64,000 bases of DNA from positions 62,001-126,000 of the forward strand of contig NZ_CP073588.1 of NCBI RefSeq assembly GCF_021560015.1, given 5' to 3'. The first letter of the stretch is position 1, and each line of letters begins with the position of its first letter. Below, one piece after another: positions 1 to 64,000 of this stretch. Both the position numbers and the translations under genes were made by a program. The stretch comes from Shewanella vesiculosa. GTDB lineage: Bacteria; Pseudomonadota; Gammaproteobacteria; Enterobacterales; Shewanellaceae. The notes beneath the pieces were generated by a model, which made no database searches, was not told the origin of the DNA, and saw nothing but the letters and a program-made list of their open reading frames with translations.

Positions 1-1
1 G

Positions 2-115
2 TTTTCACTCGTTCGGCTAGTTAATGTGCAAAATGATGCTTTTTTATCGATTTTAACCCCAGAAAGTGGTTTGTCAGCATTAATCACCAAGAATAAAGTC
101 ATAGATGCTTGCTGA
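2..115 (+). CDS. possible 3' end of an unidentified gene
   Basis: The frame is open from the window edge to a TGA at 113-115, giving about 37 residues ending in KNKVIDAC. I do not recognise the protein. An open frame this short is not unlikely by chance, so the call rests on its position at the edge and on the hairpin with a T-run about 115 bases downstream, which would suit a terminator. Confidence 0.25.
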   Translation, partial: FSLVRLVNVQNDAFLSILTPESGLSALITKNKVIDAC

Positions 116-230
116 CGATTACATAAAAAGTAATCAGAAAATTGAATTTGTCGTTTCTTGATCTGCATTAGACCGATTTTTAACTAATAGTTAGAGTTTT
201 GGCTTTAACGGCCAGCCCGAGTCGTTGATA

Positions 231-264
231 GTTCATTCTTTACATGTAAAGAAGTGAACTTTTT
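231..264 (+). terminator. palindromic hairpin followed by T-run
   Basis: TTCTTTACA (236-244) is followed directly by its exact reverse complement TGTAAAGAA (245-253). Outer arms GTTCA (231-235) and TGAAC (255-259) also pair, with a one-base bulge. Five T follow (260-264). It could be an intrinsic terminator for whatever ends near 115. The stem is AT-rich and has no loop spacer, so a dimeric regulator's operator is an alternative. Confidence 0.4.
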
Positions 265-803
265 ATAGGGCATTTTATCTTAATTTAGGTTCACTGAAAT
301 GCGAGGACATTTACTCAACGGGAGAGAAGTGATTCAGATAGGTCTGAATTATGCCAGCTAATCTAACAACATTAATTGTCCAGCTATGTATAGCCGTTTA
401 ATTCAAGGCAGAGTTTATGACATGTCGTTATGCTACATCACGATAACGCAATCTACACTCACCACAGACACTGCCCGAAGCTCTTTTAATCTTATAAATT
501 TTTTACCAGAAATTAGCGCAGCTAGAGACAGAGTCTTTAACACTTGTGTCGCTTGGTTTCATAAAAATTAAACCGGTTAGTTTGAAGAATGTTAACGACG
601 GACGAACAACCGGGCTTGATGATATTTGATTAGTAGTGACTACAATTGATATATGTTTAATTAGAGCTTGCTTAATTATGCGGTCATTCTCTATCTTAAA
701 ATCTATTAATTCTATTTTATAGAACGATTTTGGCTATTTTTACTGATTTTCTTTCCCAAAATTAACGTTAAAATGTTGTGACTTGTTTAGAGGAAAGTAA
801 GAC
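265..803. other. gene-poor stretch
   Basis: I see no convincing gene here. A 61-codon open frame at 386-571 has no good ribosome binding site and no recognisable product. The last 100 bases are AT-rich and presumably hold the promoter of the cytochrome b561 gene. A strong ribosome binding site (GAGGAAAG, about 790-797) lies just before its ATG. Confidence 0.5.
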
Positions 804-1361
804 ATGTTAAAAAACACTCCGACTGGCTATGGTTTAGTGACCATTATGATTCATTGGTTGTCCGCCATCGCTGTTATTGGTCTATTTAGCGTAGGCTATT
901 GGATGGTAGATCTTACCTACTATAGTAGTTGGTACCAAACGGCACCACATCTTCATAAAAGTGTCGGTCTGCTTTTACTTGGATTAACACTATTGAGGTT
1001 TGTTTGGCGGACCATATCACATGCTCCTAGTCCATTATCGAACCATCAGCCATGGGAAAAACGTGCGGCTAAGTGGGCGCATACAGCTCTTTATACGTTA
1101 ATGTTACTCATTATGTGTTCAGGAATTATGATTTCGACAGCTGATGGTCGAGATATTTGGATTTTTGATTGGTTTGCCGTGCCATTTCCTGACGCTTTTA
1201 TTGATGATCAAGCCGATACCGCTGGAGTGATACACCAATACCTTGCTTACAGCTTAATGGGGTTGGTTGTGTTGCATGCCGCAGGTGCGATTAAGCATCA
1301 TGTTATTGATAAAGACAACACGCTTAAAAGAATGTTGCTGCCAAGTCGTATCAGCAAATAA
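804..1361 (+). CDS. cytochrome b561 family di-heme membrane protein
   Basis: A 185-residue integral membrane protein of the bacterial cytochrome b561 (CybB/YodB/YceJ) family. These proteins carry two b hemes between four transmembrane helices and move electrons between quinol and periplasmic partners. Visible features are His17 in the first helix (MIHWLS), a HKSVG motif at about residues 51-55 opening the second helix, and histidines in helix four (VLHAAGAIKHHV). Length is normal for the family. The start follows GAGGAAAG at good spacing. A YceI gene follows after 95 bp. This b561-YceI pairing is common in proteobacteria (E. coli yceJ-yceI) and suggests a shared role with an isoprenoid or quinone ligand. 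The family call is secure; the electron partner is unknown. Confidence 0.93.
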   Translation: MLKNTPTGYGLVTIMIHWLSAIAVIGLFSVGYWMVDLTYYSSWYQTAPHLHKSVGLLLLGLTLLRFVWRTISHAPSPLSNHQPWEKRAAKWAHTALYTLMLLIMCSGIMISTADGRDIWIFDWFAVPFPDAFIDDQADTAGVIHQYLAYSLMGLVVLHAAGAIKHHVIDKDNTLKRMLLPSRISK

Positions 1362-1456
1362 TCGAATGGTTTAACCGTCGAACCGATTAACCGTTATGTT
1401 CGATGTATATCACTACCTATTTATCTACTTGTTATTAACTTAAAGGAATAAAAGTC

Positions 1457-2032
1457 ATGAAAAAACACCTTATAGCAGCACTCATGGGTGCAACGTTTAT
1501 GTTACCTGTTGCTGTTAACGCTGCCGACTATGTTATCGACACTCAAGGTGCACATGCATCAATTCAATTTAGTGTAAGCCATTTGGGTTATAGCTTTGTG
1601 GTGGGACGCTTTAATGAGTTCTCTGGTGACTTCAGTTTCGATGCTGCCAAAGTAGCAGACGGCAAAGTGAATGTTAAAATTAATACTAACAGTGTTGATT
1701 CTAATCACGCTGAACGTGACAAGCATTTGCGCAGCGCAGACTTTTTAAATACCAGCAAATTCCCAGAGGCTTCTTTCACATCAACATCGATTGTCGATAA
1801 AGGTAATAACCAGTTTGTGATTAATGGTGACTTTACCTTAAATGGTGTAACCAAACCGTTAACTATTGATGCTGTTGCTATCGGTGAAGGTAAAGATCCA
1901 TGGGGTGGTTACCGTGCAGGTTTTACCGGCACAACCAGTTTTGCGATGAAAGATTTCGGTGTCAAAATGGATTTAGGTCCAGCTTCTGCTAACGTTGAAT
2001 TAGCCTTGGTAGTGGAAGGCGTTAAACAATAA
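1457..2032 (+). CDS. yceI: YceI family periplasmic protein
   Basis: A 191-residue secreted protein with a signal peptide of about 22 residues (KKHLIAALMGATF..., probable cleavage VNA-ADY). The mature part is a YceI domain, a lipocalin-like barrel that binds isoprenoids such as octaprenyl chains in known members. Family motifs include AHASIQFSVSHLGYS near the N-terminus, HLRSADFLNTSKFPEA in the middle and DFGVKMDLGPASANVEL at the C-terminus. It sits 95 bp behind the b561 gene and is followed by a strong bidirectional terminator. The ligand is not known, but the pairing suggests a quinone-like compound. Confidence 0.94.
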   Translation: MKKHLIAALMGATFMLPVAVNAADYVIDTQGAHASIQFSVSHLGYSFVVGRFNEFSGDFSFDAAKVADGKVNVKINTNSVDSNHAERDKHLRSADFLNTSKFPEASFTSTSIVDKGNNQFVINGDFTLNGVTKPLTIDAVAIGEGKDPWGGYRAGFTGTTSFAMKDFGVKMDLGPASANVELALVVEGVKQ

Positions 2033-2056
2033 TCTGTCGGATTAGTGATGAATAAA

Positions 2057-2084
2057 ACAAAGCCGCTAAGTTAAGCGGCTTTGT
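2057..2084. terminator. bidirectional intrinsic terminator between yceI and yggX
   Basis: ACAAAGCCGCT (2057-2067) and AGCGGCTTTGT (2074-2084) form an 11-bp perfect stem with a 6-nt loop. There are A's before and T's after, so it can serve both the plus-strand yceI and the minus-strand yggX. Confidence 0.85.
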
Positions 2085-2116
2085 TGTCTAATACTGTTAT
2101 CGATTATATTGCTAGG

Positions 2117-2395
2117 TTATTCATCTTCCGCTGGTGGAACATAACCTTCGATTTCAACGTCTTTACCTTCAAATAAAAAGTGAGTCATTTGCTCTTCAAG
2201 AAATTTGCGGTCATCAACATTCATCATATTGAGTTTTTTCTCGTTAATGAGCATGGTTTGCTTCTTTTGCCATAAGCCCCAAGCTTCTTTACTGATATTG
2301 TCAAAAATGCGCTTACCCAATTCGCCTGGGTAAAGCTGAAAATCTAAGCCATCAGCTGATTTGTTGAGATGTTGACAGTGAACTGTGCGAGCCAT
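2117..2395 (-). CDS. yggX: YggX family Fe(2+)-trafficking protein
   Basis: A 92-residue cytosolic protein, about the family's usual length of 90. The N-terminal motif [19 protein letters not shown] carries the conserved cysteine. The family is linked to iron-sulfur cluster protection and iron trafficking under oxidative stress. It lies 37 bp behind mutY on the same strand, the arrangement also found in E. coli. The pairing suits repair of oxidised guanine by an iron-sulfur enzyme. Confidence 0.95.
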
Positions 2396-2432
2396 GATGA
2401 TTCCTTACTAACTTTATTAATTACTGTAAACA

Positions 2433-3506
2433 CTAATGTGTCGCGAAAAGTACGGCTAAATTAGCCAAAATGCGTTCTGTGGCTGCTGCCAAGCCGACTT
2501 TCGCAGGTTGCTCTATGTTATACCAGAGAGCCGAGGTTTGTTCCATGATGCCAGTAGCTTGAGCAACAGATAGTTCAACTAATACGGGTTGAATATCAAG
2601 ATGGAAATGACTAAAGGTATGCCTAAACCCTGCAAGCCCTTGTTCAGATTGTGTCAAATTATGCAGGGTTAAATAGTCATTTAATTCTGCTTGATGCTCA
2701 AATTGTGGAAAACACCATAACCCTCCCCATATACCTGCTGGTGGGCGCTGGATTAATTGAACTTTTATAGAATCTTCGCTGTTATCAACTAAAACCACCA
2801 TAAAGGCTGATTTTTCGGGCGTCACTTTTTTAGGCTTTTTACCTGGATATAGGCTTTGATGGCCACTTTGTTGCGCTACACAATCAATTGCCACAGGACA
2901 GGCTGCGCAATTAGGTTTGCTGCGAGTACAAACACTTGAACCAATATCCATCATAGCTTGGTTAAACTTTTCAACATTTTTGGCAGGTGTTAACGCATCC
3001 GTTAATTGCCATAATTGCTGCTCAACGTTTTTTTGTCCTGGCCAACCTGCAATAGCACCATGTCTGGCCAATACTCGTTTAACATTTCCATCTAAAATAG
3101 GGTGGTGTTGACCAAGTGATAATGACAGTATCGCCCCAGCGGTAGATTTACCTATTCCAGATAAAGCCACGGCATCTTCAAACTGAGTGGGAAACTTGCC
3201 ATCAAAGGCATCACGTATATGCTGTGCCGCTTTATGTAGATTACGGGCTCTGGCGTAATAACCTAAGCCGGTCCACAAATGCAGCACTTCATCTTGATGC
3301 GCATTAGCAAGATCGACAACGCTTGGGAAGCGCGCCATAAATTTTTCATAATAGGGAATCACCGTCGCAACTTGAGTTTGCTGGAGCATGATCTCCGACA
3401 CCCAAACACGGTAAGGCGTTTTATTGAGCTGCCAAGGCAGTGATTTGCGACCATGCAGGTCGTACCAAGCGATAATACGCTCAGAAAATGGGCTTAGATT
3501 TTTCAT
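2433..3506 (-). CDS. mutY: A/G-specific adenine DNA glycosylase MutY
   Basis: A 357-residue base-excision-repair enzyme that removes adenine mispaired with 8-oxoguanine. The HhH-GPD domain fills the N-terminal two thirds. The catalytic Glu is in [12 protein letters not shown], the Asp in [13 protein letters not shown], and the hairpin in [13 protein letters not shown] 4Fe-4S loop C-x6-C-x2-C-x5-C ([17 protein letters not shown]) follows. The C-terminal NUDIX-like domain ([12 protein letters not shown]) reads the 8-oxoG. Length is normal. It is the first gene of a minus-strand mutY-yggX unit, divergent from trmB with a shared 238-bp intergenic region. Confidence 0.97.
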
Positions 3507-3744
3507 GGGCGCAGTGTAGCCATAGGCATTTTATTACACAAGTAGCCGCGCTATTTAAAAACATAAATTAGCATAAACATGTGCAATCAGTTTAGGTATA
3601 ATGCGCAACTGACTTTATAAATGATCTATTACAGATAGCAATTGCGTAACGTGCTAGTTAAGAGTGGCTTAATGGCATATAGCCGCTAGCTGATTTTATC
3701 ACTAGTTACACAGCACAACAGAATACGCAGACAACGAGGCAAAA

Positions 3745-4461
3745 ATGAGCGACGTTACCACAGCTGAATTTAACGAAGAAGGTAAGTATATTCGTAAAAT
3801 CAGAAGTTTTGTTTTACGCGAGGGCCGTTTAACTAAAGGTCAATCTCAAGCAATTGAAGCATATTGGCCAACAATGGGGCTTGATTACACTCCACAAGCG
3901 TTGGAGTTAACTCAAGTGTTTGGTCGCGATGCTGATACCGTGTTAGAAATCGGTTTTGGTATGGGCGCATCATTAGTGCAAATGGCAAAAGCTGCCCCAG
4001 AGCAAAACTTTATTGGCATAGAAGTTCATAAGCCAGGTATTGGTACGTGTCTTGCTGATGCTGGTGCTGCTGAAGTCACTAACTTACGTGTATATCATCA
4101 CGATGCAATGGAAGTGTTAGAGCACAGCATTGTTGATGGTTCACTTGAGCGCGTTCAATTATTTTTCCCAGATCCTTGGCATAAAAAGCGCCATCATAAG
4201 CGCCGTATTGTACAAGCTGAGTTTGTACAGCTTATCCGCCGTAAGCTTAAGATTGGTGGCGTGTTTCACATGGCAACCGATTGGGAAAATTACAGCGAGC
4301 ATATGTTAGAGATAATGAATGCAGCAGAAGGTTATAAAAATCAATCAACAACTGGTACAGTTGTCGAACGTCCAGACCATCGTCCGCTAACAAAGTTTGA
4401 AGCAAGGGGCCACAGACTTGGTCACGGCGTATGGGATATCATGTTTGAGCGTATCGCTTAA
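3745..4461 (+). CDS. trmB: tRNA (guanine-N7)-methyltransferase TrmB
   Basis: A 238-residue SAM-dependent enzyme making m7G46 in tRNA. The SAM-binding motif is [13 protein letters not shown] (about residues 65-77). The family signature [15 protein letters not shown] is at about 140-154, with a conserved TKFEARG near the end. Length matches E. coli TrmB. The start is preceded by GAGGC at suitable spacing. yggL and glsB follow on the same strand with gaps of 35 and 6 bp, suggesting co-transcription. Confidence 0.96.
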
Positions 4462-4496
4462 TCACAACTACACTTTCAGCAATCGGAGAATACACC

Positions 4497-4823
4497 ATGG
4501 CGCAAAATCGTAGTCGTCGTTTACGTAAAAAATTACGAGTTGATGAGTTTCAAGAGCTAGGTTTTGAAATTAACTGGACCTTTGATGAGTCAGTTTCTGA
4601 GCAAGATATTGATAACTTAGTCGATCAGTTTCTTATTGAAGTTATTGAACCTCGTCAATTAGGTTTCCACGGTGGTGGACATAAGCAATGGGAAGGTATT
4701 ATTGCTACCCAAGCTATTGGTAAATGTACTGATGAAGATACTGCAGAAGTCAAAACATTCTGGAAAGACAAGCCTGTTTCTAACCTTGAAGTCAGTGATT
4801 TATATGATATTTGGTGGGGTTAA
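4497..4823 (+). CDS. yggL: YggL family (DUF469) small protein
   Basis: A 108-residue basic-start protein (MAQNRSRRLRKKLRVDEFQELGF...) typical of YggL, a short ribosome-associated protein family in gammaproteobacteria. The conserved GFHGGGHKQWEG block is at about residues 56-67. It lies between trmB and glsB, the same neighbourhood as in E. coli (yggL next to trmB). The start follows a GGAG site (about 4484). Its exact role in ribosome function is not established by the sequence. Confidence 0.92.
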   Translation: MAQNRSRRLRKKLRVDEFQELGFEINWTFDESVSEQDIDNLVDQFLIEVIEPRQLGFHGGGHKQWEGIIATQAIGKCTDEDTAEVKTFWKDKPVSNLEVSDLYDIWWG

Positions 4824-4829
4824 GCTAAA

Positions 4830-5759
4830 TTGCCAGAGCAATTATTACTTCAGCAAGCTGTCGATAAAGTAAAATCGCTTTTGGGTAAAGGCAAGGTGGC
4901 AGGATATATTCCTGCTCTTGCCTGTGTTGACCCTAATAAAATAGGTATTGCAGTCACCACCATTGATGGTCAAACAATTGGTGCCGGTGATTACCTCGAA
5001 CCTTTTTCAATTCAAAGTATTTCTAAAGTTTTTAGCTTAACTCTGGCACTGAATTTATATACCGAAGATGAAATCTGGAGTCGGGTAGGCAAAGAACCCT
5101 CAGGACACTCGTTTAATTCCCTCGTGCAGGTTGAATTAGAGCGCGGTAAACCTCGCAACCCTTTTATTAATGCCGGTGCACTGGTAATAGCCGACTTGCT
5201 GCAAGCGCGTCTTGGGGCACCTAAGCATCGTATGTTGGAAGTGGTCCGCCAATTAAGCCAAAACCCAATACTTACTTACGATAAAGTCGTCGCGGACTCT
5301 GAGTTCCAGTTCAGCGCCCGCAATGCATCTATTGCTTATTTGATGAAGTCATTTGGTAATTTTGACGGCGACGTTAATACCGTGCTTAAAAGTTATTTTC
5401 ATTATTGTGCATTAAGAATGAATTGCGCTGATTTGTCTCGGGCTATGTTCTATTTAGCTAATCGTGGTAAAACGCTCGATGGCGACAGTTTAGTATCGCC
5501 TGTGCAAACTCGTCAACTCAATGCATTACTGGCAACATCGGGACTATACGATGGTGCAGGTGAGTTTGCTTACCGCGTGGGTATGCCGGGTAAAAGTGGT
5601 GTGGGCGGCGGGATTATTGCGGTTATCCCTGGTGACATGTCAATTTGTGTCTGGTCACCTGAGCTTGATGTTAATGGCAACTCACTTGCCGGCACTGCGA
5701 TGCTTGAGCACCTCAGTCAGCAACTCGGTCGATCTATTTTTTTAGTTTGGTGCAGATAA
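4830..5759 (+). CDS. glsB: glutaminase (beta-lactamase-fold)
   Basis: A 309-residue glutaminase of the serine-dependent family, converting L-glutamine to glutamate and ammonia. The catalytic SxxK motif is S63-I-S-K66 in FSIQSISK. Other family blocks are [22 protein letters not shown] and [11 protein letters not shown]. The start is a TTG six bases after yggL, which gives the family-typical MPEQ N-terminus. The C-terminus is odd. Relatives end at about LGRSIF, but here the frame reads on for five residues (LVWCR) after a run of seven T at 5737-5743. With six T the gene would stop at 5743-5745. Either a real extension or a one-base homopolymer error; activity is unlikely to be affected. Confidence 0.95.
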
Positions 5760-5775
5760 ATTAATTATTATTGAG

Positions 5776-5814
5776 ATTCGTAAAATAGACTACTTTTTGG
5801 TTTATTTTACGAAT
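5776..5814 (+). terminator. hairpin downstream of glsB
   Basis: ATTCGTAAAATA (5776-5787) and TATTTTACGAAT (5803-5814) are perfect inverted repeats around a 15-nt loop. It lies between glsB and the yggN-like gene. There is no strong T-run after it, so it may be a weak terminator or mRNA-end stabilising structure. Confidence 0.4.
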
Positions 5815-5972
5815 ACACTTCCGCTATTGTTTCTCTACTCGGCCATCTTTTTTGTTTTTAAGCTTTTAATTCAATATAAATCAAAATCTTATAGTTGTTG
5901 GCATAACTTATGCTTTATACCTTTCATATTCGACCTAATTATTGATATTCGTATACCAAAAGGATTTTTATC

Positions 5973-6786
5973 ATGACTAAGCAAAAGTTGATTTGTGGTT
6001 TAGCGTTAACGAGTGTGTTATTCACCGCTGGGGCGTTAACACCTGCAATGGCAAAAATGTCATTGAATGATGAGAAGTGTAACGTAACCCTAAACTACGA
6101 CGTAACGGTTGAGCCGACTACGCTACAAATTAGCGATAATGGAATCGAAAAGTATCGTGTTGAGTTAGGTCAGCTTTATGTTGAGGGTAAAAAAAGTGAC
6201 TCTTAATGACAAACAACAAAAATTACTCACCCAGTACTCTGAAGAACTTTCTCGCCAAGTGCCAGATGTTATAGACCTTGTTGGAGATGTTGTTTCTGTG
6301 GCTACTCAAGCGGTTAATATGGCGTTAACACCTATTTTTGGTGATGCTGCTAATGTTCATATCGATAAATTAATGGTCGGTATTCAAAAGCGTGTTGATA
6401 CCATGGCATATCAACAAGGCGATAAATTTTATTTAGGCTCAACAGAAGCATCAATTGAGCAAGCTTTTAACAAAGAGTTTGAGCAAGAAATGGAACAAAT
6501 GGTTACCAGTTCAATGGGATCATTAATGATGACACTAGGTAGCCAAATAATGTCTTCAGAAGGTGGTTCATTTGAAGAGAAAATGAATGCTTTTTCACAA
6601 AAGATGGACAACGTCGGTGCTGACATCGAAAAGCAACTTGAGTCGCAATCGCAAGGTCTTGAAGATCGTGCCGATAAAGTATGTGATAACTTTGCCACTT
6701 TATTAGTGCTTGAAAATCAAACCCGTCAGGCTATTCCTGAATTAGCTCCTTACACCTTAGCTAAGTTAGGTGAAGCAGCAAAGTAA
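5973..6786 (+). pseudogene. yggN: DUF2884 (YggN-like) periplasmic protein, frameshifted
   Basis: Two overlapping frames together make one YggN/DUF2884 protein of about 270 residues. The first (5973-6206) has a signal peptide (cleavage near AMA-KMS) and ends GQLYVEGKKSDS. The second continues in the +1 frame as KKVTLNDKQQKLLTQYSEEL to 6786. The switch is at a run of seven A (6189-6195). With six A the reading VEGKKVTLNDKQ is continuous and matches the family. The rest is alpha-helical with long acidic stretches, ending DKVCDNFATLL. It follows glsB as in the related E. coli neighbourhood. This is a homopolymer sequencing error, a real pseudogene, or conceivably transcriptional slippage on A7. 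The function of the family is unknown. Confidence 0.85.
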
Positions 6787-6831
6787 CCTATATCGATTTA
6801 CTGTCAATATGTCTCCCCGACACCTGACCTT

Positions 6832-6864
6832 CCCCTGTGCTCTTATTAAGACACAGGGGCTTTT
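6832..6864 (+). terminator. intrinsic terminator after yggN-like gene
   Basis: CCCCTGTG (6832-6839) and CACAGGGG (6852-6859) form a GC-rich 8-bp stem with a 12-nt loop, followed by CTTTT. Confidence 0.75.
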
Positions 6865-7186
6865 GCGCCTATTTTAACGATTATGCCGCTATAGCTGGTG
6901 TTGCTTTGTTCTGATAAAGAGATTGTCAATTATAAATATAGAACCATATAGGCTTTTTTTGCTATACTGGTGCCAATTATAACAAAGTTACACTCTACTT
7001 TAGATGTGGTTATATTTTAGAATCTTCAATTGTTGATGTTGATTGACAGTATTCATGTGTTTTGGTGCTTATTTAGCAGTAAAAACATAACAAGTGAATA
7101 TTGATTTTGATGCTTGGCAAGGTTTAGTTACTAGAACAGATATCTGAAATTATTATTAATGTCGTAACCAGCTTAAGGCGACTTTC
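6865..7186. other. intergenic region upstream of LysR gene
   Basis: AT-rich, with no recognisable gene. It presumably holds the promoter of the LysR-type gene at 7187. I see no clear operator. The LysR start is preceded by AAGGCGAC at about 7174, a usable ribosome binding site. Confidence 0.4.
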
Positions 7187-8128
7187 ATGTTAGAACTGTT
7201 AGAACCTATCGCAATTTTTACTCACGTTGCACGAGCAGGAAGTTTTAGTGCTGCAGCCAGACGTCTTGGCATTTCTAAATCTAAAGTGAGCACTCAAGTT
7301 GCAGATCTTGAACATAAACTTGGTGTCCAGCTGATCCAGCGTACAACACGTAGTTTAAGTCTTACTGAAGCCGGTAATTTATTGTATCTTCAGGGTGAAG
7401 AATTACTTCGCGATGCAGAGCAGGCCGTATCGAGTGTGCACAACCTGAATGATGCAACTCGTGGAGTATTGAAGGTCGGGATCTCGCAATCATTTGGTAC
7501 TATGCATATTATCCCTGCTTTACCAGAGTTTATGGCAAGACATCCTGATCTTGAGCTGCAAGTCAGTTTACTTGATCATAAAGTTGATGTTGTCAGCGAA
7601 GGCTTAGATTTATTGTTAACCATGTCTGAGCAATTGCCGCTAGGTATGGTGGCAAGACCGCTAATGAAGTGTCAATTTTTGTTAGTCGCATCACCGGGGT
7701 ATATTGCCCAACATGGTAACATTAGCCGCCCTGAGCAATTAGTCGAACACAATTGTTTGGTGTACCAAGGCGAGTGGCATGAACACAGCATGTGGCAATT
7801 TAGAAAAGGTGAAGATTATTGCGAAATTGGCGTGTCAGGCAATTTCCGTGTTGATAATGCTCCAGCATTAAAATCGGCAGCGGTGAGTGGTTTAGGCATT
7901 GTGTATTTAGCCAGTTATTTGATGGAAGATGAGATTGCTCAAGGGACTTTAGTACCTTTATTACCCGATTGGCAGTTGACACATAACCTTCCATTACAAG
8001 CTGTATATCCTCGTCGTAAACACTTGGCTCCTAAAGTCAGTGCATTTATTGATTTTATTAAAACGCATATTAGTAGCCCGCCATATTGGGACGCTAAGTT
8101 CGATCACCTATATAAACTGCGTAAATAA
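7187..8128 (+). CDS. LysR family transcriptional regulator
   Basis: A 313-residue regulator. The N-terminal winged helix-turn-helix (GSFSAAARRLGISKSKVSTQVADLEHKLGVQL, about residues 18-49) is followed by a linker helix and a periplasmic-binding-like effector domain (VLKVGISQSFGTMHIIPALPEFMARHPDLELQV from about 87). The architecture resembles the large CrgA/DsdC-like group that often controls oxidoreductase or efflux genes. It is flanked by a terminator upstream and a perfect hairpin downstream. No divergent partner gene lies within 400 bp upstream, so the target cannot be inferred from context. Confidence 0.93.
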   Translation: MLELLEPIAIFTHVARAGSFSAAARRLGISKSKVSTQVADLEHKLGVQLIQRTTRSLSLTEAGNLLYLQGEELLRDAEQAVSSVHNLNDATRGVLKVGISQSFGTMHIIPALPEFMARHPDLELQVSLLDHKVDVVSEGLDLLLTMSEQLPLGMVARPLMKCQFLLVASPGYIAQHGNISRPEQLVEHNCLVYQGEWHEHSMWQFRKGEDYCEIGVSGNFRVDNAPALKSAAVSGLGIVYLASYLMEDEIAQGTLVPLLPDWQLTHNLPLQAVYPRRKHLAPKVSAFIDFIKTHISSPPYWDAKFDHLYKLRK

Positions 8129-8192
8129 CATCAACGCCGGATAATAAGGGCTTATCAAATAGCCATTTTTCCGCGAGCAGGATGATATCTAC

Positions 8193-8232
8193 TCACAATA
8201 GGCGTATTGATTTTTCAATACGCCTATTGTGA
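8193..8232. terminator. 18-bp perfect hairpin with 4-nt loop after LysR gene
   Basis: The arms at 8193-8210 and 8215-8232 are exact reverse complements (outer part TCACAATAGGCG, inner part TATTGA) around a TTTT loop. There is no T-run after it on either strand, so ordinary Rho-independent termination is only one option. An mRNA-stabilising end or a protein-binding palindrome are alternatives. Confidence 0.5.
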
Positions 8233-8475
8233 AAAACATATGACAAGTTTGATGCTGCAAACTTAAAACAAATCGCTTTATTCATATTTACTCCCTCTCT
8301 TATTTAGCGCTAATGTTAAGCAAAGTGGAAACATTGTTTTATTTTTAAGACAAAACCTTGCTTGTAGGTTCTATTCTATTTTTATCCCTTTTATATCAAA
8401 TATTTAAGCTATGTCTTTATTAGTTGATCCGTAACCTGCTAATCAAGGGGTTAGTGATTTACGCTGCTTTAGTGG

Positions 8476-8503
8476 TTGAAGTCTGTTCTGATATCAATAC
8501 AAT
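8476..8503 (+). promoter_or_regulatory. candidate sigma-70 promoter
   Basis: TTGAAG (8476-8481) and TACAAT (8498-8503) are separated by 16 bp. They match the -35 consensus at four of six positions and the -10 at five of six. It points into an unannotated stretch that ends in a strong terminator. Confidence 0.35.
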
Positions 8504-8509
8504 GGTAGT

Positions 8510-8703
8510 GTGTTGATTCGAAATGATTTGAAGCATGCGTTTGGTTGAGAAATGACCCCTTTTCAATTAAGCGCACAAATCTGCAAGGTAGCAAATTTTG
8601 GATCAGAGTTGGCAATGCTTTTCGAACTAAAACAATGCCGGCCTTAAAACCATCATCCTAGTTTATTTGGTTTACCCCAGACTTTGTTCTGGGGTTATTT
8701 TTT
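8510..8703 (+). ncRNA. candidate small RNA ending in an orphan terminator
   Basis: No recognisable protein gene precedes the terminator at 8675 for about 540 bases, yet the terminator is strong. With the candidate promoter just upstream this predicts a transcript of roughly 190 nt. It contains only a 31-codon open frame (ATG at 8552) with a poor ribosome binding site and no recognisable product. This could be a trans-acting small RNA, or a small mRNA; the promoter assignment is the weak point. Confidence 0.3.
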
Positions 8704-8704
8704 T
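8675..8704 (+). terminator. orphan intrinsic terminator
   Basis: CCCCAGA (8675-8681) pairs with TCTGGGG (8688-8694) around a six-base loop, followed by TTATTTTTTT. It is on the plus strand with no protein gene immediately upstream. Confidence 0.75.
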
Positions 8705-8721
8705 GTGGTAATGGTGACATG

Positions 8722-8748
8722 AAAACGGCAACCTTAGGTTGCCGTTTT
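8722..8748. terminator. terminator of the DUF885 gene
   Basis: AAAACGGCAACC (8722-8733) and GGTTGCCGTTTT (8737-8748) form a 12-bp perfect stem with a 3-nt loop. Read on the minus strand it follows the DUF885 gene and ends in TTTT. Confidence 0.8.
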
Positions 8749-8775
8749 ACGTTGGTGCAGATGACCCATTGTCAG

Positions 8776-10632
8776 TTACAGTGAGTTCACTTGTTTAATC
8801 CATTTGTTGACTTGCTCTTCAAGTATGTCTAATGGCAATGGACCATTTTTCAAAATTAAAGTGTGGAACTCGCGAATATCAAACTTTGAGCCTAACTCTT
8901 TTTTGGCTTGTTCACGCAGCTGTAATATTTTTATCATACCGACTTTATATGCGGTAGCTTGTGATGGCATCACAATATGACGCTCAACCATTTTAATCGC
9001 ATCGGATTCAGCATTTGGCGTATTTTCAACATAATAGGCAATGCCTTGTTCACGAGTCCACTTTTTAGCGTGGATCCCAGTATCAACCACTAAACGGCAT
9101 GCCCGCCATAATTCCATCGATAAACGGCCAAAGTCAGAGTATGGGTCGGCATATAAGCCCATTTCCTTAGGGAAATATTCTGAATAAAGTCCCCAACCTT
9201 CAATATAAGCAGTATAACCACCAAACTTGCGGAATTTTGGAATGCCTTGTAGTTCTTGTGCTATAGCAATTTGCATATGATGACCAGGGATCCCTTCATG
9301 ATAAGCCAGCGCTTCCATTTGATACTTTGGCATCGCATCCATTTTGTATAAGTTAGCGTAATAAGTTCCTGGGCGAGAGCCATCTGGTGCAGGTTGATCG
9401 TAAAATGCTTTACCTGCAGATTTTTCTCTAAATGCCTCAACTTTTTTAACAACTAAATCGGCTTTAGGTTGAATGGTAAATACTTCGTCTAGTCGAGTCT
9501 TCATATTATCTATGATTGACTTAGCTTGAGCTAGATACTCTGCTTTACCAGCATCAGTATCAGGATAATAAAACTGTTTGTCATCACGCATGAAAGCAAA
9601 AAATTCTTTTAAGCTACCCGCAAATTGAACCTTTTTCATAATGATGCGCATTTCGTCATGAATACGCTTAACTTCAGTTAGACCGAGATCATGAATGGTG
9701 TCTGCACTCATGTTCGTGGTGGTAGTGCGGGCGAGGGCGTTATTATAAAACGCTTCTCCATTAGGTAGCTTCCATACTCCGTCTTGAGTATCGGCAAGTG
9801 CTTCGAGCGTCTTGGTATAAGTGATTAACTTTTCATAAGCCGGTTTGACTTTAGTGAGCAGGGCTTGTTTTACTTCATTTAATAAGAGGTCTTTTTTATC
9901 ATTAGTTATATCGAGTTTATTGATTTTGCGTTTAGCGTCAGCCCATAACGCACTGTCTTTACCTGTATCGCTAAAAGGAGCACCACTAATAATATTTTTG
10001 CTGTCGGAAATCACATAAGGGAAAACAAACTTTGGCGCTATGATGTGTTTTTGCGCTCGCGTTTCTAATGATGTTTCTAATTGCGAGAATAGGGTCGGTA
10101 CCGCGTTTAATCGGCTGATATAGGCTTTAGCATCACTTTCATCTGTTATTTGGTGTTGATTGATAAGAAATGATGCCACCATTGAATGAACACCGTACAT
10201 TTGGTTCATCGGATAGTTGTAATAACGCCACTGATCGTCACTTATGGTGTTTTCTAAATCGGCCTTTAATAGTTCATAACTTAGCAGTGCTTGCTGATCC
10301 AGTTTTGCTGTATCAAGCTGGGTTAGTCTGGTGAGTTGCTCTTTGTTGCGAGCTATGTCGGCATCGGCAGCAGCATCTGATAGGTCATTCCATTTACCGT
10401 AATCTTGTTTGATACCAAGGTAAGTTTGATTAATCGGATTTGCCATGACGTTTTCCATAAAAATGGCTTCAAACAATGCATTGGCTTTTTCAGATTCACT
10501 ATGTTGGGTGGCTAAAGCTGTACTTTCTTGTGGGCTAGACAGCGGCGCATTTTGTAATTGTGCAAGAGCCGATGTACTTAATAAGCTTGATAAAGCAACA
10601 GCAACCAGAGTTGTTTTTGTTTTTATAGACAT
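8776..10632 (-). CDS. secreted DUF885 family protein (putative metallopeptidase)
   Basis: The chosen ATG at 10632 gives 618 residues. It has GGAAAG at correct spacing and a clean signal peptide (MSIKTKTTLVAVALSSLLSTSALA, cleavage near LAQ). The open frame extends 37 codons upstream but that part lacks a signal sequence. The DUF885 signature YHEGIPGHHMQIAIAQ, at about two thirds of the length, carries a histidine cluster resembling the zinc site of gluzincin peptidases. GYTAYIEGWGLYSEYFPKEMG adds a conserved Glu. It probably acts in the periplasm on peptides. It is monocistronic, with its own terminator at 8722. The substrate is unknown. Confidence 0.9.
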   Translation of the reverse strand: MSIKTKTTLVAVALSSLLSTSALAQLQNAPLSSPQESTALATQHSESEKANALFEAIFMENVMANPINQTYLGIKQDYGKWNDLSDAAADADIARNKEQLTRLTQLDTAKLDQQALLSYELLKADLENTISDDQWRYYNYPMNQMYGVHSMVASFLINQHQITDESDAKAYISRLNAVPTLFSQLETSLETRAQKHIIAPKFVFPYVISDSKNIISGAPFSDTGKDSALWADAKRKINKLDITNDKKDLLLNEVKQALLTKVKPAYEKLITYTKTLEALADTQDGVWKLPNGEAFYNNALARTTTTNMSADTIHDLGLTEVKRIHDEMRIIMKKVQFAGSLKEFFAFMRDDKQFYYPDTDAGKAEYLAQAKSIIDNMKTRLDEVFTIQPKADLVVKKVEAFREKSAGKAFYDQPAPDGSRPGTYYANLYKMDAMPKYQMEALAYHEGIPGHHMQIAIAQELQGIPKFRKFGGYTAYIEGWGLYSEYFPKEMGLYADPYSDFGRLSMELWRACRLVVDTGIHAKKWTREQGIAYYVENTPNAESDAIKMVERHIVMPSQATAYKVGMIKILQLREQAKKELGSKFDIREFHTLILKNGPLPLDILEEQVNKWIKQVNSL

Positions 10633-10757
10633 GGATATCTTTCCAAAGTACCTAAATGTAGGAGCACATCCTAATAAAGCTTTGCCTAAAAGTGTGAATA
10701 GAAATGTTAGAGGATGTGTATTTGCGGTCGAAGATTTATACATTAATTGATAAGGAT

Positions 10758-10798
10758 TAACTCGCAGTTAACTGTTTATTAAAGTAAACCGCGAGTTA
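10758..10798 (-). terminator. inverted repeat downstream of hemW
   Basis: TAACTCGC (10758-10765) and GCGAGTTA (10791-10798) pair, with an inner GTTTA/TAAAC stem. It lies 10 bases after the hemW stop on the minus strand. There is no clear T-run, so termination is only likely from position. Confidence 0.4.
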
Positions 10799-10808
10799 TA
10801 TTGTGCAG

Positions 10809-11948
10809 TTAAATAAATTGAGACAGTAAATCATTTACAAACATATGCCCTTTAGGCGTCAGCTGCCAGTGTGTTGCGGTCTCGGTTAGTAAGCCTCGTA
10901 CAATGGATTTTTGCATGCCTTGCTGTACCACTTCTGCCGCTTGCCCGGTGCGCTGTTCAAACTCAGCTTTAGGAATTGGGATCATCAATCTAAGGCGATT
11001 CATTAAATACTCTAATGGGCGGTCCTCTTCAATGACATCTGTGGTTTCAAAGGTATATTTATCCGCAGCAAGATAACCTTTTGGATGCTTTATTTTAACG
11101 GTACGCACAATCTGATTTGATTCGGGCAGGGTGATTTTGCCGTGAGCTCCACAGCCAATACCAAGGTAGTCGCCAAATTGCCAATAGTTAAGGTTATGAC
11201 GGCATTGGTAACCAGGCTTTGCATAGGCCGATATTTCGTACTGCTCATAACCTAATGCCGCTAAGCGCTGTTGGCCTTGTTCATAAATTTGCCACAGGTT
11301 CTCATCGTCCGGTAATTGAGGCGGCTTTGAATGAAATAAGGTATTAGGTTCAATGGTAAGTTGATACCACGAAAGATGTGGCGGAGCTAATGCCGTGGCG
11401 GTATCGATATCATGCATGGCTTCATCAAAGCTTTGATTCGGTAAACCATGCATTAAGTCGAGATTAAAACTCAAATAATCTGCTTGCTTAGCTTTTTGTG
11501 CCGCTACTTTAGCTTCATCTTCATTATGGATCCGACCAAGTAAGTTAAGTTTTTCTTTAGAGAAGCTTTGCACCCCAATGGAAAGCCGCGTCACACCCGC
11601 TGCACGATAAGCACTAAAGTCATCATGCTCTAATGTGCCAGGATTAGCTTCCATAGTGATTTCTATATCATCTTCAAAAGGGATTAATGCTTGTGCACCA
11701 TCAAGTATGCGTTGAATTTGGCTAGCATCAAATAACGATGGTGTGCCACCACCGATAAAAATAGTATGGATTTTTCGACCTTGAACATAAGCCAAGTCTT
11801 GTGTTAAGTCGTTTAATAACGCATCAACATATTGCTGCTGTGGCAACTCACCATTTTGGCCATGGGAGTTAAAATCACAATAAGGGCACTTTTGTACGCA
11901 CCAAGGTATATGAATATATAAACTCAGTGGCGGTAATTGCAATGTCAT
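10809..11948 (-). CDS. hemW: radical SAM heme chaperone HemW
   Basis: A 379-residue radical SAM protein of the HemW group, formerly called oxygen-independent coproporphyrinogen oxidase-like. The SAM/4Fe-4S motif is C-x3-C-x2-C in IPWCVQKCPYCDFNSHG (about residues 14-30). Other blocks are FIGGGTPSLF and the HemW-specific QCRHNLNYWQFGDYLGIGCGAHG. HemW inserts heme into membrane respiratory proteins and does not oxidise coproporphyrinogen. The ATG directly follows the rdgB stop codon, so the two are translationally coupled. This is the last gene of the yggS-to-hemW group, as in E. coli. Confidence 0.95.
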   Translation of the reverse strand: MTLQLPPLSLYIHIPWCVQKCPYCDFNSHGQNGELPQQQYVDALLNDLTQDLAYVQGRKIHTIFIGGGTPSLFDASQIQRILDGAQALIPFEDDIEITMEANPGTLEHDDFSAYRAAGVTRLSIGVQSFSKEKLNLLGRIHNEDEAKVAAQKAKQADYLSFNLDLMHGLPNQSFDEAMHDIDTATALAPPHLSWYQLTIEPNTLFHSKPPQLPDDENLWQIYEQGQQRLAALGYEQYEISAYAKPGYQCRHNLNYWQFGDYLGIGCGAHGKITLPESNQIVRTVKIKHPKGYLAADKYTFETTDVIEEDRPLEYLMNRLRLMIPIPKAEFEQRTGQAAEVVQQGMQKSIVRGLLTETATHWQLTPKGHMFVNDLLSQFI

Positions 11949-12620
11949 TTATGATTGCTCATCCATTGTTATTGTATTGCTCGACGAACTGTTCGATGTG
12001 TTAGTCGATAAGATTATGCCTTGGGCTTGCATGGCGCTCACTAACAGTTTCAGTGCTTTACCTCGATGACTGTGAGCATTTTTCTGATCGCCAGTGAGTT
12101 CAGCTGCAGAGCAGTCAAAGCCTTGAGGAATAAAAACGGGGTCATATCCATGGCCTTGTTCACCTTGCGGGGCATGGTTAATGGTGCCTTCCCATGATGC
12201 TTGGCAAATAATGGGGGTCGGATCTTTTGCATGGCGCATGTATACCAGCACACATTGAAACCGAGCGCTGCGAAGCGTTTCACCCTGGAGTGCATCAAGT
12301 AATTTAAGGTAATTGCTGGTTTCAGTAGCCCCTTCACCCGAATAACGCGCGGAATATATGCCTGGTTGACCTTGTAGTGCATCAACTTCAATGCCTGAAT
12401 CATCTGCAATAGCGGCTTTTCCGGTAATTTCAGCCGCATGACGCGCTTTAATAATGGCGTTCTCAACAAACGTTGTGCCTGTTTCAGCCACCTCAGAAAC
12501 ATTAAATTGGTTCTGCGGTAGTACTTCAATGTTAAATGCCGCAAGCATTTGATCAAATTCGGCAAGTTTGCCTTTGTTGCCACTGGCAAGAACAATTTGT
12601 TGTTTGATTGGAGTCTGCAT
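11949..12620 (-). CDS. rdgB: XTP/dITP diphosphatase (Ham1/RdgB)
   Basis: A 223-residue nucleotide-pool sanitising enzyme that hydrolyses dITP and XTP. Motifs are LASGNKGKLAEF at the N-terminus, ADDSGIEVDALQGQPGIYSARYSGEGA (about 70-96), and GHGYDPVFIPQG plus HSHRGKALKLL near the end. The C-terminus carries a Ser/Asn/Thr-rich tail (STNTSNSSSSNTITMDEQS) beyond the usual domain end. The ribosome binding site is weak at the chosen ATG, but the family N-terminus fits. It is coupled to hemW downstream. A repeat cluster of 187 bp separates it from the DUF4426 gene. Confidence 0.95.
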   Translation of the reverse strand: MQTPIKQQIVLASGNKGKLAEFDQMLAAFNIEVLPQNQFNVSEVAETGTTFVENAIIKARHAAEITGKAAIADDSGIEVDALQGQPGIYSARYSGEGATETSNYLKLLDALQGETLRSARFQCVLVYMRHAKDPTPIICQASWEGTINHAPQGEQGHGYDPVFIPQGFDCSAAELTGDQKNAHSHRGKALKLLVSAMQAQGIILSTNTSNSSSSNTITMDEQS

Positions 12621-12669
12621 AGGTTTGCTTTTGAAATGAAGAAAAATTTGTCGTTATTATACGCTAACA

Positions 12670-12856
12670 AAGCCGCGATGCGCTACGGCGCTAGGAACTC
12701 TCGGGCTCGCCAGAGGGCGGACTGCGTCCTGCTAGGTTGTAACTCTGTCACAGCTAAGGACATGCTTCGCTGCTAAGATTGAGTTGCTGCGCGACTAGGC
12801 TGTTGATTTTATAGCCTCTAGCCGCCAAGCGTCCTAGCAGCGCAGCGCTCTAGGCT
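12670..12856. repeat. CTAG micro-hairpin repeat, cluster A
   Basis: An intergenic mosaic between rdgB and the DUF4426 gene. Left to right: GCTAGGAACT, GGGCTCGCC, AGAGGGCGGACTGCGTCC, TGCTAG, a GCTTCGCTGC module, GCGACTAGGCTGTTG, ATTTTATAG, CTCTAGCCGCC, AAGCGTC, CTAGCAGCGCAGCGCT and CTAGGCT. The same order recurs in clusters C and G, and in part in D, E and M. Confidence 0.8.
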
Positions 12857-12894
12857 CTTTCGCTTTTTATCGCTTGCTATCGAGATTTTAGGCC

Positions 12895-13350
12895 TTAATC
12901 GACATAAAACTTTTGTTTAAATTTCAATGAAGTGTTTAGTTGTTTGCCGTACTTAATGGCAATCGTAAAATTAACTTCTTGATCGTCACGATAAGGCACT
13001 TCTGCTATGTAATAGATTGAGTTTCCTTCACGGATCTCTTTAAAATCAAGCGTTATGCGTGCATCAAGTAGATTATTGGCGATACCCGATATTTCAACTG
13101 GCACTGCAGGGTGTCCATCTTGGCTGGTATTGAGAACGGTAATATTAACTAGACCATTATAACTACTGCGTTCAATACCATAGGTTTTGGCTATTTCTGG
13201 TGTAATAAAGGTGCTATTGAGCGCCATGTAGTGAATATCGAAATTACCGACTTGCTGTTTTTGTTCTGCCTGAGCTGTACTCGTCATTGCCATCAATGAC
13301 AATAATAATATCGGTAAAAGTGAGCGAGATAAACGCAATGATTGAAACAT
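12895..13350 (-). CDS. DUF4426 domain-containing periplasmic protein
   Basis: A 151-residue protein with a signal peptide (SLLPILLLSLMAMTSTAQA, cleavage near AQA-EQ). The mature domain (VGNFDIHYMALNSTFITPEIAKTYGIERS...) matches DUF4426, a beta-rich family of unknown function found mainly in gammaproteobacteria. It sits in the yggU-rdgB interval, where E. coli has no such gene. No catalytic motif is visible. Confidence 0.85.
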   Translation of the reverse strand: MFQSLRLSRSLLPILLLSLMAMTSTAQAEQKQQVGNFDIHYMALNSTFITPEIAKTYGIERSSYNGLVNITVLNTSQDGHPAVPVEISGIANNLLDARITLDFKEIREGNSIYYIAEVPYRDDQEVNFTIAIKYGKQLNTSLKFKQKFYVD

Positions 13351-13384
13351 GATCTTGTCCTTAGCGAGCTGAGCAATAGGGGTA

Positions 13385-13699
13385 TTATAGATGAGTGAGC
13401 TTTAAAAGTGCGGCTATTTCTGCTGGAATAACTTGCGGCTGGCATATTTGTATTTGCTTATGACGGCTATGTTCACCTTTGAGGATATGCACCTGACTTT
13501 TTGCCACTTTACAGGCTTTTGCAAGATACTTAGATAAATGAGCATTGGCTTTACCGTCAATTGGAGGTGCAGTTATGGCTATTTTTAATTCGTTACCGTG
13601 TAAGCCGATAATTTGATCGCGGCTTGCTTTGGGTTGTAGATAAACAAAAAGCAGCAAGTCACCTTGCTGCTCATCGTTGGAATAGCTTATAGCCGTCAT
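13385..13699 (-). CDS. yggU: YggU family (DUF167) protein
   Basis: A 104-residue DUF167 protein. The family core [34 protein letters not shown] is at about residues 22-55. It is a small cytosolic alpha/beta protein of unknown role, conserved next to yggT in many proteobacteria. It starts 20 bp after yggT on the same strand, so probably the same operon. Confidence 0.93.
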
Positions 13700-13719
13700 T
13701 ATTTAGTGATGTCCAACAA

Positions 13720-14268
13720 CTAAATAATCGCCCAAAAAGGGATGTACTGTGCACACAACATATTAATGAAGTTCATGGCAATAAATACTACCAACACAGA
13801 TAAATCTAAGCCGCCAATTGCAGGCAGTACTTTGCGCACAGGGGCTAAAATTGGTTCTGTTAACTGAGTCATTACCATCACAATTGGGTTGTAACCTTGA
13901 TTAAACCAACTCAACACCGCTCGAACAAGTAGCATCCAAAAAAGTAATACGCCGGCTTGTTTTACCACAGAAATCACTGAGAACAATACCAAGGTAAGAA
14001 TATCTACCGCAGCGCCTGCCATGAAAGTAAGTACTAACATTTTTACCATTACGACGATAAAGGCCAGTAACATCGATGAAGTATCAATACGTCCTATCGA
14101 AGGCAATAGTCGGCGCATTGGGGCGATAATCGGTTGTGTCGCCTTAACCACAAATTGGCTAAATGGATTGTAAAAATCCGCTCTTGCAAGTTGTAGCCAA
14201 AAACGAAGAATGACGATCATTAGGTATAAGTCAAACAGGGTGTTGACTAAAAAACTCATTGCATTCAT
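13720..14268 (-). CDS. yggT: YggT family integral membrane protein
   Basis: A 182-residue protein with two YggT repeats, each a pair of membrane helices with the motif R(F/A)xLxW...NP(F/I)...TxPIxxPxRRxxP: FYNPFSQFVVKATQPIIAPMRRLLP in the first and GYNPIVMVMTQLTEPILAPVRKVLP in the second. The family is linked to membrane homeostasis and cation resistance. The start has AAGGCAAT about 8 nt upstream. It lies between proC and yggU. Confidence 0.94.
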   Translation of the reverse strand: MNAMSFLVNTLFDLYLMIVILRFWLQLARADFYNPFSQFVVKATQPIIAPMRRLLPSIGRIDTSSMLLAFIVVMVKMLVLTFMAGAAVDILTLVLFSVISVVKQAGVLLFWMLLVRAVLSWFNQGYNPIVMVMTQLTEPILAPVRKVLPAIGGLDLSVLVVFIAMNFINMLCAQYIPFWAII

Positions 14269-14499
14269 GGATATTGCCTTACGTTTATGTAATTTAGTGC
14301 TTATGTTTATGCTATCTAGTATTTAACACATGCTAGGAACAATGCTTCAATTAACTGAGCTTATGTTTAGCAATACAGTACTAAGCTGCAAATATAATCA
14401 CTCACCGCTCAGATCCGCGCTATTAAAGCTTAGTTTTACCTAAGCTATTTTACACCAAAGAGGTTAACTTTAAGTTAAATATTAGTTCATCTCATCGCG
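14269..14499. other. proC-yggT spacer
   Basis: About 230 bp with no gene. It is longer than other gaps in this group, so yggT may have its own promoter here. I see no convincing terminator hairpin. Confidence 0.3.
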
Positions 14500-15318
14500 T
14501 TAAAATGTTTTAGCCATTTCTTGGGCGCGGGCAACACAGTTTGTCATTGCTTTATCGACTAATTCCACTAAACCGCCTTGCTGAAAAGTTTCGACGGCTC
14601 TGGCTGTGGTGCCGCCTTTTGACATCACATTTTGACGCAATTCTGTCACCGATAATTGCTGGTTTTGAATCACCATCTGCGCGGCGCCTAAGGCTGCTTG
14701 TTCTGCCAATAATCTTGCTTTGTCTTCTGCCATGCCCATGTTGACCCCAGAAGCGATCATTGACTCAATAAACAAGAAGAAATACGCAGGAGAACTGCCC
14801 GCGAGCGCGATAACCTGATCTAATTCAGCTTCATTATCAACCCAGGTCACTTTGCCGCCACTTTGCATCAAGGTTTCGCAAATCGCTTTATGCTCGGAAG
14901 AAATACTATCATCGGCATAAATACCCGTCATACCGTAACCAATTTGTGTCGGAGTATTAGGCATGGTGCGGATAAGTTTTATTGGCTGTTTAAAATAAAC
15001 AGCATAACGCGATGCAGGAATACCAGCCGCGATAGTAATGATTAACTTATTGGTTAAATCCAGTGAGCTGAGGTCTTCGCAAACGGCGGCCATTAACTGC
15101 GGCTTTACGCTGAGTACAATGACATCCGCAGCTTGTGCTGTTGCATTATTATCATGAGAAACATGAATCGAAAAATCTTGCTGCAAAGCATCCAATTTAC
15201 CTTTACTTGGATTGGTTGCATGAATAAGGTCACTAGGATAGCCATGTTTAACTAAGCCACTAATAATGCTGCGAGTCATATTGCCCGCACCGATAAAACA
15301 TACTTTTGCTTGAGTCAT
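14500..15318 (-). CDS. proC: pyrroline-5-carboxylate reductase
   Basis: Catalyses the last step of proline synthesis, P5C to proline with NAD(P)H. The N-terminal Rossmann motif is VCFIGAGNMTRSIISGL. Downstream are KPQLMAAV, RTMPNTPTQIGYGMTGIY and the C-terminal signature VTELRQNVMSKGGTTARAVETF. The ATG at 15318 (272 residues) is preferred because a GGA site lies at proper distance and the family begins MTQ. A TTG at 15333 would add five residues. It sits between yggS and yggT, the common arrangement in this group. Confidence 0.95.
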   Translation of the reverse strand: MTQAKVCFIGAGNMTRSIISGLVKHGYPSDLIHATNPSKGKLDALQQDFSIHVSHDNNATAQAADVIVLSVKPQLMAAVCEDLSSLDLTNKLIITIAAGIPASRYAVYFKQPIKLIRTMPNTPTQIGYGMTGIYADDSISSEHKAICETLMQSGGKVTWVDNEAELDQVIALAGSSPAYFFLFIESMIASGVNMGMAEDKARLLAEQAALGAAQMVIQNQQLSVTELRQNVMSKGGTTARAVETFQQGGLVELVDKAMTNCVARAQEMAKTF

Positions 15319-15378
15319 TGAGTCTGTATCCAATAAATGAGTGAATTTATGTCCAGTTCGTGTGTATGTTACCTAATT

Positions 15379-15426
15379 CAGTCCTAGGACGCCACGCTTC
15401 TGGGTTCTAGGGGCGCTTTGCTCTAG
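15379..15426. repeat. CTAG repeat, cluster B (short)
   Basis: A short member between proC and yggS: GTCCTAGGACGCC, TTCTGGGTTCTAGGGGCGCTTTGCT and CTAGGCT. It carries the terminal CTAGGCT module of the longer clusters, just after the yggS stop. Confidence 0.6.
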
Positions 15427-15436
15427 GCTATCAGCT

Positions 15437-16119
15437 TTATCTCTCGCCAAAGATCGCACTACCGATACGCACCATGGTCGAACCGTTGGCGATGGCGATG
15501 TCCATGTCATTGCTCATGCCCATGGAAAGGGTATCAACGCTAGGATACTGTTGCTTAAGTTGATCAAATAGCTGCTTTAACTGCGCAAATTCTTGTTGTT
15601 GGATCTGCTCGTCATTAGTGGCGGTAGGAATCGCCATTAATCCACGCAATGTCAGCTGAGATAAAGAGTTGATAGTAAGCGCTAACGTGGCAATATCTTC
15701 AGCATTGACGCCCGATTTAGACTCTTCTTGGCTAATATTAACTTGAATACACACGTTTAATGGCGGTTTGTTATTCGGGCGTTGTTCATGTAAACGCTGG
15801 GCAATTTTATCGCGACTTAAGGTGTGCATCCAATCAAAATGCTCGGCAACAATTTTGCTTTTGTTTGATTGCAATGGGCCGATAAAATGCCATTCGATAT
15901 CTGGGTAATCTGCCTGTAAGGCGGTAATTTTAGTTTCGCCTTCTTGAACATAGTTTTCACCAAATAGACGCTGTCCAGCTTGATAAGCGGCAATGATGTC
16001 ACTGATAGGTTTGGTTTTACTCACCGCCAGCAGGCTTATTTCAGCTGATGATCGTGAACAATTTTGCGCCGCTTAATTCTACTCTGGGCGATTGATATTC
16101 TGTCTGCTATTGTTGTCAT
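15437..16119 (-). pseudogene. yggS: YggS family PLP homeostasis protein, N-terminal frameshift
   Basis: The main open frame (from a GTG at 16024) begins at SKTKPISDII, but YggS proteins carry about 30 more residues. Reading upstream in that frame gives AAQNCSRSSAEISLLAVSKTKP with no start codon before a stop. The family N-terminus MTTIADRISIAQSRI starts at an ATG at 16119 in another frame. Adding one A at 16073-16074 joins them into about 227 residues, the usual length. The pyridoxal-phosphate lysine is in AVSKTKP. Later blocks are FGENYVQEG, WHFIGPLQSNKS and MGMSNDMDIAI. The protein binds PLP and buffers it. This is a one-base sequencing error or a real 5' frameshift; a GTG-started short protein would lack the first strand. 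Confidence 0.88.
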
Positions 16120-16131
16120 AATGTTGGTTAA

Positions 16132-17184
16132 ATGGATGTCTCTACAATGGAAATCACTGAATTACTCGCCTTTAGTGTAAAACACAAAGCATCAGATCTA
16201 CATCTTTCAGCAGGCGTATCTCCTATGATCCGCGTTGACGGTGAGGTAAGGAAAATCAATTTACCTGCGTTAGATCATCAAGGCGTCCATAGTCTTGTCT
16301 ATGACATCATGAATGATAAACAACGTAAAGACTATGAAGAACATCTAGAAATCGATTTTTCATTTGAAGTGCCTAATTTAGCGCGTTTTCGTGTTAACGC
16401 ATTTAATCAGTCCCGTGGCGCTGGCGCAGTATTTCGTACCATTCCCTCTGAAATTTTATCGCTTGAGCAACTTGGCGCCCCAGAAATATTTAAAAAAATT
16501 GCCAGTTACCCACGTGGATTAGTATTAGTTACAGGGCCTACCGGTTCGGGTAAATCAACGACACTTGCTGCGATGGTCGATTACGTTAATGAAAATCGCC
16601 ATGACCATATCTTAACCATCGAAGACCCAATAGAATTTGTCCATCAAAATAAGCAATGCTTAATCAATCAGCGTGAAGTTCACAAACATACCCATAGCTT
16701 TAATGCCGCATTAAGAAGTGCATTACGTGAAGATCCCGATGTGATTCTTGTGGGCGAGATGCGCGACCTTGAAACGATCCGCTTAGCTATGACAGCAGCC
16801 GAAACCGGTCACTTAGTGTTTGGTACTTTGCATACCACCTCAGCCGCCAAAACCATTGACCGTGTGGTCGACGTGTTTCCCGAAGGTGAAAAAAGTATGG
16901 TGCGCACCATGTTGTCTGAATCGCTTCAGGCGGTTATTTCGCAAACATTAATCAAGAAGATTGGCGGTGGCCGAGTTGCTGCTCACGAAATTATGATGGG
17001 TACTCCAGCAATTCGAAACCTCATTCGTGAAGACAAAGTGGCGCAAATGTACTCCGCTATTCAAACGGGTATGTCTCATGGCATGCAAACCCTTGATCAA
17101 TGTCTGCAAAACTTGGTCAATAGAGGCTTAATTACCCGTGAAGATGCAATGCAGAAGAGCTCGAATAAACAAGCTAATTTCTAA
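16132..17184 (+). CDS. pilT: type IV pilus retraction ATPase PilT
   Basis: A 350-residue hexameric ATPase driving pilus retraction and twitching. Walker A GPTGSGKST is near residue 137, the Asp box near LTIEDPIEFVH, Walker B in DPDVILVGEMRD, the His box in HLVFGTLHTTSAAKT, and the C-terminal AIRNLIREDK. The family usually begins MEITELL, which is the ATG at 16147 (345 residues). The upstream ATG at 16132 adds MDVST; neither has a clear ribosome binding site. pilU follows after 12 bp. The start is only about 12-27 bp from the divergent yggS start, so promoters must overlap coding DNA. Confidence 0.96.
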   Translation: MDVSTMEITELLAFSVKHKASDLHLSAGVSPMIRVDGEVRKINLPALDHQGVHSLVYDIMNDKQRKDYEEHLEIDFSFEVPNLARFRVNAFNQSRGAGAVFRTIPSEILSLEQLGAPEIFKKIASYPRGLVLVTGPTGSGKSTTLAAMVDYVNENRHDHILTIEDPIEFVHQNKQCLINQREVHKHTHSFNAALRSALREDPDVILVGEMRDLETIRLAMTAAETGHLVFGTLHTTSAAKTIDRVVDVFPEGEKSMVRTMLSESLQAVISQTLIKKIGGGRVAAHEIMMGTPAIRNLIREDKVAQMYSAIQTGMSHGMQTLDQCLQNLVNRGLITREDAMQKSSNKQANF

Positions 17185-17196
17185 GGAGCTGGGATT

Positions 17197-18309
17197 ATGG
17201 ATGTTCGTCCATTTTTAAATTTGATGGTGGAAAAAAAAGCGTCTGATTTATTCATCACTGCCGGTTTTCCACCCAGCGCCAAAATTGATGGTGAGTTACG
17301 TCAGTTATCCGAAGATAAATTAACCCCTGAGCAGTCGCTGGTGTTTGTTGAATCTTTAATGAGTGATGTACAAAAGAAAGAGTTTCACGATACCAGCGAG
17401 TGTAACTTTGCTTTTGCGGCAAAAGATTTAGGCCGTTTTCGTGTCAGTGCCTTCTGGCAACGCGAATCAGCCGGTTGTGTTATGCGCCGTATCGAAACCC
17501 AAATTCCTGAAGTTGACGACTTAAAACTGCCGGCGATTTTAAAAGATTTGGTGATGAGCAAGCGTGGTCTTATCATCATGGTAGGTGGTACTGGTACTGG
17601 TAAATCGACATCGTTAGCTGCGCTGGTGGGCTACCGCAATGCACATGCTCGCGGACATATTCTGACCATTGAAGATCCTGTTGAGTTTGTCCATAACCAC
17701 CGTAAAAGCATTATTACGCAACGTGAAGTGGGCATTGATACCGAATCATTCGATGCCGCACTTAAAAGCTCATTGCGTCAAGCACCTGATGTGATTTTAA
17801 TTGGTGAAATTCGTACTCAAGAAACCATGGAGTTTGCATTGTCATTTGCTGAAACGGGCCACTTATGTATGGCGACTTTGCATGCCAACAATGCTAACCA
17901 AGCACTTGATCGTATTATGCATTTAGTACCAGAAAGTAAGCACAACCAACTACTATTTGATTTGTCATTAAATTTACGCGGTATTGTCGCGCAGCAGCTT
18001 ATCCCTAAATCAGATGGAACCGGGCGTCGTGCAGCCATTGAAGTGTTAATCAATACTCCTCGAGTGGCCAGCTTGATCGCCAAAAACGAGTTACATTTAC
18101 TTAAAGAAACTATGGGTAAGTCACGCGAACAAGGCATGCAAACTTTCGACCAAGCCTTGCTCGATTTGTATGTAGAAGGCGAAATCAGTTATGCCGACGC
18201 ATTACATCATGCCGATTCACCCAATGATTTACGCTTAATGATTAAATTACAAAATAACGAAGCCGCGTCGTCAGGGACAATGGAAGGCATTACTCTAGAC
18301 ATGGATTAG
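17197..18309 (+). CDS. pilU: PilU, PilT-dependent retraction ATPase
   Basis: A 370-residue PilT paralogue that works together with PilT. Walker A is GGTGTGKST (about residues 130-138), Walker B APDVILIGEIRTQET, and the His box HLCMATLHANNANQAL. The MRRIETQIPEVDDLKLP segment and acidic C-terminal tail (EGITLDMD) are typical of PilU. The ribosome binding site is AAGGAGCTGGG just after the pilT stop. An intrinsic terminator follows. Confidence 0.95.
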   Translation: MDVRPFLNLMVEKKASDLFITAGFPPSAKIDGELRQLSEDKLTPEQSLVFVESLMSDVQKKEFHDTSECNFAFAAKDLGRFRVSAFWQRESAGCVMRRIETQIPEVDDLKLPAILKDLVMSKRGLIIMVGGTGTGKSTSLAALVGYRNAHARGHILTIEDPVEFVHNHRKSIITQREVGIDTESFDAALKSSLRQAPDVILIGEIRTQETMEFALSFAETGHLCMATLHANNANQALDRIMHLVPESKHNQLLFDLSLNLRGIVAQQLIPKSDGTGRRAAIEVLINTPRVASLIAKNELHLLKETMGKSREQGMQTFDQALLDLYVEGEISYADALHHADSPNDLRLMIKLQNNEAASSGTMEGITLDMD

Positions 18310-18361
18310 TGATTATCTTAGTCAGTCAATAAGCTGATAATTCATCAAGCTGTTTATTATT

Positions 18362-18395
18362 AAAGGCCGTAAGTCACATCTTACGGCCTTTTTTG
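18362..18395 (+). terminator. intrinsic terminator of pilTU
   Basis: AAAGGCCGTAAG (18362-18373) pairs with CTTACGGCCTTT (18380-18391) and is followed by TTTT. Confidence 0.9.
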
Positions 18396-18569
18396 TTACC
18401 ATGGTCACCATTATTGTTATCATTACTGTGGTTATCATGACTATTGTTGTGAAAGTTGCGATAACAAAAATACATTAAAAATCTTTTTTTCAGTAACCTT
18501 ATTCGTATTTTTACGTTGTCTGTTACACATTTTTTCACGTTATATAAAATTGTTTTTCAAGGATGTTTC

Positions 18570-19673
18570 ATGCAGTTATGGCAAAAAGTCACCGTCTTAT
18601 CTTCGCTAATCTTGTTTCCATTCGCGGCCTCAGCAGTACCAGTCACAGATGAAGTCGATATCGGCGGTGCAGTGCGCGTGAACTACGGTTGGAAAGATTA
18701 CGACAATAACTCCAAACTTGAGTTTGAACTGTTCCGTGCAGATGTTAACTACAAGAGTAAAGATGGCTTATTCGCCTCTGCTCAGTATCGTTGGTATGAA
18801 AACATGGACGTAGTGCATCATGCCTACATGGGTTATCAATTTGATGAAGCCCAATCAGTGCAAGTGGGTGTAACCCAAGTGCCATTTGGATTATTACCTT
18901 ATGCCGCCCATTCATTTTGGTTCGGCGCAACCTATTATCTTGGTTTTGAAGATGATTATGATGCCGGTATCCATTACAAAAATGAACAAGATGGTTGGCG
19001 TTATGACTTAGCGTATTTTGCTAATGACGAAATTGGCGACGGTTCTAATTATGATCGTTACTCATTTGATGCGGCCACAACAGCCGATTCACCATATGAA
19101 GAGGCAGGACAAATCAACGCCCGAGTTGAACGAGAATTTACCTCTGGTGAAGTGACTCATAAGTTAGGTGGTTCATTACAATACAGCCAATTAGATTTTA
19201 TGGCTGATGCCGCTACCGTAGTAGGTGAAGACACCAATGGTCTTGCCGCTGCAGCGCATTGGCAACTTGACTGGAAACAATGGCAATTACAGTTACAGTA
19301 TATTCATTATGACTATGATATAGACAACAGTGAACGTATTGCGCTGAGTGCATTTCAATATCCATTTGAAATTGCTGCACAAGCCGATGTTGCTACCGTT
19401 AACATTGCTAAATCGATTGACGTTGATTGGGGTCCAATCTCTAATGTAAATTTTTACAACGATTACAGTCAGGTAATGGCATCGGGTCAAGGGCTTGATG
19501 ATTCTATCCAGAATGTGACTGGTGTTGCCATCACTGCAGGTAAATTTTATTCTTATGTAGATTGGATTGCCGGTAAAAATATGTGGTTTGTTGATGGCCC
19601 AGGCGTTGGTATCAATAATGGTGATACATCATGGCATTCTCGTTTAAACATCAATATTGGTTTCTATTTCTAA
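18570..19673 (+). CDS. outer-membrane beta-barrel (porin-like) protein
   Basis: The ATG at 18570 (367 residues) follows AAGGA at correct spacing and starts a signal peptide (MQLWQKVTVLSSLILFPFAASA, cleavage before VPVTDE). The mature protein shows alternating strands rich in Tyr, Trp and Asp, with a typical C-terminal strand ending HSRLNINIGFYF (last residue Phe), which is the outer-membrane insertion signal. The pattern VNYGW...DVNYKSKDGLFASAQYRWYE suggests a specific porin-type channel. I do not recognise the substrate. It is monocistronic between two terminator-like structures. Confidence 0.8.
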   Translation: MQLWQKVTVLSSLILFPFAASAVPVTDEVDIGGAVRVNYGWKDYDNNSKLEFELFRADVNYKSKDGLFASAQYRWYENMDVVHHAYMGYQFDEAQSVQVGVTQVPFGLLPYAAHSFWFGATYYLGFEDDYDAGIHYKNEQDGWRYDLAYFANDEIGDGSNYDRYSFDAATTADSPYEEAGQINARVEREFTSGEVTHKLGGSLQYSQLDFMADAATVVGEDTNGLAAAAHWQLDWKQWQLQLQYIHYDYDIDNSERIALSAFQYPFEIAAQADVATVNIAKSIDVDWGPISNVNFYNDYSQVMASGQGLDDSIQNVTGVAITAGKFYSYVDWIAGKNMWFVDGPGVGINNGDTSWHSRLNINIGFYF

Positions 19674-19679
19674 AAGGTT

Positions 19680-19710
19680 TTGATCTCAATAAAAAAGTAT
19701 CGCGTATAAT
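19680..19710 (+). promoter_or_regulatory. candidate promoter of the glutathione peroxidase gene
   Basis: TTGATC (19680-19685) and a perfect TATAAT (19705-19710) are separated by 19 bp, slightly long. The -10 lies within an AGTATC...GATACT inverted repeat, which could bind a regulator. Confidence 0.35.
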
Positions 19711-19725
19711 GTATTGATACTTCAT

Positions 19726-19757
19726 TAGGCACCGATAAATTCATTTAGCGGTGCCTA
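19726..19757 (+). promoter_or_regulatory. hairpin in the leader of the peroxidase gene
   Basis: TAGGCACCG (19726-19734) and CGGTGCCTA (19749-19757) form a 9-bp stem around 14 nt, about 27 bases before the ATG at 19784. It can be a terminator of the upstream porin gene or a leader structure; there is no T-run. Confidence 0.45.
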
Positions 19758-19783
19758 TTCACTTTGAGAAAAGGACACTTAAC

Positions 19784-20317
19784 ATGATTAAATTTATTGC
19801 CGCAGCAGGCTTGTTTACCCTTAGTGCAGGTGCTTTCGCTGCAAGTTGTCCTGATTATCTCAATGTTGAAGCCCGCAAATTACATTCCGAAGAAAACGTC
19901 AATTTATGTGAACTCACCCAAGGTAAAGCAGTATTAATTGTTAATACCGCTTCCCATTGTGGCTTTACACCTCAATTTGAAGCACTTGAAGCCTTGCACA
20001 AGCAATATGCCGACAAAGGTTTAGTTGTCATTGGTTTTCCATCAGATGATTTTTTCCAAGAAGAAAAAGACGAAGCTAAAACCGCAGATGTATGTTTCAT
20101 CAACTACGGTGTTACGTTTACCATGCTGTCAACATCACCCGTGAGAGGCAGTGAAGCCAACTCAGTGTTTAAATATTTAGGTGATAAAAGTGGCCAGCCA
20201 AAGTGGAACTTCTACAAATATGTTGTTTCAGGTGATGGCAAAACGGTAAAAGAATTTAGCTCTCGTGTTAAACCCGATAGCGATGAATTGATAAAAGCGA
20301 TTGAGTCCGTTCTATAA
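19784..20317 (+). CDS. secreted glutathione peroxidase family protein
   Basis: The ATG at 19784 (177 residues) has AAGGACA upstream and a signal peptide (MIKFIAAAGLFTLSAGAFA, cleavage near AFA-AS). It is a thioredoxin-fold peroxidase. The peroxidatic Cys is in NTASHCGFTPQFEAL, and the Trp and Asn of the active site are in PKWNFYKYV. The usual Gln of GFPCNQF is replaced: here it reads GFPSDDFF, so one tetrad residue differs. Two extra cysteines in the mature part (SCPDYL, NLCELT) could form a disulfide. It would act in the periplasm on peroxides, probably with thioredoxin-like reductants rather than glutathione. Confidence 0.88.
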   Translation: MIKFIAAAGLFTLSAGAFAASCPDYLNVEARKLHSEENVNLCELTQGKAVLIVNTASHCGFTPQFEALEALHKQYADKGLVVIGFPSDDFFQEEKDEAKTADVCFINYGVTFTMLSTSPVRGSEANSVFKYLGDKSGQPKWNFYKYVVSGDGKTVKEFSSRVKPDSDELIKAIESVL

Positions 20318-20425
20318 GTGGTTAGCTTATCCAAATGAGTTAGCTAGGATAATTAGTAACTTAGGATAGCGTTAACTAATATAGCTATTTAATCGAGATA
20401 ATAGTTTAATTGAAATAGACGTTTT

Positions 20426-20475
20426 AGAGCGCCGATCGATTTGATCATCAAATCGATAACTAGCGCTCTTTTTGT
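20426..20475 (+). terminator. intrinsic terminator after the peroxidase gene
   Basis: AGAGCGC (20426-20432) pairs with GCGCTCT near 20463-20469. An inner stem ATCGATTTGA with TCAAATCGAT strengthens it. TTTTG follows. Confidence 0.8.
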
Positions 20476-20568
20476 GTTAATCGAAAGCGATATAATTATA
20501 ATTTCATCTCACAAGTTACTCATACTGTGATGTATTTATAAATCCATACTAATAACGGAGAAGATACT

Positions 20569-21582
20569 TTGGCTAGATTTTCAGGGCTAGATAAAGAAAC
20601 CGGTCACAAAGCGCGTGGCAAAACCGGTGTATTATTATTAAATCTAGGTACACCAGATGCACCAACCGCATCAGCTGTTCGCATCTATTTAGCTGAGTTT
20701 TTGGCGGATCCTCGTGTCGTCGAAATTCCAAAACTGATATGGATGATTATTCTTCATGGGATTATTTTACGTATTCGTCCAGCTAAATCAGCAGCCTTAT
20801 ACAAACAAGTGTGGACCGAAGCCGGTTCGCCTCTACTCGACATTAGCCAACGTCAGCAAGCCAAACTAGCCAATCATTTACACGCGCAAGGGCATGATGT
20901 GAGCGTCCATTTGGCTATGCGTTATGGTTCTCCATCAACGGCCAGTACCCTGCAAGCAATGCACAAACAAGGTGTAGATAATTTAGTGGTTTTGCCTTTA
21001 TACCCACAGTACGCGGCTCCAACAACGGGTTCGGCATTTGATGCTTTAGCCAAAGAATTAATGAAATGGCGTTATATCCCCGCACTGCACTTTATTAACA
21101 CCTACCATGACAACCCTGATCTTATCGATGCGCTTGCAGCATCGATTGAAAAAGATTTTGAACAACACGGAAAACCACAAAAACTGGTGATGTCTTATCA
21201 TGGTATGCCTGAACGCAATCTGCATCTAGGCGATCCTTATTATTGTTTTTGTATGAAGACAACTCGCTTAGTGGTAGAAAAATTAGGCCTAACTGAAGAT
21301 GAGTATGTGGCAACATTCCAGTCTCGCTTTGGTAAAGCTAAATGGTTACAACCATACACAGACGTAACCATTGGTAGTCTGCCTGAAAAAGGTGTTACCG
21401 ATATCGCCGTTATCTGCCCAGCATTTAGTGCCGATTGTTTAGAAACCTTAGAAGAAATTAAGGGCGAAAATCGTCACGTATTTGAAGATGCTGGTGGCAA
21501 AAACTTTAGATACATTGAATGTTTAAATGACAATGATGATCATATCAATATGATGGCAAATCTTGTTAAACCTTTTCTATAA
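20569..21582 (+). CDS. hemH: ferrochelatase
   Basis: A 337-residue enzyme inserting Fe(2+) into protoporphyrin IX, the last step of heme synthesis. The start is a TTG with a strong ribosome binding site (ACGGAGAAGA) eight bases upstream. Family motifs are GVLLLNLGTPDAPT at the N-terminus, the catalytic His in SYHGMPERNL, and the metal-side Glu-rich CLETLEEIKGENRHVFEDAGG near the end. CFCMKTT is also conserved in this branch. It is monocistronic; a repeat cluster begins three bases after the stop. Confidence 0.96.
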   Translation: MARFSGLDKETGHKARGKTGVLLLNLGTPDAPTASAVRIYLAEFLADPRVVEIPKLIWMIILHGIILRIRPAKSAALYKQVWTEAGSPLLDISQRQQAKLANHLHAQGHDVSVHLAMRYGSPSTASTLQAMHKQGVDNLVVLPLYPQYAAPTTGSAFDALAKELMKWRYIPALHFINTYHDNPDLIDALAASIEKDFEQHGKPQKLVMSYHGMPERNLHLGDPYYCFCMKTTRLVVEKLGLTEDEYVATFQSRFGKAKWLQPYTDVTIGSLPEKGVTDIAVICPAFSADCLETLEEIKGENRHVFEDAGGKNFRYIECLNDNDDHINMMANLVKPFL

Positions 21583-21585
21583 TTA

Positions 21586-21766
21586 TAGGGCGTGACTCCG
21601 TCACTGCGAGGGCGCTTCGCTTCTAGGGCGGACTGCGTCCTGCTAGGGACAGCTTCGCTGCTAAGATCCTTGGCCGCTATGCGGCTAGGCTGTTGATTTT
21701 ATAGAATCTAGCCGCGTAGCGTCCTAGCAGCGCAGCGCTCTAGGCTGTTGCGTACCTAGGCTTTTA
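21586..21766. repeat. CTAG micro-hairpin repeat, cluster C
   Basis: The fullest copy, between hemH and yciH. Modules in order: GGGCGTGACTCCGTCAC, GGCGCTTCGCTTCTAG, GGCGGACTGCGTCCTGCTAG, GGACAGCTTCGCTGCTAAG, GGCCGCTATGCGGCTAG, GCTGTTGATTTTATAGAAT, CTAGCCGCGTAGCGTC, CTAGCAGCGCAGCGCT, CTAGGCTGTTG and ACCTAGGCTTTTAG. The palindromic modules have 4-5 bp arms around a 3-nt loop. Confidence 0.85.
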
Positions 21767-21836
21767 GCTTTATATCCTCGCCTCTGCTTTTATGATTTGT
21801 TAAACTCAAATAAAGTTTTATTGCTAAAGAAATAAT

Positions 21837-22166
21837 ATGAGAATAGATCCTAATATCGCATTAGTTTATAGCACTGATAAAGGTCGTATTGAACAACCTA
21901 AACCGCAAGTTGAAGTACCAAGCGGTGATGGTATCGTGCGGATCCACAAAGACAGTAAAGGCCGAAAAGGTAAAGGCGTTAGTGTGATCAAAGGGCTCGA
22001 GTTAGATGAAAAAGCCTTAAAAGAGTTAGCGCAAAAACTGAAGAAACAATGTGGCTGCGGTGGTACAGTGAAAGACTTCTGCATTGAGGTACAAACTGAC
22101 AATCGCGAACAAATAAAATCCATATTAGAGAAGTTGAATTTCACCGTGAAATTGGCGGGTGGATAA
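21837..22166 (+). CDS. yciH: SUI1/YciH family translation factor
   Basis: A 109-residue protein with a C-terminal SUI1 (eIF1-like) fold: VRIHKDSKGRKGKGVSVIKGL, QCGCGGTVKDFCIEVQ and the closing KLNFTVKLAGG. The N-terminal 35 residues (ALVYSTDKGRIEQPKP) are typical of bacterial YciH. The role is start-site discrimination or translation control, best known from E. coli YciH. A 173-bp MITE-like element begins five bases after its stop. Confidence 0.94.
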   Translation: MRIDPNIALVYSTDKGRIEQPKPQVEVPSGDGIVRIHKDSKGRKGKGVSVIKGLELDEKALKELAQKLKKQCGCGGTVKDFCIEVQTDNREQIKSILEKLNFTVKLAGG

Positions 22167-22171
22167 TACTA

Positions 22172-22344
22172 GGGCTTGTTGGTCTGTGGTGGTCAATATT
22201 TATTCGAACCCTTCGGGCAATCTTTTTAGCGGCTTTATACTGCGTTATCGCCTGTTGATCTAGTATAACTACATCAACAAGTTCTGCCTTGTATGACATG
22301 GCTACAAATCGCGGTAAAAATCATCTGGAAAGACCAACAAGCCC
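22172..22344. mobile_element. MITE-like element with 14-bp inverted ends
   Basis: GGGCTTGTTGGTCT (22172-22185) and AGACCAACAAGCCC (22331-22344) are exact inverted repeats bounding 173 bp. No open frame fits a transposase. The interior is partly structured (GAACCCTTCGGGCAATC, TACATCAACAAGTTC). I see no clear target duplication. It lies between yciH and yqgE and ends 29 bases before the yqgE start. I believe similar elements occur in Shewanella, but this was not checked. Confidence 0.7.
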
Positions 22345-22373
22345 AAGGTTAACGCACTATTGGGGAGAGAATA

Positions 22374-22934
22374 TGGATAGCTTAAAAGACCACTTTTTAA
22401 TTGCCATGCCATCGTTAGATGATACATTTTTTCGAACGCTCAGTGATCTACATTTGCGAGCATGATCAAAAGGGGGCGATGGGCATCATTGTTAACCGTC
22501 CAATAGGTTTGGAGATTGAAGAGCTGCTTGAGCAAATGGAGCTGTATTTATCGCCTGAGTTTTTATTCTCCCTCGACAGCCAAGTGCTCATTGGTGGCCC
22601 TGTTGCTCCGGAGCGAGGCTTTGTACTGCATACGCCGCAAAAACATTGGCTCAATAGTACTGAAATCAGTGAGGAGACAATGCTAACATCTTCGCGAGAT
22701 ATATTGGCCTCGATTGGCTCAGACAAATCCCCAGAAAATTTTGTGGTTGCGCTTGGTTACGCGGGTTGGAGTAAAAATCAACTGGAACAAGAAATTGCCG
22801 ACAATACCTGGTTAACGATCAAAGCTTCGGCCGAGTTATTATTTAACGTAGAACCTGAACAAATGTGGCAGTCGGCCACCCAACAACTCGGTTTCGATAT
22901 TTGGCAAATGTCGAGTCAAATAGGCCATGCTTAA
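22374..22934 (+). pseudogene. yqgE: YqgE family protein, frameshifted near the 5' end
   Basis: The correct start is the ATG at 22374, after GGGGAGAG. It reads [20 protein letters not shown] and then loses frame at a run of six T (22427-22432). With five T it continues [26 protein letters not shown] to the stop at 22934, about 186 residues, the family length (UPF0301/DUF179). The open frame beginning at 22419 is the downstream part only. The family's function is unknown; it is normally next to ruvX, as here. Homopolymer error or real mutation. Confidence 0.88.
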
Positions 22935-22937
22935 CAA

Positions 22938-23044
22938 TAGTTCGCTGCGCTTCTAGGACGGACTTCGTCCTGCTAGGGTCGCTGCGCTGCTAAGATTTAT
23001 AGAATCTAGCCGCGAAGCGTCCTAGCAGCGTAGCGCTCTAGGCT
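22938..23044. repeat. CTAG micro-hairpin repeat, cluster D
   Basis: Between yqgE and ruvX, starting four bases after the yqgE stop. Modules: GTTCGCTGCGCTTCTAG, GACGGACTTCGTCCTGCTAG, GGTCGCTGCGCTGCTAAG, ATTTATAGAATCTAG, CCGCGAAGCGTC, CTAGCAGCGTAGCGCT and CTAGGCTGTT. It separates genes that usually abut. Confidence 0.8.
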
Positions 23045-23088
23045 GTTACTTTTAAAGCGTCCTCTAAAGATCAAACAAAGAGATATAC

Positions 23089-23508
23089 ATGCAACCACAA
23101 ACCGTTCTAGGCTTCGACTATGGCACCAAAAGTATCGGTGTCGCTATCGGTCAAGCCATCACTGCCAGTGCCACGCCTTTATTATCGATTAAAGCGGTTG
23201 ATGGCATCCCTAATTGGGATGATATCGACAAATTATTGAAAGAATGGCAACCTGATCTTGTGGTTGTTGGCTTGCCATTAAATATGGACGGCACAGAGCA
23301 AGAGATGACTCAACGAGCCCGAAAATTTGCTAATCGAATTAATGGCCGATTTGGTGTCAAGATTGCCACCCAAGATGAACGCCTAACCACTGCAGATGCC
23401 AAAGCGCGCTTATTCGAATTAGGTGGTTTTAAAGCATTAACCAAAGGCCAAGTGGATGCCGTGTCAGCGGTGTTAATTATCGAAAGTTATTTCGAAAACC
23501 AATTCTAA
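23089..23508 (+). CDS. ruvX: Holliday junction resolvase-like RuvX/YqgF
   Basis: A 139-residue RNase H-fold nuclease. The motifs are [17 protein letters not shown] (first Asp), [43 protein letters not shown] and [16 protein letters not shown] (last Asp). Members take part in pre-16S rRNA processing and possibly recombination. The ribosome binding site is AAAGAGAT. It lies downstream of yqgE, as in many proteobacteria. Confidence 0.95.
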
Positions 23509-23522
23509 CTTAATGCCTATAT

Positions 23523-23686
23523 TCTAGGCCGCTACGCGGCTAGGGCGTGGCTGCGTCACTGCTAGGGCGTGACTACGTCACTGCTAGGGTCGCTTCGCTG
23601 CTAGGGCGTGACTGCGTCACTGCTAGTGTCGCTGCGCTGCTAGGATTTTATAGGATCTAGCAGCGTAGCGTTCTAGCATCTAGGCT
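23523..23686. repeat. CTAG micro-hairpin repeat, cluster E (tandem modules)
   Basis: The most repetitive cluster. After GGCCGCTACGCGGCTAG come three copies of GGCGTGNCTNCGTCACTGCTAG alternating with two of GTCGCTNCGCTGCTAG. Variable bases fall in the loop or one arm (GTGGCTGCGTCAC, GTGACTACGTCAC, GTGACTGCGTCAC). It ends with the core ATTTTATAGGATCTAG, CAGCGTAGCGTT and CTAGCATCTAGGCT. Confidence 0.85.
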
Positions 23687-23980
23687 CTATAGCTTGTCAT
23701 CGCTGTTTACCACTCTTTACCATTTGTCATCGCTTCATTTGCCCCAAAATGGTGCGATTTTTATTCATCGTTGCACATATCTTCTTATCCTGTTCAATAC
23801 ACCTTTCTACCTCATCTTCATTTTTAAATTAATAAAATCAACTATATCAATGATTAAAGTCTGTTTGTGCTATTAAGGTGCAAACTTATTACGTTTGGCA
23901 CATATCCTGAATCTATCTTAAGTAAATCGGATTAGATTAAGCGCGATAATGACTCATTCGCTATATTTATTACTTGTATA
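23687..23980. other. AT-rich spacer between repeat clusters E and F
   Basis: About 290 bp with no convincing gene; a 60-codon frame at 23694 is not recognisable. It probably holds the promoter of the glucosylglycerate cassette, though the next repeat cluster lies between it and the first gene. Confidence 0.4.
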
Positions 23981-24076
23981 GCACTTAGCAGCGTAGCGTT
24001 CCTAGCAGTGACGAAGTCACGCCCTAGCACCTCGAAGCGCAGCGATCTAGCAGGACGCAGTCCGCTCTATGCTTAG
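23981..24076. repeat. CTAG micro-hairpin repeat, cluster F (reverse orientation)
   Basis: Immediately upstream of the phosphatase gene at 24106. Modules: TTAGCAGCGTAGCGTTC, CTAGCAGTGACGAAGTCACGC, CCTAGCACCTCGAAGCGCAGCGAT, CTAGCAGGACGCAGTCCGC and TCTATGCTTAG. The GGACGCAGTCC and GTGACGAAGTCAC modules are the reverse complements of those in clusters C and E. Confidence 0.8.
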
Positions 24077-24105
24077 TTTCGTTCAATGATTGAAAAGGAC
24101 AGGAT

Positions 24106-24966
24106 ATGACAACACGACCACTTATCTTTACTGACATAGATGGCACTTTACTTGATCATTTTGACTACAGTTTTAGCCATGCGATTGAAGTGATTGAAGC
24201 ATTGAATGAACGGAAAATTCCGATTATTGCCAATACTAGTAAAACCTTTGCCGAAATGGAAAAGCTGCAACAAACCATTGGTTTTAATTCACCGTTTATT
24301 TCAGAAAATGGTGCGGCAATATATATCCCTATTGGTTACTTTGACCAACAACCACAAGACACATTTACCCAAGGGTATTATTGGGTAAAAGAGTTTTGTC
24401 AGCCGCGAGAATACTGGCTTGATTTGTTAACACAACATGCGCAAGCATTTAATGATGACTTTATTGGTTTTTCATCTCTATCAGTTGAAGCATTATGTGA
24501 GATCACCGATTTATCGCCAGATAATGCCAGGTTGGCTTTGATTAGGAATTATGCCGAGCCAGTACTTTGGCAAGGCAGTGAAACCAATAAACAAGCCTTT
24601 ATAGAATTAATGACCCGTGTTGGTGCACATATCCTACAAGGTGGACGCTTTCTTCATGTTGGCGGCGATACTGATAAAGGCAAAGCGATGCAATGGTTAG
24701 CGGATGTCTATTCTCAGCAATATAACACTCCCGTGACCACCATTGCACTCGGTGACAGTGGTAATGACAACGCCATGCTCGAAGCCGCTGATCTGGCAAT
24801 CCAAATCAAATCCCCCGTTCATGAGTTTCCTTCATTAGCGACTAAAAATCCCAGTATCAAAAGTAGTGAATTTGGCCCTAAAGGTTGGGCTGAATGCATT
24901 AAGCAAACTCTGCTGTTGTCATCGGCTGAATCACCTGTAAAGCAACTATCATTAGGAGGGGCGTAA
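24106..24966 (+). CDS. mannosyl/glucosyl-3-phosphoglycerate phosphatase (HAD family)
   Basis: A 286-residue HAD-IIB phosphatase. Motif I is TDIDGTLLD (about residues 9-17), motif II NTSK, and motif III/IV LGDSGNDNAMLEAAD near the C-terminus. The cap-domain pattern ISENGAAIYIP and GGRFLHVGGDTDKGKAM match the MPGP/YedP group, which dephosphorylates hexosyl-3-phosphoglycerate. Because the next gene looks like a glucosyl-3-phosphoglycerate synthase, the product here is probably glucosylglycerate. The next gene starts one base after the stop. The mannosyl versus glucosyl choice is inference from context. Confidence 0.88.
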   Translation: MTTRPLIFTDIDGTLLDHFDYSFSHAIEVIEALNERKIPIIANTSKTFAEMEKLQQTIGFNSPFISENGAAIYIPIGYFDQQPQDTFTQGYYWVKEFCQPREYWLDLLTQHAQAFNDDFIGFSSLSVEALCEITDLSPDNARLALIRNYAEPVLWQGSETNKQAFIELMTRVGAHILQGGRFLHVGGDTDKGKAMQWLADVYSQQYNTPVTTIALGDSGNDNAMLEAADLAIQIKSPVHEFPSLATKNPSIKSSEFGPKGWAECIKQTLLLSSAESPVKQLSLGGA

Positions 24967-24967
24967 T

Positions 24968-26188
24968 ATGGCCGATTTTTACCAAAATGGCATTGTCACC
25001 ACAATGCATAATTTAACCCGACGTAGCCATGAAGAGCTGGAGCAAGATTTAATAACGTTTTCAAAAACACGTCCGTTAGGACTCATTTTGCCATCCTTGT
25101 ATTCAGAGCTAGAAGGTGATGCCCTTAAAGATATCGTCAGTAAATTAAAACAGGTGCCGTATTTATCCGAAATCGTCATTGGCTTAGATAGAGCCGATCT
25201 TAAGCAGTACAAACACGCGTTAAGCTTTTTTGGTGAATTACCACAGCATCACCGCATTTTGTGGAATGATGGCCCACGCTTACAAGCGCTGGATGCAAAA
25301 TTACAGGCATTAGGATTAGCCCCCAAAGAGTTGGGTAAAGGTCGTAATGTATGGTACTGCATGGGCTATATTTTGGCTTCAGGCAAAACGGAATCGGTAG
25401 CGTTGCATGATTGCGATATTGTCACTTACGAAAAGTCGTTGCTGGCTCGTTTACTTTATCCTGTAGCCAATCCACAGTTTCATTACGAGTTTAGTAAAGG
25501 CTATTACGCGCGAATTTCGAATGGGCAAATTAATGGTCGAGTGTCACGCCTATTAGTTACGCCGTTGATTAAAGCGCTTAAAAAAGTAGTCGGTTATAAC
25601 GAATATTTAGAATACATGGACAGTTTTCGTTATCCATTAGCAGGTGAGTTTTCATTTAGACGAGACGTGCTCAATGACCTGCGTATTCCAAGCGACTGGG
25701 GCTTAGAAATTGGTGTGCTATCAGAAATGCAGCGCAATTATTCCCATAACCGCATTTGTCAGGTCGACATTGCTGATAATTACGATCATAAACATCAAGA
25801 CTTATCATTGGATAATGAAGAAGCTGGTTTGTCTAAAATGTCGATTGATATCACCAAAGCCTTTTTCCGTAAACTGGCGACGCAAGGACATACTTTCAGC
25901 AACGAATCGTTTCGAACAGTCAAGGCGACGTATTACCGTATTGCACTCGATTATGTCGAAACCTACCATAACGATGCCATCATGAATGGCCTGACCACGG
26001 ACATTCATTTAGAAGAAAAAGCGGTAGAAATGTTTGCCCAAAATATCGTTACAGCAGGGCATCGCTTTTTAGATAATCCAATGGAAACTCCGTTTATGCC
26101 AACCTGGAGCCGAGTGGTGAGTGCTATGCCCGATGTACTTGAACAACTTAAAGACGCAGTTGAAGCCGACAACGCTGAGTTTAGTTAA
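24968..26188 (+). CDS. probable glucosyl-3-phosphoglycerate synthase (GT81-like)
   Basis: A 406-residue glycosyltransferase with a GT-A fold. The N-terminal part has LGLILPSLYSELEG and YLSEIVIGLDRAD. GKGRNVWYCMGYILASGKTESVALHDCDIVTYE (about 122-155) supplies the DxD-like HDCD motif for metal and nucleotide sugar. These features fit GpgS enzymes, which transfer glucose from NDP-glucose to 3-phosphoglycerate. The start is one base after the phosphatase stop, overlapping a GGAGGGG ribosome binding site. Together with the phosphatase it would make glucosylglycerate, a compatible solute. The family call is firmer than the exact substrate. Confidence 0.82.
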   Translation: MADFYQNGIVTTMHNLTRRSHEELEQDLITFSKTRPLGLILPSLYSELEGDALKDIVSKLKQVPYLSEIVIGLDRADLKQYKHALSFFGELPQHHRILWNDGPRLQALDAKLQALGLAPKELGKGRNVWYCMGYILASGKTESVALHDCDIVTYEKSLLARLLYPVANPQFHYEFSKGYYARISNGQINGRVSRLLVTPLIKALKKVVGYNEYLEYMDSFRYPLAGEFSFRRDVLNDLRIPSDWGLEIGVLSEMQRNYSHNRICQVDIADNYDHKHQDLSLDNEEAGLSKMSIDITKAFFRKLATQGHTFSNESFRTVKATYYRIALDYVETYHNDAIMNGLTTDIHLEEKAVEMFAQNIVTAGHRFLDNPMETPFMPTWSRVVSAMPDVLEQLKDAVEADNAEFS

Positions 26189-26213
26189 CGTAAACGATTA
26201 ACGAGGACACTTT

Positions 26214-27950
26214 ATGTCAGTAATGGATGGATTACAGCAAAAGCTGCAGCAACAACTGGGCTGCATTTATAATGATATCGACATTAATATCAGCTTGTCA
26301 GCATTGGCAACTCAGCTTATCGATATCATGCGTATCACAGAGTATTGCCAAGTACCTGAGCCTTTTGCAAATCATTGGTCTGAAAAAGACATCATAATGA
26401 TCACTTATGGTGACAGTGTGATCCAACAAGGCGAGCGACCGCTCACCACACTGGCGCAATTTATCGACAGCTACCTAAGTTGCATCAATGCGGTGCACAT
26501 TTTACCGTTTTTCCCTTACAGTTCAGACGATGGCTTCTCAGTTATTGATTATTCAAGCGTCAACGAAGGGCTAGGCTCGTGGGCAGACATTAGTGCTATT
26601 GCCAGTAAACGGAGGTTAATGTCAGATTTAGTGATCAATCATTGCTCTAGTCGGAGCTTATGGTTTGAGAATTTCTGTAAAGGTGAGGGCATAGGTCATG
26701 ATTACTTCTTTACTGCCAATCCAAATGATGACTTAAGCGCTGTCGTTCGGCCAAGAACCTCAGCATTATTAAGACCAACAGAAACACCTAACGGCACGGA
26801 ATATGTGTGGTGCACCTTTAGCCATGATCAAGTTGATTTTGATTTTCGCAATCCACAAGTATTAATCGAGTTTGTGCGCATCATTCGTCAATATTTAGAT
26901 GCCGGTGTGAGTATTTTTCGCCTCGATGCGGTGGCGTTTTTATGGAAAATAGTCGGTAACAAATCCATCAACTTAGCGCAGACCCATGAGGTTGTGCGTT
27001 TATTGCGGACCCTGATCGAGCATGCGCAGCAAGATGCCATTATTATTACCGAAACCAATATCCCTAACACTCAAAACTTAACTTACTTTGGCAATGCTAA
27101 CGAAGCACATTGCATATATAACTTTTCCTTGCCACCTTTGTTGATCAACAGCCTTATTACTGGCAGCTGTTTGTATTTAAAGCGTTGGCTTATGAGCATG
27201 CCGCCCGCTCAAGATGGCACTACTTACTTTAATTTTATTGCTTCTCACGATGGTATTGGTTTACGTCCAGCGGAAGGCTTACTTGAAGATGATGAGATTG
27301 ATACTCTGGTCGAAACCATGAAACTGTTTGGCGGCCAAATTTCATCCAGAACCACAGAAGATGGCCAGCAAAAACCGTATGAAATGAACATCGCTCTGTT
27401 TGATGCACTTCAAGGCACCACCAAAGGCAAAGACTCATGGGGTATGCAGCGTTTTGTGTGCGCGCATAGCATTATGTTAGCCCTAGAAGGCATTCCAGGT
27501 ATTTATATTCACAGTTTATTGGGAACTCGCAATGACTATGAAAAGCTGGCCAATACTTCGCATAATCGGGCTATCAATCGTCATCGTTGGGATTTCAATC
27601 AACTAACAGAACAACTGAGTGATGCTAACAGCGACCACAGCCAAGTGTTAACGACGCTCACTCATCTAATCAATATTCGTACCCAGCAAATTGCATTTCA
27701 TCCTAATGCGACTCAATTTACCTTGCACCTTGGGTTACAGCTATTTGGTTTCTGGCGTCAAAGTCGTAATCGTAAACAAAGTATCTTCTGCATCAGTAAT
27801 GTATCGGACCAAATTACTGATCTGCCCATTAATGAACTTAACCTTATTATTGCAGAATACTGGGTCGACCTATTAACCGGGCAGCAAATAGAAGACATCA
27901 CCCAACCCATGCCATTGCAACCATACCAAACAGTGTGGATTAGTAACTAG
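26214..27950 (+). CDS. GH13 sugar phosphorylase, probably glucosylglycerate phosphorylase
   Basis: A 578-residue GH13_18-type protein of the sucrose phosphorylase family. The nucleophile Asp is in [12 protein letters not shown] (about residue 236), the acid/base Glu in IITETNIPN (about 280), and the stabilising Asp in [10 protein letters not shown] (about 345). The context of a GpgS-like and a phosphatase gene argues for glucosylglycerate phosphorylase, a known specificity in this subfamily, over sucrose. It would recover glucose-1-phosphate and glycerate. It starts 25 bp after the synthase gene behind GAGGAC. The TAG stop coincides with the first CTAG of repeat cluster G. Confidence 0.85.
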
Positions 27951-28096
27951 GGCGCTAGGTGCTAGGTTCTAGGAACTCGCAGGCTCGCCAGAGAGCGGAC
28001 TGCGTCCTGCTAGGACAGCTTTGTCGCTGCGCGACTAGTCTGTTGATTTCATAGTCTCTAGCCGCGTAGCGTTCTAGCAGCGAAGCGCTCTAGGCT
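27947..28096. repeat. CTAG micro-hairpin repeat, cluster G
   Basis: Begins with the CTAG that also supplies the stop codon of the phosphorylase gene. Modules: GGCGCTAGGTGCTAGGTTC, TAGGAACTCGCAGGCTCGCC, AGAGAGCGGACTGCGTCC, TGCTAGGACAGCT, GTCGCTGCGCGACTAG, CTGTTGATTTCATAG, CTCTAGCCGCGTAGCGTT, CTAGCAGCGAAGCGCT and CTAGGCT. Same order as clusters A and C. Confidence 0.85.
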
Positions 28097-28182
28097 CTTC
28101 AACTATGAAATCTTGTTAACTTGACAACGCCTTTGCTCTCTATAAGCTAATAACAATTAACGTCTTGTTTTTTGGAGCCTGT

Positions 28183-28737
28183 ATGAAAACCCTATTTATC
28201 GCTGCTGCAGTATTGGCATTGAGCGCATGTAGTACCTTAAAATCATCTTCAGACTTCGATCCGTCGGTATCATTTAATCAATATAAAACCTACTCATGGG
28301 TAGAGAAGAAGGTTGACGATGCGGGCTATCATCTCGATGGACTCATGGATCAACGTGTTCGTGCTGCAATCGAAACCCAATTGAGCCAAAAAGGTATCAG
28401 TAAAACAGACAAGCAAAATGCAGACTTGCTGGTCAATTACATCACCAAAGTAGATAAAAAGATCAATATCGACACCTTTAATAGCCACTTTGGTTATAAC
28501 CCATACTATGGCCCACGCTGGGGATTAGGTGGCAGCCTGCAAACTGAGACCACAGTTCGTGAATACGATGTTGGTACCTTAATGGTCGACTTAGTCGACA
28601 AAACAGGTAAGCTTATTTGGCGTGGCACAGTAGCTGATACTGTTCGAGAGCAAAACACCCCTGAAGAGCGGATCCAGATTATCAATCATGCAATTGATAC
28701 AGTCATGAAGGATTATCCACCTAAGCCGACACAGTAA
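28183..28737 (+). CDS. DUF4136 domain lipoprotein
   Basis: The ATG at 28183 (184 residues) has TTGGAG upstream and starts a lipoprotein signal (MKTLFIAAAVLALSAC-STL) with the lipobox Cys at about residue 17. The mature domain (DFDPSVSFNQYKTYSWVEK..., AAIETQLSQKGISKTDKQNADLLVNY..., GTLMVDLVDKTGKLIWRGTVADTV) matches DUF4136, envelope lipoproteins of unknown function. The gene is monocistronic with a clear terminator. Confidence 0.9.
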   Translation: MKTLFIAAAVLALSACSTLKSSSDFDPSVSFNQYKTYSWVEKKVDDAGYHLDGLMDQRVRAAIETQLSQKGISKTDKQNADLLVNYITKVDKKINIDTFNSHFGYNPYYGPRWGLGGSLQTETTVREYDVGTLMVDLVDKTGKLIWRGTVADTVREQNTPEERIQIINHAIDTVMKDYPPKPTQ

Positions 28738-28765
28738 ACGTTGACGTTAAATAAACAACGCTAGT

Positions 28766-28792
28766 AAAAGCCTCGATTACCGAGGCTTTTTT
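28766..28792 (+). terminator. intrinsic terminator of the DUF4136 gene
   Basis: AAAAGCCTCG (28766-28775) pairs with CGAGGCTTTT (28781-28790), followed by TT. Confidence 0.88.
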
Positions 28793-29648
28793 GTTGCGCG
28801 AGAGTCCTCTGTTCATCGGTGTTTGAGCATAAAAGGCTTATTGTGATAAAGCGCATAAGGTTAACGATTTACACTTCAAAACAAGATTATACTGTGAGCA
28901 TGCATAGAGTCAGTTGACCTTCGCTGATTAAGTTTTGTTCGATGTAAGAGTGTTAATCGAGGTGAGTTGATGTCGCCTAGCAATCTAAGCAACTATCACT
29001 TGGAGAAAATGCACTCAACAAAGAGTAAAACGTTTTAGCTGATCCTTCGAGCTGCGTTAGTTGGCCATTTCAAGGGGGTTATTGGCTTTTATGTGGCATA
29101 ACGCTACCGCAAAGGCCCAGTGTTATCATTTATGTTTTTTCATAAACCAATAATGTGCAGCTACAACAAGCTTGGAAGATCAACAGAGCCTAACCTAGTT
29201 GGATCCATACACTCGCAATGATGACATTATCGACTCAAGCTATAGGCCGTAATAGTTAATACCCTAAATGGCACTGGCAAATCTTTCATTCGCTGTCTTG
29301 ATTTTAATACCGCAGATGTAGTGACAAAAGTGGCATTTTTGACTCTCAAGTAAACCTTTTGCTGTGAATTACTGTTAATTACCACTTTTTAGAACACATA
29401 AAACAAAATTAACAGAATGTCATATGTTAAAATTATTTTTTCAACGTCGAATGATAAATCAATTAGTTACTCAATAACGACTTGTGTTTTTGATGAAAAT
29501 AAAATCAACCGATGATTTAAACGCTGTATTTATAGGCATTAAGGCTTAAATACCCATTCAAAAGGATAGGGAAGTTTGCTAGTATCCTAAGCCGTGAATG
29601 GGACGTCACTTGTTCAGACTGATGAGCAAATATAAAAAGAGAGAGATA
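28793..29648. other. long gene-poor region upstream of rfaH
   Basis: About 850 bp with no recognisable gene. It contains scattered short inverted repeats, and at 29101-29111 a minus-strand sequence TGCGGTAGCGT that is one base off the ops consensus. Some of 29040-29190 looks like a degraded mobile repeat (GAGCTGCGTTAG, CTACAACAAGCTTGG), but I cannot assign it. The last 200 bp are AT-rich and likely hold the rfaH promoter. Confidence 0.4.
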
Positions 29649-30161
29649 ATGAAATCTTGGTATTTACTGTATTGCAAGCCACGGCATGAAGTCCGTGCTC
29701 AGCAAAATTTAGCTTTGCAAGAAGTTGAAAGCTACTTACCAATGATCACCCAACAAAAAACAGTGCGTAACAAACCACAACTGGTTACCGCGCCTCTGTT
29801 TCCTAGCTATCTGTTCATCTATTTCGATCCTCAAATCACTAGTGTCAGCAAAATCCACAATACCCGTGGTGCTAACCGCATTGTGGGTTGTCGAGAAGAC
29901 ATGACTCCCATTGACGATAGAATTATTTCGGCACTTAAAAGACGTGTCCAAGGCTATGTGCCAGAAGAGGTCAAGCCGTTAGACAAAGGCGATAAGGTCA
30001 AATTTATCGACGGACCGTTTAAAGATCTTGAAGCCATATTTGACGAGAACAATCCTGATAAGCGTTGCCATGTGTTATTTAACATTATGGGGCAGCAGAA
30101 ACGAATTCTGGTTGAATTGACAAGTTTACAAGCAATATCAGCAACCGATAAACCGACTTAA
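29649..30161 (+). CDS. rfaH: transcription antiterminator RfaH
   Basis: The ATG at 29649 (170 residues) starts MKSWYLLYCKPRHEVRAQQNL, the classic RfaH N-terminus; the open frame upstream of it has no family similarity. The NusG N-terminal domain binds RNA polymerase and the ops element in non-template DNA (PLFPSYLFIYFDP). The C-terminal KOW domain (LDKGDKVKFIDGPFKDLEAIF) recruits ribosomes. RfaH enables long, poorly translated surface-polysaccharide operons to be expressed. An ops element lies 294 bp after its stop, at the head of the polysaccharide operon. Confidence 0.95.
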   Translation: MKSWYLLYCKPRHEVRAQQNLALQEVESYLPMITQQKTVRNKPQLVTAPLFPSYLFIYFDPQITSVSKIHNTRGANRIVGCREDMTPIDDRIISALKRRVQGYVPEEVKPLDKGDKVKFIDGPFKDLEAIFDENNPDKRCHVLFNIMGQQKRILVELTSLQAISATDKPT

Positions 30162-30331
30162 ATAAACTCTTTGTCAGAGAATAGCTGTTTTTGTTGTAGG
30201 AAATTGTCCATTTGTAAATTTAGGACTAATGTTTAAAAAGACTTTTTGACCCTTAAACGGTTAAATATTGTTCGTTTAAATAGTGTTTTTACTCTTTTGC
30301 AACATTATACAAACGTTTAGGTATTTTTTAC

Positions 30332-30362
30332 TTGAGCATCCTAATCTGTTTTTGAGTATAAT
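30332..30362 (+). promoter_or_regulatory. candidate promoter of the polysaccharide operon
   Basis: TTGAGC (30332-30337) and TATAAT (30357-30362) are separated by 19 bp. The -10 is perfect, the -35 moderate. A small hairpin (GCGCT...AGCGC, 30366-30380) sits at the expected transcript start, and the ops element lies about 85 nt downstream. Confidence 0.4.
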
Positions 30363-30454
30363 TCCGCGCTTGATTAGCGCTTGTTTCAGTTTAAAGCTAA
30401 TAGAAAAATTAAAGATTCGTACAGCGAAGGGCATGTTGGAAGCCGTAATCCATG

Positions 30455-30465
30455 GGCGGTAGCGT
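30455..30465 (+). promoter_or_regulatory. ops element (RfaH recruitment site) within a JUMPstart-like leader
   Basis: GGCGGTAGCGT matches the ops consensus GGCGGTAGNNT exactly. It is preceded by CAGCGAAGGGCATGTTGG, AAGCCGTAATCCATG, a layout like the JUMPstart sequence of enteric O-antigen and capsule operons. It is untranslated, 194 nt before the first gene of the operon. Confidence 0.88.
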
Positions 30466-30476
30466 GTCTTAAATAG

Positions 30477-30617
30477 GCCGCTTCGCTACTAGGACCTAGA
30501 ACCTAGAAGTGACGAAGTCACGCTCTCTGGCGAGCCTGCGAGTTCCTAGAACCTTGCAGCGCAGCATCCTCGCATGACGCAGTCGGCCCTTTAGCGAGCC
30601 TGCGAGCTCCTACAACC
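30477..30617. repeat. CTAG micro-hairpin repeat, cluster H (reverse orientation)
   Basis: In the leader of the polysaccharide operon, between ops and the export gene. Modules: GGCCGCTTCGCTACTAG, GACCTAGAACCTAG, AAGTGACGAAGTCACGC, TCTCTGGCGAGCCTGCGAG, TTCCTAGAACC, GCAGCGCAGC, ATGACGCAGTCGG and GCGAGCCTGCGAGCTCC. Some modules are degenerate (CTAG lost). Confidence 0.75.
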
Positions 30618-30648
30618 TTCTTATAAAAAATAATATTGGAGATATCTG

Positions 30649-33381
30649 GTGCTACATAAAACCAAAAACGTGTTACTAGCTGGCTTATCGGCCTTTATTA
30701 TTTTAACCACCCAAGTGCAGGCTATTACCCCAACACCGCAAATGATTGAGCAGTTTAAACAATTGCCTAAATCTGAACAGGAAAGAGTTGCGCGTCAGTA
30801 TGGAATAGATCCTTCAATGTTATCAGGCAGTGCCAATAGCGCTGTTAACGTAAGCAACCCTACTGTTGTTGAACCTCGTCAAAATCAATCAAATGAACAG
30901 CAACAAAGCGCTAGAAAGAGTGAGTTTGATTTCAATCAAGACAGTGATAAAAACCAATTAAAACGTTTTGGCTACGAAATGTTTGCTGGTGAGCCAACCA
31001 CCTTTGCACCTGTCACAGACGTACCTGTACCAAGCGACTATATGGTCGGCCCTGGCGATGTGATTAAAGTTCAACTTTATGGCAAAGAAAGTAACGAATA
31101 CAGTTTAACCATTAATCGTAATGGTACAGTACAAATTCCCGATTTAGGCCCAGTATCTGTTGCTGGACTAAGCTTTGCCGATTTACGTCAAGAATTGTCT
31201 AAACGCATAAAGCAGCAAACGATTGGTATCGAATCTAATATCACCATGGGTGAATTACGTTCAATTCGCATTTTCATTGCTGGCGATGCCTACAAACCAG
31301 GCTCATATACTGTATCGAGTTTATCAACCATTACTCAGGCGTTGTTTGTGGCTGGCGGTGTTAACGAAATCGGTAGTCTTCGTAATGTGCAAGTTAAGCG
31401 TGGCGGTAAGTTAGTCGGCTCATTTGATTTATACGATTTACTGCTGCGAGGCGATGCTTCTGGAGACATCAATCTTCGTTCTGGTGATGTAGTGTTCATT
31501 CCATCGATTGGCGGGTTAGTCAGTGTCGCTGGTGAAGTGCAACGTCCTGCTATTTACGAGTTGAAAAAGCATGAAACTATTGCCGATGTCATCAATATGG
31601 CTGCCGGTATCAAGCAAGATGCCTATCCTAAAAATAGCAGTATCGAACGTTATAATGCTAATGGTTTGAAAACGATTATTAATGTTGATTTAACCTCAGA
31701 TAAAGGCAACAACACGATAGCCAAAGCTGGTGATTACATTCGGGTTAAAAGTGCTTCAAATCAATATGAAGACGCCATCACTGTGGTCGGTGCCGTGGTT
31801 CGCCCAGGTAAATATCAGTGGAAGCAACAACGTATTAGCGATGTATTACCTTCAATTTGGGGCGATTTATTATTATCTGCTGACCTCGACTACGGTTTAG
31901 TGGTTCGTGAAATTAACAAACATGGTGACATCGAAACCTTACAGTTTGCTCCAGGTGAAGCGATTACATCACCTAATTCTATTCAAAACATTGCTTTACA
32001 GCCTCGTGATAAAATAATCATCTTTAACTTCAGTGACGATACTCAAAACCGTTTTGAATTGAATTCATTAGTTAAAAAGCGTGTCAGCAAAGTTAAATCA
32101 CTGAAAAGTGACTCACTACTGGATGCCGATCTGTTTAAAGCTGGATTTGAAACCTTAGACAATACCGTAGCAAGCAAATACACCAATCAAATAGCCGGTG
32201 TCGCATTAAATGAGCAATCATCTGAAGAGCAAACGCTGGTTAGCAGCGAAGTGGCTAAAATGCTGTCTAATTTATTTGAAGACCGTGATTTAATCAAACT
32301 CAGTAATGTTATGTCACGTAAAGAACTGCTATATCCCATTGTGACCAAGCTAACTCAGCAAGGTAATTCACAACATGGCATTTTGATTGTGGCTATCGCG
32401 GGAAAAGTTCGCCATCCAGGCGTGTACCCATTAACAAATTCAGCAAAAGTGACCGACTTAGTTAAAGCCGCTGGCGGCTTACTCGAAGGCGCTTATATTG
32501 AACGCGCTGAACTAACACGCACTCATACTACCTCGGCAGTATCCGATATTATTCACCAACAAGTTAACCTTTCTGCTGCGCTTAATGGTAACCAACAAGA
32601 CAATATCGAGCTGAAAGGTCGCGATATGATGACTATTTTGACCACGCCAGACTGGCAAGAAAGAAAAGTAGTCGAAGTTAAAGGTGAAGTTAAGTTCCCA
32701 GGAACTTATAACATCAGGCGTGGTGAGACGTTGTCAGACGTTATCGCTAGGGCGGGTGGCTACACTGAGTTCGCTTATCCTTCTGCGGCGGTATTTGTCC
32801 GTGAGTCAGTACGGATGCAAGAACAGCTTGAAATTAAAAAGTTAGCCGATCAACTGCGCCGAGATATCGCTACTCGTGGGGTATCAAAAGATGGCTTAAG
32901 CATTAATTATTCCGAAGCACAATTAATGTTAACTGACTTAGAAAATATCAAAGCCGTTGGCCGATTAGTTATAGACTTAAATGCGCTTAAGTTAGGTATT
33001 AAAGAAGCTGATGTTCAACTTGAAGACAGCGATGTATTGTACGTGCCAACCATTAAGCAAACAGTTGCCGTTATGGGTGAGGTTCAACATCCTTCAACTC
33101 ACAGATTTAAAGATGGTTTAACCCTTGGCGACTATCTAGATATGTCTGGTGGCCCAAGAGAGCGCGGTGATGAAGACCGAGTTTATGTTATCAAGGCTGA
33201 TGGTTCAGTGATGATGCCAACACAAAGTATTTGGTTTAATACCGACTCGCAAATTTCGGCTGGCGACACTGTTATCGTACCGCTAGACACTGAGTACAAA
33301 GATAACTTAACCCTTTGGTCGCAAGTGACACAGATTATTTATAATACCGCGGTAGCATTTGCAGCAGTTTCAGGTATCTAA
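30649..33381 (+). CDS. polysaccharide export protein, Wza/OtnA-like, multiple SLBB domains
   Basis: A 910-residue export protein starting at GTG with TTGGAGA upstream. It has a signal peptide (LLAGLSAFIILTTQVQA), then a linker rich in Gln and Asn. A Poly_export domain begins at about residue 122 (VPSDYMVGPGDVIKVQLYG), and several SLBB/soluble-ligand-binding repeats follow (IFIAGDAYKPGSYTVSSL, VSVAGEVQRPAIYELKK, TVVGAVVRPGKYQW, VEVKGEVKFPGTYNIRRGE, VAVMGEVQHPSTHRFKDG). A hydrophobic C-terminal helix ends VAFAAVSGI. It is far larger than E. coli Wza and resembles the OtnA/WbfF type of vibrios. First gene of the RfaH/ops operon. Confidence 0.9.
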   Translation: MLHKTKNVLLAGLSAFIILTTQVQAITPTPQMIEQFKQLPKSEQERVARQYGIDPSMLSGSANSAVNVSNPTVVEPRQNQSNEQQQSARKSEFDFNQDSDKNQLKRFGYEMFAGEPTTFAPVTDVPVPSDYMVGPGDVIKVQLYGKESNEYSLTINRNGTVQIPDLGPVSVAGLSFADLRQELSKRIKQQTIGIESNITMGELRSIRIFIAGDAYKPGSYTVSSLSTITQALFVAGGVNEIGSLRNVQVKRGGKLVGSFDLYDLLLRGDASGDINLRSGDVVFIPSIGGLVSVAGEVQRPAIYELKKHETIADVINMAAGIKQDAYPKNSSIERYNANGLKTIINVDLTSDKGNNTIAKAGDYIRVKSASNQYEDAITVVGAVVRPGKYQWKQQRISDVLPSIWGDLLLSADLDYGLVVREINKHGDIETLQFAPGEAITSPNSIQNIALQPRDKIIIFNFSDDTQNRFELNSLVKKRVSKVKSLKSDSLLDADLFKAGFETLDNTVASKYTNQIAGVALNEQSSEEQTLVSSEVAKMLSNLFEDRDLIKLSNVMSRKELLYPIVTKLTQQGNSQHGILIVAIAGKVRHPGVYPLTNSAKVTDLVKAAGGLLEGAYIERAELTRTHTTSAVSDIIHQQVNLSAALNGNQQDNIELKGRDMMTILTTPDWQERKVVEVKGEVKFPGTYNIRRGETLSDVIARAGGYTEFAYPSAAVFVRESVRMQEQLEIKKLADQLRRDIATRGVSKDGLSINYSEAQLMLTDLENIKAVGRLVIDLNALKLGIKEADVQLEDSDVLYVPTIKQTVAVMGEVQHPSTHRFKDGLTLGDYLDMSGGPRERGDEDRVYVIKADGSVMMPTQSIWFNTDSQISAGDTVIVPLDTEYKDNLTLWSQVTQIIYNTAVAFAAVSGI

Positions 33382-33387
33382 GAACTG

Positions 33388-33510
33388 GAGGTTCTAGAAA
33401 CTCGCAGGCTCGCCAGAGGGCGGACTTCGTCCTGCTAGGACGCTAAGCTTCTAGGGTTTTATCGCAGGCCGTAGGCCGCTCTAGCAGCGAAGCGCTCTAA
33501 GATTCTAGAT
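33388..33510. repeat. CTAG micro-hairpin repeat, cluster I
   Basis: Between the export gene and the four-helix-bundle gene. Modules: GGTTCTAGAAACTCGCAGG, CTCGCC, AGAGGGCGGACTTCGTCC, TGCTAG, GACGCTAAGCTTCTAG, GTTTTATCG, CAGGCCGTAGGCCGCT, CTAGCAGCGAAGCGCT and CTAAGATTCTAG. One boundary CTAG has decayed to CTAA. Confidence 0.78.
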
Positions 33511-33540
33511 ACAAGATACTCAATGTCAGAAGGAACTGAT

Positions 33541-33918
33541 ATGCGTTTCGAGCAATTGGATGTGTGGAAAAGAGCTTCTAGATTGTCTTGTGAAATTTAT
33601 CGGTTGACTGAGTCAGTCAGCAACTGGGGCTTCAAAGATCAAATTACACGTTCAGGATTATCTGTTCCCTCAAACATCGCGGAGGGAGAGGAACGTGAAA
33701 CACTAAAAGAAAAGATAAGGTTTTTGTATTACGCAAAAGGGTCTCTAGGTGAGCTTGTAACTCAGTTATATATCGGAGCAGAAATCGAATACCTTGATAA
33801 ACAAATAGCTATGTCGATGGTAAAAGAAGCCAAAGAGTTAGCTAAAATATTAGGTGCTCTTATTAAACAAAAACAAGCACAGATTAAAGAAGATAATGCC
33901 GATTACCAAACAAAGTGA
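33541..33918 (+). CDS. four-helix-bundle protein (23S rRNA IVS-protein family)
   Basis: The ATG at 33541 (125 residues) follows AAGGAACTGAT, better than the upstream ATG at 33523. MRFEQLDVWKRASRLSCEIYRLT and GFKDQITRSGLSVPSNIAEGEER are the family signature (four helix bundle, TIGR02436-type). The proteins are often encoded in intervening sequences of 23S rRNA genes. Here the gene is free-standing within a polysaccharide operon and flanked on both sides by CTAG repeat clusters. The function is unknown. Confidence 0.9.
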   Translation: MRFEQLDVWKRASRLSCEIYRLTESVSNWGFKDQITRSGLSVPSNIAEGEERETLKEKIRFLYYAKGSLGELVTQLYIGAEIEYLDKQIAMSMVKEAKELAKILGALIKQKQAQIKEDNADYQTK

Positions 33919-33948
33919 CTAATACGCAAGCTTGTGATTTCCGCTTGT

Positions 33949-33993
33949 ATAGCAGCGAAGCGCTCTAGCCCCGAAACGTCCTAGAATCTAGGC
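33949..33993. repeat. CTAG repeat, cluster J, first part
   Basis: TAGCAGCGAAGCGCT, CTAGCCCCGAAACGTC, CTAGAATCTAGGCT. Corresponds to the right-hand core of clusters A, C, D, G and M with the order of the two hairpins swapped. Confidence 0.7.
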
Positions 33994-34070
33994 TTTTGCT
34001 TTTAAGGCAAGCGATCTAACCAGTAATAAACTTAACACTTAGCAGATTTCTGCTGGTATCTTTTGACCTT

Positions 34071-34127
34071 ATAGCAGCGCAGCGCTTTAGCCGCAAAGCG
34101 TCCTAGAACCTAGAAGCGTAGCGCTCT
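34071..34127. repeat. CTAG repeat, cluster J, second part
   Basis: TAGCAGCGCAGCGCT, TTAGCCGCAAAGCGTC, CTAGAACCTAG, AAGCGTAGCGCT. It lies just before the wzz start and repeats the order of the first part 122 bp earlier. Confidence 0.7.
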
Positions 34128-34149
34128 TCTTTCAAGAAAAATAAGACTT

Positions 34150-35124
34150 ATGACTAAACAAAACCTGCAGCCTACTTATGACGCCAACTTTGCATCATCA
34201 CAACCAATGGTCAGCGTTGAAAGCGACGAAATCGATTTGCGCGAGCTTTTTGCCGTTATTTGGCAAGGAAAATGGTTAATTATCGCCATCACTGCAGTGT
34301 TTGCAATCGGTGCGGTTATTTTTGCCATCAACCAGCCTAATATCTATAAGTCAGAAGCGCTATTAGCGCCTGCAGATGCTGAGCAAGGTGGTGGCGGTTT
34401 GGCAGCACTTGCAGGCCAGTTTGGTGGTTTAGCAAGCATGGCAGGCATCAACTTAGGCGGTGGCGGTGGGGTAGATAAAACCCAAATGGCTATCGAGGTG
34501 ATGAAGTCTCGTCAATTTACTAGTAACTTTATTCAAAAACATAATATTTTGCCTGACTTAATGGCGGCAAAAAAATGGAATATGGGTGATAACACAATTA
34601 GCTACGATAGTGAGTTATATAATAAAGCTGACAAAACGTGGCTTCGTATTGTCGATGCACCGTTTAAGTCTGAACCGTCAATGCAAGAAGCATATAAAAT
34701 CTTCAGTAAAATCATTACCGTCAATGCTGCTAAAGAAACTGGTATGGTAACCGTCTCTGTCGAACATATTTCACCGGTGGTCGCTCATCAATGGGTTAAT
34801 TGGTTAGTACAAGACATTAATAAAGAAATGAAAGACCGCGATGTCGCAGAAGCGACTCGCAGCACAACATTTTTGAAATCTCAAATCGAACAAACAAATA
34901 TTGCCGATATTCGCTCAATTTTATATAAGTTAATAGAAGAGCAAGCGAAAACGATTATGTTTGCCGAAGTTCGCGATGAATACGTATTTAAAACAATCGA
35001 TCCAGCATTAATACCAGAAGAAAAATCAAAGCCTAAGCGGGCATTAATCTGCGTGTTAGGCACTATGCTCGGTGGTATGTTAGGCGTCATGTTGGTATTA
35101 ATTAGATATTTTGTTAGAAAATAA
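34150..35124 (+). CDS. wzz: Wzz-type polysaccharide chain-length regulator
   Basis: A 324-residue inner-membrane protein of the polysaccharide co-polymerase family. The first helix (LIIAITAVFAIGAVIFAIN, about 38-56) follows the cytoplasmic start ...EIDLRELFAVIWQGKW. A periplasmic domain with a Gly-rich stretch (GGGGLAALAGQFGGLASMAGINLGGGGG) follows. The second helix (ALICVLGTMLGGMLGVMLVLI, near 300-320) comes after the PEEKSKPKRA motif. It sets O-antigen or capsule chain length together with Wzy. Position after an OtnA-like gene matches otnA-otnB of vibrios. Confidence 0.93.
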   Translation: MTKQNLQPTYDANFASSQPMVSVESDEIDLRELFAVIWQGKWLIIAITAVFAIGAVIFAINQPNIYKSEALLAPADAEQGGGGLAALAGQFGGLASMAGINLGGGGGVDKTQMAIEVMKSRQFTSNFIQKHNILPDLMAAKKWNMGDNTISYDSELYNKADKTWLRIVDAPFKSEPSMQEAYKIFSKIITVNAAKETGMVTVSVEHISPVVAHQWVNWLVQDINKEMKDRDVAEATRSTTFLKSQIEQTNIADIRSILYKLIEEQAKTIMFAEVRDEYVFKTIDPALIPEEKSKPKRALICVLGTMLGGMLGVMLVLIRYFVRK

Positions 35125-35359
35125 AGTTAACTTCGTCGTCATTCCGGCAAAGCTTTTGAGCTGGAATCTAACGGTTTATATGAGCCTATTTTGGGACTGT
35201 TTTCAATAAAACAGTAAAACCAAGCTTCTACAAGGCGGAGCGAGAAGTCGACTGTCTTAAAATGGATAAAATGTGTCTCAGCTTGGTTTGAAAGGCTGAG
35301 GTGTGAAAGTGATTTTTAACATCTAATTTTTATATTTTTCTTAGTTAGGACATCTATTC
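35125..35359. other. spacer between wzz and the dehydrogenase gene with a hairpin
   Basis: 235 bp with no gene. Near 35141-35168, ATTCCGGC and GCTGGAAT can pair around an AAGCTTTTGA loop (one G-T pair). The sequence GTCATTCCGGC...GGAATCTA resembles dispersed ATTCC-type repeats in many bacteria. It may be a partial terminator or processing site in the operon. Confidence 0.4.
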
Positions 35360-36640
35360 ATGAACAGCAATCTTGAAAGTTTGAACATTGGTATTATTGG
35401 TTTAGGGTATGTCGGTTTACCTTTAGCAGTTGAATTCGGAAAACAATATAATACTATCGGTTTTGATATCAACGAACCAAGAGTGAAAGAATTAACTTTC
35501 GGTAAAGATTCAACTTTAGAGTGTACAAGCGAAGAGTTATCTGAAGCACACTTATTAAAATTCACATCTTCTCTAGAAGATATTAGAGAATGCAACTTTT
35601 ATATTGTGACTGTACCAACGCCAATTGATAGTAGTAATGCACCAGATTTAACGCCTTTGAAAAGGGCTTCAGAATCATTAGGTAAGATTATTTCAGTAAA
35701 TGATGTGGTTGTATTTGAGTCGACTGTTTATCCAGGTGCAACTGAAGAAGTTTGTTTGCCTATAATTGAAAGAATCTCAGGTCTCAAGTTTAACCAAGAT
35801 TTTTTTGCTGGCTATAGCCCAGAACGCATCAATCCAGGTGATAAAGTTAATCGCTTAACTACCATTATCAAAATCACGTCAGGTTCAACACCTGAAATTG
35901 CAGATTTTGTCGATACTGTTTACCGCTCAATTGTTACCGCTGGGACACATAAAGCTTCATCGATTAAAGTCGCTGAAGCCGCCAAAGTAATAGAAAATAC
36001 CCAGCGTGATTTAAATATTGCAATTATCAATGAATTTGCAAAAATTTTTAATCGTCTAGATATAGATACTGAAGAAGTGCTAAAAGCTGCTGGCACTAAA
36101 TGGAATTTTTTACCATTTAAGCCTGGTTTAGTTGGCGGCCATTGCATCAGTGTCGATCCTTACTACCTTACACATAAAGCAAAAGAAGTTGGCTATATGC
36201 CAGAAGTAATCTTAGCTGGTCGACGCATCAATGATGGTATGGGCAGTTATGTTGCAACTCAAATGGTTAAGAAACTTTCGAGCAAAAAAATTCATATAGA
36301 TGAAGCTAAAGTATTAGTTATGGGATTCACCTTCAAAGGAGATTGCCCAGACGTACGGAATACTAAAGTTATAGAAATAATTAAAGAACTTCAGAGTTTT
36401 AATATTAATGTCGATGTTCATGATACATGGGCAAATCCTACAGAAGTTAAACACGAGTACGGTATTGAGCTTACAAGTGAGCTTAAAGAAAACTACTATG
36501 ATGGAATTATTTTGGCCGTAGATCATAGTGAATTAAAAGAAATGGGTATTGAAAAAGTAAGAGCACTAGGTAAACAAAATCATGTTGTCTACGATGTCAA
36601 ATATGTTTTCCCTCTTGATGCTGCTGATATTCGTTTATAA
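35360..36640 (+). CDS. UDP-N-acetylhexosamine 6-dehydrogenase (TviB/WbpO type)
   Basis: A 426-residue nucleotide-sugar dehydrogenase oxidising C6 of UDP-GlcNAc (or UDP-GalNAc) to the uronic acid. NAD motif [15 protein letters not shown] (about 13-27), the central [15 protein letters not shown], the catalytic Cys in [19 protein letters not shown], and C-terminal [20 protein letters not shown]. The sequence follows the TviB/WbpO line rather than P. aeruginosa WbpA. With wbpB, D, E and I next to it, it probably provides UDP-GlcNAcA for the diacetamido uronic acid pathway. It starts an 11-bp-spaced series with the next genes. Confidence 0.92.
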
Positions 36641-36651
36641 GGAATAAGTTA

Positions 36652-37596
36652 ATGAAGAGATTTGCTTTAATTGGGACTGGTGGATACATAGCCCCACGTC
36701 ATTTGAAAGCCATTAAAGATACTGGTAATGAGTTAGTCGTTGCTATGGATATCAATGATTCAGTCGGCATTATGGATATGCATTTTCCTGAGTCAGAGTT
36801 TTTTACTGAATTTGAAGACTTCGCCGCATATGTTGAGGATGAAGCATTAAAAGGCAATAAACTAGATTATATTTCAATTTGTTCACCTAATTACCTACAT
36901 GCACCCCAAATGAAGTTTGCATTGAAAAACGGGATTGATGTGATATGCGAGAAACCGCTAGTTCTTAGCTCTAAAGAAATTGATATTCTCAAATTATATG
37001 AAGAAAAATATGGCGCTAAAGTAAACAGCATTCTTCAATTACGTCTACACCCATCAATTATAGCATTACGTGAAAAGGTTATGAATAGCCCTTCTGACGA
37101 AGTGTTTGAAGTAGAACTTACCTATATGACATCTCGTGGCAAATGGTATTTAAAATCTTGGAAAGGTGTGGATGAAAAATCTGGTGGTGTAGCTACTAAT
37201 GTAGGTGTTCACTTTTTTGATATGCTTCATTTTATATTTGGGGATATTACCTTTAACGAAGTTCACTATAAAGATGAGCAAACTGTTGCAGGTTATTTAG
37301 AGTATGAGCGTGCACGAGTTAAATGGTTCTTATCAATTGATGCAAATAATTTGCCCGAGAATGCAATTCAAGGGGAAAAGAAAACTTATCGGAGTATTAT
37401 AATCGGTGACGAAGAACTTGAGTTTTCAGGTGGGTTTACTGACTTACATACTCAAAGTTATGAGAATGTACTTGCTGGGAAAGGTTATGGATTAGAAGAG
37501 AATCGTACTGCTATTGAAACGGTAGAAGGCATTCGCGAGCAAACTGTTGTTTCCAATCCTGAACATTATCACCCATTAATGTCTAAATTAATTTAA
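36652..37596 (+). CDS. wbpB: UDP-N-acetylglucosaminuronate 3-dehydrogenase (WbpB family)
   Basis: A 314-residue Gfo/Idh/MocA oxidoreductase. N-terminal NAD-binding FALIGTGGYIAPRHLKAI, the EKP motif in DVICEKPLVLS, and a substrate-binding half with LQLRLHPSIIALRE and SGGVATNVGVHFFDML. WbpB oxidises C3 of UDP-GlcNAcA to the 3-keto sugar. It is 11 bp behind the dehydrogenase and six-to-21 bp before wbpD. Together these neighbours give high confidence in the pathway. Confidence 0.92.
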   Translation: MKRFALIGTGGYIAPRHLKAIKDTGNELVVAMDINDSVGIMDMHFPESEFFTEFEDFAAYVEDEALKGNKLDYISICSPNYLHAPQMKFALKNGIDVICEKPLVLSSKEIDILKLYEEKYGAKVNSILQLRLHPSIIALREKVMNSPSDEVFEVELTYMTSRGKWYLKSWKGVDEKSGGVATNVGVHFFDMLHFIFGDITFNEVHYKDEQTVAGYLEYERARVKWFLSIDANNLPENAIQGEKKTYRSIIIGDEELEFSGGFTDLHTQSYENVLAGKGYGLEENRTAIETVEGIREQTVVSNPEHYHPLMSKLI

Positions 37597-37617
37597 ACAG
37601 ATTTGGAGCCTACAAAA

Positions 37618-38205
37618 ATGAATTTTATGAAACATGAAACTGCAATCGTGGATGACGGTGCAGTTATTGGTAGAGACTCAAGAGTATGGCATTGGGTGCA
37701 TGTATGTGCTGGTGCAAGAATAGGCAAGGGGGTTTCTTTAGGGCAGAATGTTTTTGTAGGCAACAAAGTTACTATCGGTGACAAGTGTAAGATTCAAAAC
37801 AATGTATCTGTTTATGACAATGTGCATTTAGAGGAAGGTGTTTTTTGCGGTCCAAGCATGGTGTTTACTAATGTATTTAACCCACGATCTCTAGTTGAAC
37901 GTAAGGATGAATACCGAGATACATTAGTTAAGAAAGGTGCAACACTTGGTGCTAATTGTACAGTTATTTGTGGCATCACGATTGGAGAATTTGCATTTGT
38001 TGGTGCAGGAACGGTTGTTAATAAAGATGTTCAACCATTTGCTTTAATGGTGGGTGTGCCTGCAAAGCAGATTGGCTGGATGAGCTCATACGGTGAAAAG
38101 TTAGACTTGCCTTTGTCAGGTAATGCTAAAGCAATTTGCCCACATACAAACGATGTATACACTCTCAGTGACGGCAATCTTATTCGTGATGAATTTAAAT
38201 TATAA
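37618..38205 (+). CDS. wbpD: UDP-GlcNAc3NA N-acetyltransferase (WbpD family)
   Basis: The ATG at 37618 (195 residues) has GGAG nine bases upstream; an in-frame TTG at 37603 would overlap that site. It is a left-handed beta-helix acetyltransferase with hexapeptide repeats ([41 protein letters not shown]). [18 protein letters not shown] is typical of WbpD/WlbB. It acetylates the 3-amino group using acetyl-CoA. The C-terminal extension ([17 protein letters not shown]) is family-typical. Confidence 0.92.
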
Positions 38206-38218
38206 TTAGAGTATAAAA

Positions 38219-39286
38219 ATGCAGTTTATCGACCTTGAAGCGCAGTATACACATTTAAAAGAAAAAATTGATGCACGCATACACAAAGTGCTTGATCACG
38301 GCCAATATATTATGGGCCCAGAGGTGAAGGAGTTAGAAGAGAAGTTAGCTGATTATGTAGGAGTAAAGCATGCCATTACTTGTGCGAATGGAACAGACGC
38401 TTTAACGTTAGCAATGATGGTACTCGGTGTTAAAAAAGGTGATGCAGTTTTTTGTCCGACATTTACATTTTTTGCAACAGCGGAAACCATTGCTTACGAA
38501 GAAGCGACACCGATATTTGTTGATTCTGATGAGTTGACTTTTAATATTTGCCCAGTTGATTTAGAAAAACGAATTCAAAAGGTAATAGCAGAAGGCAATT
38601 TAACACCTAAAGCGATTATCTCTGTCGACTTATTTGGCTTACCTGCAAATTATCCAGAGCTTGAAAGCCTTGCAAAGAAATACGATTTGAAATTAATCGA
38701 AGATGCAGCTCAAGGTTTTGGTGGTTCATTAAATGGAAAAATGGCTGGTAGCTATGGGGATATCGCTACAACAAGTTTTTTCCCGGCAAAACCACTAGGT
38801 TGTTACGGAGACGGTGGTGCGATTTTCACCAATAGTGATGAATACGCGGCGCTACTTCGTTCGTATTGCGTACATGGTAAAGGCACTGATAAGTACGACA
38901 ACGTACGTATCGGAATGAATAGTCGTTTAGATACTATTCAAGCAGCAGTTTTATTAGAAAAACTTGCCGAATTCCCAAAAGAATTGATAGCTCGCCAACA
39001 AGTTGCAGATAAATATGAAGTAGAATTAAAAGGTCGATTCAAAACGCCTGTAGTGCCTGCTGGGTATACCAGCTCTTGGGCTCAATATACGGTGCTTGAT
39101 GATAATAGAGATTCTGTAATGGAACAATATAATCAGAAGGGAATACCAACAATGGTTTATTATAGAACTTGTATGCATCAGCAAACCGCTTTTACATATC
39201 TTGGATATATAAATGGGGATTTTCCTGTTGCAGAAAATTTAGCTAAAAATGCTTTTAGCCTTCCAATGCATCCTTATTTAAAATGA
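38219..39286 (+). CDS. wbpE: UDP-3-keto-GlcNAcA aminotransferase (WbpE family)
   Basis: A 355-residue DegT/DnrJ/EryC1 PLP aminotransferase. MQFIDLEAQY, CANGTDALTLAMM, the PLP Asp region LIEDAAQGFGGSLNGKMAG, and the Schiff-base Lys in TSFFPAKPLGCYGDGGAIF. It installs the 3-amino group from glutamate. The C-terminus is abrupt: it stops at LPMHPYLK, where relatives run on for about 10-20 residues. The stop overlaps the next ATG. An AAAA run at 39281-39284 could be a one-base error, but reading on gives no obvious family match. Confidence 0.9.
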   Translation: MQFIDLEAQYTHLKEKIDARIHKVLDHGQYIMGPEVKELEEKLADYVGVKHAITCANGTDALTLAMMVLGVKKGDAVFCPTFTFFATAETIAYEEATPIFVDSDELTFNICPVDLEKRIQKVIAEGNLTPKAIISVDLFGLPANYPELESLAKKYDLKLIEDAAQGFGGSLNGKMAGSYGDIATTSFFPAKPLGCYGDGGAIFTNSDEYAALLRSYCVHGKGTDKYDNVRIGMNSRLDTIQAAVLLEKLAEFPKELIARQQVADKYEVELKGRFKTPVVPAGYTSSWAQYTVLDDNRDSVMEQYNQKGIPTMVYYRTCMHQQTAFTYLGYINGDFPVAENLAKNAFSLPMHPYLK

Positions 39287-39831
39287 GATTTTTAAAAAAG
39301 TTAATTATTCAAAACCGATTTTTGAATGACCTTGTCTTTAATAAAGGTCTGTTTATAAAATTTAATTTGCGACAATTATTATTTAACTTAGCTATTAACT
39401 TTCTCTCTGGTAAAAAGCAAGGGAAGTTTTCTTTTGCTCATTTTTCAAGTCAGATAATTAAGCCTGAGAATATTATTTTGCAAGGTAAAAACAAAGGCAG
39501 TTTTTCTAGCTTTGTACTAAGTGGTGGTTGCTATATCCAAGGTGGAAATGGTGTAACTATCGGAGATAATGTTATCTTCGCTCCTAGAGTATCTATAATA
39601 AGTGCAAACCATGGGGATGATAGAGAGAAATCTTGGGTTACTGATTCTTCTAAATCTGTCATTATTGGAGATGATTGTTGGTTAGGAGTTGGGTGTACAT
39701 TATTACCAGGCAGTAGAATTCCTAACGGTTGTACTGTCGGCGCCGGTGCAGTGGTTAATAAGGCTTTCACAGAAGAGAATATGCTGATTGTTGGTGTTCC
39801 AGCTAAAGCAATAAAAAAGAATAAGGAATAA
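39283..39831 (+). CDS. left-handed beta-helix acyltransferase
   Basis: A 182-residue transferase overlapping wbpE by 4 bp. The C-terminal half has hexapeptide repeats (GNGVTIGDNVIFAPRVSIISANHGDDREKSW, VIIGDDCWLGVGCTLLPGSRIPNGCTVGAGAVVNKAF) typical of the WbbJ/VatD group acetylating sugars. The N-terminal 60 residues are basic and hydrophobic. There is no clear ribosome binding site, so expression may depend on coupling. It may O- or N-acetylate a sugar of the repeat unit; the acceptor is unknown. Confidence 0.8.
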   Translation: MRFLKKLIIQNRFLNDLVFNKGLFIKFNLRQLLFNLAINFLSGKKQGKFSFAHFSSQIIKPENIILQGKNKGSFSSFVLSGGCYIQGGNGVTIGDNVIFAPRVSIISANHGDDREKSWVTDSSKSVIIGDDCWLGVGCTLLPGSRIPNGCTVGAGAVVNKAFTEENMLIVGVPAKAIKKNKE

Positions 39832-39832
39832 A

Positions 39833-40894
39833 ATGAAGATTGTAACAATTGTCGGTGCAAGACCACAATTTATTAAAGCTGCAGCTGTAAGCCGAGCATT
39901 CTCTAAGATCAATTCAATAAAAGAAATCATAGTACATACTGGACAGCATTTTGATGAAAACATGAGCAAAGTCTTTTTTGATGAAATGGATATCCCTGTG
40001 CCAAAGTATGCACTCGACATTTCATCATTAAGTCACGGCGCTATGACTGGAAGAATGCTTGAAAAGATAGAAGAGATACTTTTAATCGAATCACCAGACT
40101 TTGTTTTAGTTTATGGAGATACGAATTCTACTATTGCTGGTGCGTTGGCAGCATCCAAGTTGCATATACGTATTATCCATATTGAAGCTGGACTAAGAAG
40201 CTATAATATGCTAATGCCAGAAGAGGTTAATCGAATTGTCACCGATAGGATCAGCACGATATTGTTTTGCCCTTCAGAACAATCTGTTGCTAATTTAAAA
40301 AAAGAAGGGGTTGTTGAAAATGTGTTTGTTTGTGGTGATGTAATGCATGATGCATCTATATACTACCAAGGATTGAATCGTTCTAAAATTAAAAATAATT
40401 TAAATTTGAATGATAAGTATATACTTTCAACAATTCATAGAGCTGAAAATACTGACGATAAAGTTAAACTTGCTGGGATAATCACGGGACTAAATAAAGT
40501 AAATAATAACTATATGAAAGTTATTATGCCGCTTCACCCTAGGACTAAATTCAAACTTCAAGAGCTTGGTATAGATATAGATTTTGAAGTTATAGATCCT
40601 GTTGGTTATTTTGATATGATTCATTTGATCGAAAATTCAAACCAAGTCATAACAGATAGTGGCGGGCTACAAAAAGAAGCTTATTTTTTTAAAAAGAATT
40701 GTGTTGTCATAAGGGATCAAACTGAGTGGGTCGAACTAACTGATGCTGGTTACAATGTACTATGTAGTACAGACGAAAATGATATTTATAGTTGCGTAGT
40801 TAGTGAAAAATTGGAAATCTGCGATAACCTTATCTACGGTGATAGCAATAGTTCTGATAGAATCGCAAATTTATTGGTTGAGAAGTTTTCATGA
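39833..40894 (+). CDS. wbpI: UDP-GlcNAc3NAcA 2-epimerase (WbpI family)
   Basis: A 353-residue non-hydrolysing UDP-GlcNAc 2-epimerase-type enzyme. IVGARPQFIKAAAVSRAF, HTGQHFDENMSKVFFDE, VYGDTNSTIAGALAA, HIEAGLRSYNMLMPEEVNRI and TDSGGLQKEAYFFKKNCVVIRD are the family blocks. In context with wbpB/D/E it is the WbpI type, converting UDP-GlcNAc(3NAc)A to UDP-ManNAc(3NAc)A. A plain UDP-ManNAc epimerase is the alternative. It overlaps the next gene by 4 bp. Confidence 0.9.
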   Translation: MKIVTIVGARPQFIKAAAVSRAFSKINSIKEIIVHTGQHFDENMSKVFFDEMDIPVPKYALDISSLSHGAMTGRMLEKIEEILLIESPDFVLVYGDTNSTIAGALAASKLHIRIIHIEAGLRSYNMLMPEEVNRIVTDRISTILFCPSEQSVANLKKEGVVENVFVCGDVMHDASIYYQGLNRSKIKNNLNLNDKYILSTIHRAENTDDKVKLAGIITGLNKVNNNYMKVIMPLHPRTKFKLQELGIDIDFEVIDPVGYFDMIHLIENSNQVITDSGGLQKEAYFFKKNCVVIRDQTEWVELTDAGYNVLCSTDENDIYSCVVSEKLEICDNLIYGDSNSSDRIANLLVEKFS

Positions 40895-42145
40895 AGTCTA
40901 TTTCTATAGTGACTCATTTACCATTTAGAAAAGGTAATCAAAGTCTATTACGTTTTGTTAACATGTTCCTAGCTAGAGGGATAAAGGTAGATTTGTTTAC
41001 ATCAGGCTATGATGAAAATGGGGAAAATATAATCGAAAGTAATTTGTTTACTTTGCATCAATTAAGTGATGGGGGGAATTCAAAATAAACAGTCAGTTGA
41101 AGTGACAACTAACTATTCTAAAATACGTTCTGATGACATTTTTATGCCATATGTTAATGGTAGTTTTCTTGGTTTTATTAGGAAAAACCTTTCTTTCCTT
41201 GTTAATTTGTATTATCAAAATAGATTGAAAAGTAAAATTATTAATGATTTTGAAGGGGTGATTCTTGAGTCAGACGTCATAATTGGTTATGAAGCTAATA
41301 TGGCATTTTTGGCTAAATCGCTATCTGTAAAATATAAAAAGGTATATATAAATAAGTACCAAGGAACAATATTAGCTGTAGCTAATAGGTCTATAATTAA
41401 GGCTATTCTGTACTACCCGACTTTATTTTGGGGGATTAACTCATCTAATTTATGTTTAATGGTTGATGATGGCACCGATGGTAAATATTGGGCCAATAAG
41501 AAAGGCAATACGAAAGTTAGGTTTAAGCCTCATGGCGTTGGTATTGAGGATTATAAGGAAAAGGTTATCCCAGAAAATAGGTATTTAAAATTTACCATTT
41601 TCAATAATGCTAGTGGCAGTACATGGAAACGGCCAGATAGAATTATCAGGGCTTTAGCCTTATTGAATAATGATGATTTAATAAGGTTAAATTTCTTAAC
41701 TACATACTCTGGACCTGATTTAAATGACTTTAAAAAATATGTTAGGGAACTAGGGTTAGAAAATCATGTTGAGTTTCGCCACGATTTAGGTCATGTTGAT
41801 TGTAACATTATGATAAGACAGTCAAGCTTAGTGGTTATGACGAATGATTTGAGTAATCTAGGTAACCCAATATTAGAAGCTATTTATTATAATAAGCCTT
41901 TTATCACACTTGACGACGGTTCTGTAAGTCGAATTTGTAATGAGGATGAAGGCGGGGCATATATTAAGTTAAGTAGTTCAATGGATATGGAATTATCAAA
42001 ACTGATATCAAGATATATAAATGATGATGAGTTTTATGATCTAAAATATGCACAACTAAAAGATAATATTAATGTCAAAACATTAAAAGAAGAACAAAGT
42101 GATGAGTTTAATTGGATTCTTGAGGCATCCCAAGATAAAAGTTAA
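40891..42145 (+). pseudogene. glycosyltransferase, frameshifted in a G-run
   Basis: Two frames make one protein of about 417 residues. The first, MKSISIVTHLPFRKGNQSLLRF...LHQLSDGGNSK, ends at 41088. The second continues in the +1 frame from the run of six G (41071-41076): with five G it reads SDGGIQNKQSVEVTTNYSK and goes on to 42145. The second half has the GT4-like pattern FNNASGSTWKRPDRIIRALALL and SSLVVMTNDLSNLGNPILEAIYYNKPFITLDDG. As GT-B enzymes need both halves, the frameshift would inactivate it unless it is a sequencing error. The acceptor sugar is unknown. It overlaps wbpI by 4 bp. Confidence 0.8.
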
Positions 42146-43406
42146 AGATGTTTTTATAGTTATTTTCCTAAGCTCTGTGTTTATTGATATCGCTAATGGA
42201 TTTATGCTTACCCGCTTAAATTTCAATGTCCCTATTTCACAGATATTTAAATCGTCTTTGTTGTTGTTTTTTATTTATTATTATACCGTGAGGAAAGGGC
42301 GTTTAGATTATATTTTAGCGACTTTATTTTTATTTTTTATATTTTTTATCCCTAATTTAACTATATATCTCAATGATTCACTAAATCAGTCCAATTTTGT
42401 TCAGGATATGATTTACGGTGTTAAAATTCTTTACCTTCCAATAATGTATATGGGATTAAGGGCTTTATTTGAAAACAATGAGATATGTAGTGAATCAAGA
42501 ATTTATTGGCTTTTTAACGTTATATTTTTTGTTGTATTTATTTCGATAGCATTCTCATTATTTGGTTTAGGTAACACACAGTACGGTGAACAGAAAGAAG
42601 GAGTTGCTTTTGGTTATAAAGGCTACTTTCTATCAGGTAATGAACTAAGTTATCTTTACTTAGTTGCATATAGTTTTGCACTTAATAGAGTAACTATTTA
42701 TGGAAAGAAAGCAATTTATTTCATTCTATATTTGATTATTTCATTTGTCACTGCCATTTTTCTAGCTACAAAAACAGCTATGTTAGCTTTTATATTTATC
42801 TCTATTTTTCAAACAATCTTAACCTTTTTGTTCTATAAAAAAAATAGTAGTGCAATTATCGTAAAAAGATTGAAGAGTATTAAGTTTACATTGGTTTTTT
42901 TATCTATCCCTGTAACCTCAATTTTATCATTTCTTCTTTATGATCGTTTTTTAGTATATTACTCTCGATTAGAATTTTTATATCATCAACAAGGTGCTAC
43001 GATAACAAGTTTTTTACTTAGCGGTAGAGATCATCGTTATTTAGATTTAATATCTATGTTTGTTGATAAAATGAACCTCATTGATTGGTTGTTTGGAATC
43101 GGTCGAATATCATATATTAATTATACTTATGGTGCTCAAAATCAATTTTCAGCTGAAATGGATCTTTTAGACTCACTGATTTCAAATGGGATTGTTGGCA
43201 GCTTACTCATCTACTGTTACTGGATTTATCTTTTGTTTATAACATGTAAGTATATGATCTCTAGAAATAGTGATATAGCTGTTCCAACTTTCTTTTCAGT
43301 ATTTTTATTATTTTCTATAAGCTTTATTGCTGGCCATGTGTTTGCTTCATCCATGGTGTGTATATATATATCATTGCCTATAGCTTATCTCCTTCATAAA
43401 GGTTAA
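42102..43406 (+). CDS. wzy: Wzy-like O-antigen polymerase
   Basis: About 434 residues with roughly ten to twelve membrane helices (VFIVIFLSSVFIDIANGF, LLFFIYYYTV, FLFFIFFIPNLTIYL, VIFFVVFISIAFSLFGLG and others). A large periplasmic loop with SGRDHRYLDLISMFVDKM near the C-terminal half is typical of Wzy/O-antigen ligase-type folds. It would join repeat units in the periplasm. The start is an ATG (a GTG one codon earlier is possible) that overlaps the previous gene. Low sequence conservation makes this call depend on topology and position. Confidence 0.72.
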   Translation: MSLIGFLRHPKIKVKDVFIVIFLSSVFIDIANGFMLTRLNFNVPISQIFKSSLLLFFIYYYTVRKGRLDYILATLFLFFIFFIPNLTIYLNDSLNQSNFVQDMIYGVKILYLPIMYMGLRALFENNEICSESRIYWLFNVIFFVVFISIAFSLFGLGNTQYGEQKEGVAFGYKGYFLSGNELSYLYLVAYSFALNRVTIYGKKAIYFILYLIISFVTAIFLATKTAMLAFIFISIFQTILTFLFYKKNSSAIIVKRLKSIKFTLVFLSIPVTSILSFLLYDRFLVYYSRLEFLYHQQGATITSFLLSGRDHRYLDLISMFVDKMNLIDWLFGIGRISYINYTYGAQNQFSAEMDLLDSLISNGIVGSLLIYCYWIYLLFITCKYMISRNSDIAVPTFFSVFLLFSISFIAGHVFASSMVCIYISLPIAYLLHKG

Positions 43407-43408
43407 AT

Positions 43409-44875
43409 ATGTTAGATGTGATTTCTTTTGTTTTTATATTTATAATTTTAGTGATAAATTTTTATGCGTTTTATATAGCGAAAAATTACTTTAATATTTC
43501 CATTGATATATATAATCATAAGGCGTTTATTAATTCTATTGAATGTAAATATATTATTCCTTCAAGTGCTATAAGGGAAGCAAATACATACCCACCTGTT
43601 ATTCATCTATTATACAGAGTGGCTGAATTATTTAATTTAACTCAATATTTTTCATTTGTTTTTTTCTGTTTTAATCAAATAGTGGCTTTTTCGCTTGGAT
43701 TTTTTTTCTTTGATATAAACTTTGCACTTGAGTTGATGCTCATATCAACACTTTCCACATCTCTTATTCTAGACGTAAGAACTTACAATGCCAGAATGTT
43801 AGGAGTTTTTTTATATAATTTATTATTCTTTACCATAATCGTTTCTTTGGACAACTCATTACTCCTAATTCCATTGCAAATTTTACTTTGCATTTGCATT
43901 GTTTTTGCGAGTAGATTTTCACACCAAATGATTTGGTTTGTACTATTGCCTGCTTCAATAATTTTAGGTGCTACGGACTTTTTATTTTCATATTTATCAT
44001 CGGTTCTACTTTTATTTTTTATTTTTAAAGGTCATGGAATAAGTATTGTGAAAGGACATTTAGCACACCTTCGTTATTACTTTTTTAATGGTGTTGAATT
44101 CTGGGCTTTTAATAAGTACTGGAGAGAATATGGGCAAACCGCAGAGAAAAGTAGATTTAGTAATTTAATTTATCCTCTTAAGTCATTTAAGATTTTTTTT
44201 AGACAACCAGTAACAATCGCTATAGTTTTATTTTTTATATGTGGTTCATTTGCTCCTATTTCTCAAGAGCATAAATTTGCACTGTACTGCCTCGGGTTTG
44301 GCACTACTTTTTATTTAATTACAGCGGCATCTGATAGAGTTAATAAATTTATTGGCGATGGTTTTAGATATTGGGAGTATCTTCTTGTTCCCTTTGGTGT
44401 GAGTGTTTTTTTTGCACATAGTGAGCTACAAGTTATTATTGCGCTAATTTCATTGGTTGTATTAGTAGTTACACATCGCGATTTGAGACATGTTTCAAAA
44501 AACATTCTTAGGACTGGTCGTTCCGGAGATGATAACTTAAAACTGTTATGTCAGGAGTTAGATAAGCTTGATAAAATAAATGTTATGACTTTACCTATTT
44601 CTTTGTCTAATATTCTTTCCGTAAATACAAATAAAAAGTATTTTTATGCATATACTTTTTTCGGTTTTTGGTTTTTAAATCGCAAAGGTATATTCCCCTG
44701 GTTTAAAAGAGGGAAGAATAATTTGTTAAACAGTAATTATATAAATTACTTAGTAGTTGATAGTAATCAGATTGATGAATTTATAGTTTTGGAGATTATT
44801 TCTGAATATGAATTCGTACTCATGTTTAGCTGTGGTCATTATATGGTTTTCAAAAAGAATAACAGGTGTAAGTAG
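43409..44875 (+). CDS. multi-pass membrane protein of the polysaccharide locus, unknown
   Basis: A 488-residue hydrophobic protein, about ten or more helices, with a soluble C-terminal domain of about 120 residues. REANTYPPVIHLLYRV near residue 60 and SHQMIWFVLLPASIILG resemble GT-C type transferases, which use lipid-linked sugars, but I cannot name the family. The C-terminal region (RTGRSGDDNLKLLCQELDKLDKINVM) suggests a substrate-binding part. It lies between wzy and wzx, and is strongly AT-rich. It could be a membrane glycosyltransferase or a second polymerase-like protein. Confidence 0.6.
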   Translation: MLDVISFVFIFIILVINFYAFYIAKNYFNISIDIYNHKAFINSIECKYIIPSSAIREANTYPPVIHLLYRVAELFNLTQYFSFVFFCFNQIVAFSLGFFFFDINFALELMLISTLSTSLILDVRTYNARMLGVFLYNLLFFTIIVSLDNSLLLIPLQILLCICIVFASRFSHQMIWFVLLPASIILGATDFLFSYLSSVLLLFFIFKGHGISIVKGHLAHLRYYFFNGVEFWAFNKYWREYGQTAEKSRFSNLIYPLKSFKIFFRQPVTIAIVLFFICGSFAPISQEHKFALYCLGFGTTFYLITAASDRVNKFIGDGFRYWEYLLVPFGVSVFFAHSELQVIIALISLVVLVVTHRDLRHVSKNILRTGRSGDDNLKLLCQELDKLDKINVMTLPISLSNILSVNTNKKYFYAYTFFGFWFLNRKGIFPWFKRGKNNLLNSNYINYLVVDSNQIDEFIVLEIISEYEFVLMFSCGHYMVFKKNNRCK

Positions 44876-44878
44876 TGC

Positions 44879-46147
44879 ATGGCATTTAAGTTAATACAAC
44901 TTTTTTTATCAAGTTTTGGAGTCATATTACTTGGAATTTTGTTGTCTAAATATACAGCTAATTATTATCCATTCGAATATGTTGGTTATTTAGGAACAGT
45001 AAAGGCTTATTCTGTATTCCTTTCAAATGTTTTTTTATTGGGCTTGAATTACTCTTTTTTCTTTCTAATTAAAAATAGTTCTGAAAATGAAGCAGTAACT
45101 GATGTATATCAAAAATCTATAAATTTAATATTCTTAGTTTTTTTGCTTTTTTTATTGGTTCCAATTTGTTATTTTTACTTTAATAAGGCTGTCGTTTCTA
45201 GCCACGAAGTGGCTATTGTATCGATTGCTTTTTTTTGTGCACTTGTTTTAAGTGTTTGTTCTGTTCTGGCTAAAAGAGATGCTTACAACAACGATTATGG
45301 CCGATTTTTTATTTACACTTCATCAAATAATATTATCCTGTTGCTTTTTGCTTTGCTTGGTAGTTTTTTATATACAGGGATGTTGGTTTTTATTTTTGTT
45401 TTATTACTAATTATTTTTATCCTAGCATTCTTTTCCTTTAAATCGCTTAAGCTCGCCCCATGTCTAGATTTTGCCAAGAAGAGTATGTCTTATGCAAAGT
45501 TCTTCTATTTGCATCTTTTTTTAAGTACAGGTTTTTTAGCTTTTATTCAGTTTGTTCTAAATAGCAAAAGCATGTCAACGGAATTCAATGCCCTAATTAC
45601 AATATTTAGTCTGCTAAATGTTGCTACTGTAGTCGTTGGAAATTATATTTTTCCTAAACTTGTCGCTAATTCAGAATCAGAAGGTCACCTATTTCTTTCT
45701 GAGTTGACAGCAATATGTGTTTTATTAGCATCTTTTTTTATTCTATTCTTTTTTGATTTTGGAGTGAGGATCATTTTTAAAGAGAATTTTATCCAGCTTA
45801 CAATTATCTCTGTCTTTTTACTTCAAAGTAAAGTTTTAGAAATATCTAGTGGGATTCTTGGTTATAAATTGAGCTCGAAATTGCAGTTTAAGAAAATATA
45901 CGTCGGTTTTGCCTTGTATTGTTTGCCAACTTTGGTTGGATTAGCTTTACTTTATTATGATTTAGTTACATTAAATACTTTCTGTCTATCAATTTTGATT
46001 GGATGGGCTCTTCATTACCTATATATTGTTATTGTCAGCTACAGTTCTCAAAAATTACGTGGCACCTTTGTCTTTTTAAGCCTTATTTTGGGTTTATCTA
46101 TACAGTATTATTTTTTAATAGATTTAGTTCAGGGCTTTACTTTATGA
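44879..46147 (+). CDS. wzx: Wzx-like polysaccharide flippase
   Basis: A 422-residue protein with about twelve membrane helices and little polar sequence (LIQLFLSSFGVILLGILLSKY, NVFLLGLNYSFFFLI, AKFFYLHLFLSTGFLAFIQF...). This is the MATE/MVF-like flippase pattern. It moves the undecaprenyl-linked repeat unit across the inner membrane. The start follows the previous stop by 3 bp; the end overlaps the next gene by 4 bp. The call rests on topology and context. Confidence 0.75.
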   Translation: MAFKLIQLFLSSFGVILLGILLSKYTANYYPFEYVGYLGTVKAYSVFLSNVFLLGLNYSFFFLIKNSSENEAVTDVYQKSINLIFLVFLLFLLVPICYFYFNKAVVSSHEVAIVSIAFFCALVLSVCSVLAKRDAYNNDYGRFFIYTSSNNIILLLFALLGSFLYTGMLVFIFVLLLIIFILAFFSFKSLKLAPCLDFAKKSMSYAKFFYLHLFLSTGFLAFIQFVLNSKSMSTEFNALITIFSLLNVATVVVGNYIFPKLVANSESEGHLFLSELTAICVLLASFFILFFFDFGVRIIFKENFIQLTIISVFLLQSKVLEISSGILGYKLSSKLQFKKIYVGFALYCLPTLVGLALLYYDLVTLNTFCLSILIGWALHYLYIVIVSYSSQKLRGTFVFLSLILGLSIQYYFLIDLVQGFTL

Positions 46148-47220
46148 AAAACGTACTTTTTGTATCTAATTTTTTCCCAAGTTATAAAACCCCAAATTTT
46201 GGCACCTTTGTTAAAACTAGTGCTGTTCAGCTTGAGAGTATGGGTTTTCATTTAGATTATTCTGTAGTAAAAAGCAAGTATAGGGGGGCCAAGAAGTTAC
46301 TTGAATATATTCAGTTCTTAATTAAAACGCTGTCCAAACTATTTTTCAAAAATTATCATTTTTGTTATGTACATTATTTAACTTATTCAACCATCCCTTT
46401 ATGTTTCGCACTTCTTTTTGGCGTCAAGTTTAAATTTTTTATTAATATTCATGGTGATGATTTAGCCGGAAACAGGTGGATCCATAAGATAATGGGTTTA
46501 TCTTCAGGGTATTTGTTACGTAAATCTACTGGGATAATAGTACCAAGTGAACATTTTAGACGCATTTTACTGACAAAATTCCCTAGTTTATTGGGAGATA
46601 AAATTTTTGTATCTCCATCTGGAGGAGTGAACGTTAAATACTTCTTTCCTATGTCTATCGATTATACACCAGAATCAGATTCCCAAAAAGTATTTGGTTT
46701 TGTTTCTCGAATAGAGGAGGGGAAGGGATGGGAGGACTTATTGAACGCTATAGAGATTCTTCCAAGTAATTTAAATATCAAGTTTGTAATATATGGTTCG
46801 GGCAATCAAGAAGTCATGCTTAACCGAAAGTTAGCATCTATGACAAATCGTACATATGTTCATACCTTTGGTGGCGTGACCTATGAAGAAATGCCTAAGG
46901 TTTTTAATTCTATGGATTTTTTCGTTTTTCCAACTCACCGAGAAAGTTTAGGTCTTGTTCTCCTAGAGTCAATGAGTTGTGGAATACCTACAATCGTAAC
47001 TAAAATCAACCCTTTAATAGATATTGTTGGTGATGACTATTCGCTTTTTGCCGACGTTTCCGTACCTAAGTCGTTATCTGAACAAATATTAAAGTGCTAT
47101 AAGATGAAGAAAGAAGAATATATAGAAATCAAAACTAAAACTCTAAACCTTGCTTATCAGTATGACTCTGTAAAGGTTAGTGAATCTTTGTGTGAATTTA
47201 TTACTGGAAAATTACGATGA
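46144..47220 (+). CDS. GT4 family glycosyltransferase
   Basis: The ATG at 46144 (358 residues) starts MKNVLFVSNFFPSYKTPNFGTFV, a typical GT4 start; the longer upstream frame reads through the wzx end. Donor-site motifs are VFGFVSRIEEGKGWEDLLNAI (about 187-207) and the EX7E block HRESLGLVLLESMSCGIPTIV. It uses an NDP-sugar to extend the repeat unit on the cytoplasmic face. The specific sugar is unknown. It overlaps both neighbours by 4 bp, indicating tight coupling. Confidence 0.88.
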   Translation: MKNVLFVSNFFPSYKTPNFGTFVKTSAVQLESMGFHLDYSVVKSKYRGAKKLLEYIQFLIKTLSKLFFKNYHFCYVHYLTYSTIPLCFALLFGVKFKFFINIHGDDLAGNRWIHKIMGLSSGYLLRKSTGIIVPSEHFRRILLTKFPSLLGDKIFVSPSGGVNVKYFFPMSIDYTPESDSQKVFGFVSRIEEGKGWEDLLNAIEILPSNLNIKFVIYGSGNQEVMLNRKLASMTNRTYVHTFGGVTYEEMPKVFNSMDFFVFPTHRESLGLVLLESMSCGIPTIVTKINPLIDIVGDDYSLFADVSVPKSLSEQILKCYKMKKEEYIEIKTKTLNLAYQYDSVKVSESLCEFITGKLR

Positions 47221-47708
47221 AAAGGAAGAAAACTCTGATATTTATCAGTGGGGAAGGAGGGCATACTTACGAGATGTCTCGTTTGTGCAGTGTCTTAGAC
47301 AACAATGGAATCAATAGTTACAATTTAGTTCATTTAGGCAGTTTTATTTCAGATTTTAAATTTGATCATCAATATCCTCTTATGGATATAAGGCATAAAA
47401 CTAGTTTGTTTTTATCAATCCTATATTCGATCCCGATCCTGCTTTATAATATTTTACTTTTTTTTTATTTGATAATTAGGTTCGATGTTAAATGCGTTTT
47501 GAGTACGGGACCGGGCCTATGTATTATGCCTTCGGTACTTTTTAAGTTTTTTTGTAAAAGTACTGTAGTGTTCTTTGAGTCTTCTTGTATGTTCTATAGT
47601 AAAAGTGTGACAGGTCATATTATGAGTTATGTAGCTAATTACATAATCGTTCAGAATGAAGAGTTGTTACAGGTTTATGATAACTCTCTTTTTTTAGGTC
47701 GATTATGA
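47217..47708 (+). CDS. pssD: PssD/Alg14-like glycosyltransferase subunit
   Basis: A 163-residue protein with FISGEGGHTYEMSRLCSVL at the N-terminus, one membrane-associated hydrophobic segment (ILYSIPILLYNILLFFYLIIRF, about 72-93) and LSTGPGLCIMPSVLF. This is the Alg14 pattern: a membrane anchor that recruits a catalytic partner. With the next gene it forms a two-subunit transferase, often adding glucuronic acid or a related sugar to a lipid-linked acceptor. It overlaps its neighbours by 4 bp. Confidence 0.85.
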   Translation: MKRKKTLIFISGEGGHTYEMSRLCSVLDNNGINSYNLVHLGSFISDFKFDHQYPLMDIRHKTSLFLSILYSIPILLYNILLFFYLIIRFDVKCVLSTGPGLCIMPSVLFKFFCKSTVVFFESSCMFYSKSVTGHIMSYVANYIIVQNEELLQVYDNSLFLGRL

Positions 47709-48163
47709 AAATATTAGTCACTGTAGGAACAGGTTGTTTTGATTCCCTAATAGAATGTTGTGATAAAATTGCATGTAATACTGTATATCAGTTCACCTTC
47801 CAAATTGGAAAAGGAGAATATCTACCCAAAAACGGTTTTTATTTTGATTTTCAACCTGATTTAGCACTTACGCATTTTGATTTAATTATATCACATTGTG
47901 GAGCTGGAACGGTTTATAAGTGTCTTAACAGTAAAATTCCTTTGATAGCGGTGCCTAATTTGGAACGTAGTGATAAACATCAATCTGAATTAGGTTATTA
48001 TCTTGAAAAACATAACTTTTGTAGCACTTGCTTCGACTTGAAAGAACTGAAAAAATTAATTTTTGACTATAAACAGTGCAATTATAATGAGTATAGTAGC
48101 GTTACTTTTTTTGGTGTTAGCCAAGTTATTAAAATCATAAATGATAGTTTTAAGGAGTCCTAA
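47705..48163 (+). CDS. pssE: PssE/Alg13-like glycosyltransferase subunit
   Basis: A 152-residue protein with the GT28 C-terminal fold: VTVGTGCFDSLIE, DLIISHCGAGTVYKCLNSKIPLIAVPNLERSDKHQSE (about 58-94). This is the nucleotide-sugar binding Alg13-type partner of the preceding gene. The end overlaps the next ATG by one base. The product is cytosolic and peripheral on the membrane through PssD. Confidence 0.87.
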   Translation: MKILVTVGTGCFDSLIECCDKIACNTVYQFTFQIGKGEYLPKNGFYFDFQPDLALTHFDLIISHCGAGTVYKCLNSKIPLIAVPNLERSDKHQSELGYYLEKHNFCSTCFDLKELKKLIFDYKQCNYNEYSSVTFFGVSQVIKIINDSFKES

Positions 48164-49080
48164 TGAACTTACTTGTTACTGGCTCGACTGGGTTTGTTGG
48201 GCGTTATTTCTTTAGAACAATTAAGTCATATCCATATCTTGCTTCTTCGCTATCATTTACGAAATTTCTAAATGGAAATTATGATAAGTCTGTTTTTTCA
48301 AATGTATCAGTAATCGTTCATTGCGCCGCACGTGTTCACGTTATGAGTGATAAGTCATGTGATCCGCTTGGTGCCTATCGCGAAGTAAATACAACTGGAA
48401 CTATGAAACTTGCACGGGAAGCTGTCGAAGCAGGTGTTAAACGCTTTATATTTATTAGCTCCATTAAAGTTAACGGTGAATCTACTATTCTCGGTTCTCC
48501 TTTTAGTTCAATAGATAATCGGAACCCAGGAGATTTTTATGGCCAATCTAAAGCTGAAGCTGAAGTGCAATTATTACAGCTTGCCAAAGAAAGTGGCTTA
48601 GAAGTCGTTATCATAAGGCCAACATTAATTTATGGTCCCGGTGTTAAGGCAAATTTTTCTTCGTTATTAAAATTAGTTTCAAAAGGTTTGCCGTTGCCTT
48701 TCGGTAATATAAAGCAGAATAAACGTAGTCTTGTTTCCGTAAAGAATCTTGTTGATCTGATTATGATCTGTGTTGACCATCCTAAGGCTGCAAATCAAGT
48801 GTTTTTGGTCTCTGATGATCATGATGTATCTACATCCTCAATGGTAAAGTATATGTCGCAAGCTCTAGGGAAATCGAATAAATTGCTACCAGTACCTTTA
48901 TGGTGTTATCGCTTAGCAGGTAAGGTAACAGGTAATCCAGGTGTCGTTAATAGACTATTAGGGTCGCTACAGGTAGATATCACACATACTAAGGAAACTT
49001 TGGGTTGGGTACCTCCACAAACGCTTAAAGACGGTTTTAAAGAAACTGCAGAAGCGTTTATTCTTAATAAAAGTAAGTAG
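48163..49080 (+). CDS. NAD-dependent epimerase/reductase, WbpV-like
   Basis: A 305-residue extended SDR. NLLVTGSTGFVGRYFFR gives the GxxGxxG motif, FISSIKVNGES and YGQSKAEAE provide Ser and the YxxxK pair, and RPTLIYGPGVKANF and KRSLVSVKNLVDLI follow. This is the WbpV/WreQ group, which reduces the 4-keto group of UDP-2-acetamido-2,6-dideoxy-hexulose to UDP-QuiNAc. The partners are the initiating transferase and the WbpM dehydratase just downstream, as in P. aeruginosa O6 and Rhizobium etli. The C4-reductase assignment is inference from the set; a 4-epimerase is an alternative. Confidence 0.8.
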   Translation: MNLLVTGSTGFVGRYFFRTIKSYPYLASSLSFTKFLNGNYDKSVFSNVSVIVHCAARVHVMSDKSCDPLGAYREVNTTGTMKLAREAVEAGVKRFIFISSIKVNGESTILGSPFSSIDNRNPGDFYGQSKAEAEVQLLQLAKESGLEVVIIRPTLIYGPGVKANFSSLLKLVSKGLPLPFGNIKQNKRSLVSVKNLVDLIMICVDHPKAANQVFLVSDDHDVSTSSMVKYMSQALGKSNKLLPVPLWCYRLAGKVTGNPGVVNRLLGSLQVDITHTKETLGWVPPQTLKDGFKETAEAFILNKSK

Positions 49081-49089
49081 AGTATTTAT

Positions 49090-49638
49090 ATGATTCGTTT
49101 AATCGATTTTTTAGCTGCGTTCTTAGGCTTATTGTTGCTTTGGCCTGTTTTGTTTATTGTCACTTTCATTGGTTTTTTTGATACTGGCTCACCGATTTTT
49201 GTTCAAACTCGCGTAGGTAAACATAAAAAAGCTTTTAGTCTAATTAAATTTCGTACTATGTCGGTCGAGACTAAATCTGTGGCTAGCCATTTAGCCAGTA
49301 ATTCTTCAATCACTAAGTTGGGTAGTTTTTTACGTAAGACTAAGATTGATGAATTGCCACAATTAATTAATGTTTTAAAAGGCGAAATGAGTTTAGTCGG
49401 GCCTCGGCCTAATCTTTTTAACCAAGAAGAGTTGATTAAAGAGCGTGATGCTTTAGGCGTTTACAATGTACTACCAGGAGTGACCGGGTTGGCTCAGGTG
49501 CAGAATATTGATATGTCGACACCAAAGCATCTAGCTGAAACAGACAAAAAGATGATAGATACGTTTACTATTCAGAAATATTTTAAGTATATCTTAATGA
49601 CGGTTACAGGTAGTGGTTCTGGTGATGCGGTAAAATAA
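49090..49638 (+). CDS. initiating sugar-phosphate transferase (bacterial sugar transferase family)
   Basis: A 182-residue monotopic/one-helix phosphoglycosyl transferase of PglC size. LIDFLAAFLGLLLLWPVLFIVTF at the N-terminus is the membrane hairpin. GSPIFVQTRVGKHKKAFSLIKFRTM, KIDELPQLINVLKGEMSLVGPRP and YNVLPGVTGLAQV are the catalytic blocks. It loads the first sugar-1-phosphate onto undecaprenyl phosphate. The neighbours suggest QuiNAc-1-P. It replaces the WbpL-type (multi-pass) enzyme of P. aeruginosa. Confidence 0.9.
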   Translation: MIRLIDFLAAFLGLLLLWPVLFIVTFIGFFDTGSPIFVQTRVGKHKKAFSLIKFRTMSVETKSVASHLASNSSITKLGSFLRKTKIDELPQLINVLKGEMSLVGPRPNLFNQEELIKERDALGVYNVLPGVTGLAQVQNIDMSTPKHLAETDKKMIDTFTIQKYFKYILMTVTGSGSGDAVK

Positions 49639-49932
49639 TTATATCTATTTTTTAATAATTGATAATACGTTGGTTTGGCATTTGCTATGATAGTTTCTGT
49701 GCCAATATACCTTGCTTACTTGGTAAATCGCCTCAGAATTTTGTTATGTCCTTTGCTGTTTCATTATTAAGCTTATATCGGCCAATGTATTACTTAATAC
49801 TGCGTTGATGTTGTCTTTTTAGTATTACTTCATTTCTATCAATAAAGCACTGTCGTGTTAAACTCTAGTTACACAAGATTTTGGTTTAGATAAGATTTTA
49901 TTACTATGAATGTTATTAATTTGGAGCGCGAA
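49639..49932. other. gap between transferase gene and wbpM
   Basis: About 290 bp without a gene apart from a possible 9-codon upstream extension of wbpM. It is AT-rich and may contain a separate promoter for wbpM. No repeat cluster is present here. Confidence 0.35.
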
Positions 49933-51867
49933 ATGGATTTTTTGCAACGTATTTTCTCTTTACCTCGTCCTCAGAAAAGGTTGGTAAGCCTATTTGTTGA
50001 TTCATTCTTTCTAGTTTGTGCTTTTTGGACTGCACTTTTGGTGCGACTCGATGATATCAGTGTGTTGGGTAATAGCACCTTTTGGCTGGTGATTTCAATC
50101 GTTCTGCCAATAAGTTTAGTATTATTTGCTAAGTTAGGCCTTTACCGCGCAGTGCTGCGTTACATGGGCTTACAAGCGCTTGTGGCCATTGTTATTGGGG
50201 TTACGGTTTCAACCATTACATTAGTGTTAGTCTCTTTTTATGCTGAAGCTAATATTCCTCGCACAGTCCCGCTAATATATGCCGCATTTTCATTAGTGTT
50301 TATTGGTGGTTCACGAACGATAGTTCGTTCTATTGTTGGTTCTGGGATGAAGCGTACTGGTGAGCCCGTGATCATTTATGGTGCAGGTGTGAGTGGCCGC
50401 CAATTATTAACGTCCTTGGTTCAAAGCCATGAATATCATCCTTTTGCTTTTGTCGATGATGATGTGTCATTACATGGCACAGTTATTCAAGGGGTTCATG
50501 TTCATTCACCTTCCATTATTCGTAAGTTAATTAAGCAAAAATCAGTCACAAAAGTGCTACTTGCCATGCCAAGCGCCACTCGTGCTAAACGTCAGGCGAT
50601 ATTGACTCGTCTTGAACCTTTAGCCGTTCAGGTACTCACTATTCCTGCAATGGCTGATCTTGTTAACGGTACTAAACTTTATAGTGATATCAAGGAAGTT
50701 GAAATTGATGACTTACTTGGTCGTGATGCTGTTAATCCTCGCGAAGACCTTTTGTCTGCCAATATTAAAGACAAGGTGGTTATGGTCACTGGTGCCGGAG
50801 GCTCTATAGGTTCGGAGTTATGCCGACAGATTTTGAAACAGTCACCTAAAAAGTTGGTGCTTTTTGAGTTATCTGAGTTTGCTTTGTATGCCATAGATCG
50901 TGAATTAAATGCCACAGCTAAAGAACTTGGTTTGAATGTCAGAATTCTACCTATGATGGGTTCAGTTCAGCGTGAAAACCGTGTGCAAGCGGTTATGGAG
51001 TCGTTCGGCGTTCAAACAGTTTACCATGCAGCTGCTTATAAACATGTGCCTTTAGTCGAGCATAATGTCGTTGAAGGCGTTCGCAATAATGTATTTGGCA
51101 CTCTTTATACTGCTAGGGCAGCTATAGCTGCAAAGGTTGAAACATTTGTGTTGGTTTCAACAGACAAAGCGGTTCGTCCAACGAATGTAATGGGTACGAC
51201 AAAGCGTATGGCAGAGCTCGTTTTACAGGCATTGTCACGAGAGAATAATAAAACCCGTTTTTGTATGGTTAGATTTGGTAATGTGCTCGGTTCATCTGGC
51301 TCGGTTGTGCCTTTGTTTAGAACTCAAATTGCTAATGGTGGCCCTGTAACTGTTACTCACCCCGAAATTACCCGTTTTTTTATGACGATACCAGAAGCAT
51401 CTCAGTTAGTGATTCAAGCAGGTGCTATGGGGAAGGGCGGTGATGTATTTGTACTTGATATGGGCAAGTCGGTAAAAATTGTTGATTTAGCCAAAAAAAT
51501 GATCCGTTTAAGTGGTTATGAGGTTCGAAGCGAGAAAAATCCTGAGGGCGATATCGCTATCGAGTTTAGTGGATTACGCCCAGGCGAGAAATTATACGAA
51601 GAATTACTTATTGGTGATGATGTCACAGGTACTGAACATGAGCGCATCATGACAGCAAATGAGTTGTATTTAACATGGGCTGAGTATTCTGTGATTTTAG
51701 ACCGTTTAGATTTAGCTTGTCATCAGTTTAACCATGAAGCCATTCGCGATATTTTACTTAACACGCCTACAGGTTTTGCGCCGACAGATGGTATTTGCGA
51801 TTTGGTTTATCAACAAAAAGCTAAAAACTCCGATGCTGCTAAGAAAGTCATTAACCTTGTATCTTAG
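49933..51867 (+). CDS. wbpM: UDP-GlcNAc 4,6-dehydratase, WbpM family
   Basis: The ATG at 49933 (644 residues) has GGAG six bases upstream and starts MDFLQRIFSLPRPQKRL, as in relatives; an ATG at 49906 lacks a ribosome binding site. N-terminal four membrane helices (about 15-120) are followed by a Rossmann region (PVIIYGAGVSGRQLLTSL). The SDR dehydratase domain has VMVTGAGGSIGSELCRQI, and the modified triad in STDKAVRPTNVMGTTKRMAE, where Met replaces the usual Tyr. It removes water from UDP-GlcNAc to give the 4-keto-6-deoxy sugar for QuiNAc/FucNAc. Confidence 0.94.
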   Translation: MDFLQRIFSLPRPQKRLVSLFVDSFFLVCAFWTALLVRLDDISVLGNSTFWLVISIVLPISLVLFAKLGLYRAVLRYMGLQALVAIVIGVTVSTITLVLVSFYAEANIPRTVPLIYAAFSLVFIGGSRTIVRSIVGSGMKRTGEPVIIYGAGVSGRQLLTSLVQSHEYHPFAFVDDDVSLHGTVIQGVHVHSPSIIRKLIKQKSVTKVLLAMPSATRAKRQAILTRLEPLAVQVLTIPAMADLVNGTKLYSDIKEVEIDDLLGRDAVNPREDLLSANIKDKVVMVTGAGGSIGSELCRQILKQSPKKLVLFELSEFALYAIDRELNATAKELGLNVRILPMMGSVQRENRVQAVMESFGVQTVYHAAAYKHVPLVEHNVVEGVRNNVFGTLYTARAAIAAKVETFVLVSTDKAVRPTNVMGTTKRMAELVLQALSRENNKTRFCMVRFGNVLGSSGSVVPLFRTQIANGGPVTVTHPEITRFFMTIPEASQLVIQAGAMGKGGDVFVLDMGKSVKIVDLAKKMIRLSGYEVRSEKNPEGDIAIEFSGLRPGEKLYEELLIGDDVTGTEHERIMTANELYLTWAEYSVILDRLDLACHQFNHEAIRDILLNTPTGFAPTDGICDLVYQQKAKNSDAAKKVINLVS

Positions 51868-51967
51868 TTTTTTATTAGAACTTCTTAGTCGATGAATTTA
51901 TTTTACACTAATTAATGGTTGGCCAGAGTTTAACCTTAGATTAGGCTCATTTTTACAAGGATTTTAA

Positions 51968-52855
51968 ATGAAAGTAGTTATTCCCGTTGCAGGTCTTGGT
52001 ACCCGCATGTTGCCGGCAACCAAAGCCATTCCGAAAGAGATGTTGCCTTTAGTTGATAAACCATTAATTCAATATATTGTTAATGAGTGTGTCGCCGCCG
52101 GTGTGAAAGAAATTGTATTAGTGACGCACGCCAGTAAAAATGCGATTGAAAACCACTTTGATAAATCCTACGAGCTTGAATCAACCTTAGAAAAACGCGT
52201 AAAACGTCTGTTACTGGAAGAAGTCCAAGCGATTTGTCCTAAAGATGTGACCATAATGCATGTGCGTCAAGGCGAAGCGAAAGGTTTAGGTCATGCGGTA
52301 TTATGTGCTTACCCTTGTATTGGTAATAGTCCGTTTGCTGTAGTGTTACCTGACGTTATTTTAGATGCATATACCGCTAATCAAAAAACTGAAAACTTAG
52401 CCGCGATGATAGTGCGTTACAAAGCGACATTTGCTAGCCAAATTATGGTGGCTCCTGTACCTGAATGTGACGTCAACAAATATGGCATAGCCGATTGTAA
52501 TGGTGTTCAGATAACCCCGGGTGATTCAGCTAAAATCAAAAGGATGGTTGAAAAACCTGCTGTTGGTGAAGCCCCGTCTAATCTAGCGGTTGTTGGTCGT
52601 TATGTATTATCAGAAAAGATCTGGCGATTGCTTGCAAAAACACCAGCCGGTGCTGGTGATGAAATTCAGTTAACTGATGCCATTGATATGCTGATTGAAC
52701 AAGATACCGTTGAAGCCTTTAACATGACCGGTAAGTCACATGATTGCGGTGATAAACTGGGATATATGAACGCTTTCGTTGAATATGGCTTACGCGATGC
52801 TAAGTTGGGCGCAGATTTCAAAAAAAGCGTTGAAAAAATTATGCTCGAACAGTAA
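51968..52855 (+). CDS. galU: UTP-glucose-1-phosphate uridylyltransferase
   Basis: A 295-residue enzyme forming UDP-glucose. [33 protein letters not shown] is the nucleotide-binding signature; [15 protein letters not shown] and [11 protein letters not shown] follow, with [20 protein letters not shown] and DAIDMLIEQ later. The N-terminus begins directly with the signature. The ribosome binding site is CAAGGA. It is followed by a strong terminator, so it ends a transcription unit. Confidence 0.96.
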
Positions 52856-52877
52856 CACTTAATTATCATGTGCTTTT

Positions 52878-52908
52878 AAACCAACTCTTGTGTAGTTGGT
52901 TTTTTGTT
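52878..52908 (+). terminator. intrinsic terminator of galU
   Basis: AAACCAACT (52878-52886) pairs with AGTTGGTTT (52894-52902), followed by TTTTGTTTTTT. It marks the probable end of the main polysaccharide operon. Confidence 0.9.
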
Positions 52909-52926
52909 TTTTGGAATGAGCCAAAA

Positions 52927-53128
52927 GCCTAGAGCGCTGCGCTGCTAGTTTGCTACTAGATGCTAAGAATAGGGCGCCTGCGGCTGCTAGAAGTTATACA
53001 ATCAACAGACTAGTCGCACTGTGACTCAATGTTAGCAGCGGAGCTGTCCCTAGAAGCGAAGCGATCCTAGTAGGACGTAGTCCGCTCTCTGGCGAGCCTG
53101 CGAGTTCCTAGAACCTAGCAAGACTAGG
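52927..53128. repeat. CTAG micro-hairpin repeat, cluster K (reverse orientation)
   Basis: Between galU and glmM, the reverse complement of the clusters A, C and G order: AGCCTAGAGCGCTGCGCTG, CTAGTTTGCTACTAGATG, GGGCGCCTGCGGCTGCTAG, AAGTTATACAATCAACAG, ACTAGTCGCACTGTGACTC, TTAGCAGCGGAGCTGTCC, CTAGAAGCGAAGCGATC, CTAGTAGGACGTAGTCCGC, TCTCTGGCGAGCCTGCGAG, TTCCTAGAACCTAG. Confidence 0.8.
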
Positions 53129-53155
53129 TACTTAATTTTTTATATTGGAGTTTTT

Positions 53156-54505
53156 ATGTCTCGTAAGTATTTTGGCACCGATGGTGTCCGTGGAAAGGTG
53201 GGGACGTTTCCTATTACGCCTGATTTTGCTATGAAGTTAGGTTGGGCTGCTGGCAAAGTATTAGCCTCAACCGGTACCCAGGAAGTTTTGATTGGTAAAG
53301 ATACTCGAAGCAGCGGTTATATGTTGGAGTCTGCTATTGAGGCTGGTTTGTCTGCTGCTGGTGTGAATGTAGCTTTAATTGGCCCTATGCCTACGCCAGC
53401 CGTTGCATATTTAGCCTCGACCTTTAGAGCAGATGCGGGTGTGGTGATCAGTGCCTCACATAATCCTTTTTATGATAATGGTATTAAGTTTTTCTCGAAT
53501 TCGGGCACTAAGCTTAATGATCAGCAAGAGCTTGAAATTGAAGCCTTACTTGACCAGGCGTTAAATCACAATGCAATGGAATGTGTTTCATCTGAATTGT
53601 TAGGTAAAGTCCGTCGTATTACTGATGCTGCTGGTCGATACATTGAGTTTTGCAAAGGCGTATTTGCTAAAGATTTAACCTTAGCAGGCCTTAAAATTGT
53701 CGTCGATAGTGCTAACGGTGCGGCGTATCATATTGCGCCCAATGTATATCGTGAGTTAGGTGCTGAGGTGATTAGCATTAATGATAAGCCTAATGGCACT
53801 AATATTAATGATCATTGCGGCGCGACCCATTTAGACAGTTTGCAAACAGCAGTTATGGTACATGAAGCTGATTTAGGCATTGCGATGGACGGTGACGCTG
53901 ACCGAGTGATGTTTGTTGACCATAATGGCCATGTAGTGGACGGCGATCAAATTTTATATATTTTAGCTAAGTCGGCCAAACAGCAAGGTACAATGACAGG
54001 CGGTGTCGTCGGCACGTTAATGTCTAACCTTGGTCTTGAGATCGCGTTAAAAGAAATGGATATTCCATTTAAGCGTGCCAAAGTGGGTGATCGTTATGTG
54101 GTTGAGCAATTAAATTCTACGGGATGGCGCATTGGTGGCGAAGGTTCTGGGCATATTCTACATCTTGACCATGCCTCTACTGGTGATGCTGTTGTGGCAT
54201 CATTATTAGTATTACAAGCGATATTACAATCTGGCGAGTCATTAGCAGAGATAGTATCGGGTATGAAAAAGTTACCTCAAGTACTGCTTAATGTTCGCCT
54301 AACCGCTAACAACGCTAATGAAATCCTAGCATCAGCAGCAGTAAAGCAAGCTGTAATAGAAGCCGAAGCCGTACTTGCCGATAACGGCCGTGTGTTATTA
54401 CGCAAATCAGGTACTGAACCGCTAATCCGTGTAATGGTTGAATCAACAGATCCTGAAATGTCGCAAGCTCAAGCAGAACATATAGCTAAAGCTGTAAAAG
54501 CATAA
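53156..54505 (+). CDS. glmM: phosphoglucosamine mutase GlmM
   Basis: A 449-residue alpha-D-phosphohexomutase converting glucosamine-6-phosphate to glucosamine-1-phosphate. [22 protein letters not shown] at the start, the phosphoserine loop [19 protein letters not shown], the metal loop [14 protein letters not shown], sugar-binding GEGSGHI and the C-terminal [12 protein letters not shown]. Its place in a polysaccharide locus, not beside folP/ftsH, suggests a second copy supplying UDP-GlcNAc for the surface sugars; this cannot be proved from the window. The ribosome binding site is TTGGAG. Confidence 0.95.
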
Positions 54506-54534
54506 CGTTTAGGTAATGACCTGAAGATTAGCTT

Positions 54535-54561
54535 GTTCGCCATTTTCTAAAAGTGGCGAAC
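54535..54561 (+). terminator. hairpin after glmM
   Basis: GTTCGCCATTTT and AAAAGTGGCGAAC pair with one bulge around a CT loop. No long T-run follows, so termination is tentative. The 210 bp from here to rmlB hold no gene and probably the rmlB promoter. Confidence 0.5.
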
Positions 54562-54772
54562 CTAAATTTATCTAACTGCTATGTTGAGGTTTATCAAAGC
54601 AGTAAATTTAATACTTACTAGATACAGTGAAGATAAAACTGCCTAAAAGTTGAGTGAAATTATTTAAGATGCGTCATTAGATTGAAAGCAATAGTCGCTG
54701 TTATTGATGATAAAATCTAAGTAGAACCTACTTTTAGACAATTTCAGATGCTTTGGAAACACAAGTATAAAA

Positions 54773-55858
54773 ATGAATATTTTAGTCACCGGTGGTGCAG
54801 GTTTTATTGGCTCTGCATTAGTACGCCATATCATCAATAACACTCAAGATAGCGTCATTAATGTTGATAAATTGACCTATGCAGGTAATCTTGAATCGTT
54901 AGCGAGTATAGCGTCAAGTGATCGATATGTGTTCGAACAAGTCGATATTTGTGACCGTGCAGAATTAGCTCGAGTGTTTAAACAACACCAGCCAGATGCA
55001 GTGATGCATTTAGCGGCAGAGTCTCATGTTGATCGTTCTATTACCGGACCATCTGACTTTATACAAACCAACATAGTTGGCACTTATACGTTACTTGAAG
55101 CGACGAGAGATTACTGGAATACCTTATCTGTAGATGCCAAGCAAGCCTTTCGTTTTCATCATATATCTACAGATGAAGTATACGGTGATTTACCTCATCC
55201 TGATGAGCAAGAAGGCCTAGCAGTAAATCAAGAGTTGCCGTTATTTACTGAAATTACCTCGTATGCACCAAGTAGCCCTTATTCAGCATCTAAAGCATCA
55301 AGTGACCACTTAGTCAGATCGTGGTTGCGCACATACGGTTTACCAACCATTATCACTAACGGCTCAAACAACTACGGTCCATACCAGTTTCCAGAGAAGT
55401 TGATCCCATTAATTATTATGAATGCGTTAGAGGGTAAATTATTGCCCATTTATGGTAAAGGTGATCAAATTCGTGATTGGCTCTATGTAGAAGACCATGC
55501 TCGTGCACTTTATAAAGTGGTAACACAAGGTAAAGTCGGTGAGACTTATAATATCGGCGGACATAACGAAAAACGAAATATTGAAGTGGTACAGGCTATT
55601 TGCAGTATTTTAGACACCCTAGTGCCTACAGACACTTTATACGCTGAGCAAATCACTTATGTTACAGACCGTCCTGGACATGACCGTCGTTATGCAATTG
55701 ATGCAAGTAAAATGAGCAATGAGCTTAACTGGCAACCACAAGAAACATTTGAGACAGGCTTACGTAAAACCATTGAGTGGTATTTAATAAACCCAGCTTG
55801 GTGCCAACATGTACAGGATGGTTCATACCAACACGAACGTTTATGCATAGATGCTTGA
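54773..55858 (+). CDS. rmlB: dTDP-glucose 4,6-dehydratase
   Basis: A 361-residue SDR enzyme, second step of dTDP-L-rhamnose synthesis. [46 protein letters not shown] (catalytic Asp-Glu), [13 protein letters not shown] (Tyr and Lys), and [15 protein letters not shown]. Length is normal. It heads rmlBADC. The stop is followed by 20 bases and then the (CTAGAAC)6 tandem repeat before rmlA. Confidence 0.97.
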
Positions 55859-55878
55859 TGTATTTTTTAACTTTTTTG

Positions 55879-55920
55879 CTAGAACCTAGAACCTAGAACC
55901 TAGAACCTAGAACCTAGAAC
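55879..55920. repeat. (CTAGAAC)6 tandem repeat
   Basis: Six perfect copies of the heptamer CTAGAAC, ending at the AGGA ribosome binding site of rmlA, nine bases before the ATG. The same heptamer occurs once or twice in clusters H, J and K, so it is one module of the CTAG family expanded here. Confidence 0.95.
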
Positions 55921-55929
55921 AGGACATTT

Positions 55930-56799
55930 ATGAAAGGAATTATTTTAGCGGGTGGTTCTGGGAGTCGTTTATACCCACTTACGCGAGGTGTATCAAAACA
56001 GTTATTGCCTGTTTACGATAAACCAATGATATATTATCCCTTGTCAACATTAATGCTTGCAGGAATAAGCGACATATTGATAATTACCACGCCAGAAGAC
56101 AGAGAAAATTTTAAACGTTTACTCGGTGATGGAGCTGATTTTGGTATCAATTTAACATATGCAGTGCAACCTTCACCAGATGGACTCGCTCAGGCATTTT
56201 TGATCGGTGAAGCATTTATCGGTAAAGACAGTGTTTGTCTAGTCTTGGGTGATAATATTTTCTATGGTCAATCTTTTAGTAAAACACTTAAGAGTGCGGC
56301 TAATAAAACACACGGAGCAACCATTTTTGGCTATCAAGTCAAAGATCCAGAAAGATTTGGTGTAGTTGAATTTGATGAAAATATGAAAGTCATATCAATT
56401 GAGGAAAAACCTACCAAGCCTAAATCAAATTATGCAGTTACAGGCTTATATTTCTATGATAACAAGGTTGTTGAAATGGCAAAGCAAGTTAAGCCATCAC
56501 TCCGTGGAGAATTAGAAATAACGACGCTAAACGATATGTATTTAAATCAAGGTAATTTGAACGTTGAGCTACTCGGCCGAGGCTTTGCATGGTTAGATAC
56601 TGGCACTCATGAAAGTTTACACGAGGCCTCTTCTTTTGTGCAGACCATTGAGAATGTTCAAGGGTTAAAAATTGCTTGTTTAGAAGAAATAGCTTGGCGT
56701 AATGGTTGGTTAAATTCAGAGCAGCTTGCTGAAATAGCGATACCGTTAATGAATAATCGTTATGGTCAATATTTAAATCGTTTAATTAACGAGGCTTAA
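55930..56799 (+). CDS. rmlA: glucose-1-phosphate thymidylyltransferase
   Basis: A 289-residue enzyme making dTDP-glucose from dTTP and glucose-1-phosphate. [39 protein letters not shown] is the signature, with LGDNIFYG and [20 protein letters not shown]. The ribosome binding site AGGA lies directly next to the tandem heptamer repeat. rmlD follows after 2 bp. Confidence 0.97.
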
Positions 56800-56801
56800 G
56801 C

Positions 56802-57680
56802 ATGAGAATATTGGTCACAGGTAAAAATGGCCAAATTGGTAGGTGCTTAGTTGAGCAACTTAGCACTATGTCAGATATCACCTTGTTGGCATTAGATCGT
56901 GACCAGCTTGATATTACAGACTCTATTAACGTCAATAAGGTTGTTGCTGAATTCATTCCGAATATCATTATCAATGCTGCTGCCTATACTGCGGTTGATA
57001 AAGCCGAACAAGAGCGTGAATTTGCTTATGCTGTAAATCGTGATGGACCTTATAACCTTGCTGTTGCAGCGAATAATATCAATGCCACTATTATTCATAT
57101 TTCGACCGATTATGCTTTTGCTGGCGATAGTATTGCAGCTTATGTTGAGACAGATAACACCGAACCTCAAAGTGAGTATGGTCGTAGTAAACTCGCTGGT
57201 GAACAAGCCGTTGAACGAGCGTGTTCGCGGCATATTATACTAAGGACCGGGTGGGTATTTGCCGAACACGGCCATAATTTTGTCAACACCATGCTGCGCC
57301 TTACTAAAACCAGAGACACTTTAGATGTTGTAGCTGATCAGTTTGGCGGCCCAACCTATGCGGCTGATATTGCCAACGCGATTATCATTATCACGAAACA
57401 GCTGGCTAATGGTAATCAAGCTTATGGGCTATATCATTATTCAGGTTTTCCTTATGTAAGCTGGCATGCTTTTGCTGAAAAGATATTCGAACTGGGGTTA
57501 GCGCAAGGTATATTGAAGCAATCAATTCAAGTTAACCCAATAACAACTCCAGATTACCCGACACCCGCAAAGCGCCCGGCAAACTCACAGTTAAATTGTC
57601 ATAAAATTAAGCAAGAATTTGGTATCGTTCAAAGTGATTGGCAAGCAGCGTTAGTCAGAATTGAAGAGTATTCACGATGA
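56802..57680 (+). CDS. rmlD: dTDP-4-dehydrorhamnose reductase
   Basis: A 292-residue SDR protein for the final step to dTDP-L-rhamnose. RILVTGKNGQIGRCLVEQL, INAAAYTAVDKAEQE, ISTDYAFAGD, YGRSKLAGEQAVE and WVFAEHGHNFVNTMLRL are the family motifs. Length is normal. The last 4 bp overlap rmlC. Confidence 0.96.
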   Translation: MRILVTGKNGQIGRCLVEQLSTMSDITLLALDRDQLDITDSINVNKVVAEFIPNIIINAAAYTAVDKAEQEREFAYAVNRDGPYNLAVAANNINATIIHISTDYAFAGDSIAAYVETDNTEPQSEYGRSKLAGEQAVERACSRHIILRTGWVFAEHGHNFVNTMLRLTKTRDTLDVVADQFGGPTYAADIANAIIIITKQLANGNQAYGLYHYSGFPYVSWHAFAEKIFELGLAQGILKQSIQVNPITTPDYPTPAKRPANSQLNCHKIKQEFGIVQSDWQAALVRIEEYSR

Positions 57681-58225
57681 AAGTCATCGCTACAAAAATT
57701 CCAGATGTGAAGATAATAGAGCCAAGCGTGTTTGGTGATGATCGTGGCTTTTTTATGGAGACTTGGAGTCAGCAACAGTTTGAAGCACTCGTGACAGGCA
57801 AGCCTACCATTTTTGTTCAGGATAACCATTCAAAGTCAAACAAGGGAATATTACGCGGTTTACATTATCAAACAAAACATACTCAAGGAAAGCTGGTACG
57901 TGTCGTGAGCGGTGAAGTGTTTGATGTGAGTGTGGATATTCGTAAAGGCTCACCTACCTTTGGTCAATGGATCGGTGTTTATTTGTCTGCCGACAACAAA
58001 CGTCAATTGTGGATCCCTGAAGGCTTTGCGCATGGTTTTTATGTAACAAGTGACCAGGCGGAATTTATTTACAAATGTACTGATTACTATTGCCCTGAAT
58101 CTGAAGTGAGTATTGCCTGGAATGATCCCGCTATTGGCATTAATTGGCCGTTAGATAAGCCACCTTTATTATCAAATAGAGATGCACATCAAAGTATATT
58201 GCTCAAGTACGCACAGTGTTTATAA
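57677..58225 (+). CDS. rmlC: dTDP-4-dehydrorhamnose 3,5-epimerase
   Basis: A 182-residue cupin enzyme. VKIIEPSVFGDDRGFFMETW, FVQDNHSKSNKGILRGLHYQ (catalytic His), VRVVSGEVFDVSVDIRKGSPTFGQW, and PEGFAHGFYVTSDQAEFIYKCTDYYCPESEVSIAWNDP. It epimerises C3 and C5. Last gene of rmlBADC; the order B-A-D-C is usual for many gammaproteobacteria. Confidence 0.97.
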   Translation: MKVIATKIPDVKIIEPSVFGDDRGFFMETWSQQQFEALVTGKPTIFVQDNHSKSNKGILRGLHYQTKHTQGKLVRVVSGEVFDVSVDIRKGSPTFGQWIGVYLSADNKRQLWIPEGFAHGFYVTSDQAEFIYKCTDYYCPESEVSIAWNDPAIGINWPLDKPPLLSNRDAHQSILLKYAQCL

Positions 58226-58558
58226 CATTTAGCAGCCTTTATTGGTTTACCATGTTTAAAAGAGCTGTTAACTGAGCCATTAGCATGATTATTCACTCAG
58301 TCATTAATGTTACAAACTAACCTCTGGCTATTTATATCAACTGTATATTGGCTTTGTTACTCTGCTTTTTAATATTTTCTCCGCTATATCCATTATCCAT
58401 CTGGCTTACCTCTCTGATGCATAGCATCGTTCAACCCTTGCTATGTACTTTTACCGATAATATTTTCATGGAACAGATAAGCCTGAACGAGTTATCTGAT
58501 CTTCGAAGCCCCAATTATCAACCTTTTCAAACCTCATATTTTCTTCATTATTTTCGTT
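58226..58558. other. region after rmlC
   Basis: About 330 bp with no convincing gene. A 77-codon frame at 58348 has no recognisable product or good ribosome binding site. I see no strong terminator after rmlC. Confidence 0.4.
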
Positions 58559-58746
58559 TCGCTTCGCTGGTAAGATTCTAGGTTGCTATGCGGATAGTGC
58601 GCTTAGCTTCTAGAACGGACTTCGTCCTGCTAGGGACAGCTTCGCTGTGCGATTTGCTTTTATAGAATCTAGCCGCGTAGCGTACTAGCAGCGCAGCGCT
58701 CTAGGCTGTTGCTAAAATTTTGTCGCATCTAGCAGCGCTCTAGGCT
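58559..58746. repeat. CTAG micro-hairpin repeat, cluster M
   Basis: Modules: CGCTTCGCTGGTAAG, TTCTAGGTTGCTATGCGG, GCGCTTAGCTTCTAG, AACGGACTTCGTCCTGCTAG, GGACAGCTTCGCTG, TTTTATAGAATCTAG, CCGCGTAGCGTA, CTAGCAGCGCAGCGCT, CTAGGCTGTTGC, then a partial duplicate GCATCTAGCAGCGCT, CTAGGCT. It ends three bases from the stop of the interrupted metallo-hydrolase gene. Confidence 0.83.
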
Positions 58747-58749
58747 TTA

Positions 58750-58844
58750 TTATTCCTTACCGATAACAATATCTGCCGTGGGTATGAGTTTTCTATATTC
58801 CTGTGCTAGTGCCTGTTTGGCTTCATCATCGCCGTGGACGATTC
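58750..58844 (-). pseudogene. 3' fragment of the metallo-beta-lactamase/beta-CASP gene
   Basis: On the minus strand this reads, after the insertion site, HGDDEAKQALAQEYRKLIP followed by TADIVIGKE and TAA. It restores the C-terminus of the protein encoded at 61188-62600, which breaks at HIRIV. The IS66 element lies exactly between. The 8-bp duplication is the last part of this fragment (58837-58844). Confidence 0.92.
58837..58844. repeat. target-site duplication, left copy
   Basis: GACGATTC, identical to 61188-61195. Flanks the IS66 element; the original target is a single copy within the codons for ESxxIRIVH of the metallo-hydrolase gene. Confidence 0.95.
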
Positions 58845-58870
58845 GTAAGCGGTCAATGAACTGGTGAAGC

Positions 58871-60392
58871 TTATTCTGCTTCACCTAAATCAACATTCCA
58901 CGGCAGCAAATCAGTCATATCATCTAATGGTGCACGCTTGGGTAATTCCGTAAATAGATGACGGAAATAGTAGTAGGGATTCAAATCATTGGCACGGCAG
59001 GTCATCACCAGGCTATATAAGTTCGCACTGGCTTTAGCGCCACCCACCGACGTCGAGAACATCCAATTTTTTCGTCCTGTGGTAAATGGCCTTATATCTC
59101 GCTCTGTAACATTATTATCAATACTGATATCCCCATCTTCAAGATAGGTCAGTAATTTGGGCCACTGATTTATGGTGTAAGTGATGGCTTTGCCCAATGC
59201 CCCTTTAGGTAAAACATGTTGGCTGTTCAGCCAAGCATAAAATTCATTGAGGATAGGTTCGGCCTGTTGCGTTCTCAACTGTTGACGCGCTTGGGAAGTT
59301 AAGTGTTTTGCCTGTTTTTCTATCCCGTAAAGTTTGGCTATGTAACTGAGCGCTTTTTCGGGTTTACCTTTTTTTGAAGGCGATGCTTTTTGAGCATCGG
59401 TAAATTTCCTTCTCGCATGTGCCATACAAGCGGCTTTGAGTGACCTGTTCAAGCGTATTGTAAGCACTGTAGCCATCGGTCAGGAGGTAGCCTGAGTATC
59501 CCGTTAGGAAATCCTTTACACAGGCAGCGGCACGACTCGGTTGATAGTCGTAAATAACCGCTGGGTTTTCTGCAAATTCACCACTGCGGTAAACCCACAT
59601 GTACGACTTAGTTTCGGCTTTTCTGTCTTCTTCTCGAAGGACTTGTACCGTTGTTTCATCGGCACAAATCAGCTTTTCGCTCAGGAGCTTATCCTTCATT
59701 GCATCGATAATGACTTGGACTTTATCACCTAGCTGTACACACCAATTTGCTAGCGTGCCTCTGCTTATATCAATTCCTGAGCGATTTAACATATCAACCT
59801 GGCGATACAGTGGTAATGCATCCACGTATTTAGCCGTGACAATAGCGGCAAACGTTTCAGCACTGCCCATGCTTTTAGGCAACATACTCGCAGGCTTAGG
59901 GGCCGTAATGACTTTATTGCTGACGTGTGTTTTTTCACATTGACGACACGTGTATTTGGTACGCTCATGACGGATAACGCTGACTTTCTGTGGAATGATT
60001 TTGAGCTCTTCGCTGACTTCTTTTCCGCATTCATGAAGGGGTGTTTGGCAACATTCACAACAAGGGGCACTGAGTTCGTGCAGATAAACTTCACGCTCAA
60101 GCGCTTCAGGTAACGGTTTTCTGCCTGTTTTAGCCTTGCTCTTATTTACGTTGGGCAACGCATGTTGCTGCTCAGCTTCGTTAAACGTGCCTTTGGCTAC
60201 CTTTTCACTTTGTGATGAAAAACGTTTTGATTTACTTAAGTTGAGTTGTTCAATAAGCAGCTCAATTTGAGTTTGAAGCTCACTCACTTGCTCCTGCTTA
60301 GCTTGAAGCAATACTTTTTGAGCATCATTCTCTTGCTGTAGTTGCAGCAACATAGCTTTGAGTTGTGCTATATCATCAGGTAGGTCAGTCAA
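58871..60392 (-). pseudogene. tnpC: IS66 transposase TnpC, frameshifted
   Basis: The N-terminal part (from ATG 60392) has a leucine-rich coiled coil (LLLQAKQEQVSELQTQIELLIEQLNL), a zinc-binding cluster (APCCECCQTPLHECGKE), and the transposase core with Asp residues in CADETTVQVL and LLTDGYSAYNTLEQVTQ. It then loses frame at AAA (59435-59437 on the plus strand). With two A it continues VTQAACMAHARRKFTDAQKA into the second frame, ending with the DDE Glu in DNNVTERDIRPF and the C-terminal NLYSLVMTCRANDLNPY. The intact length would be 506 residues. No programmed frameshift is known to me for tnpC, so sequencing error or inactivation is more likely. Confidence 0.88.
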
Positions 60393-60481
60393 GGTGGCTC
60401 AGGGCTTAAAAGGTTATCAATATCCTTAGTCTGACAGCGAAAATGATCGTTCAAGTAAAAATTTGCGATCAACATTCGCCG

Positions 60482-60826
60482 TCACACTTCAAGTCCAAAT
60501 ATGGGTCGATGCGCCTTAGGATTATCTAAGGTTAATCCCGATAATAGCCACTGTAATTGCTGCTTGCTGATATGAACTGCGCCATCACATTTAGGCACCG
60601 GCCACTTAAAGTGGCCTTTTTCGAGGCGGCGATAATAAAGCCAAAATCCATTGGTATCCCAAAATAATATTTTGAGCTTATCGCGGTGTCGATTACAAAA
60701 GATAAACCAGGCCTGGCTAAAGGGGTCCATTTCAAGTGTGTCTGCGACGATTAATGATAATCCATCAATCGACTTTCTCATGTCGGTGACACCGGACACT
60801 AAATACACGTTACCAGTGGGAGTCAT
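60482..60826 (-). CDS. tnpB: IS66 accessory protein TnpB
   Basis: From the ATG at 60826 (114 residues), which overlaps the tnpA stop as ATGA. NVYLVSGVTDMRKSIDGLSLIV and FIFCNRHRDKLKILFWDTNGFWLYYRRLEKGHFKWP are the family signatures (IS66 Orf2). It is needed for transposition; its biochemical role is unclear. Confidence 0.93.
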   Translation of the reverse strand: MTPTGNVYLVSGVTDMRKSIDGLSLIVADTLEMDPFSQAWFIFCNRHRDKLKILFWDTNGFWLYYRRLEKGHFKWPVPKCDGAVHISKQQLQWLLSGLTLDNPKAHRPIFGLEV

Positions 60827-61113
60827 TGTAGTGCTGCAACCCAATGTTTGATTTGTGTTTGACTGAGCATCGAAGGGAGTTCAGCGCGAATACCGTTAGG
60901 TAATAATAGCACCACGACATCAGTGCTTTCCTGGTCAAAGACAATGGGCTGAACATGTTGCTTGGCCTCTTTACTGTTGAGTTTTTTGACCCAATAGTAA
61001 AGTGTTTGATAGTGGATTGACCGCTCAGTACAAAATTGTTTAATCGGTAAATGGCTTTGTTTGAACTCAGTCAGTATTTGAGTCCAGTGGTCATGTTTTT
61101 GCGATTGATTCAT
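60823..61113 (-). CDS. tnpA: IS66 accessory protein TnpA
   Basis: The ATG at 61113 (96 residues) follows GGAGGTGCT; the longer open frame to 61137 is not needed. A helix-turn-helix at QSHLPIKQFCTERSIHYQTLYYWVKKLN binds DNA. The C-terminal half (VVVLLLPNGIRAELPSMLSQTQIKHWVAAL) is typical of IS66 Orf1. It overlaps tnpB by 4 bp. Confidence 0.92.
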   Translation of the reverse strand: MNQSQKHDHWTQILTEFKQSHLPIKQFCTERSIHYQTLYYWVKKLNSKEAKQHVQPIVFDQESTDVVVLLLPNGIRAELPSMLSQTQIKHWVAALQ

Positions 61114-61136
61114 AGCACCTCCTTTGTAAAGAAGCA

Positions 61137-62600
61137 CTATGCCAAAAGCTGATTTTTATTGGTATGTGGGGTTAATTGACCGCTTACGACGATTCTGATG
61201 TGGCTGGGTTTGTGGTGCATGCGTTTGACGAAGTTGATGAGGTTGTGTTGGTCGGCGTGAGCGGAGTAACCACTGATGGTGTGAATAGTGGCTTTAATAT
61301 CAATTTTTAGTTCGTTGATATAAACGTATCCGCCTTGTGGGCCGTAGGTTTGTATGTCTCGGCCTGTGGTGCCTTTAGCTTGATAGCCGACAAACAGAAC
61401 ATCTGTGGTTGGTTTTGATAAAAAGCGGGCGAGGTAGTTGCTGATCCGTCCTCCTGTGCACATGCCAGATGCGGCGATGATAATGGCGGGTTTATTGACT
61501 GAATCTAAATAATTGATCACCGCGAGATGGTCTTGATGACTGTCGATAGTCGTTAGCTGATTAAAGTCGAGTGGATGGCGTCCTTGGGCCAGTTTTCGTT
61601 TGGCTTCGTTATCCCATAGCATTTTGAATTGGCGATACTTTTGGGTAAAGTTAGCCGCCATAGGTGAGTCGACGATAATGTCGATGTCTTGCCATGTTGA
61701 ATTGTTTTTATTGCGATAAATGATGTGTTCAAATTCGTAGAGTAACTCTTGAGTTCTGCCGATGCTGAAGGCGGGAATGAGCACAACGCCATTATCTTTT
61801 ACGGCTTTTTCAATAATGTTTTTAAGCTGCTTGCTACGATCTTTACGGCCTTGATGATTTTTATCTCCATAGGTCGATTCAATCACCAAGGTATCTGCTC
61901 TGTATGGGCTTTTGGGGCTCGCAAGTAATGGTGCATAGCTAGCGCCTAAGTCACCGGAAAACACCACTCTATGGCTGGTCTTAGCACTGTTTTTAGCATT
62001 AGATGTCGAGCTGGCCTTGGGGCCACTTAAGTCTATTTCCACATAAGCTGAGCCGAGTATATGTCCTGCTGGCTTAAATTTAAGTTTGGCTTTGGCGTAC
62101 CTTAGTGTGTTTTCTAATGTATTTATCCCCGCCGTTGTTGGCGTCAATCTTGACGATGATGATTCTCCAAGGTTGATTGGCAGTGTTATCCACTGACCGT
62201 AATCTACTGCAACAAGCAGTTTGTTGAGTCTATTAATACAAGCTTGTATAAGTGTGGTATCGCGAGTGACACCGACTTTTAAAGCATCCTCTATGACCAA
62301 AGGTAATAATGCTGCTGTTGCCGTTGTGGCATAAATCGGTTGGTTAAAGCCTGCTGCGAGTAAATAAGGAATACGCCCGACGTGGTCGATATGGCAATGA
62401 GTAATAATCAGCGCTTTGATATTGTTGATATCGAAAGTGATTTGTAGCTGTTCCGCTGAACTTTGCCCGGCGGTTTCTGCCCCTTGAAATAAACCACAAT
62501 CGATAAGATAGCTGCTGATATGCTTGCTGTGGTGATTCACATCCAGTTGGTGACATGATCCTGTTACGCCGTTTACCGCTCCGTGGTGAATGATCTGCAT
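61137..62600 (-). pseudogene. metallo-beta-lactamase/beta-CASP hydrolase, 3' end cut off by IS66
   Basis: From ATG 62600. MBL motif THCHIDHVGRIPYLL (metal ligands), SGDLGASYAPLL, ESTYGDKNHQGR, then a beta-CASP domain with IIIAASGMCTGGRISNYLARFL and the RMMBL block HTISGYSAHADQHNLINFVKRM. It is an RNA-processing or RNA-degrading MBL fold enzyme like the CPSF73/YSH1 group. The native frame ends at HIRIV at 61188. The IS supplies a 16-residue tail (VSGQLTPHTNKNQLLA) to 61137. Only about 27 native residues are lost, so a truncated protein could retain the fold, but the C-terminal RMMBL end is missing. Confidence 0.92.
61188..61195. repeat. target-site duplication, right copy
   Basis: GACGATTC, identical to 58837-58844, immediately outside the right inverted end of the IS66 element. 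Confidence 0.95.
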
Positions 62601-62901
62601 GTTAGTCCTTTAATGCTAAGTGAGACATTATTAACTTAGCAGCCGACCCACTATTTTGCTAGCTGCAGGTTGTCTATGAAGCGAGTACCTTAGGCGACGA
62701 CAAGCTCAGTCCACTTTCTTATTGGCAGTAATGCTGGCCTTAGACGCTAGGGCTACTGACTGTTTAGATGTTAGGTCTTTTGTCTGCTTAGATGCTAGAT
62801 AGCGGGTGACAAAACTAGATGCATTTATTAGCCATTTTTGTCACACTGTGGCAAATAAAAATACTAACAATTAACAATGGAAACGATAACAAGGACTCTT
62901 C
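62601..62901. other. spacer with degenerate CTAG-like repeats
   Basis: Holds GCTAGCTGCAGG and a series of related units: CCTTAGACGCTAGGG, TGTTTAGATGTTAGG and TGCTTAGATGCTAG (62738-62798). They look like decayed relatives of the CTAG repeat family, without palindromic arms. The end carries AAGGA before the next ATG. Promoter elements are not obvious. Confidence 0.45.
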
Positions 62902-64000
62902 ATGAAAGCTTTTACTCTGGTATTAACCAGTTTAGCCATTGCTCTATCTGGCATGGCTCACGGGGCAGATATAGATGCCAAATACATTCAACGCTTAGGC
63001 CCAGTTAATCAACCGTCGGCAACGCCATTATCAAAAAGTGCTCATGCAGATGCGCTGCGAGCTAACCTAGTCGCTAACTTAGTTGCTAAGTCTGGACAAA
63101 CCCAGGCAAAAACGGTTCAAGTATTTAATCAACAACTCACTTGGCAAGCAGCCTCTGCAAAGATTGAAGGAGAAGGTTGGTTAGCCTATAAGTTGCCGTT
63201 ATCGACTCAGCGATTTACCCAAGGTACGTTAACTGTTAAAGGGCTTGAAAATCCGCAAGTGTATTTGAATGGGCAGTTGCTTAAATCTGCTGATAAAGTC
63301 GAACTTGAGCTGGCTAATGCTGACTATCAGTTGCTGGTGTTGGCTGATGGCCAAACGCAAGATGCGCCATTTAGCCTTGATTGGCAGGGTAAAAGTGAGG
63401 TTGATACCCTCGACTTTTCGGCCCAGAAATCACAGAGGGTGTCTGCGCAGCAATTGTTCGACTCAAAAGTTATCAGTGGCTTAACCTTATCCCCAAATGG
63501 TAAGTACCTACTGCAATCGACCATTGAATATCAAGCTAGCAAGGGGGACTCGGCTATTCAAGTGACCGAGTTACGCAAATTATCGGACAACAGTGTGATG
63601 TATCGCTGGCAAGATAATCGCCCAAGCAGCGCAGTGTGGTCGAATGACAGTAAACAGTTAGCCTTTGTGGCCAATAAACAAATTCAATTACTCAATGTGG
63701 CAGATTTAACCATTAATGTTGCCGCCACTGATATTGATAATGTGTCGGGTTTGCAGTGGTACGCTGACAGCCTGTTATTTAGTTGGCAAAAACCGTTTAA
63801 GGCCGATGAAAAAGCGACCTCAAAACGCTTTCGTGCATTAGAAGATCGCTGGAGTTATTGGCGTAATAATAGCCAAATATATCAATTAGATGTTGCTTCC
63901 GGTTTTATTCGCCAGTTAACAGATAACCCAATCAGCACGGACTTTGTTGACAGTAATCTTGATAAGAATACTGTGCTACTGACGCGATCTCCGGTTGATT
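62902..64000 (+). CDS. S9 (prolyl oligopeptidase) family peptidase, N-terminal part
   Basis: Open from the ATG at 62902 to the window edge (366 codons, no stop). It has AAGGAC upstream and a signal peptide (MKAFTLVLTSLAIALSGMAHG, cleavage near AHG-AD). A beta-sandwich-like N-terminal segment is followed by WD40/propeller-type repeats (SGLTLSPNGKYLLQSTIEY, AVWSNDSKQLAFVANKQIQLL, SGLQWYADSLLFSWQK, YQLDVASGFIRQLTDNPIS). This is the propeller of secreted S9 peptidases; the catalytic domain lies beyond the window. Confidence 0.85.
   Translation, partial: MKAFTLVLTSLAIALSGMAHGADIDAKYIQRLGPVNQPSATPLSKSAHADALRANLVANLVAKSGQTQAKTVQVFNQQLTWQAASAKIEGEGWLAYKLPLSTQRFTQGTLTVKGLENPQVYLNGQLLKSADKVELELANADYQLLVLADGQTQDAPFSLDWQGKSEVDTLDFSAQKSQRVSAQQLFDSKVISGLTLSPNGKYLLQSTIEYQASKGDSAIQVTELRKLSDNSVMYRWQDNRPSSAVWSNDSKQLAFVANKQIQLLNVADLTINVAATDIDNVSGLQWYADSLLFSWQKPFKADEKATSKRFRALEDRWSYWRNNSQIYQLDVASGFIRQLTDNPISTDFVDSNLDKNTVLLTRSPVD

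Follow-up and report, generated by a model that had tools for sequence, protein, structure and literature searches.

CTAG-tagged mini-hairpin arrays between genes of the Shewanella frigidimarina clade: a candidate REP-like repeat family

What are the clusters of short, CTAG-joined palindromes that recur between genes in this region of a Shewanella chromosome, and what keeps them there? The window, i.e. the whole 64,000-nucleotide stretch that was analysed, comes from a complete 4.78-Mb genome in the Shewanella frigidimarina clade. A preliminary description, made from the sequence of the window, reported intergenic clusters of four hairpin types that correspond to no known named family.

Array sites in the window

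We defined a CTAG cluster as at least three CTAG with gaps of at most 60 bp, and smaller clusters were dropped before all cluster counts. The window has 16 such clusters, and 12 of them have at least one copy of a core, C-GNA-G (C-TNC-G on the other strand), that is common to all the hairpins. One of these 12 (20573-20647) sits in the hemH reading frame and is regarded as a chance occurrence, which leaves 11 hairpin arrays. Two coreless clusters (3654-3705 and 62747-62818) are of another kind and are not counted among the array sites. Adding one decayed array and one array of bare CTAG heptamers, there are 13 sites (positions in the window; no strand is assigned):

12690..12853: hairpin array with a minus-strand gene on either side; 6 CTAG, units on both strands
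15384..15426: decayed array; 3 CTAG, 0 intact cores; full arrays at the same site in relatives
21587..21759: hairpin array behind hemH; 7 CTAG, 6 cores
22940..23041: hairpin array in the yqgE-ruvX spacer; 5 CTAG, 5 cores
23524..23683: hairpin array behind ruvX, with GTGAC units in tandem; 10 CTAG, 7 cores
23984..24066: another array, sharing its spacer with the preceding one and with a GNA run only; 3 CTAG, 5 cores
27947..28093: hairpin array whose first CTAG contains the stop codon of gene 26214-27950; 9 CTAG, 5 cores
30476..30605: hairpin array after a JUMPstart match; 4 CTAG (30489-30549) and degenerate units
33394..33508: hairpin array that separates gene 30649-33381 from gene 33523-33918; 5 CTAG, 5 cores
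33950..33991: short array; 3 CTAG, 1 core (cluster count)
52929..53127: hairpin array; 10 CTAG, 6 cores
55879..55917: array of bare CTAGAAC heptamers, no hairpin units; 6 CTAG, 0 cores
58560..58743: hairpin array between convergent genes; 8 CTAG in 58578-58743, 5 cores

All 13 sites are intergenic, as originally described, and all 11 hairpin arrays lie between predicted genes, with the detail that the array at 27947 begins within the stop codon of the preceding gene. The comparison of CTAG counts proposed in the preliminary description gave 55.3 per kb within the 12 core-bearing clusters, which hold 71 CTAG over 1284 bp, as against 1.77 per kb outside them. The tetramer had been called scarce. 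It is indeed under-represented, but only mildly so: a sample of 18 stretches of 20 kb has 635 CTAG where 742 are expected.

The reported abundance of near-palindromes with 3-nucleotide loops was borne out when hairpins with stems of at least 4 bp, CTAG arms excluded, were counted in the window and in 200 dinucleotide shuffles. Hairpins with 3-base loops are enriched threefold (35 versus a shuffle mean of 11.3 and a maximum of 20). The corresponding counts are 4 versus 11.5 for 4-base loops, and 18 versus 11.1, with a maximum of 22, for 5-base loops.

Unit structure and covariation

The four hairpin types turned out to be a single type, AGCG-NAG-CGCT being the C-GNA-G core shifted by one base. 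The core accounts for 32 of the 80 triloop hairpins in clusters of this genome versus 40/2489 outside them, and for 220/500 versus 25/1632 in relatives. Similarly, 7-mers of the GC-GNA-GC type occur at 11.6 per kb in this genome's clusters versus 0.34 per kb outside. GNA loops on at least two G-C pairs are described as extraordinarily stable mini-hairpins of single-stranded DNA (PMC4686876); unlike that published rule, the GGAC and GTGAC stems have a C-G and then an A-T pair next to the loop. The loop base does not vary freely, as had been stated: G is avoided in the GNA orientation (10 of 199 distinct 13-mers), whereas the rule, as published, permits it (PMC4686876). An RNA UNCG tetraloop was rejected because the nucleotide that follows the loop is not the one required.

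The complete unit has the layout CTAG-CA-stem-GNA-stem-GYY-CT. The CA dinucleotide is present in 22/25 units of this genome and 144/175 of those in relatives, and the 3-bp tail G[CT][CT] in 24/25 and 171/175, respectively. Of 80 distinct units of the GGAC/GTGAC type, 74 have CT directly behind the tail and 57 are tagged with CTAG, none with GTAG. Flanks other than CTAG have CT (35/41) or AG (6/41) on the 3′ side and AG (12/23) or CT (11/23) on the 5′ side; the sides differ with p 0.003, where this and all later p values are too small because genomes and units are related. The unit boundaries are thus AG and CT, and successive units join head to tail at CT/AG junctions. CTAG does join hairpins, as had been described, but is not merely a joiner, since it is self-complementary and can itself close a hairpin (folds of two 20-nt units).

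The arms change in a complementary manner, as the preliminary description had claimed. At the three stem positions beside the core, pairing is 78, 51 and 43% in 37 distinct window units, versus 40, 26 and 24% with shuffled partners. Positions 1 and 2 exceed the maximum of 500 shuffles, and position 3 does so in relatives only, not in the window; positions 4 to 6 have no clear pairing excess in the same 37 units. Arm substitutions lacking complementarity, which had been named in advance as evidence against the family, were therefore not the outcome of this test.

Arrays mostly comprise one run of units and a second in the reverse orientation, the tags of both pointing at an AT-rich middle part. 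Of the mixed pairs of cores, 76/88 in this genome and 1126/1229 in relatives have TNC before GNA. Both the GNA and the TNC strand fold better than shuffles; as the two are complementary, sequence alone cannot tell which strand is constrained, nor DNA from RNA. Overall, the data support a real, repeated and covarying intergenic family in Shewanella.

Distribution, turnover and position behind genes

The search of related Shewanella that had been suggested found modules in at least 47 of 129 genomes of the genus and none in the other 82 with exact patterns, so that presence is a lower bound. In an order-wide scan, 11/394 genomes matched, three of them outside the genus, and the family is thus nearly restricted to Shewanella. 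One outside match (G161) lies within a reading frame and looks like chance. The other two genomes (G208 and G324) carry 16-bp units in tandem.

Comparison of 20-kb stretches, with spacers above 3 kb dropped in the site, terminator and 10-mer comparisons, revealed that the same spacers are occupied across species. An exact 16-bp unit is absent at two different sites in two genomes, indicating that units are gained or lost whole. At the yqgE-ruvX site, both length and content differ many-fold between species, with 138 to 676 bp in the clade counts and 135 bp in G140. Among arrays with at least three modules and two cores, those at other sites of the same genome share 0.188 of their 10-mers, more than the 0.114 obtained when labels are shuffled (at most 0.157 in 300 shuffles). 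In addition, 12/22 matches of one pattern in this genome fall in the window, a strong local clustering that descent in place explains only partly.

Arrays start at a median of 24 bp past the upstream stop codon (75 tandem-spacer cases), and they avoid divergent spacers, of which 4/74 hold an array versus 70/430 of the other spacers (p 0.012). Predicted terminators occur in 8/60 array spacers versus 23/59 other spacers (p 0.0017), with the qualification that the terminator finder and gene calls were custom and loose, and also scored the hemH-yciH array spacers of G068 and G140. Apart from these 8/60 hits of the loose finder, the arrays do not show the GC-rich hairpin followed by a T run of an intrinsic terminator. 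Among the 13 clade genomes with data for hemH-yciH, eight have an array, three a classical terminator instead and two other inverted repeats.

The array RNA is predicted to fold stably. However, no strand bias relative to the direction of transcription was seen, with a split of 31 to 27 among relatives and 5 to 7 in this genome, and a directional RNA role is therefore not favoured. Rfam covariance models, run over the whole window, gave no family at gathering score over the arrays; the only match was JUMPstart at 30429-30466.

Explanations and known systems

We give a probability of about 50% to the reading that the arrays are a CTAG-tagged, REP-like family of extragenic palindromic repeats typical of the S. 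frigidimarina clade, which would be copied where single strands form hairpins and be tolerated, or even of use, behind genes. The layout, covarying stems, core, run order, shared sites, whole-unit turnover, within-genome similarity and position behind genes are observed; as to mechanism and function, we infer the following. The copying step would act on single-stranded DNA folded as GNA mini-hairpins. Slipped or template-switched replication, together with exchange between arrays, could add, drop and spread whole units, presumably with no dedicated transposase active in the clade today. Arrays would persist behind genes, where hairpins are likely harmless, and their RNA may act as a substitute terminator or 3′ guard. 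A bolder version, which we regard as rather improbable, is that in this transposase-free family the unit of heredity is the single-strand mini-hairpin itself: any stem closing a C-GNA-G triloop between CTAG ends would be copyable, stems would drift apart under a conserved loop chemistry, and arrays would be rewritten unit by unit behind genes, where they could replace terminators.

It is possible, if doubtful, that the units are instead non-autonomous REP elements whose mobility depended on a TnpA-REP (RAYT) that the clade has since lost, or depends on one that uses CTAG as a variant tag, with the CT/AG junctions as marks of cutting and joining. Their tag, dinucleotide, hairpin, 3-bp tail and CT match the TnpA-REP substrate as described in PMC8266576; cleavage takes place at a CT on the 5′ or 3′ side of the REP, one TnpA-REP retains reduced activity on a CTAG-mutated substrate, and in a Marinomonas REP two bases separate the tag from a 5-bp stem. 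REP-type RAYTs are present in 17/129 genus genomes, and at one locus (L300) a CTAG unit lies at most 250 bp downstream of the gene. However, none of 14 clade genomes has a REP-type RAYT, this genome has no match to a Y1 transposase, and the GTAG tag is missing from the units. Moreover, REP-type RAYTs of 149-153 aa (L300, L301, L303, L305, L306 and L309) lie among GTAG-GT-CGGCAT hairpins. Sixteen longer Y1 genes (L130-L145) mostly encode one conserved protein of ~230 aa, with L140 and L145 ending early and L141 distant; 15 of the fetched loci have no modules and the sixteenth has one. Module genomes have any Y1 transposase in 32/47 cases versus 42/82 for other genomes (p 0.07), and a REP-type RAYT in 9/47 versus 8/82 (p 0.18). 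Such enzymes may thus have had a role in the past, but a RAYT as present-day mobiliser in the clade is not supported by these loci and by the clade genomes, which lack the REP-type gene.

The placement behind stop codons, the avoidance of divergent spacers, the terminators that stand in place of arrays at hemH-yciH and the predicted RNA fold would also suit a functional gene-end module, selected as a terminator or mRNA 3′ guard with growth as a by-product. We consider this unlikely in view of the variable length and content at yqgE-ruvX, the lack of orientation preference, the dispensable U-rich tail and the many genus genomes without modules. A neutral satellite, grown by tandem-repeat slippage from CTAG heptamers with chance hairpins and no special single-strand step, could be read from the bare CTAG-NNN heptamers at yqgE-ruvX in three outgroups (G138, G008 and G041) and from the tandem higher-order repeats within arrays. 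This origin is very unlikely, because slippage would not suffice for covarying stems, for a core that is nearly fixed although stems differ or for two runs in a set order around a centre, and because the outgroups also have hairpin units at a different site (29598-30649). Some IS5-family elements make a 4-bp CTAG target duplication, and CTAG could be so read if the arrays were what is left of one insertion sequence, of a MITE or of recombination sites of the integron type. Yet CTAG stands between all the small units and not around one insert, and a 191-base array had no match in plasmid or phage records. Scans of viral contigs with exact modules gave seven matches in one and none in the other, each a lone module with no array within 160 bases. 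On this indirect evidence, remnants of this kind are scarcely credible, and a phage or plasmid origin was rejected on the same searches.

A REP-like family copied at hairpins would bear on the origin and dispersal of such repeats where no transposase is in sight; CGTC REPs, too, lack one (PMC3733652). The CTAG family offers a defined unit, a chemical loop rule and a set of closely related species whose arrays at shared sites differ by single units. Should arrays indeed replace terminators, they would be a route from selfish or neutral repeats to gene-end signals.

The claim that no named family has this structure stands to the extent that no Rfam family matched the arrays at gathering score and that we found no CTAG-tagged hairpin family in the literature (outside subscription journals, preprints and figures). 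The family is, however, less isolated than first thought, because its unit layout is that of REPs. Like the GTAG-1 and GTAG-2 families, which are described in five Shewanella species (PMC3733652), the CTAG units are often clustered and extragenic, with a short, small-looped palindrome, a tetranucleotide tag, an unpaired dinucleotide and a 3-bp tail, the tails being compared by description, published tail sequence aside. By contrast, the tag of that superfamily is GTAG, its extra dinucleotide is GW instead of CA, and the CTAG units are chained at a shared CT/AG in a clade without RAYT. The REPtrons of PMC8266576 share a CT beside the hairpin, here a candidate cleavage dinucleotide, and, in Marinomonas, the 5-bp stems, small loops and 2-base gap; they have a cognate transposase, whereas none was found for the CTAG units. 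BIMEs (PMC8266576) and REPINs (PMC3116915), composites of inverted REP pairs, likewise have two opposite orientations around a spacer, whereas CTAG arrays have many units per side with tags inward. The d(GCGNAGC)-type DNA mini-hairpins (PMC4686876) have the same C-GNA-G loop with a varying middle base, as a chemical motif and not a repeat family. Small palindromic repeats of organelles (PMC4524435) are also hairpin repeats in spacers, but in other hosts.

Density and distribution of the arrays

Of the 182 CTAG tetramers in the window, 71 lie in 12 clusters (1,284 bp), each with one or more hairpin cores (C-GNA-G, read as C-TNC-G on the opposite strand), giving 55.3 CTAG per kb versus 1.77 per kb in the rest of the window. 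One of the 12, which sits within hemH, was dropped as a chance occurrence. The window has 35 hairpins with 3-base loops, where shuffles average 11.3 and never exceed 20, while 4-base loops (4 versus a mean of 11.5) and 5-base loops (18 versus a mean of 11.1, maximum 22) show no such excess. Triloop hairpins are likewise concentrated in clusters, at 15.2 versus 4.5 per kb outside in 27 stretches of the S. vesiculosa genome and 24.5 versus 5.0 in 18 stretches of relatives; loops of 4 to 7 bases have no clear enrichment in clusters of these stretches. The CTAG density and the triloop excess confirm the preliminary description of arrays of hairpins joined by CTAG as real. Its further statement that CTAG is normally scarce in gammaproteobacteria holds only mildly here (635 observed versus 742 expected in 18 sampled stretches of the genome).

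One exact search pattern for the hairpin module has 22 matches in the S. vesiculosa genome (4,782,877 bases, one contig), 12 of them in the window; most of the others fall in a small number of neighbourhoods, and reversing the pattern as a control yields no match in that genome. A second pattern, allowing up to 2 mismatches, has 21 matches there. No hairpin array was found in 18 evenly placed 20-kb stretches of the genome; a group of 4 CTAG at locus L024 is of another type and was not counted. Modules occur in 47 of 129 genus genomes, with at most 146 copies (genome G099), and the GTGAC pattern in 20 of the 129. Among 80 named loci lying no more than 6 kb from ruvX, a strict definition finds modules at 9 and none at 71. 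Order-wide, 11 of 394 genomes match, 3 of them non-Shewanella. Tandem CTAGGTCGCTTCGCTG units, equal to the Shewanella 16-bp unit, were seen in two of these three, both from another genus, G324 (locus L291, 6596-6695) and G208 (locus L292, 6507-6574).

Hairpin core, unit and array layout

The core accounts for 32 of 80 triloop hairpins in S. vesiculosa clusters versus 40 of 2489 outside, and for 220 of 500 versus 25 of 1632 in relatives. Many of the remaining cluster triloops are CTAG-NNN-CTAG hairpins or the core read in a shifted register. Among GC-NNN-GC 7-mers, the loop is GNA or TNC in 61/100 within clusters versus 184/1822 outside (S. vesiculosa) and in 385/543 versus 117/1352 (relatives). 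Stems are varied, including GGAC, GTGAC, CAGC, GGCC, CCGC, GACC and GTGC. The arms had been described as complementary and one loop base as free. The first point stands: pairing at the three core-adjacent stem positions is 80, 45 and 41% versus 45, 24 and 23% after shuffling (64 distinct S. vesiculosa units), and 75, 39 and 43% versus 40, 24 and 23% (186 units of relatives), the third position in S. vesiculosa not passing the shuffle maximum (0.41 versus 0.42). At positions 4 to 6, pairing does not clearly exceed that of shuffles. The loop base, by contrast, is not free, since G is avoided at the middle position in the GNA orientation (10 of 199 distinct 13-mers, all arrays).

Aligned on the two commonest perfect stems and taken in the GNA orientation, the unit reads CTAG-CA-stem-GNA-stem-GYY-CT, with CTAG in 23/25, CA in 22/25 and G[CT][CT] in 24/25 S. 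vesiculosa units (150/175, 144/175 and 171/175 in relatives). Among 80 distinct flanking contexts, CT begins the 3′ side in 74 and AG ends the 5′ side in 69. CT is retained in 35 and AG in 6 of the 41 non-CTAG 3′ flanks, against 11 and 12, respectively, of the 23 non-CTAG 5′ flanks (3′ versus 5′, p 0.003); the contexts are not fully independent because one repeated composite supplies many CTCT flanks. This retention suggests that the unit is bounded by AG and CT, with CTAG seemingly the junction of two units. Both core orientations are present in 17 S. vesiculosa clusters and 59 of relatives (only one in 5 and 36), and TNC cores precede GNA cores in 76 of 88 and 1126 of 1229 mixed pairs, respectively. 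The array is therefore a broken inverted repeat whose tags are turned toward an AT-rich centre (about TTTTATAG).

Recurrent sites and gene ends

We define the clade as 14 genomes: that of S. vesiculosa and 13 genus genomes whose RuvX is 96-99% identical to the window's. Six array sites, named by adjoining genes or window gene coordinates, recur in the clade, although not in all genomes: 14500-15437, hemH-yciH, yqgE-ruvX, ruvX-24106, 26214-28165 and 29598-30649. Arrays are absent across the clade from the divergent spacer 15437-16132 and from short operon-internal spacers. Close relatives differ by units: genomes G083 (at hemH-yciH) and G068 (at yqgE-ruvX) each lack exactly one 16-bp unit, and the remaining differences span more sequence or match unit boundaries less precisely. 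Higher-order tandem repeats were also seen, such as an 825-bp run in G099 (locus L088). Among 47 arrays, 10-mer sharing is 0.195 for the same site in different genomes, 0.188 for different sites of one genome and 0.105 for remaining pairs; with genome labels shuffled within sites (300 shuffles), the 0.188 compares with a mean of 0.114 and a maximum of 0.157. Sharing raised by both site and genome indicates descent in place together with within-genome exchange. At yqgE-ruvX, outgroups G138, G008 and G041 carry CTAG-NNN heptamers without hairpin units, which these outgroups do have at 29598-30649.

Other elements occupy or adjoin these spacers. Short units, approximately AACAAGCGATAAC on the left and its complement on the right, make up another kind of inverted array in G112 (L180: hemH-yciH, yqgE-ruvX, 14500-15437) and G120 (L183: hemH-yciH), and a further palindromic repeat, of GATCCCCGATAAGAGATCTCGGGGATGACG type, fills hemH-yciH in outgroups G020 (L195), G127 (L196) and G069 (L198). 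A MITE-like insert with ends GGGCTTGTTGGTC and GACCAACAAGCCC (window 22172-22344) lies in the yciH-yqgE spacer, which is 252 bp here versus 73-78 bp in 12 clade genomes. A JUMPstart element (window 30429-30466, 45.8 bits) is followed immediately by the array at 30476.

By the gene calls made in this analysis, arrays are present in 4 of 74 divergent spacers versus 70 of 430 others (p 0.012; spacers of at least 60 bp), and array orientation relative to transcription is balanced. In tandem spacers (75 cases), arrays start a median 24 bp past the stop codon and finish 60 bp short of the next start. At hemH-yciH, 13 clade genomes with data have an array (8), a classical terminator (3: G089, G044, G094) or other inverted repeats (2: G112, G120). 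Across seven sites, a loose finder predicts terminators in 8 of 60 array spacers, two of them hemH-yciH in G068 and G140, versus 23 of 59 others (p 0.0017, a value too small because the genomes are related). Sited behind genes, the arrays may come to assume gene-end functions. For the hemH array, folding is stronger than in any of 200 shuffles, whether modelled as RNA (z -3.73) or as DNA (z -3.33), so folding cannot separate a role in RNA from one in DNA.

Comparison with mini-hairpins and REP elements

According to PMC4686876, a GNA loop closed by at least two G-C pairs forms an extraordinarily stable, nuclease-resistant DNA mini-hairpin. Because this rule concerns single-strand DNA, a DNA-level process is favoured, and copying of units at single-strand DNA hairpins would best explain the arrays. 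As given there, the rule leaves the avoidance of G in the loop unaccounted for, and it needs two G-C pairs, whereas the second pair of the GGAC and GTGAC stems is A-T.

The Y1 transposases tied to REP repeats (RAYTs, or TnpA-REP) provide a second comparison. No Y1 transposase matches in the S. vesiculosa genome, although 74 of 129 genus genomes have a match (32/47 with modules versus 42/82 without, p 0.07). REP-type RAYTs occur in 9/47 versus 8/82 (p 0.18) and in none of the 14 clade genomes, 8 of which have some Y1 gene. Six of 12 loci (L300, L301, L303, L305, L306, L309) are true REPtrons, with a RAYT of 149-153 aa among GTAG-GT-CGGCAT hairpins; L307 has hairpins of GTAG-GA type. A CTAG unit lies just downstream of the L300 REPtron. 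Loci L130-L145 encode a conserved Y1-family protein of about 230 aa, mostly 59-98% identical, without hairpin flanks.

The CTAG arrays share the unit layout of REPs, but they lack the GTAG tag of that superfamily and a REP-type RAYT in the clade, and for these reasons we do not file them as REP members. The family is REP-like, carries a tag of its own and follows a strict rule for its loop. According to PMC8266576, TnpA-REP cleaves at CT next to the REP, and one such enzyme still cleaves a CTAG-mutated substrate, at lower efficiency; a link between the CTAG family and TnpA-REP enzymes is therefore possible.
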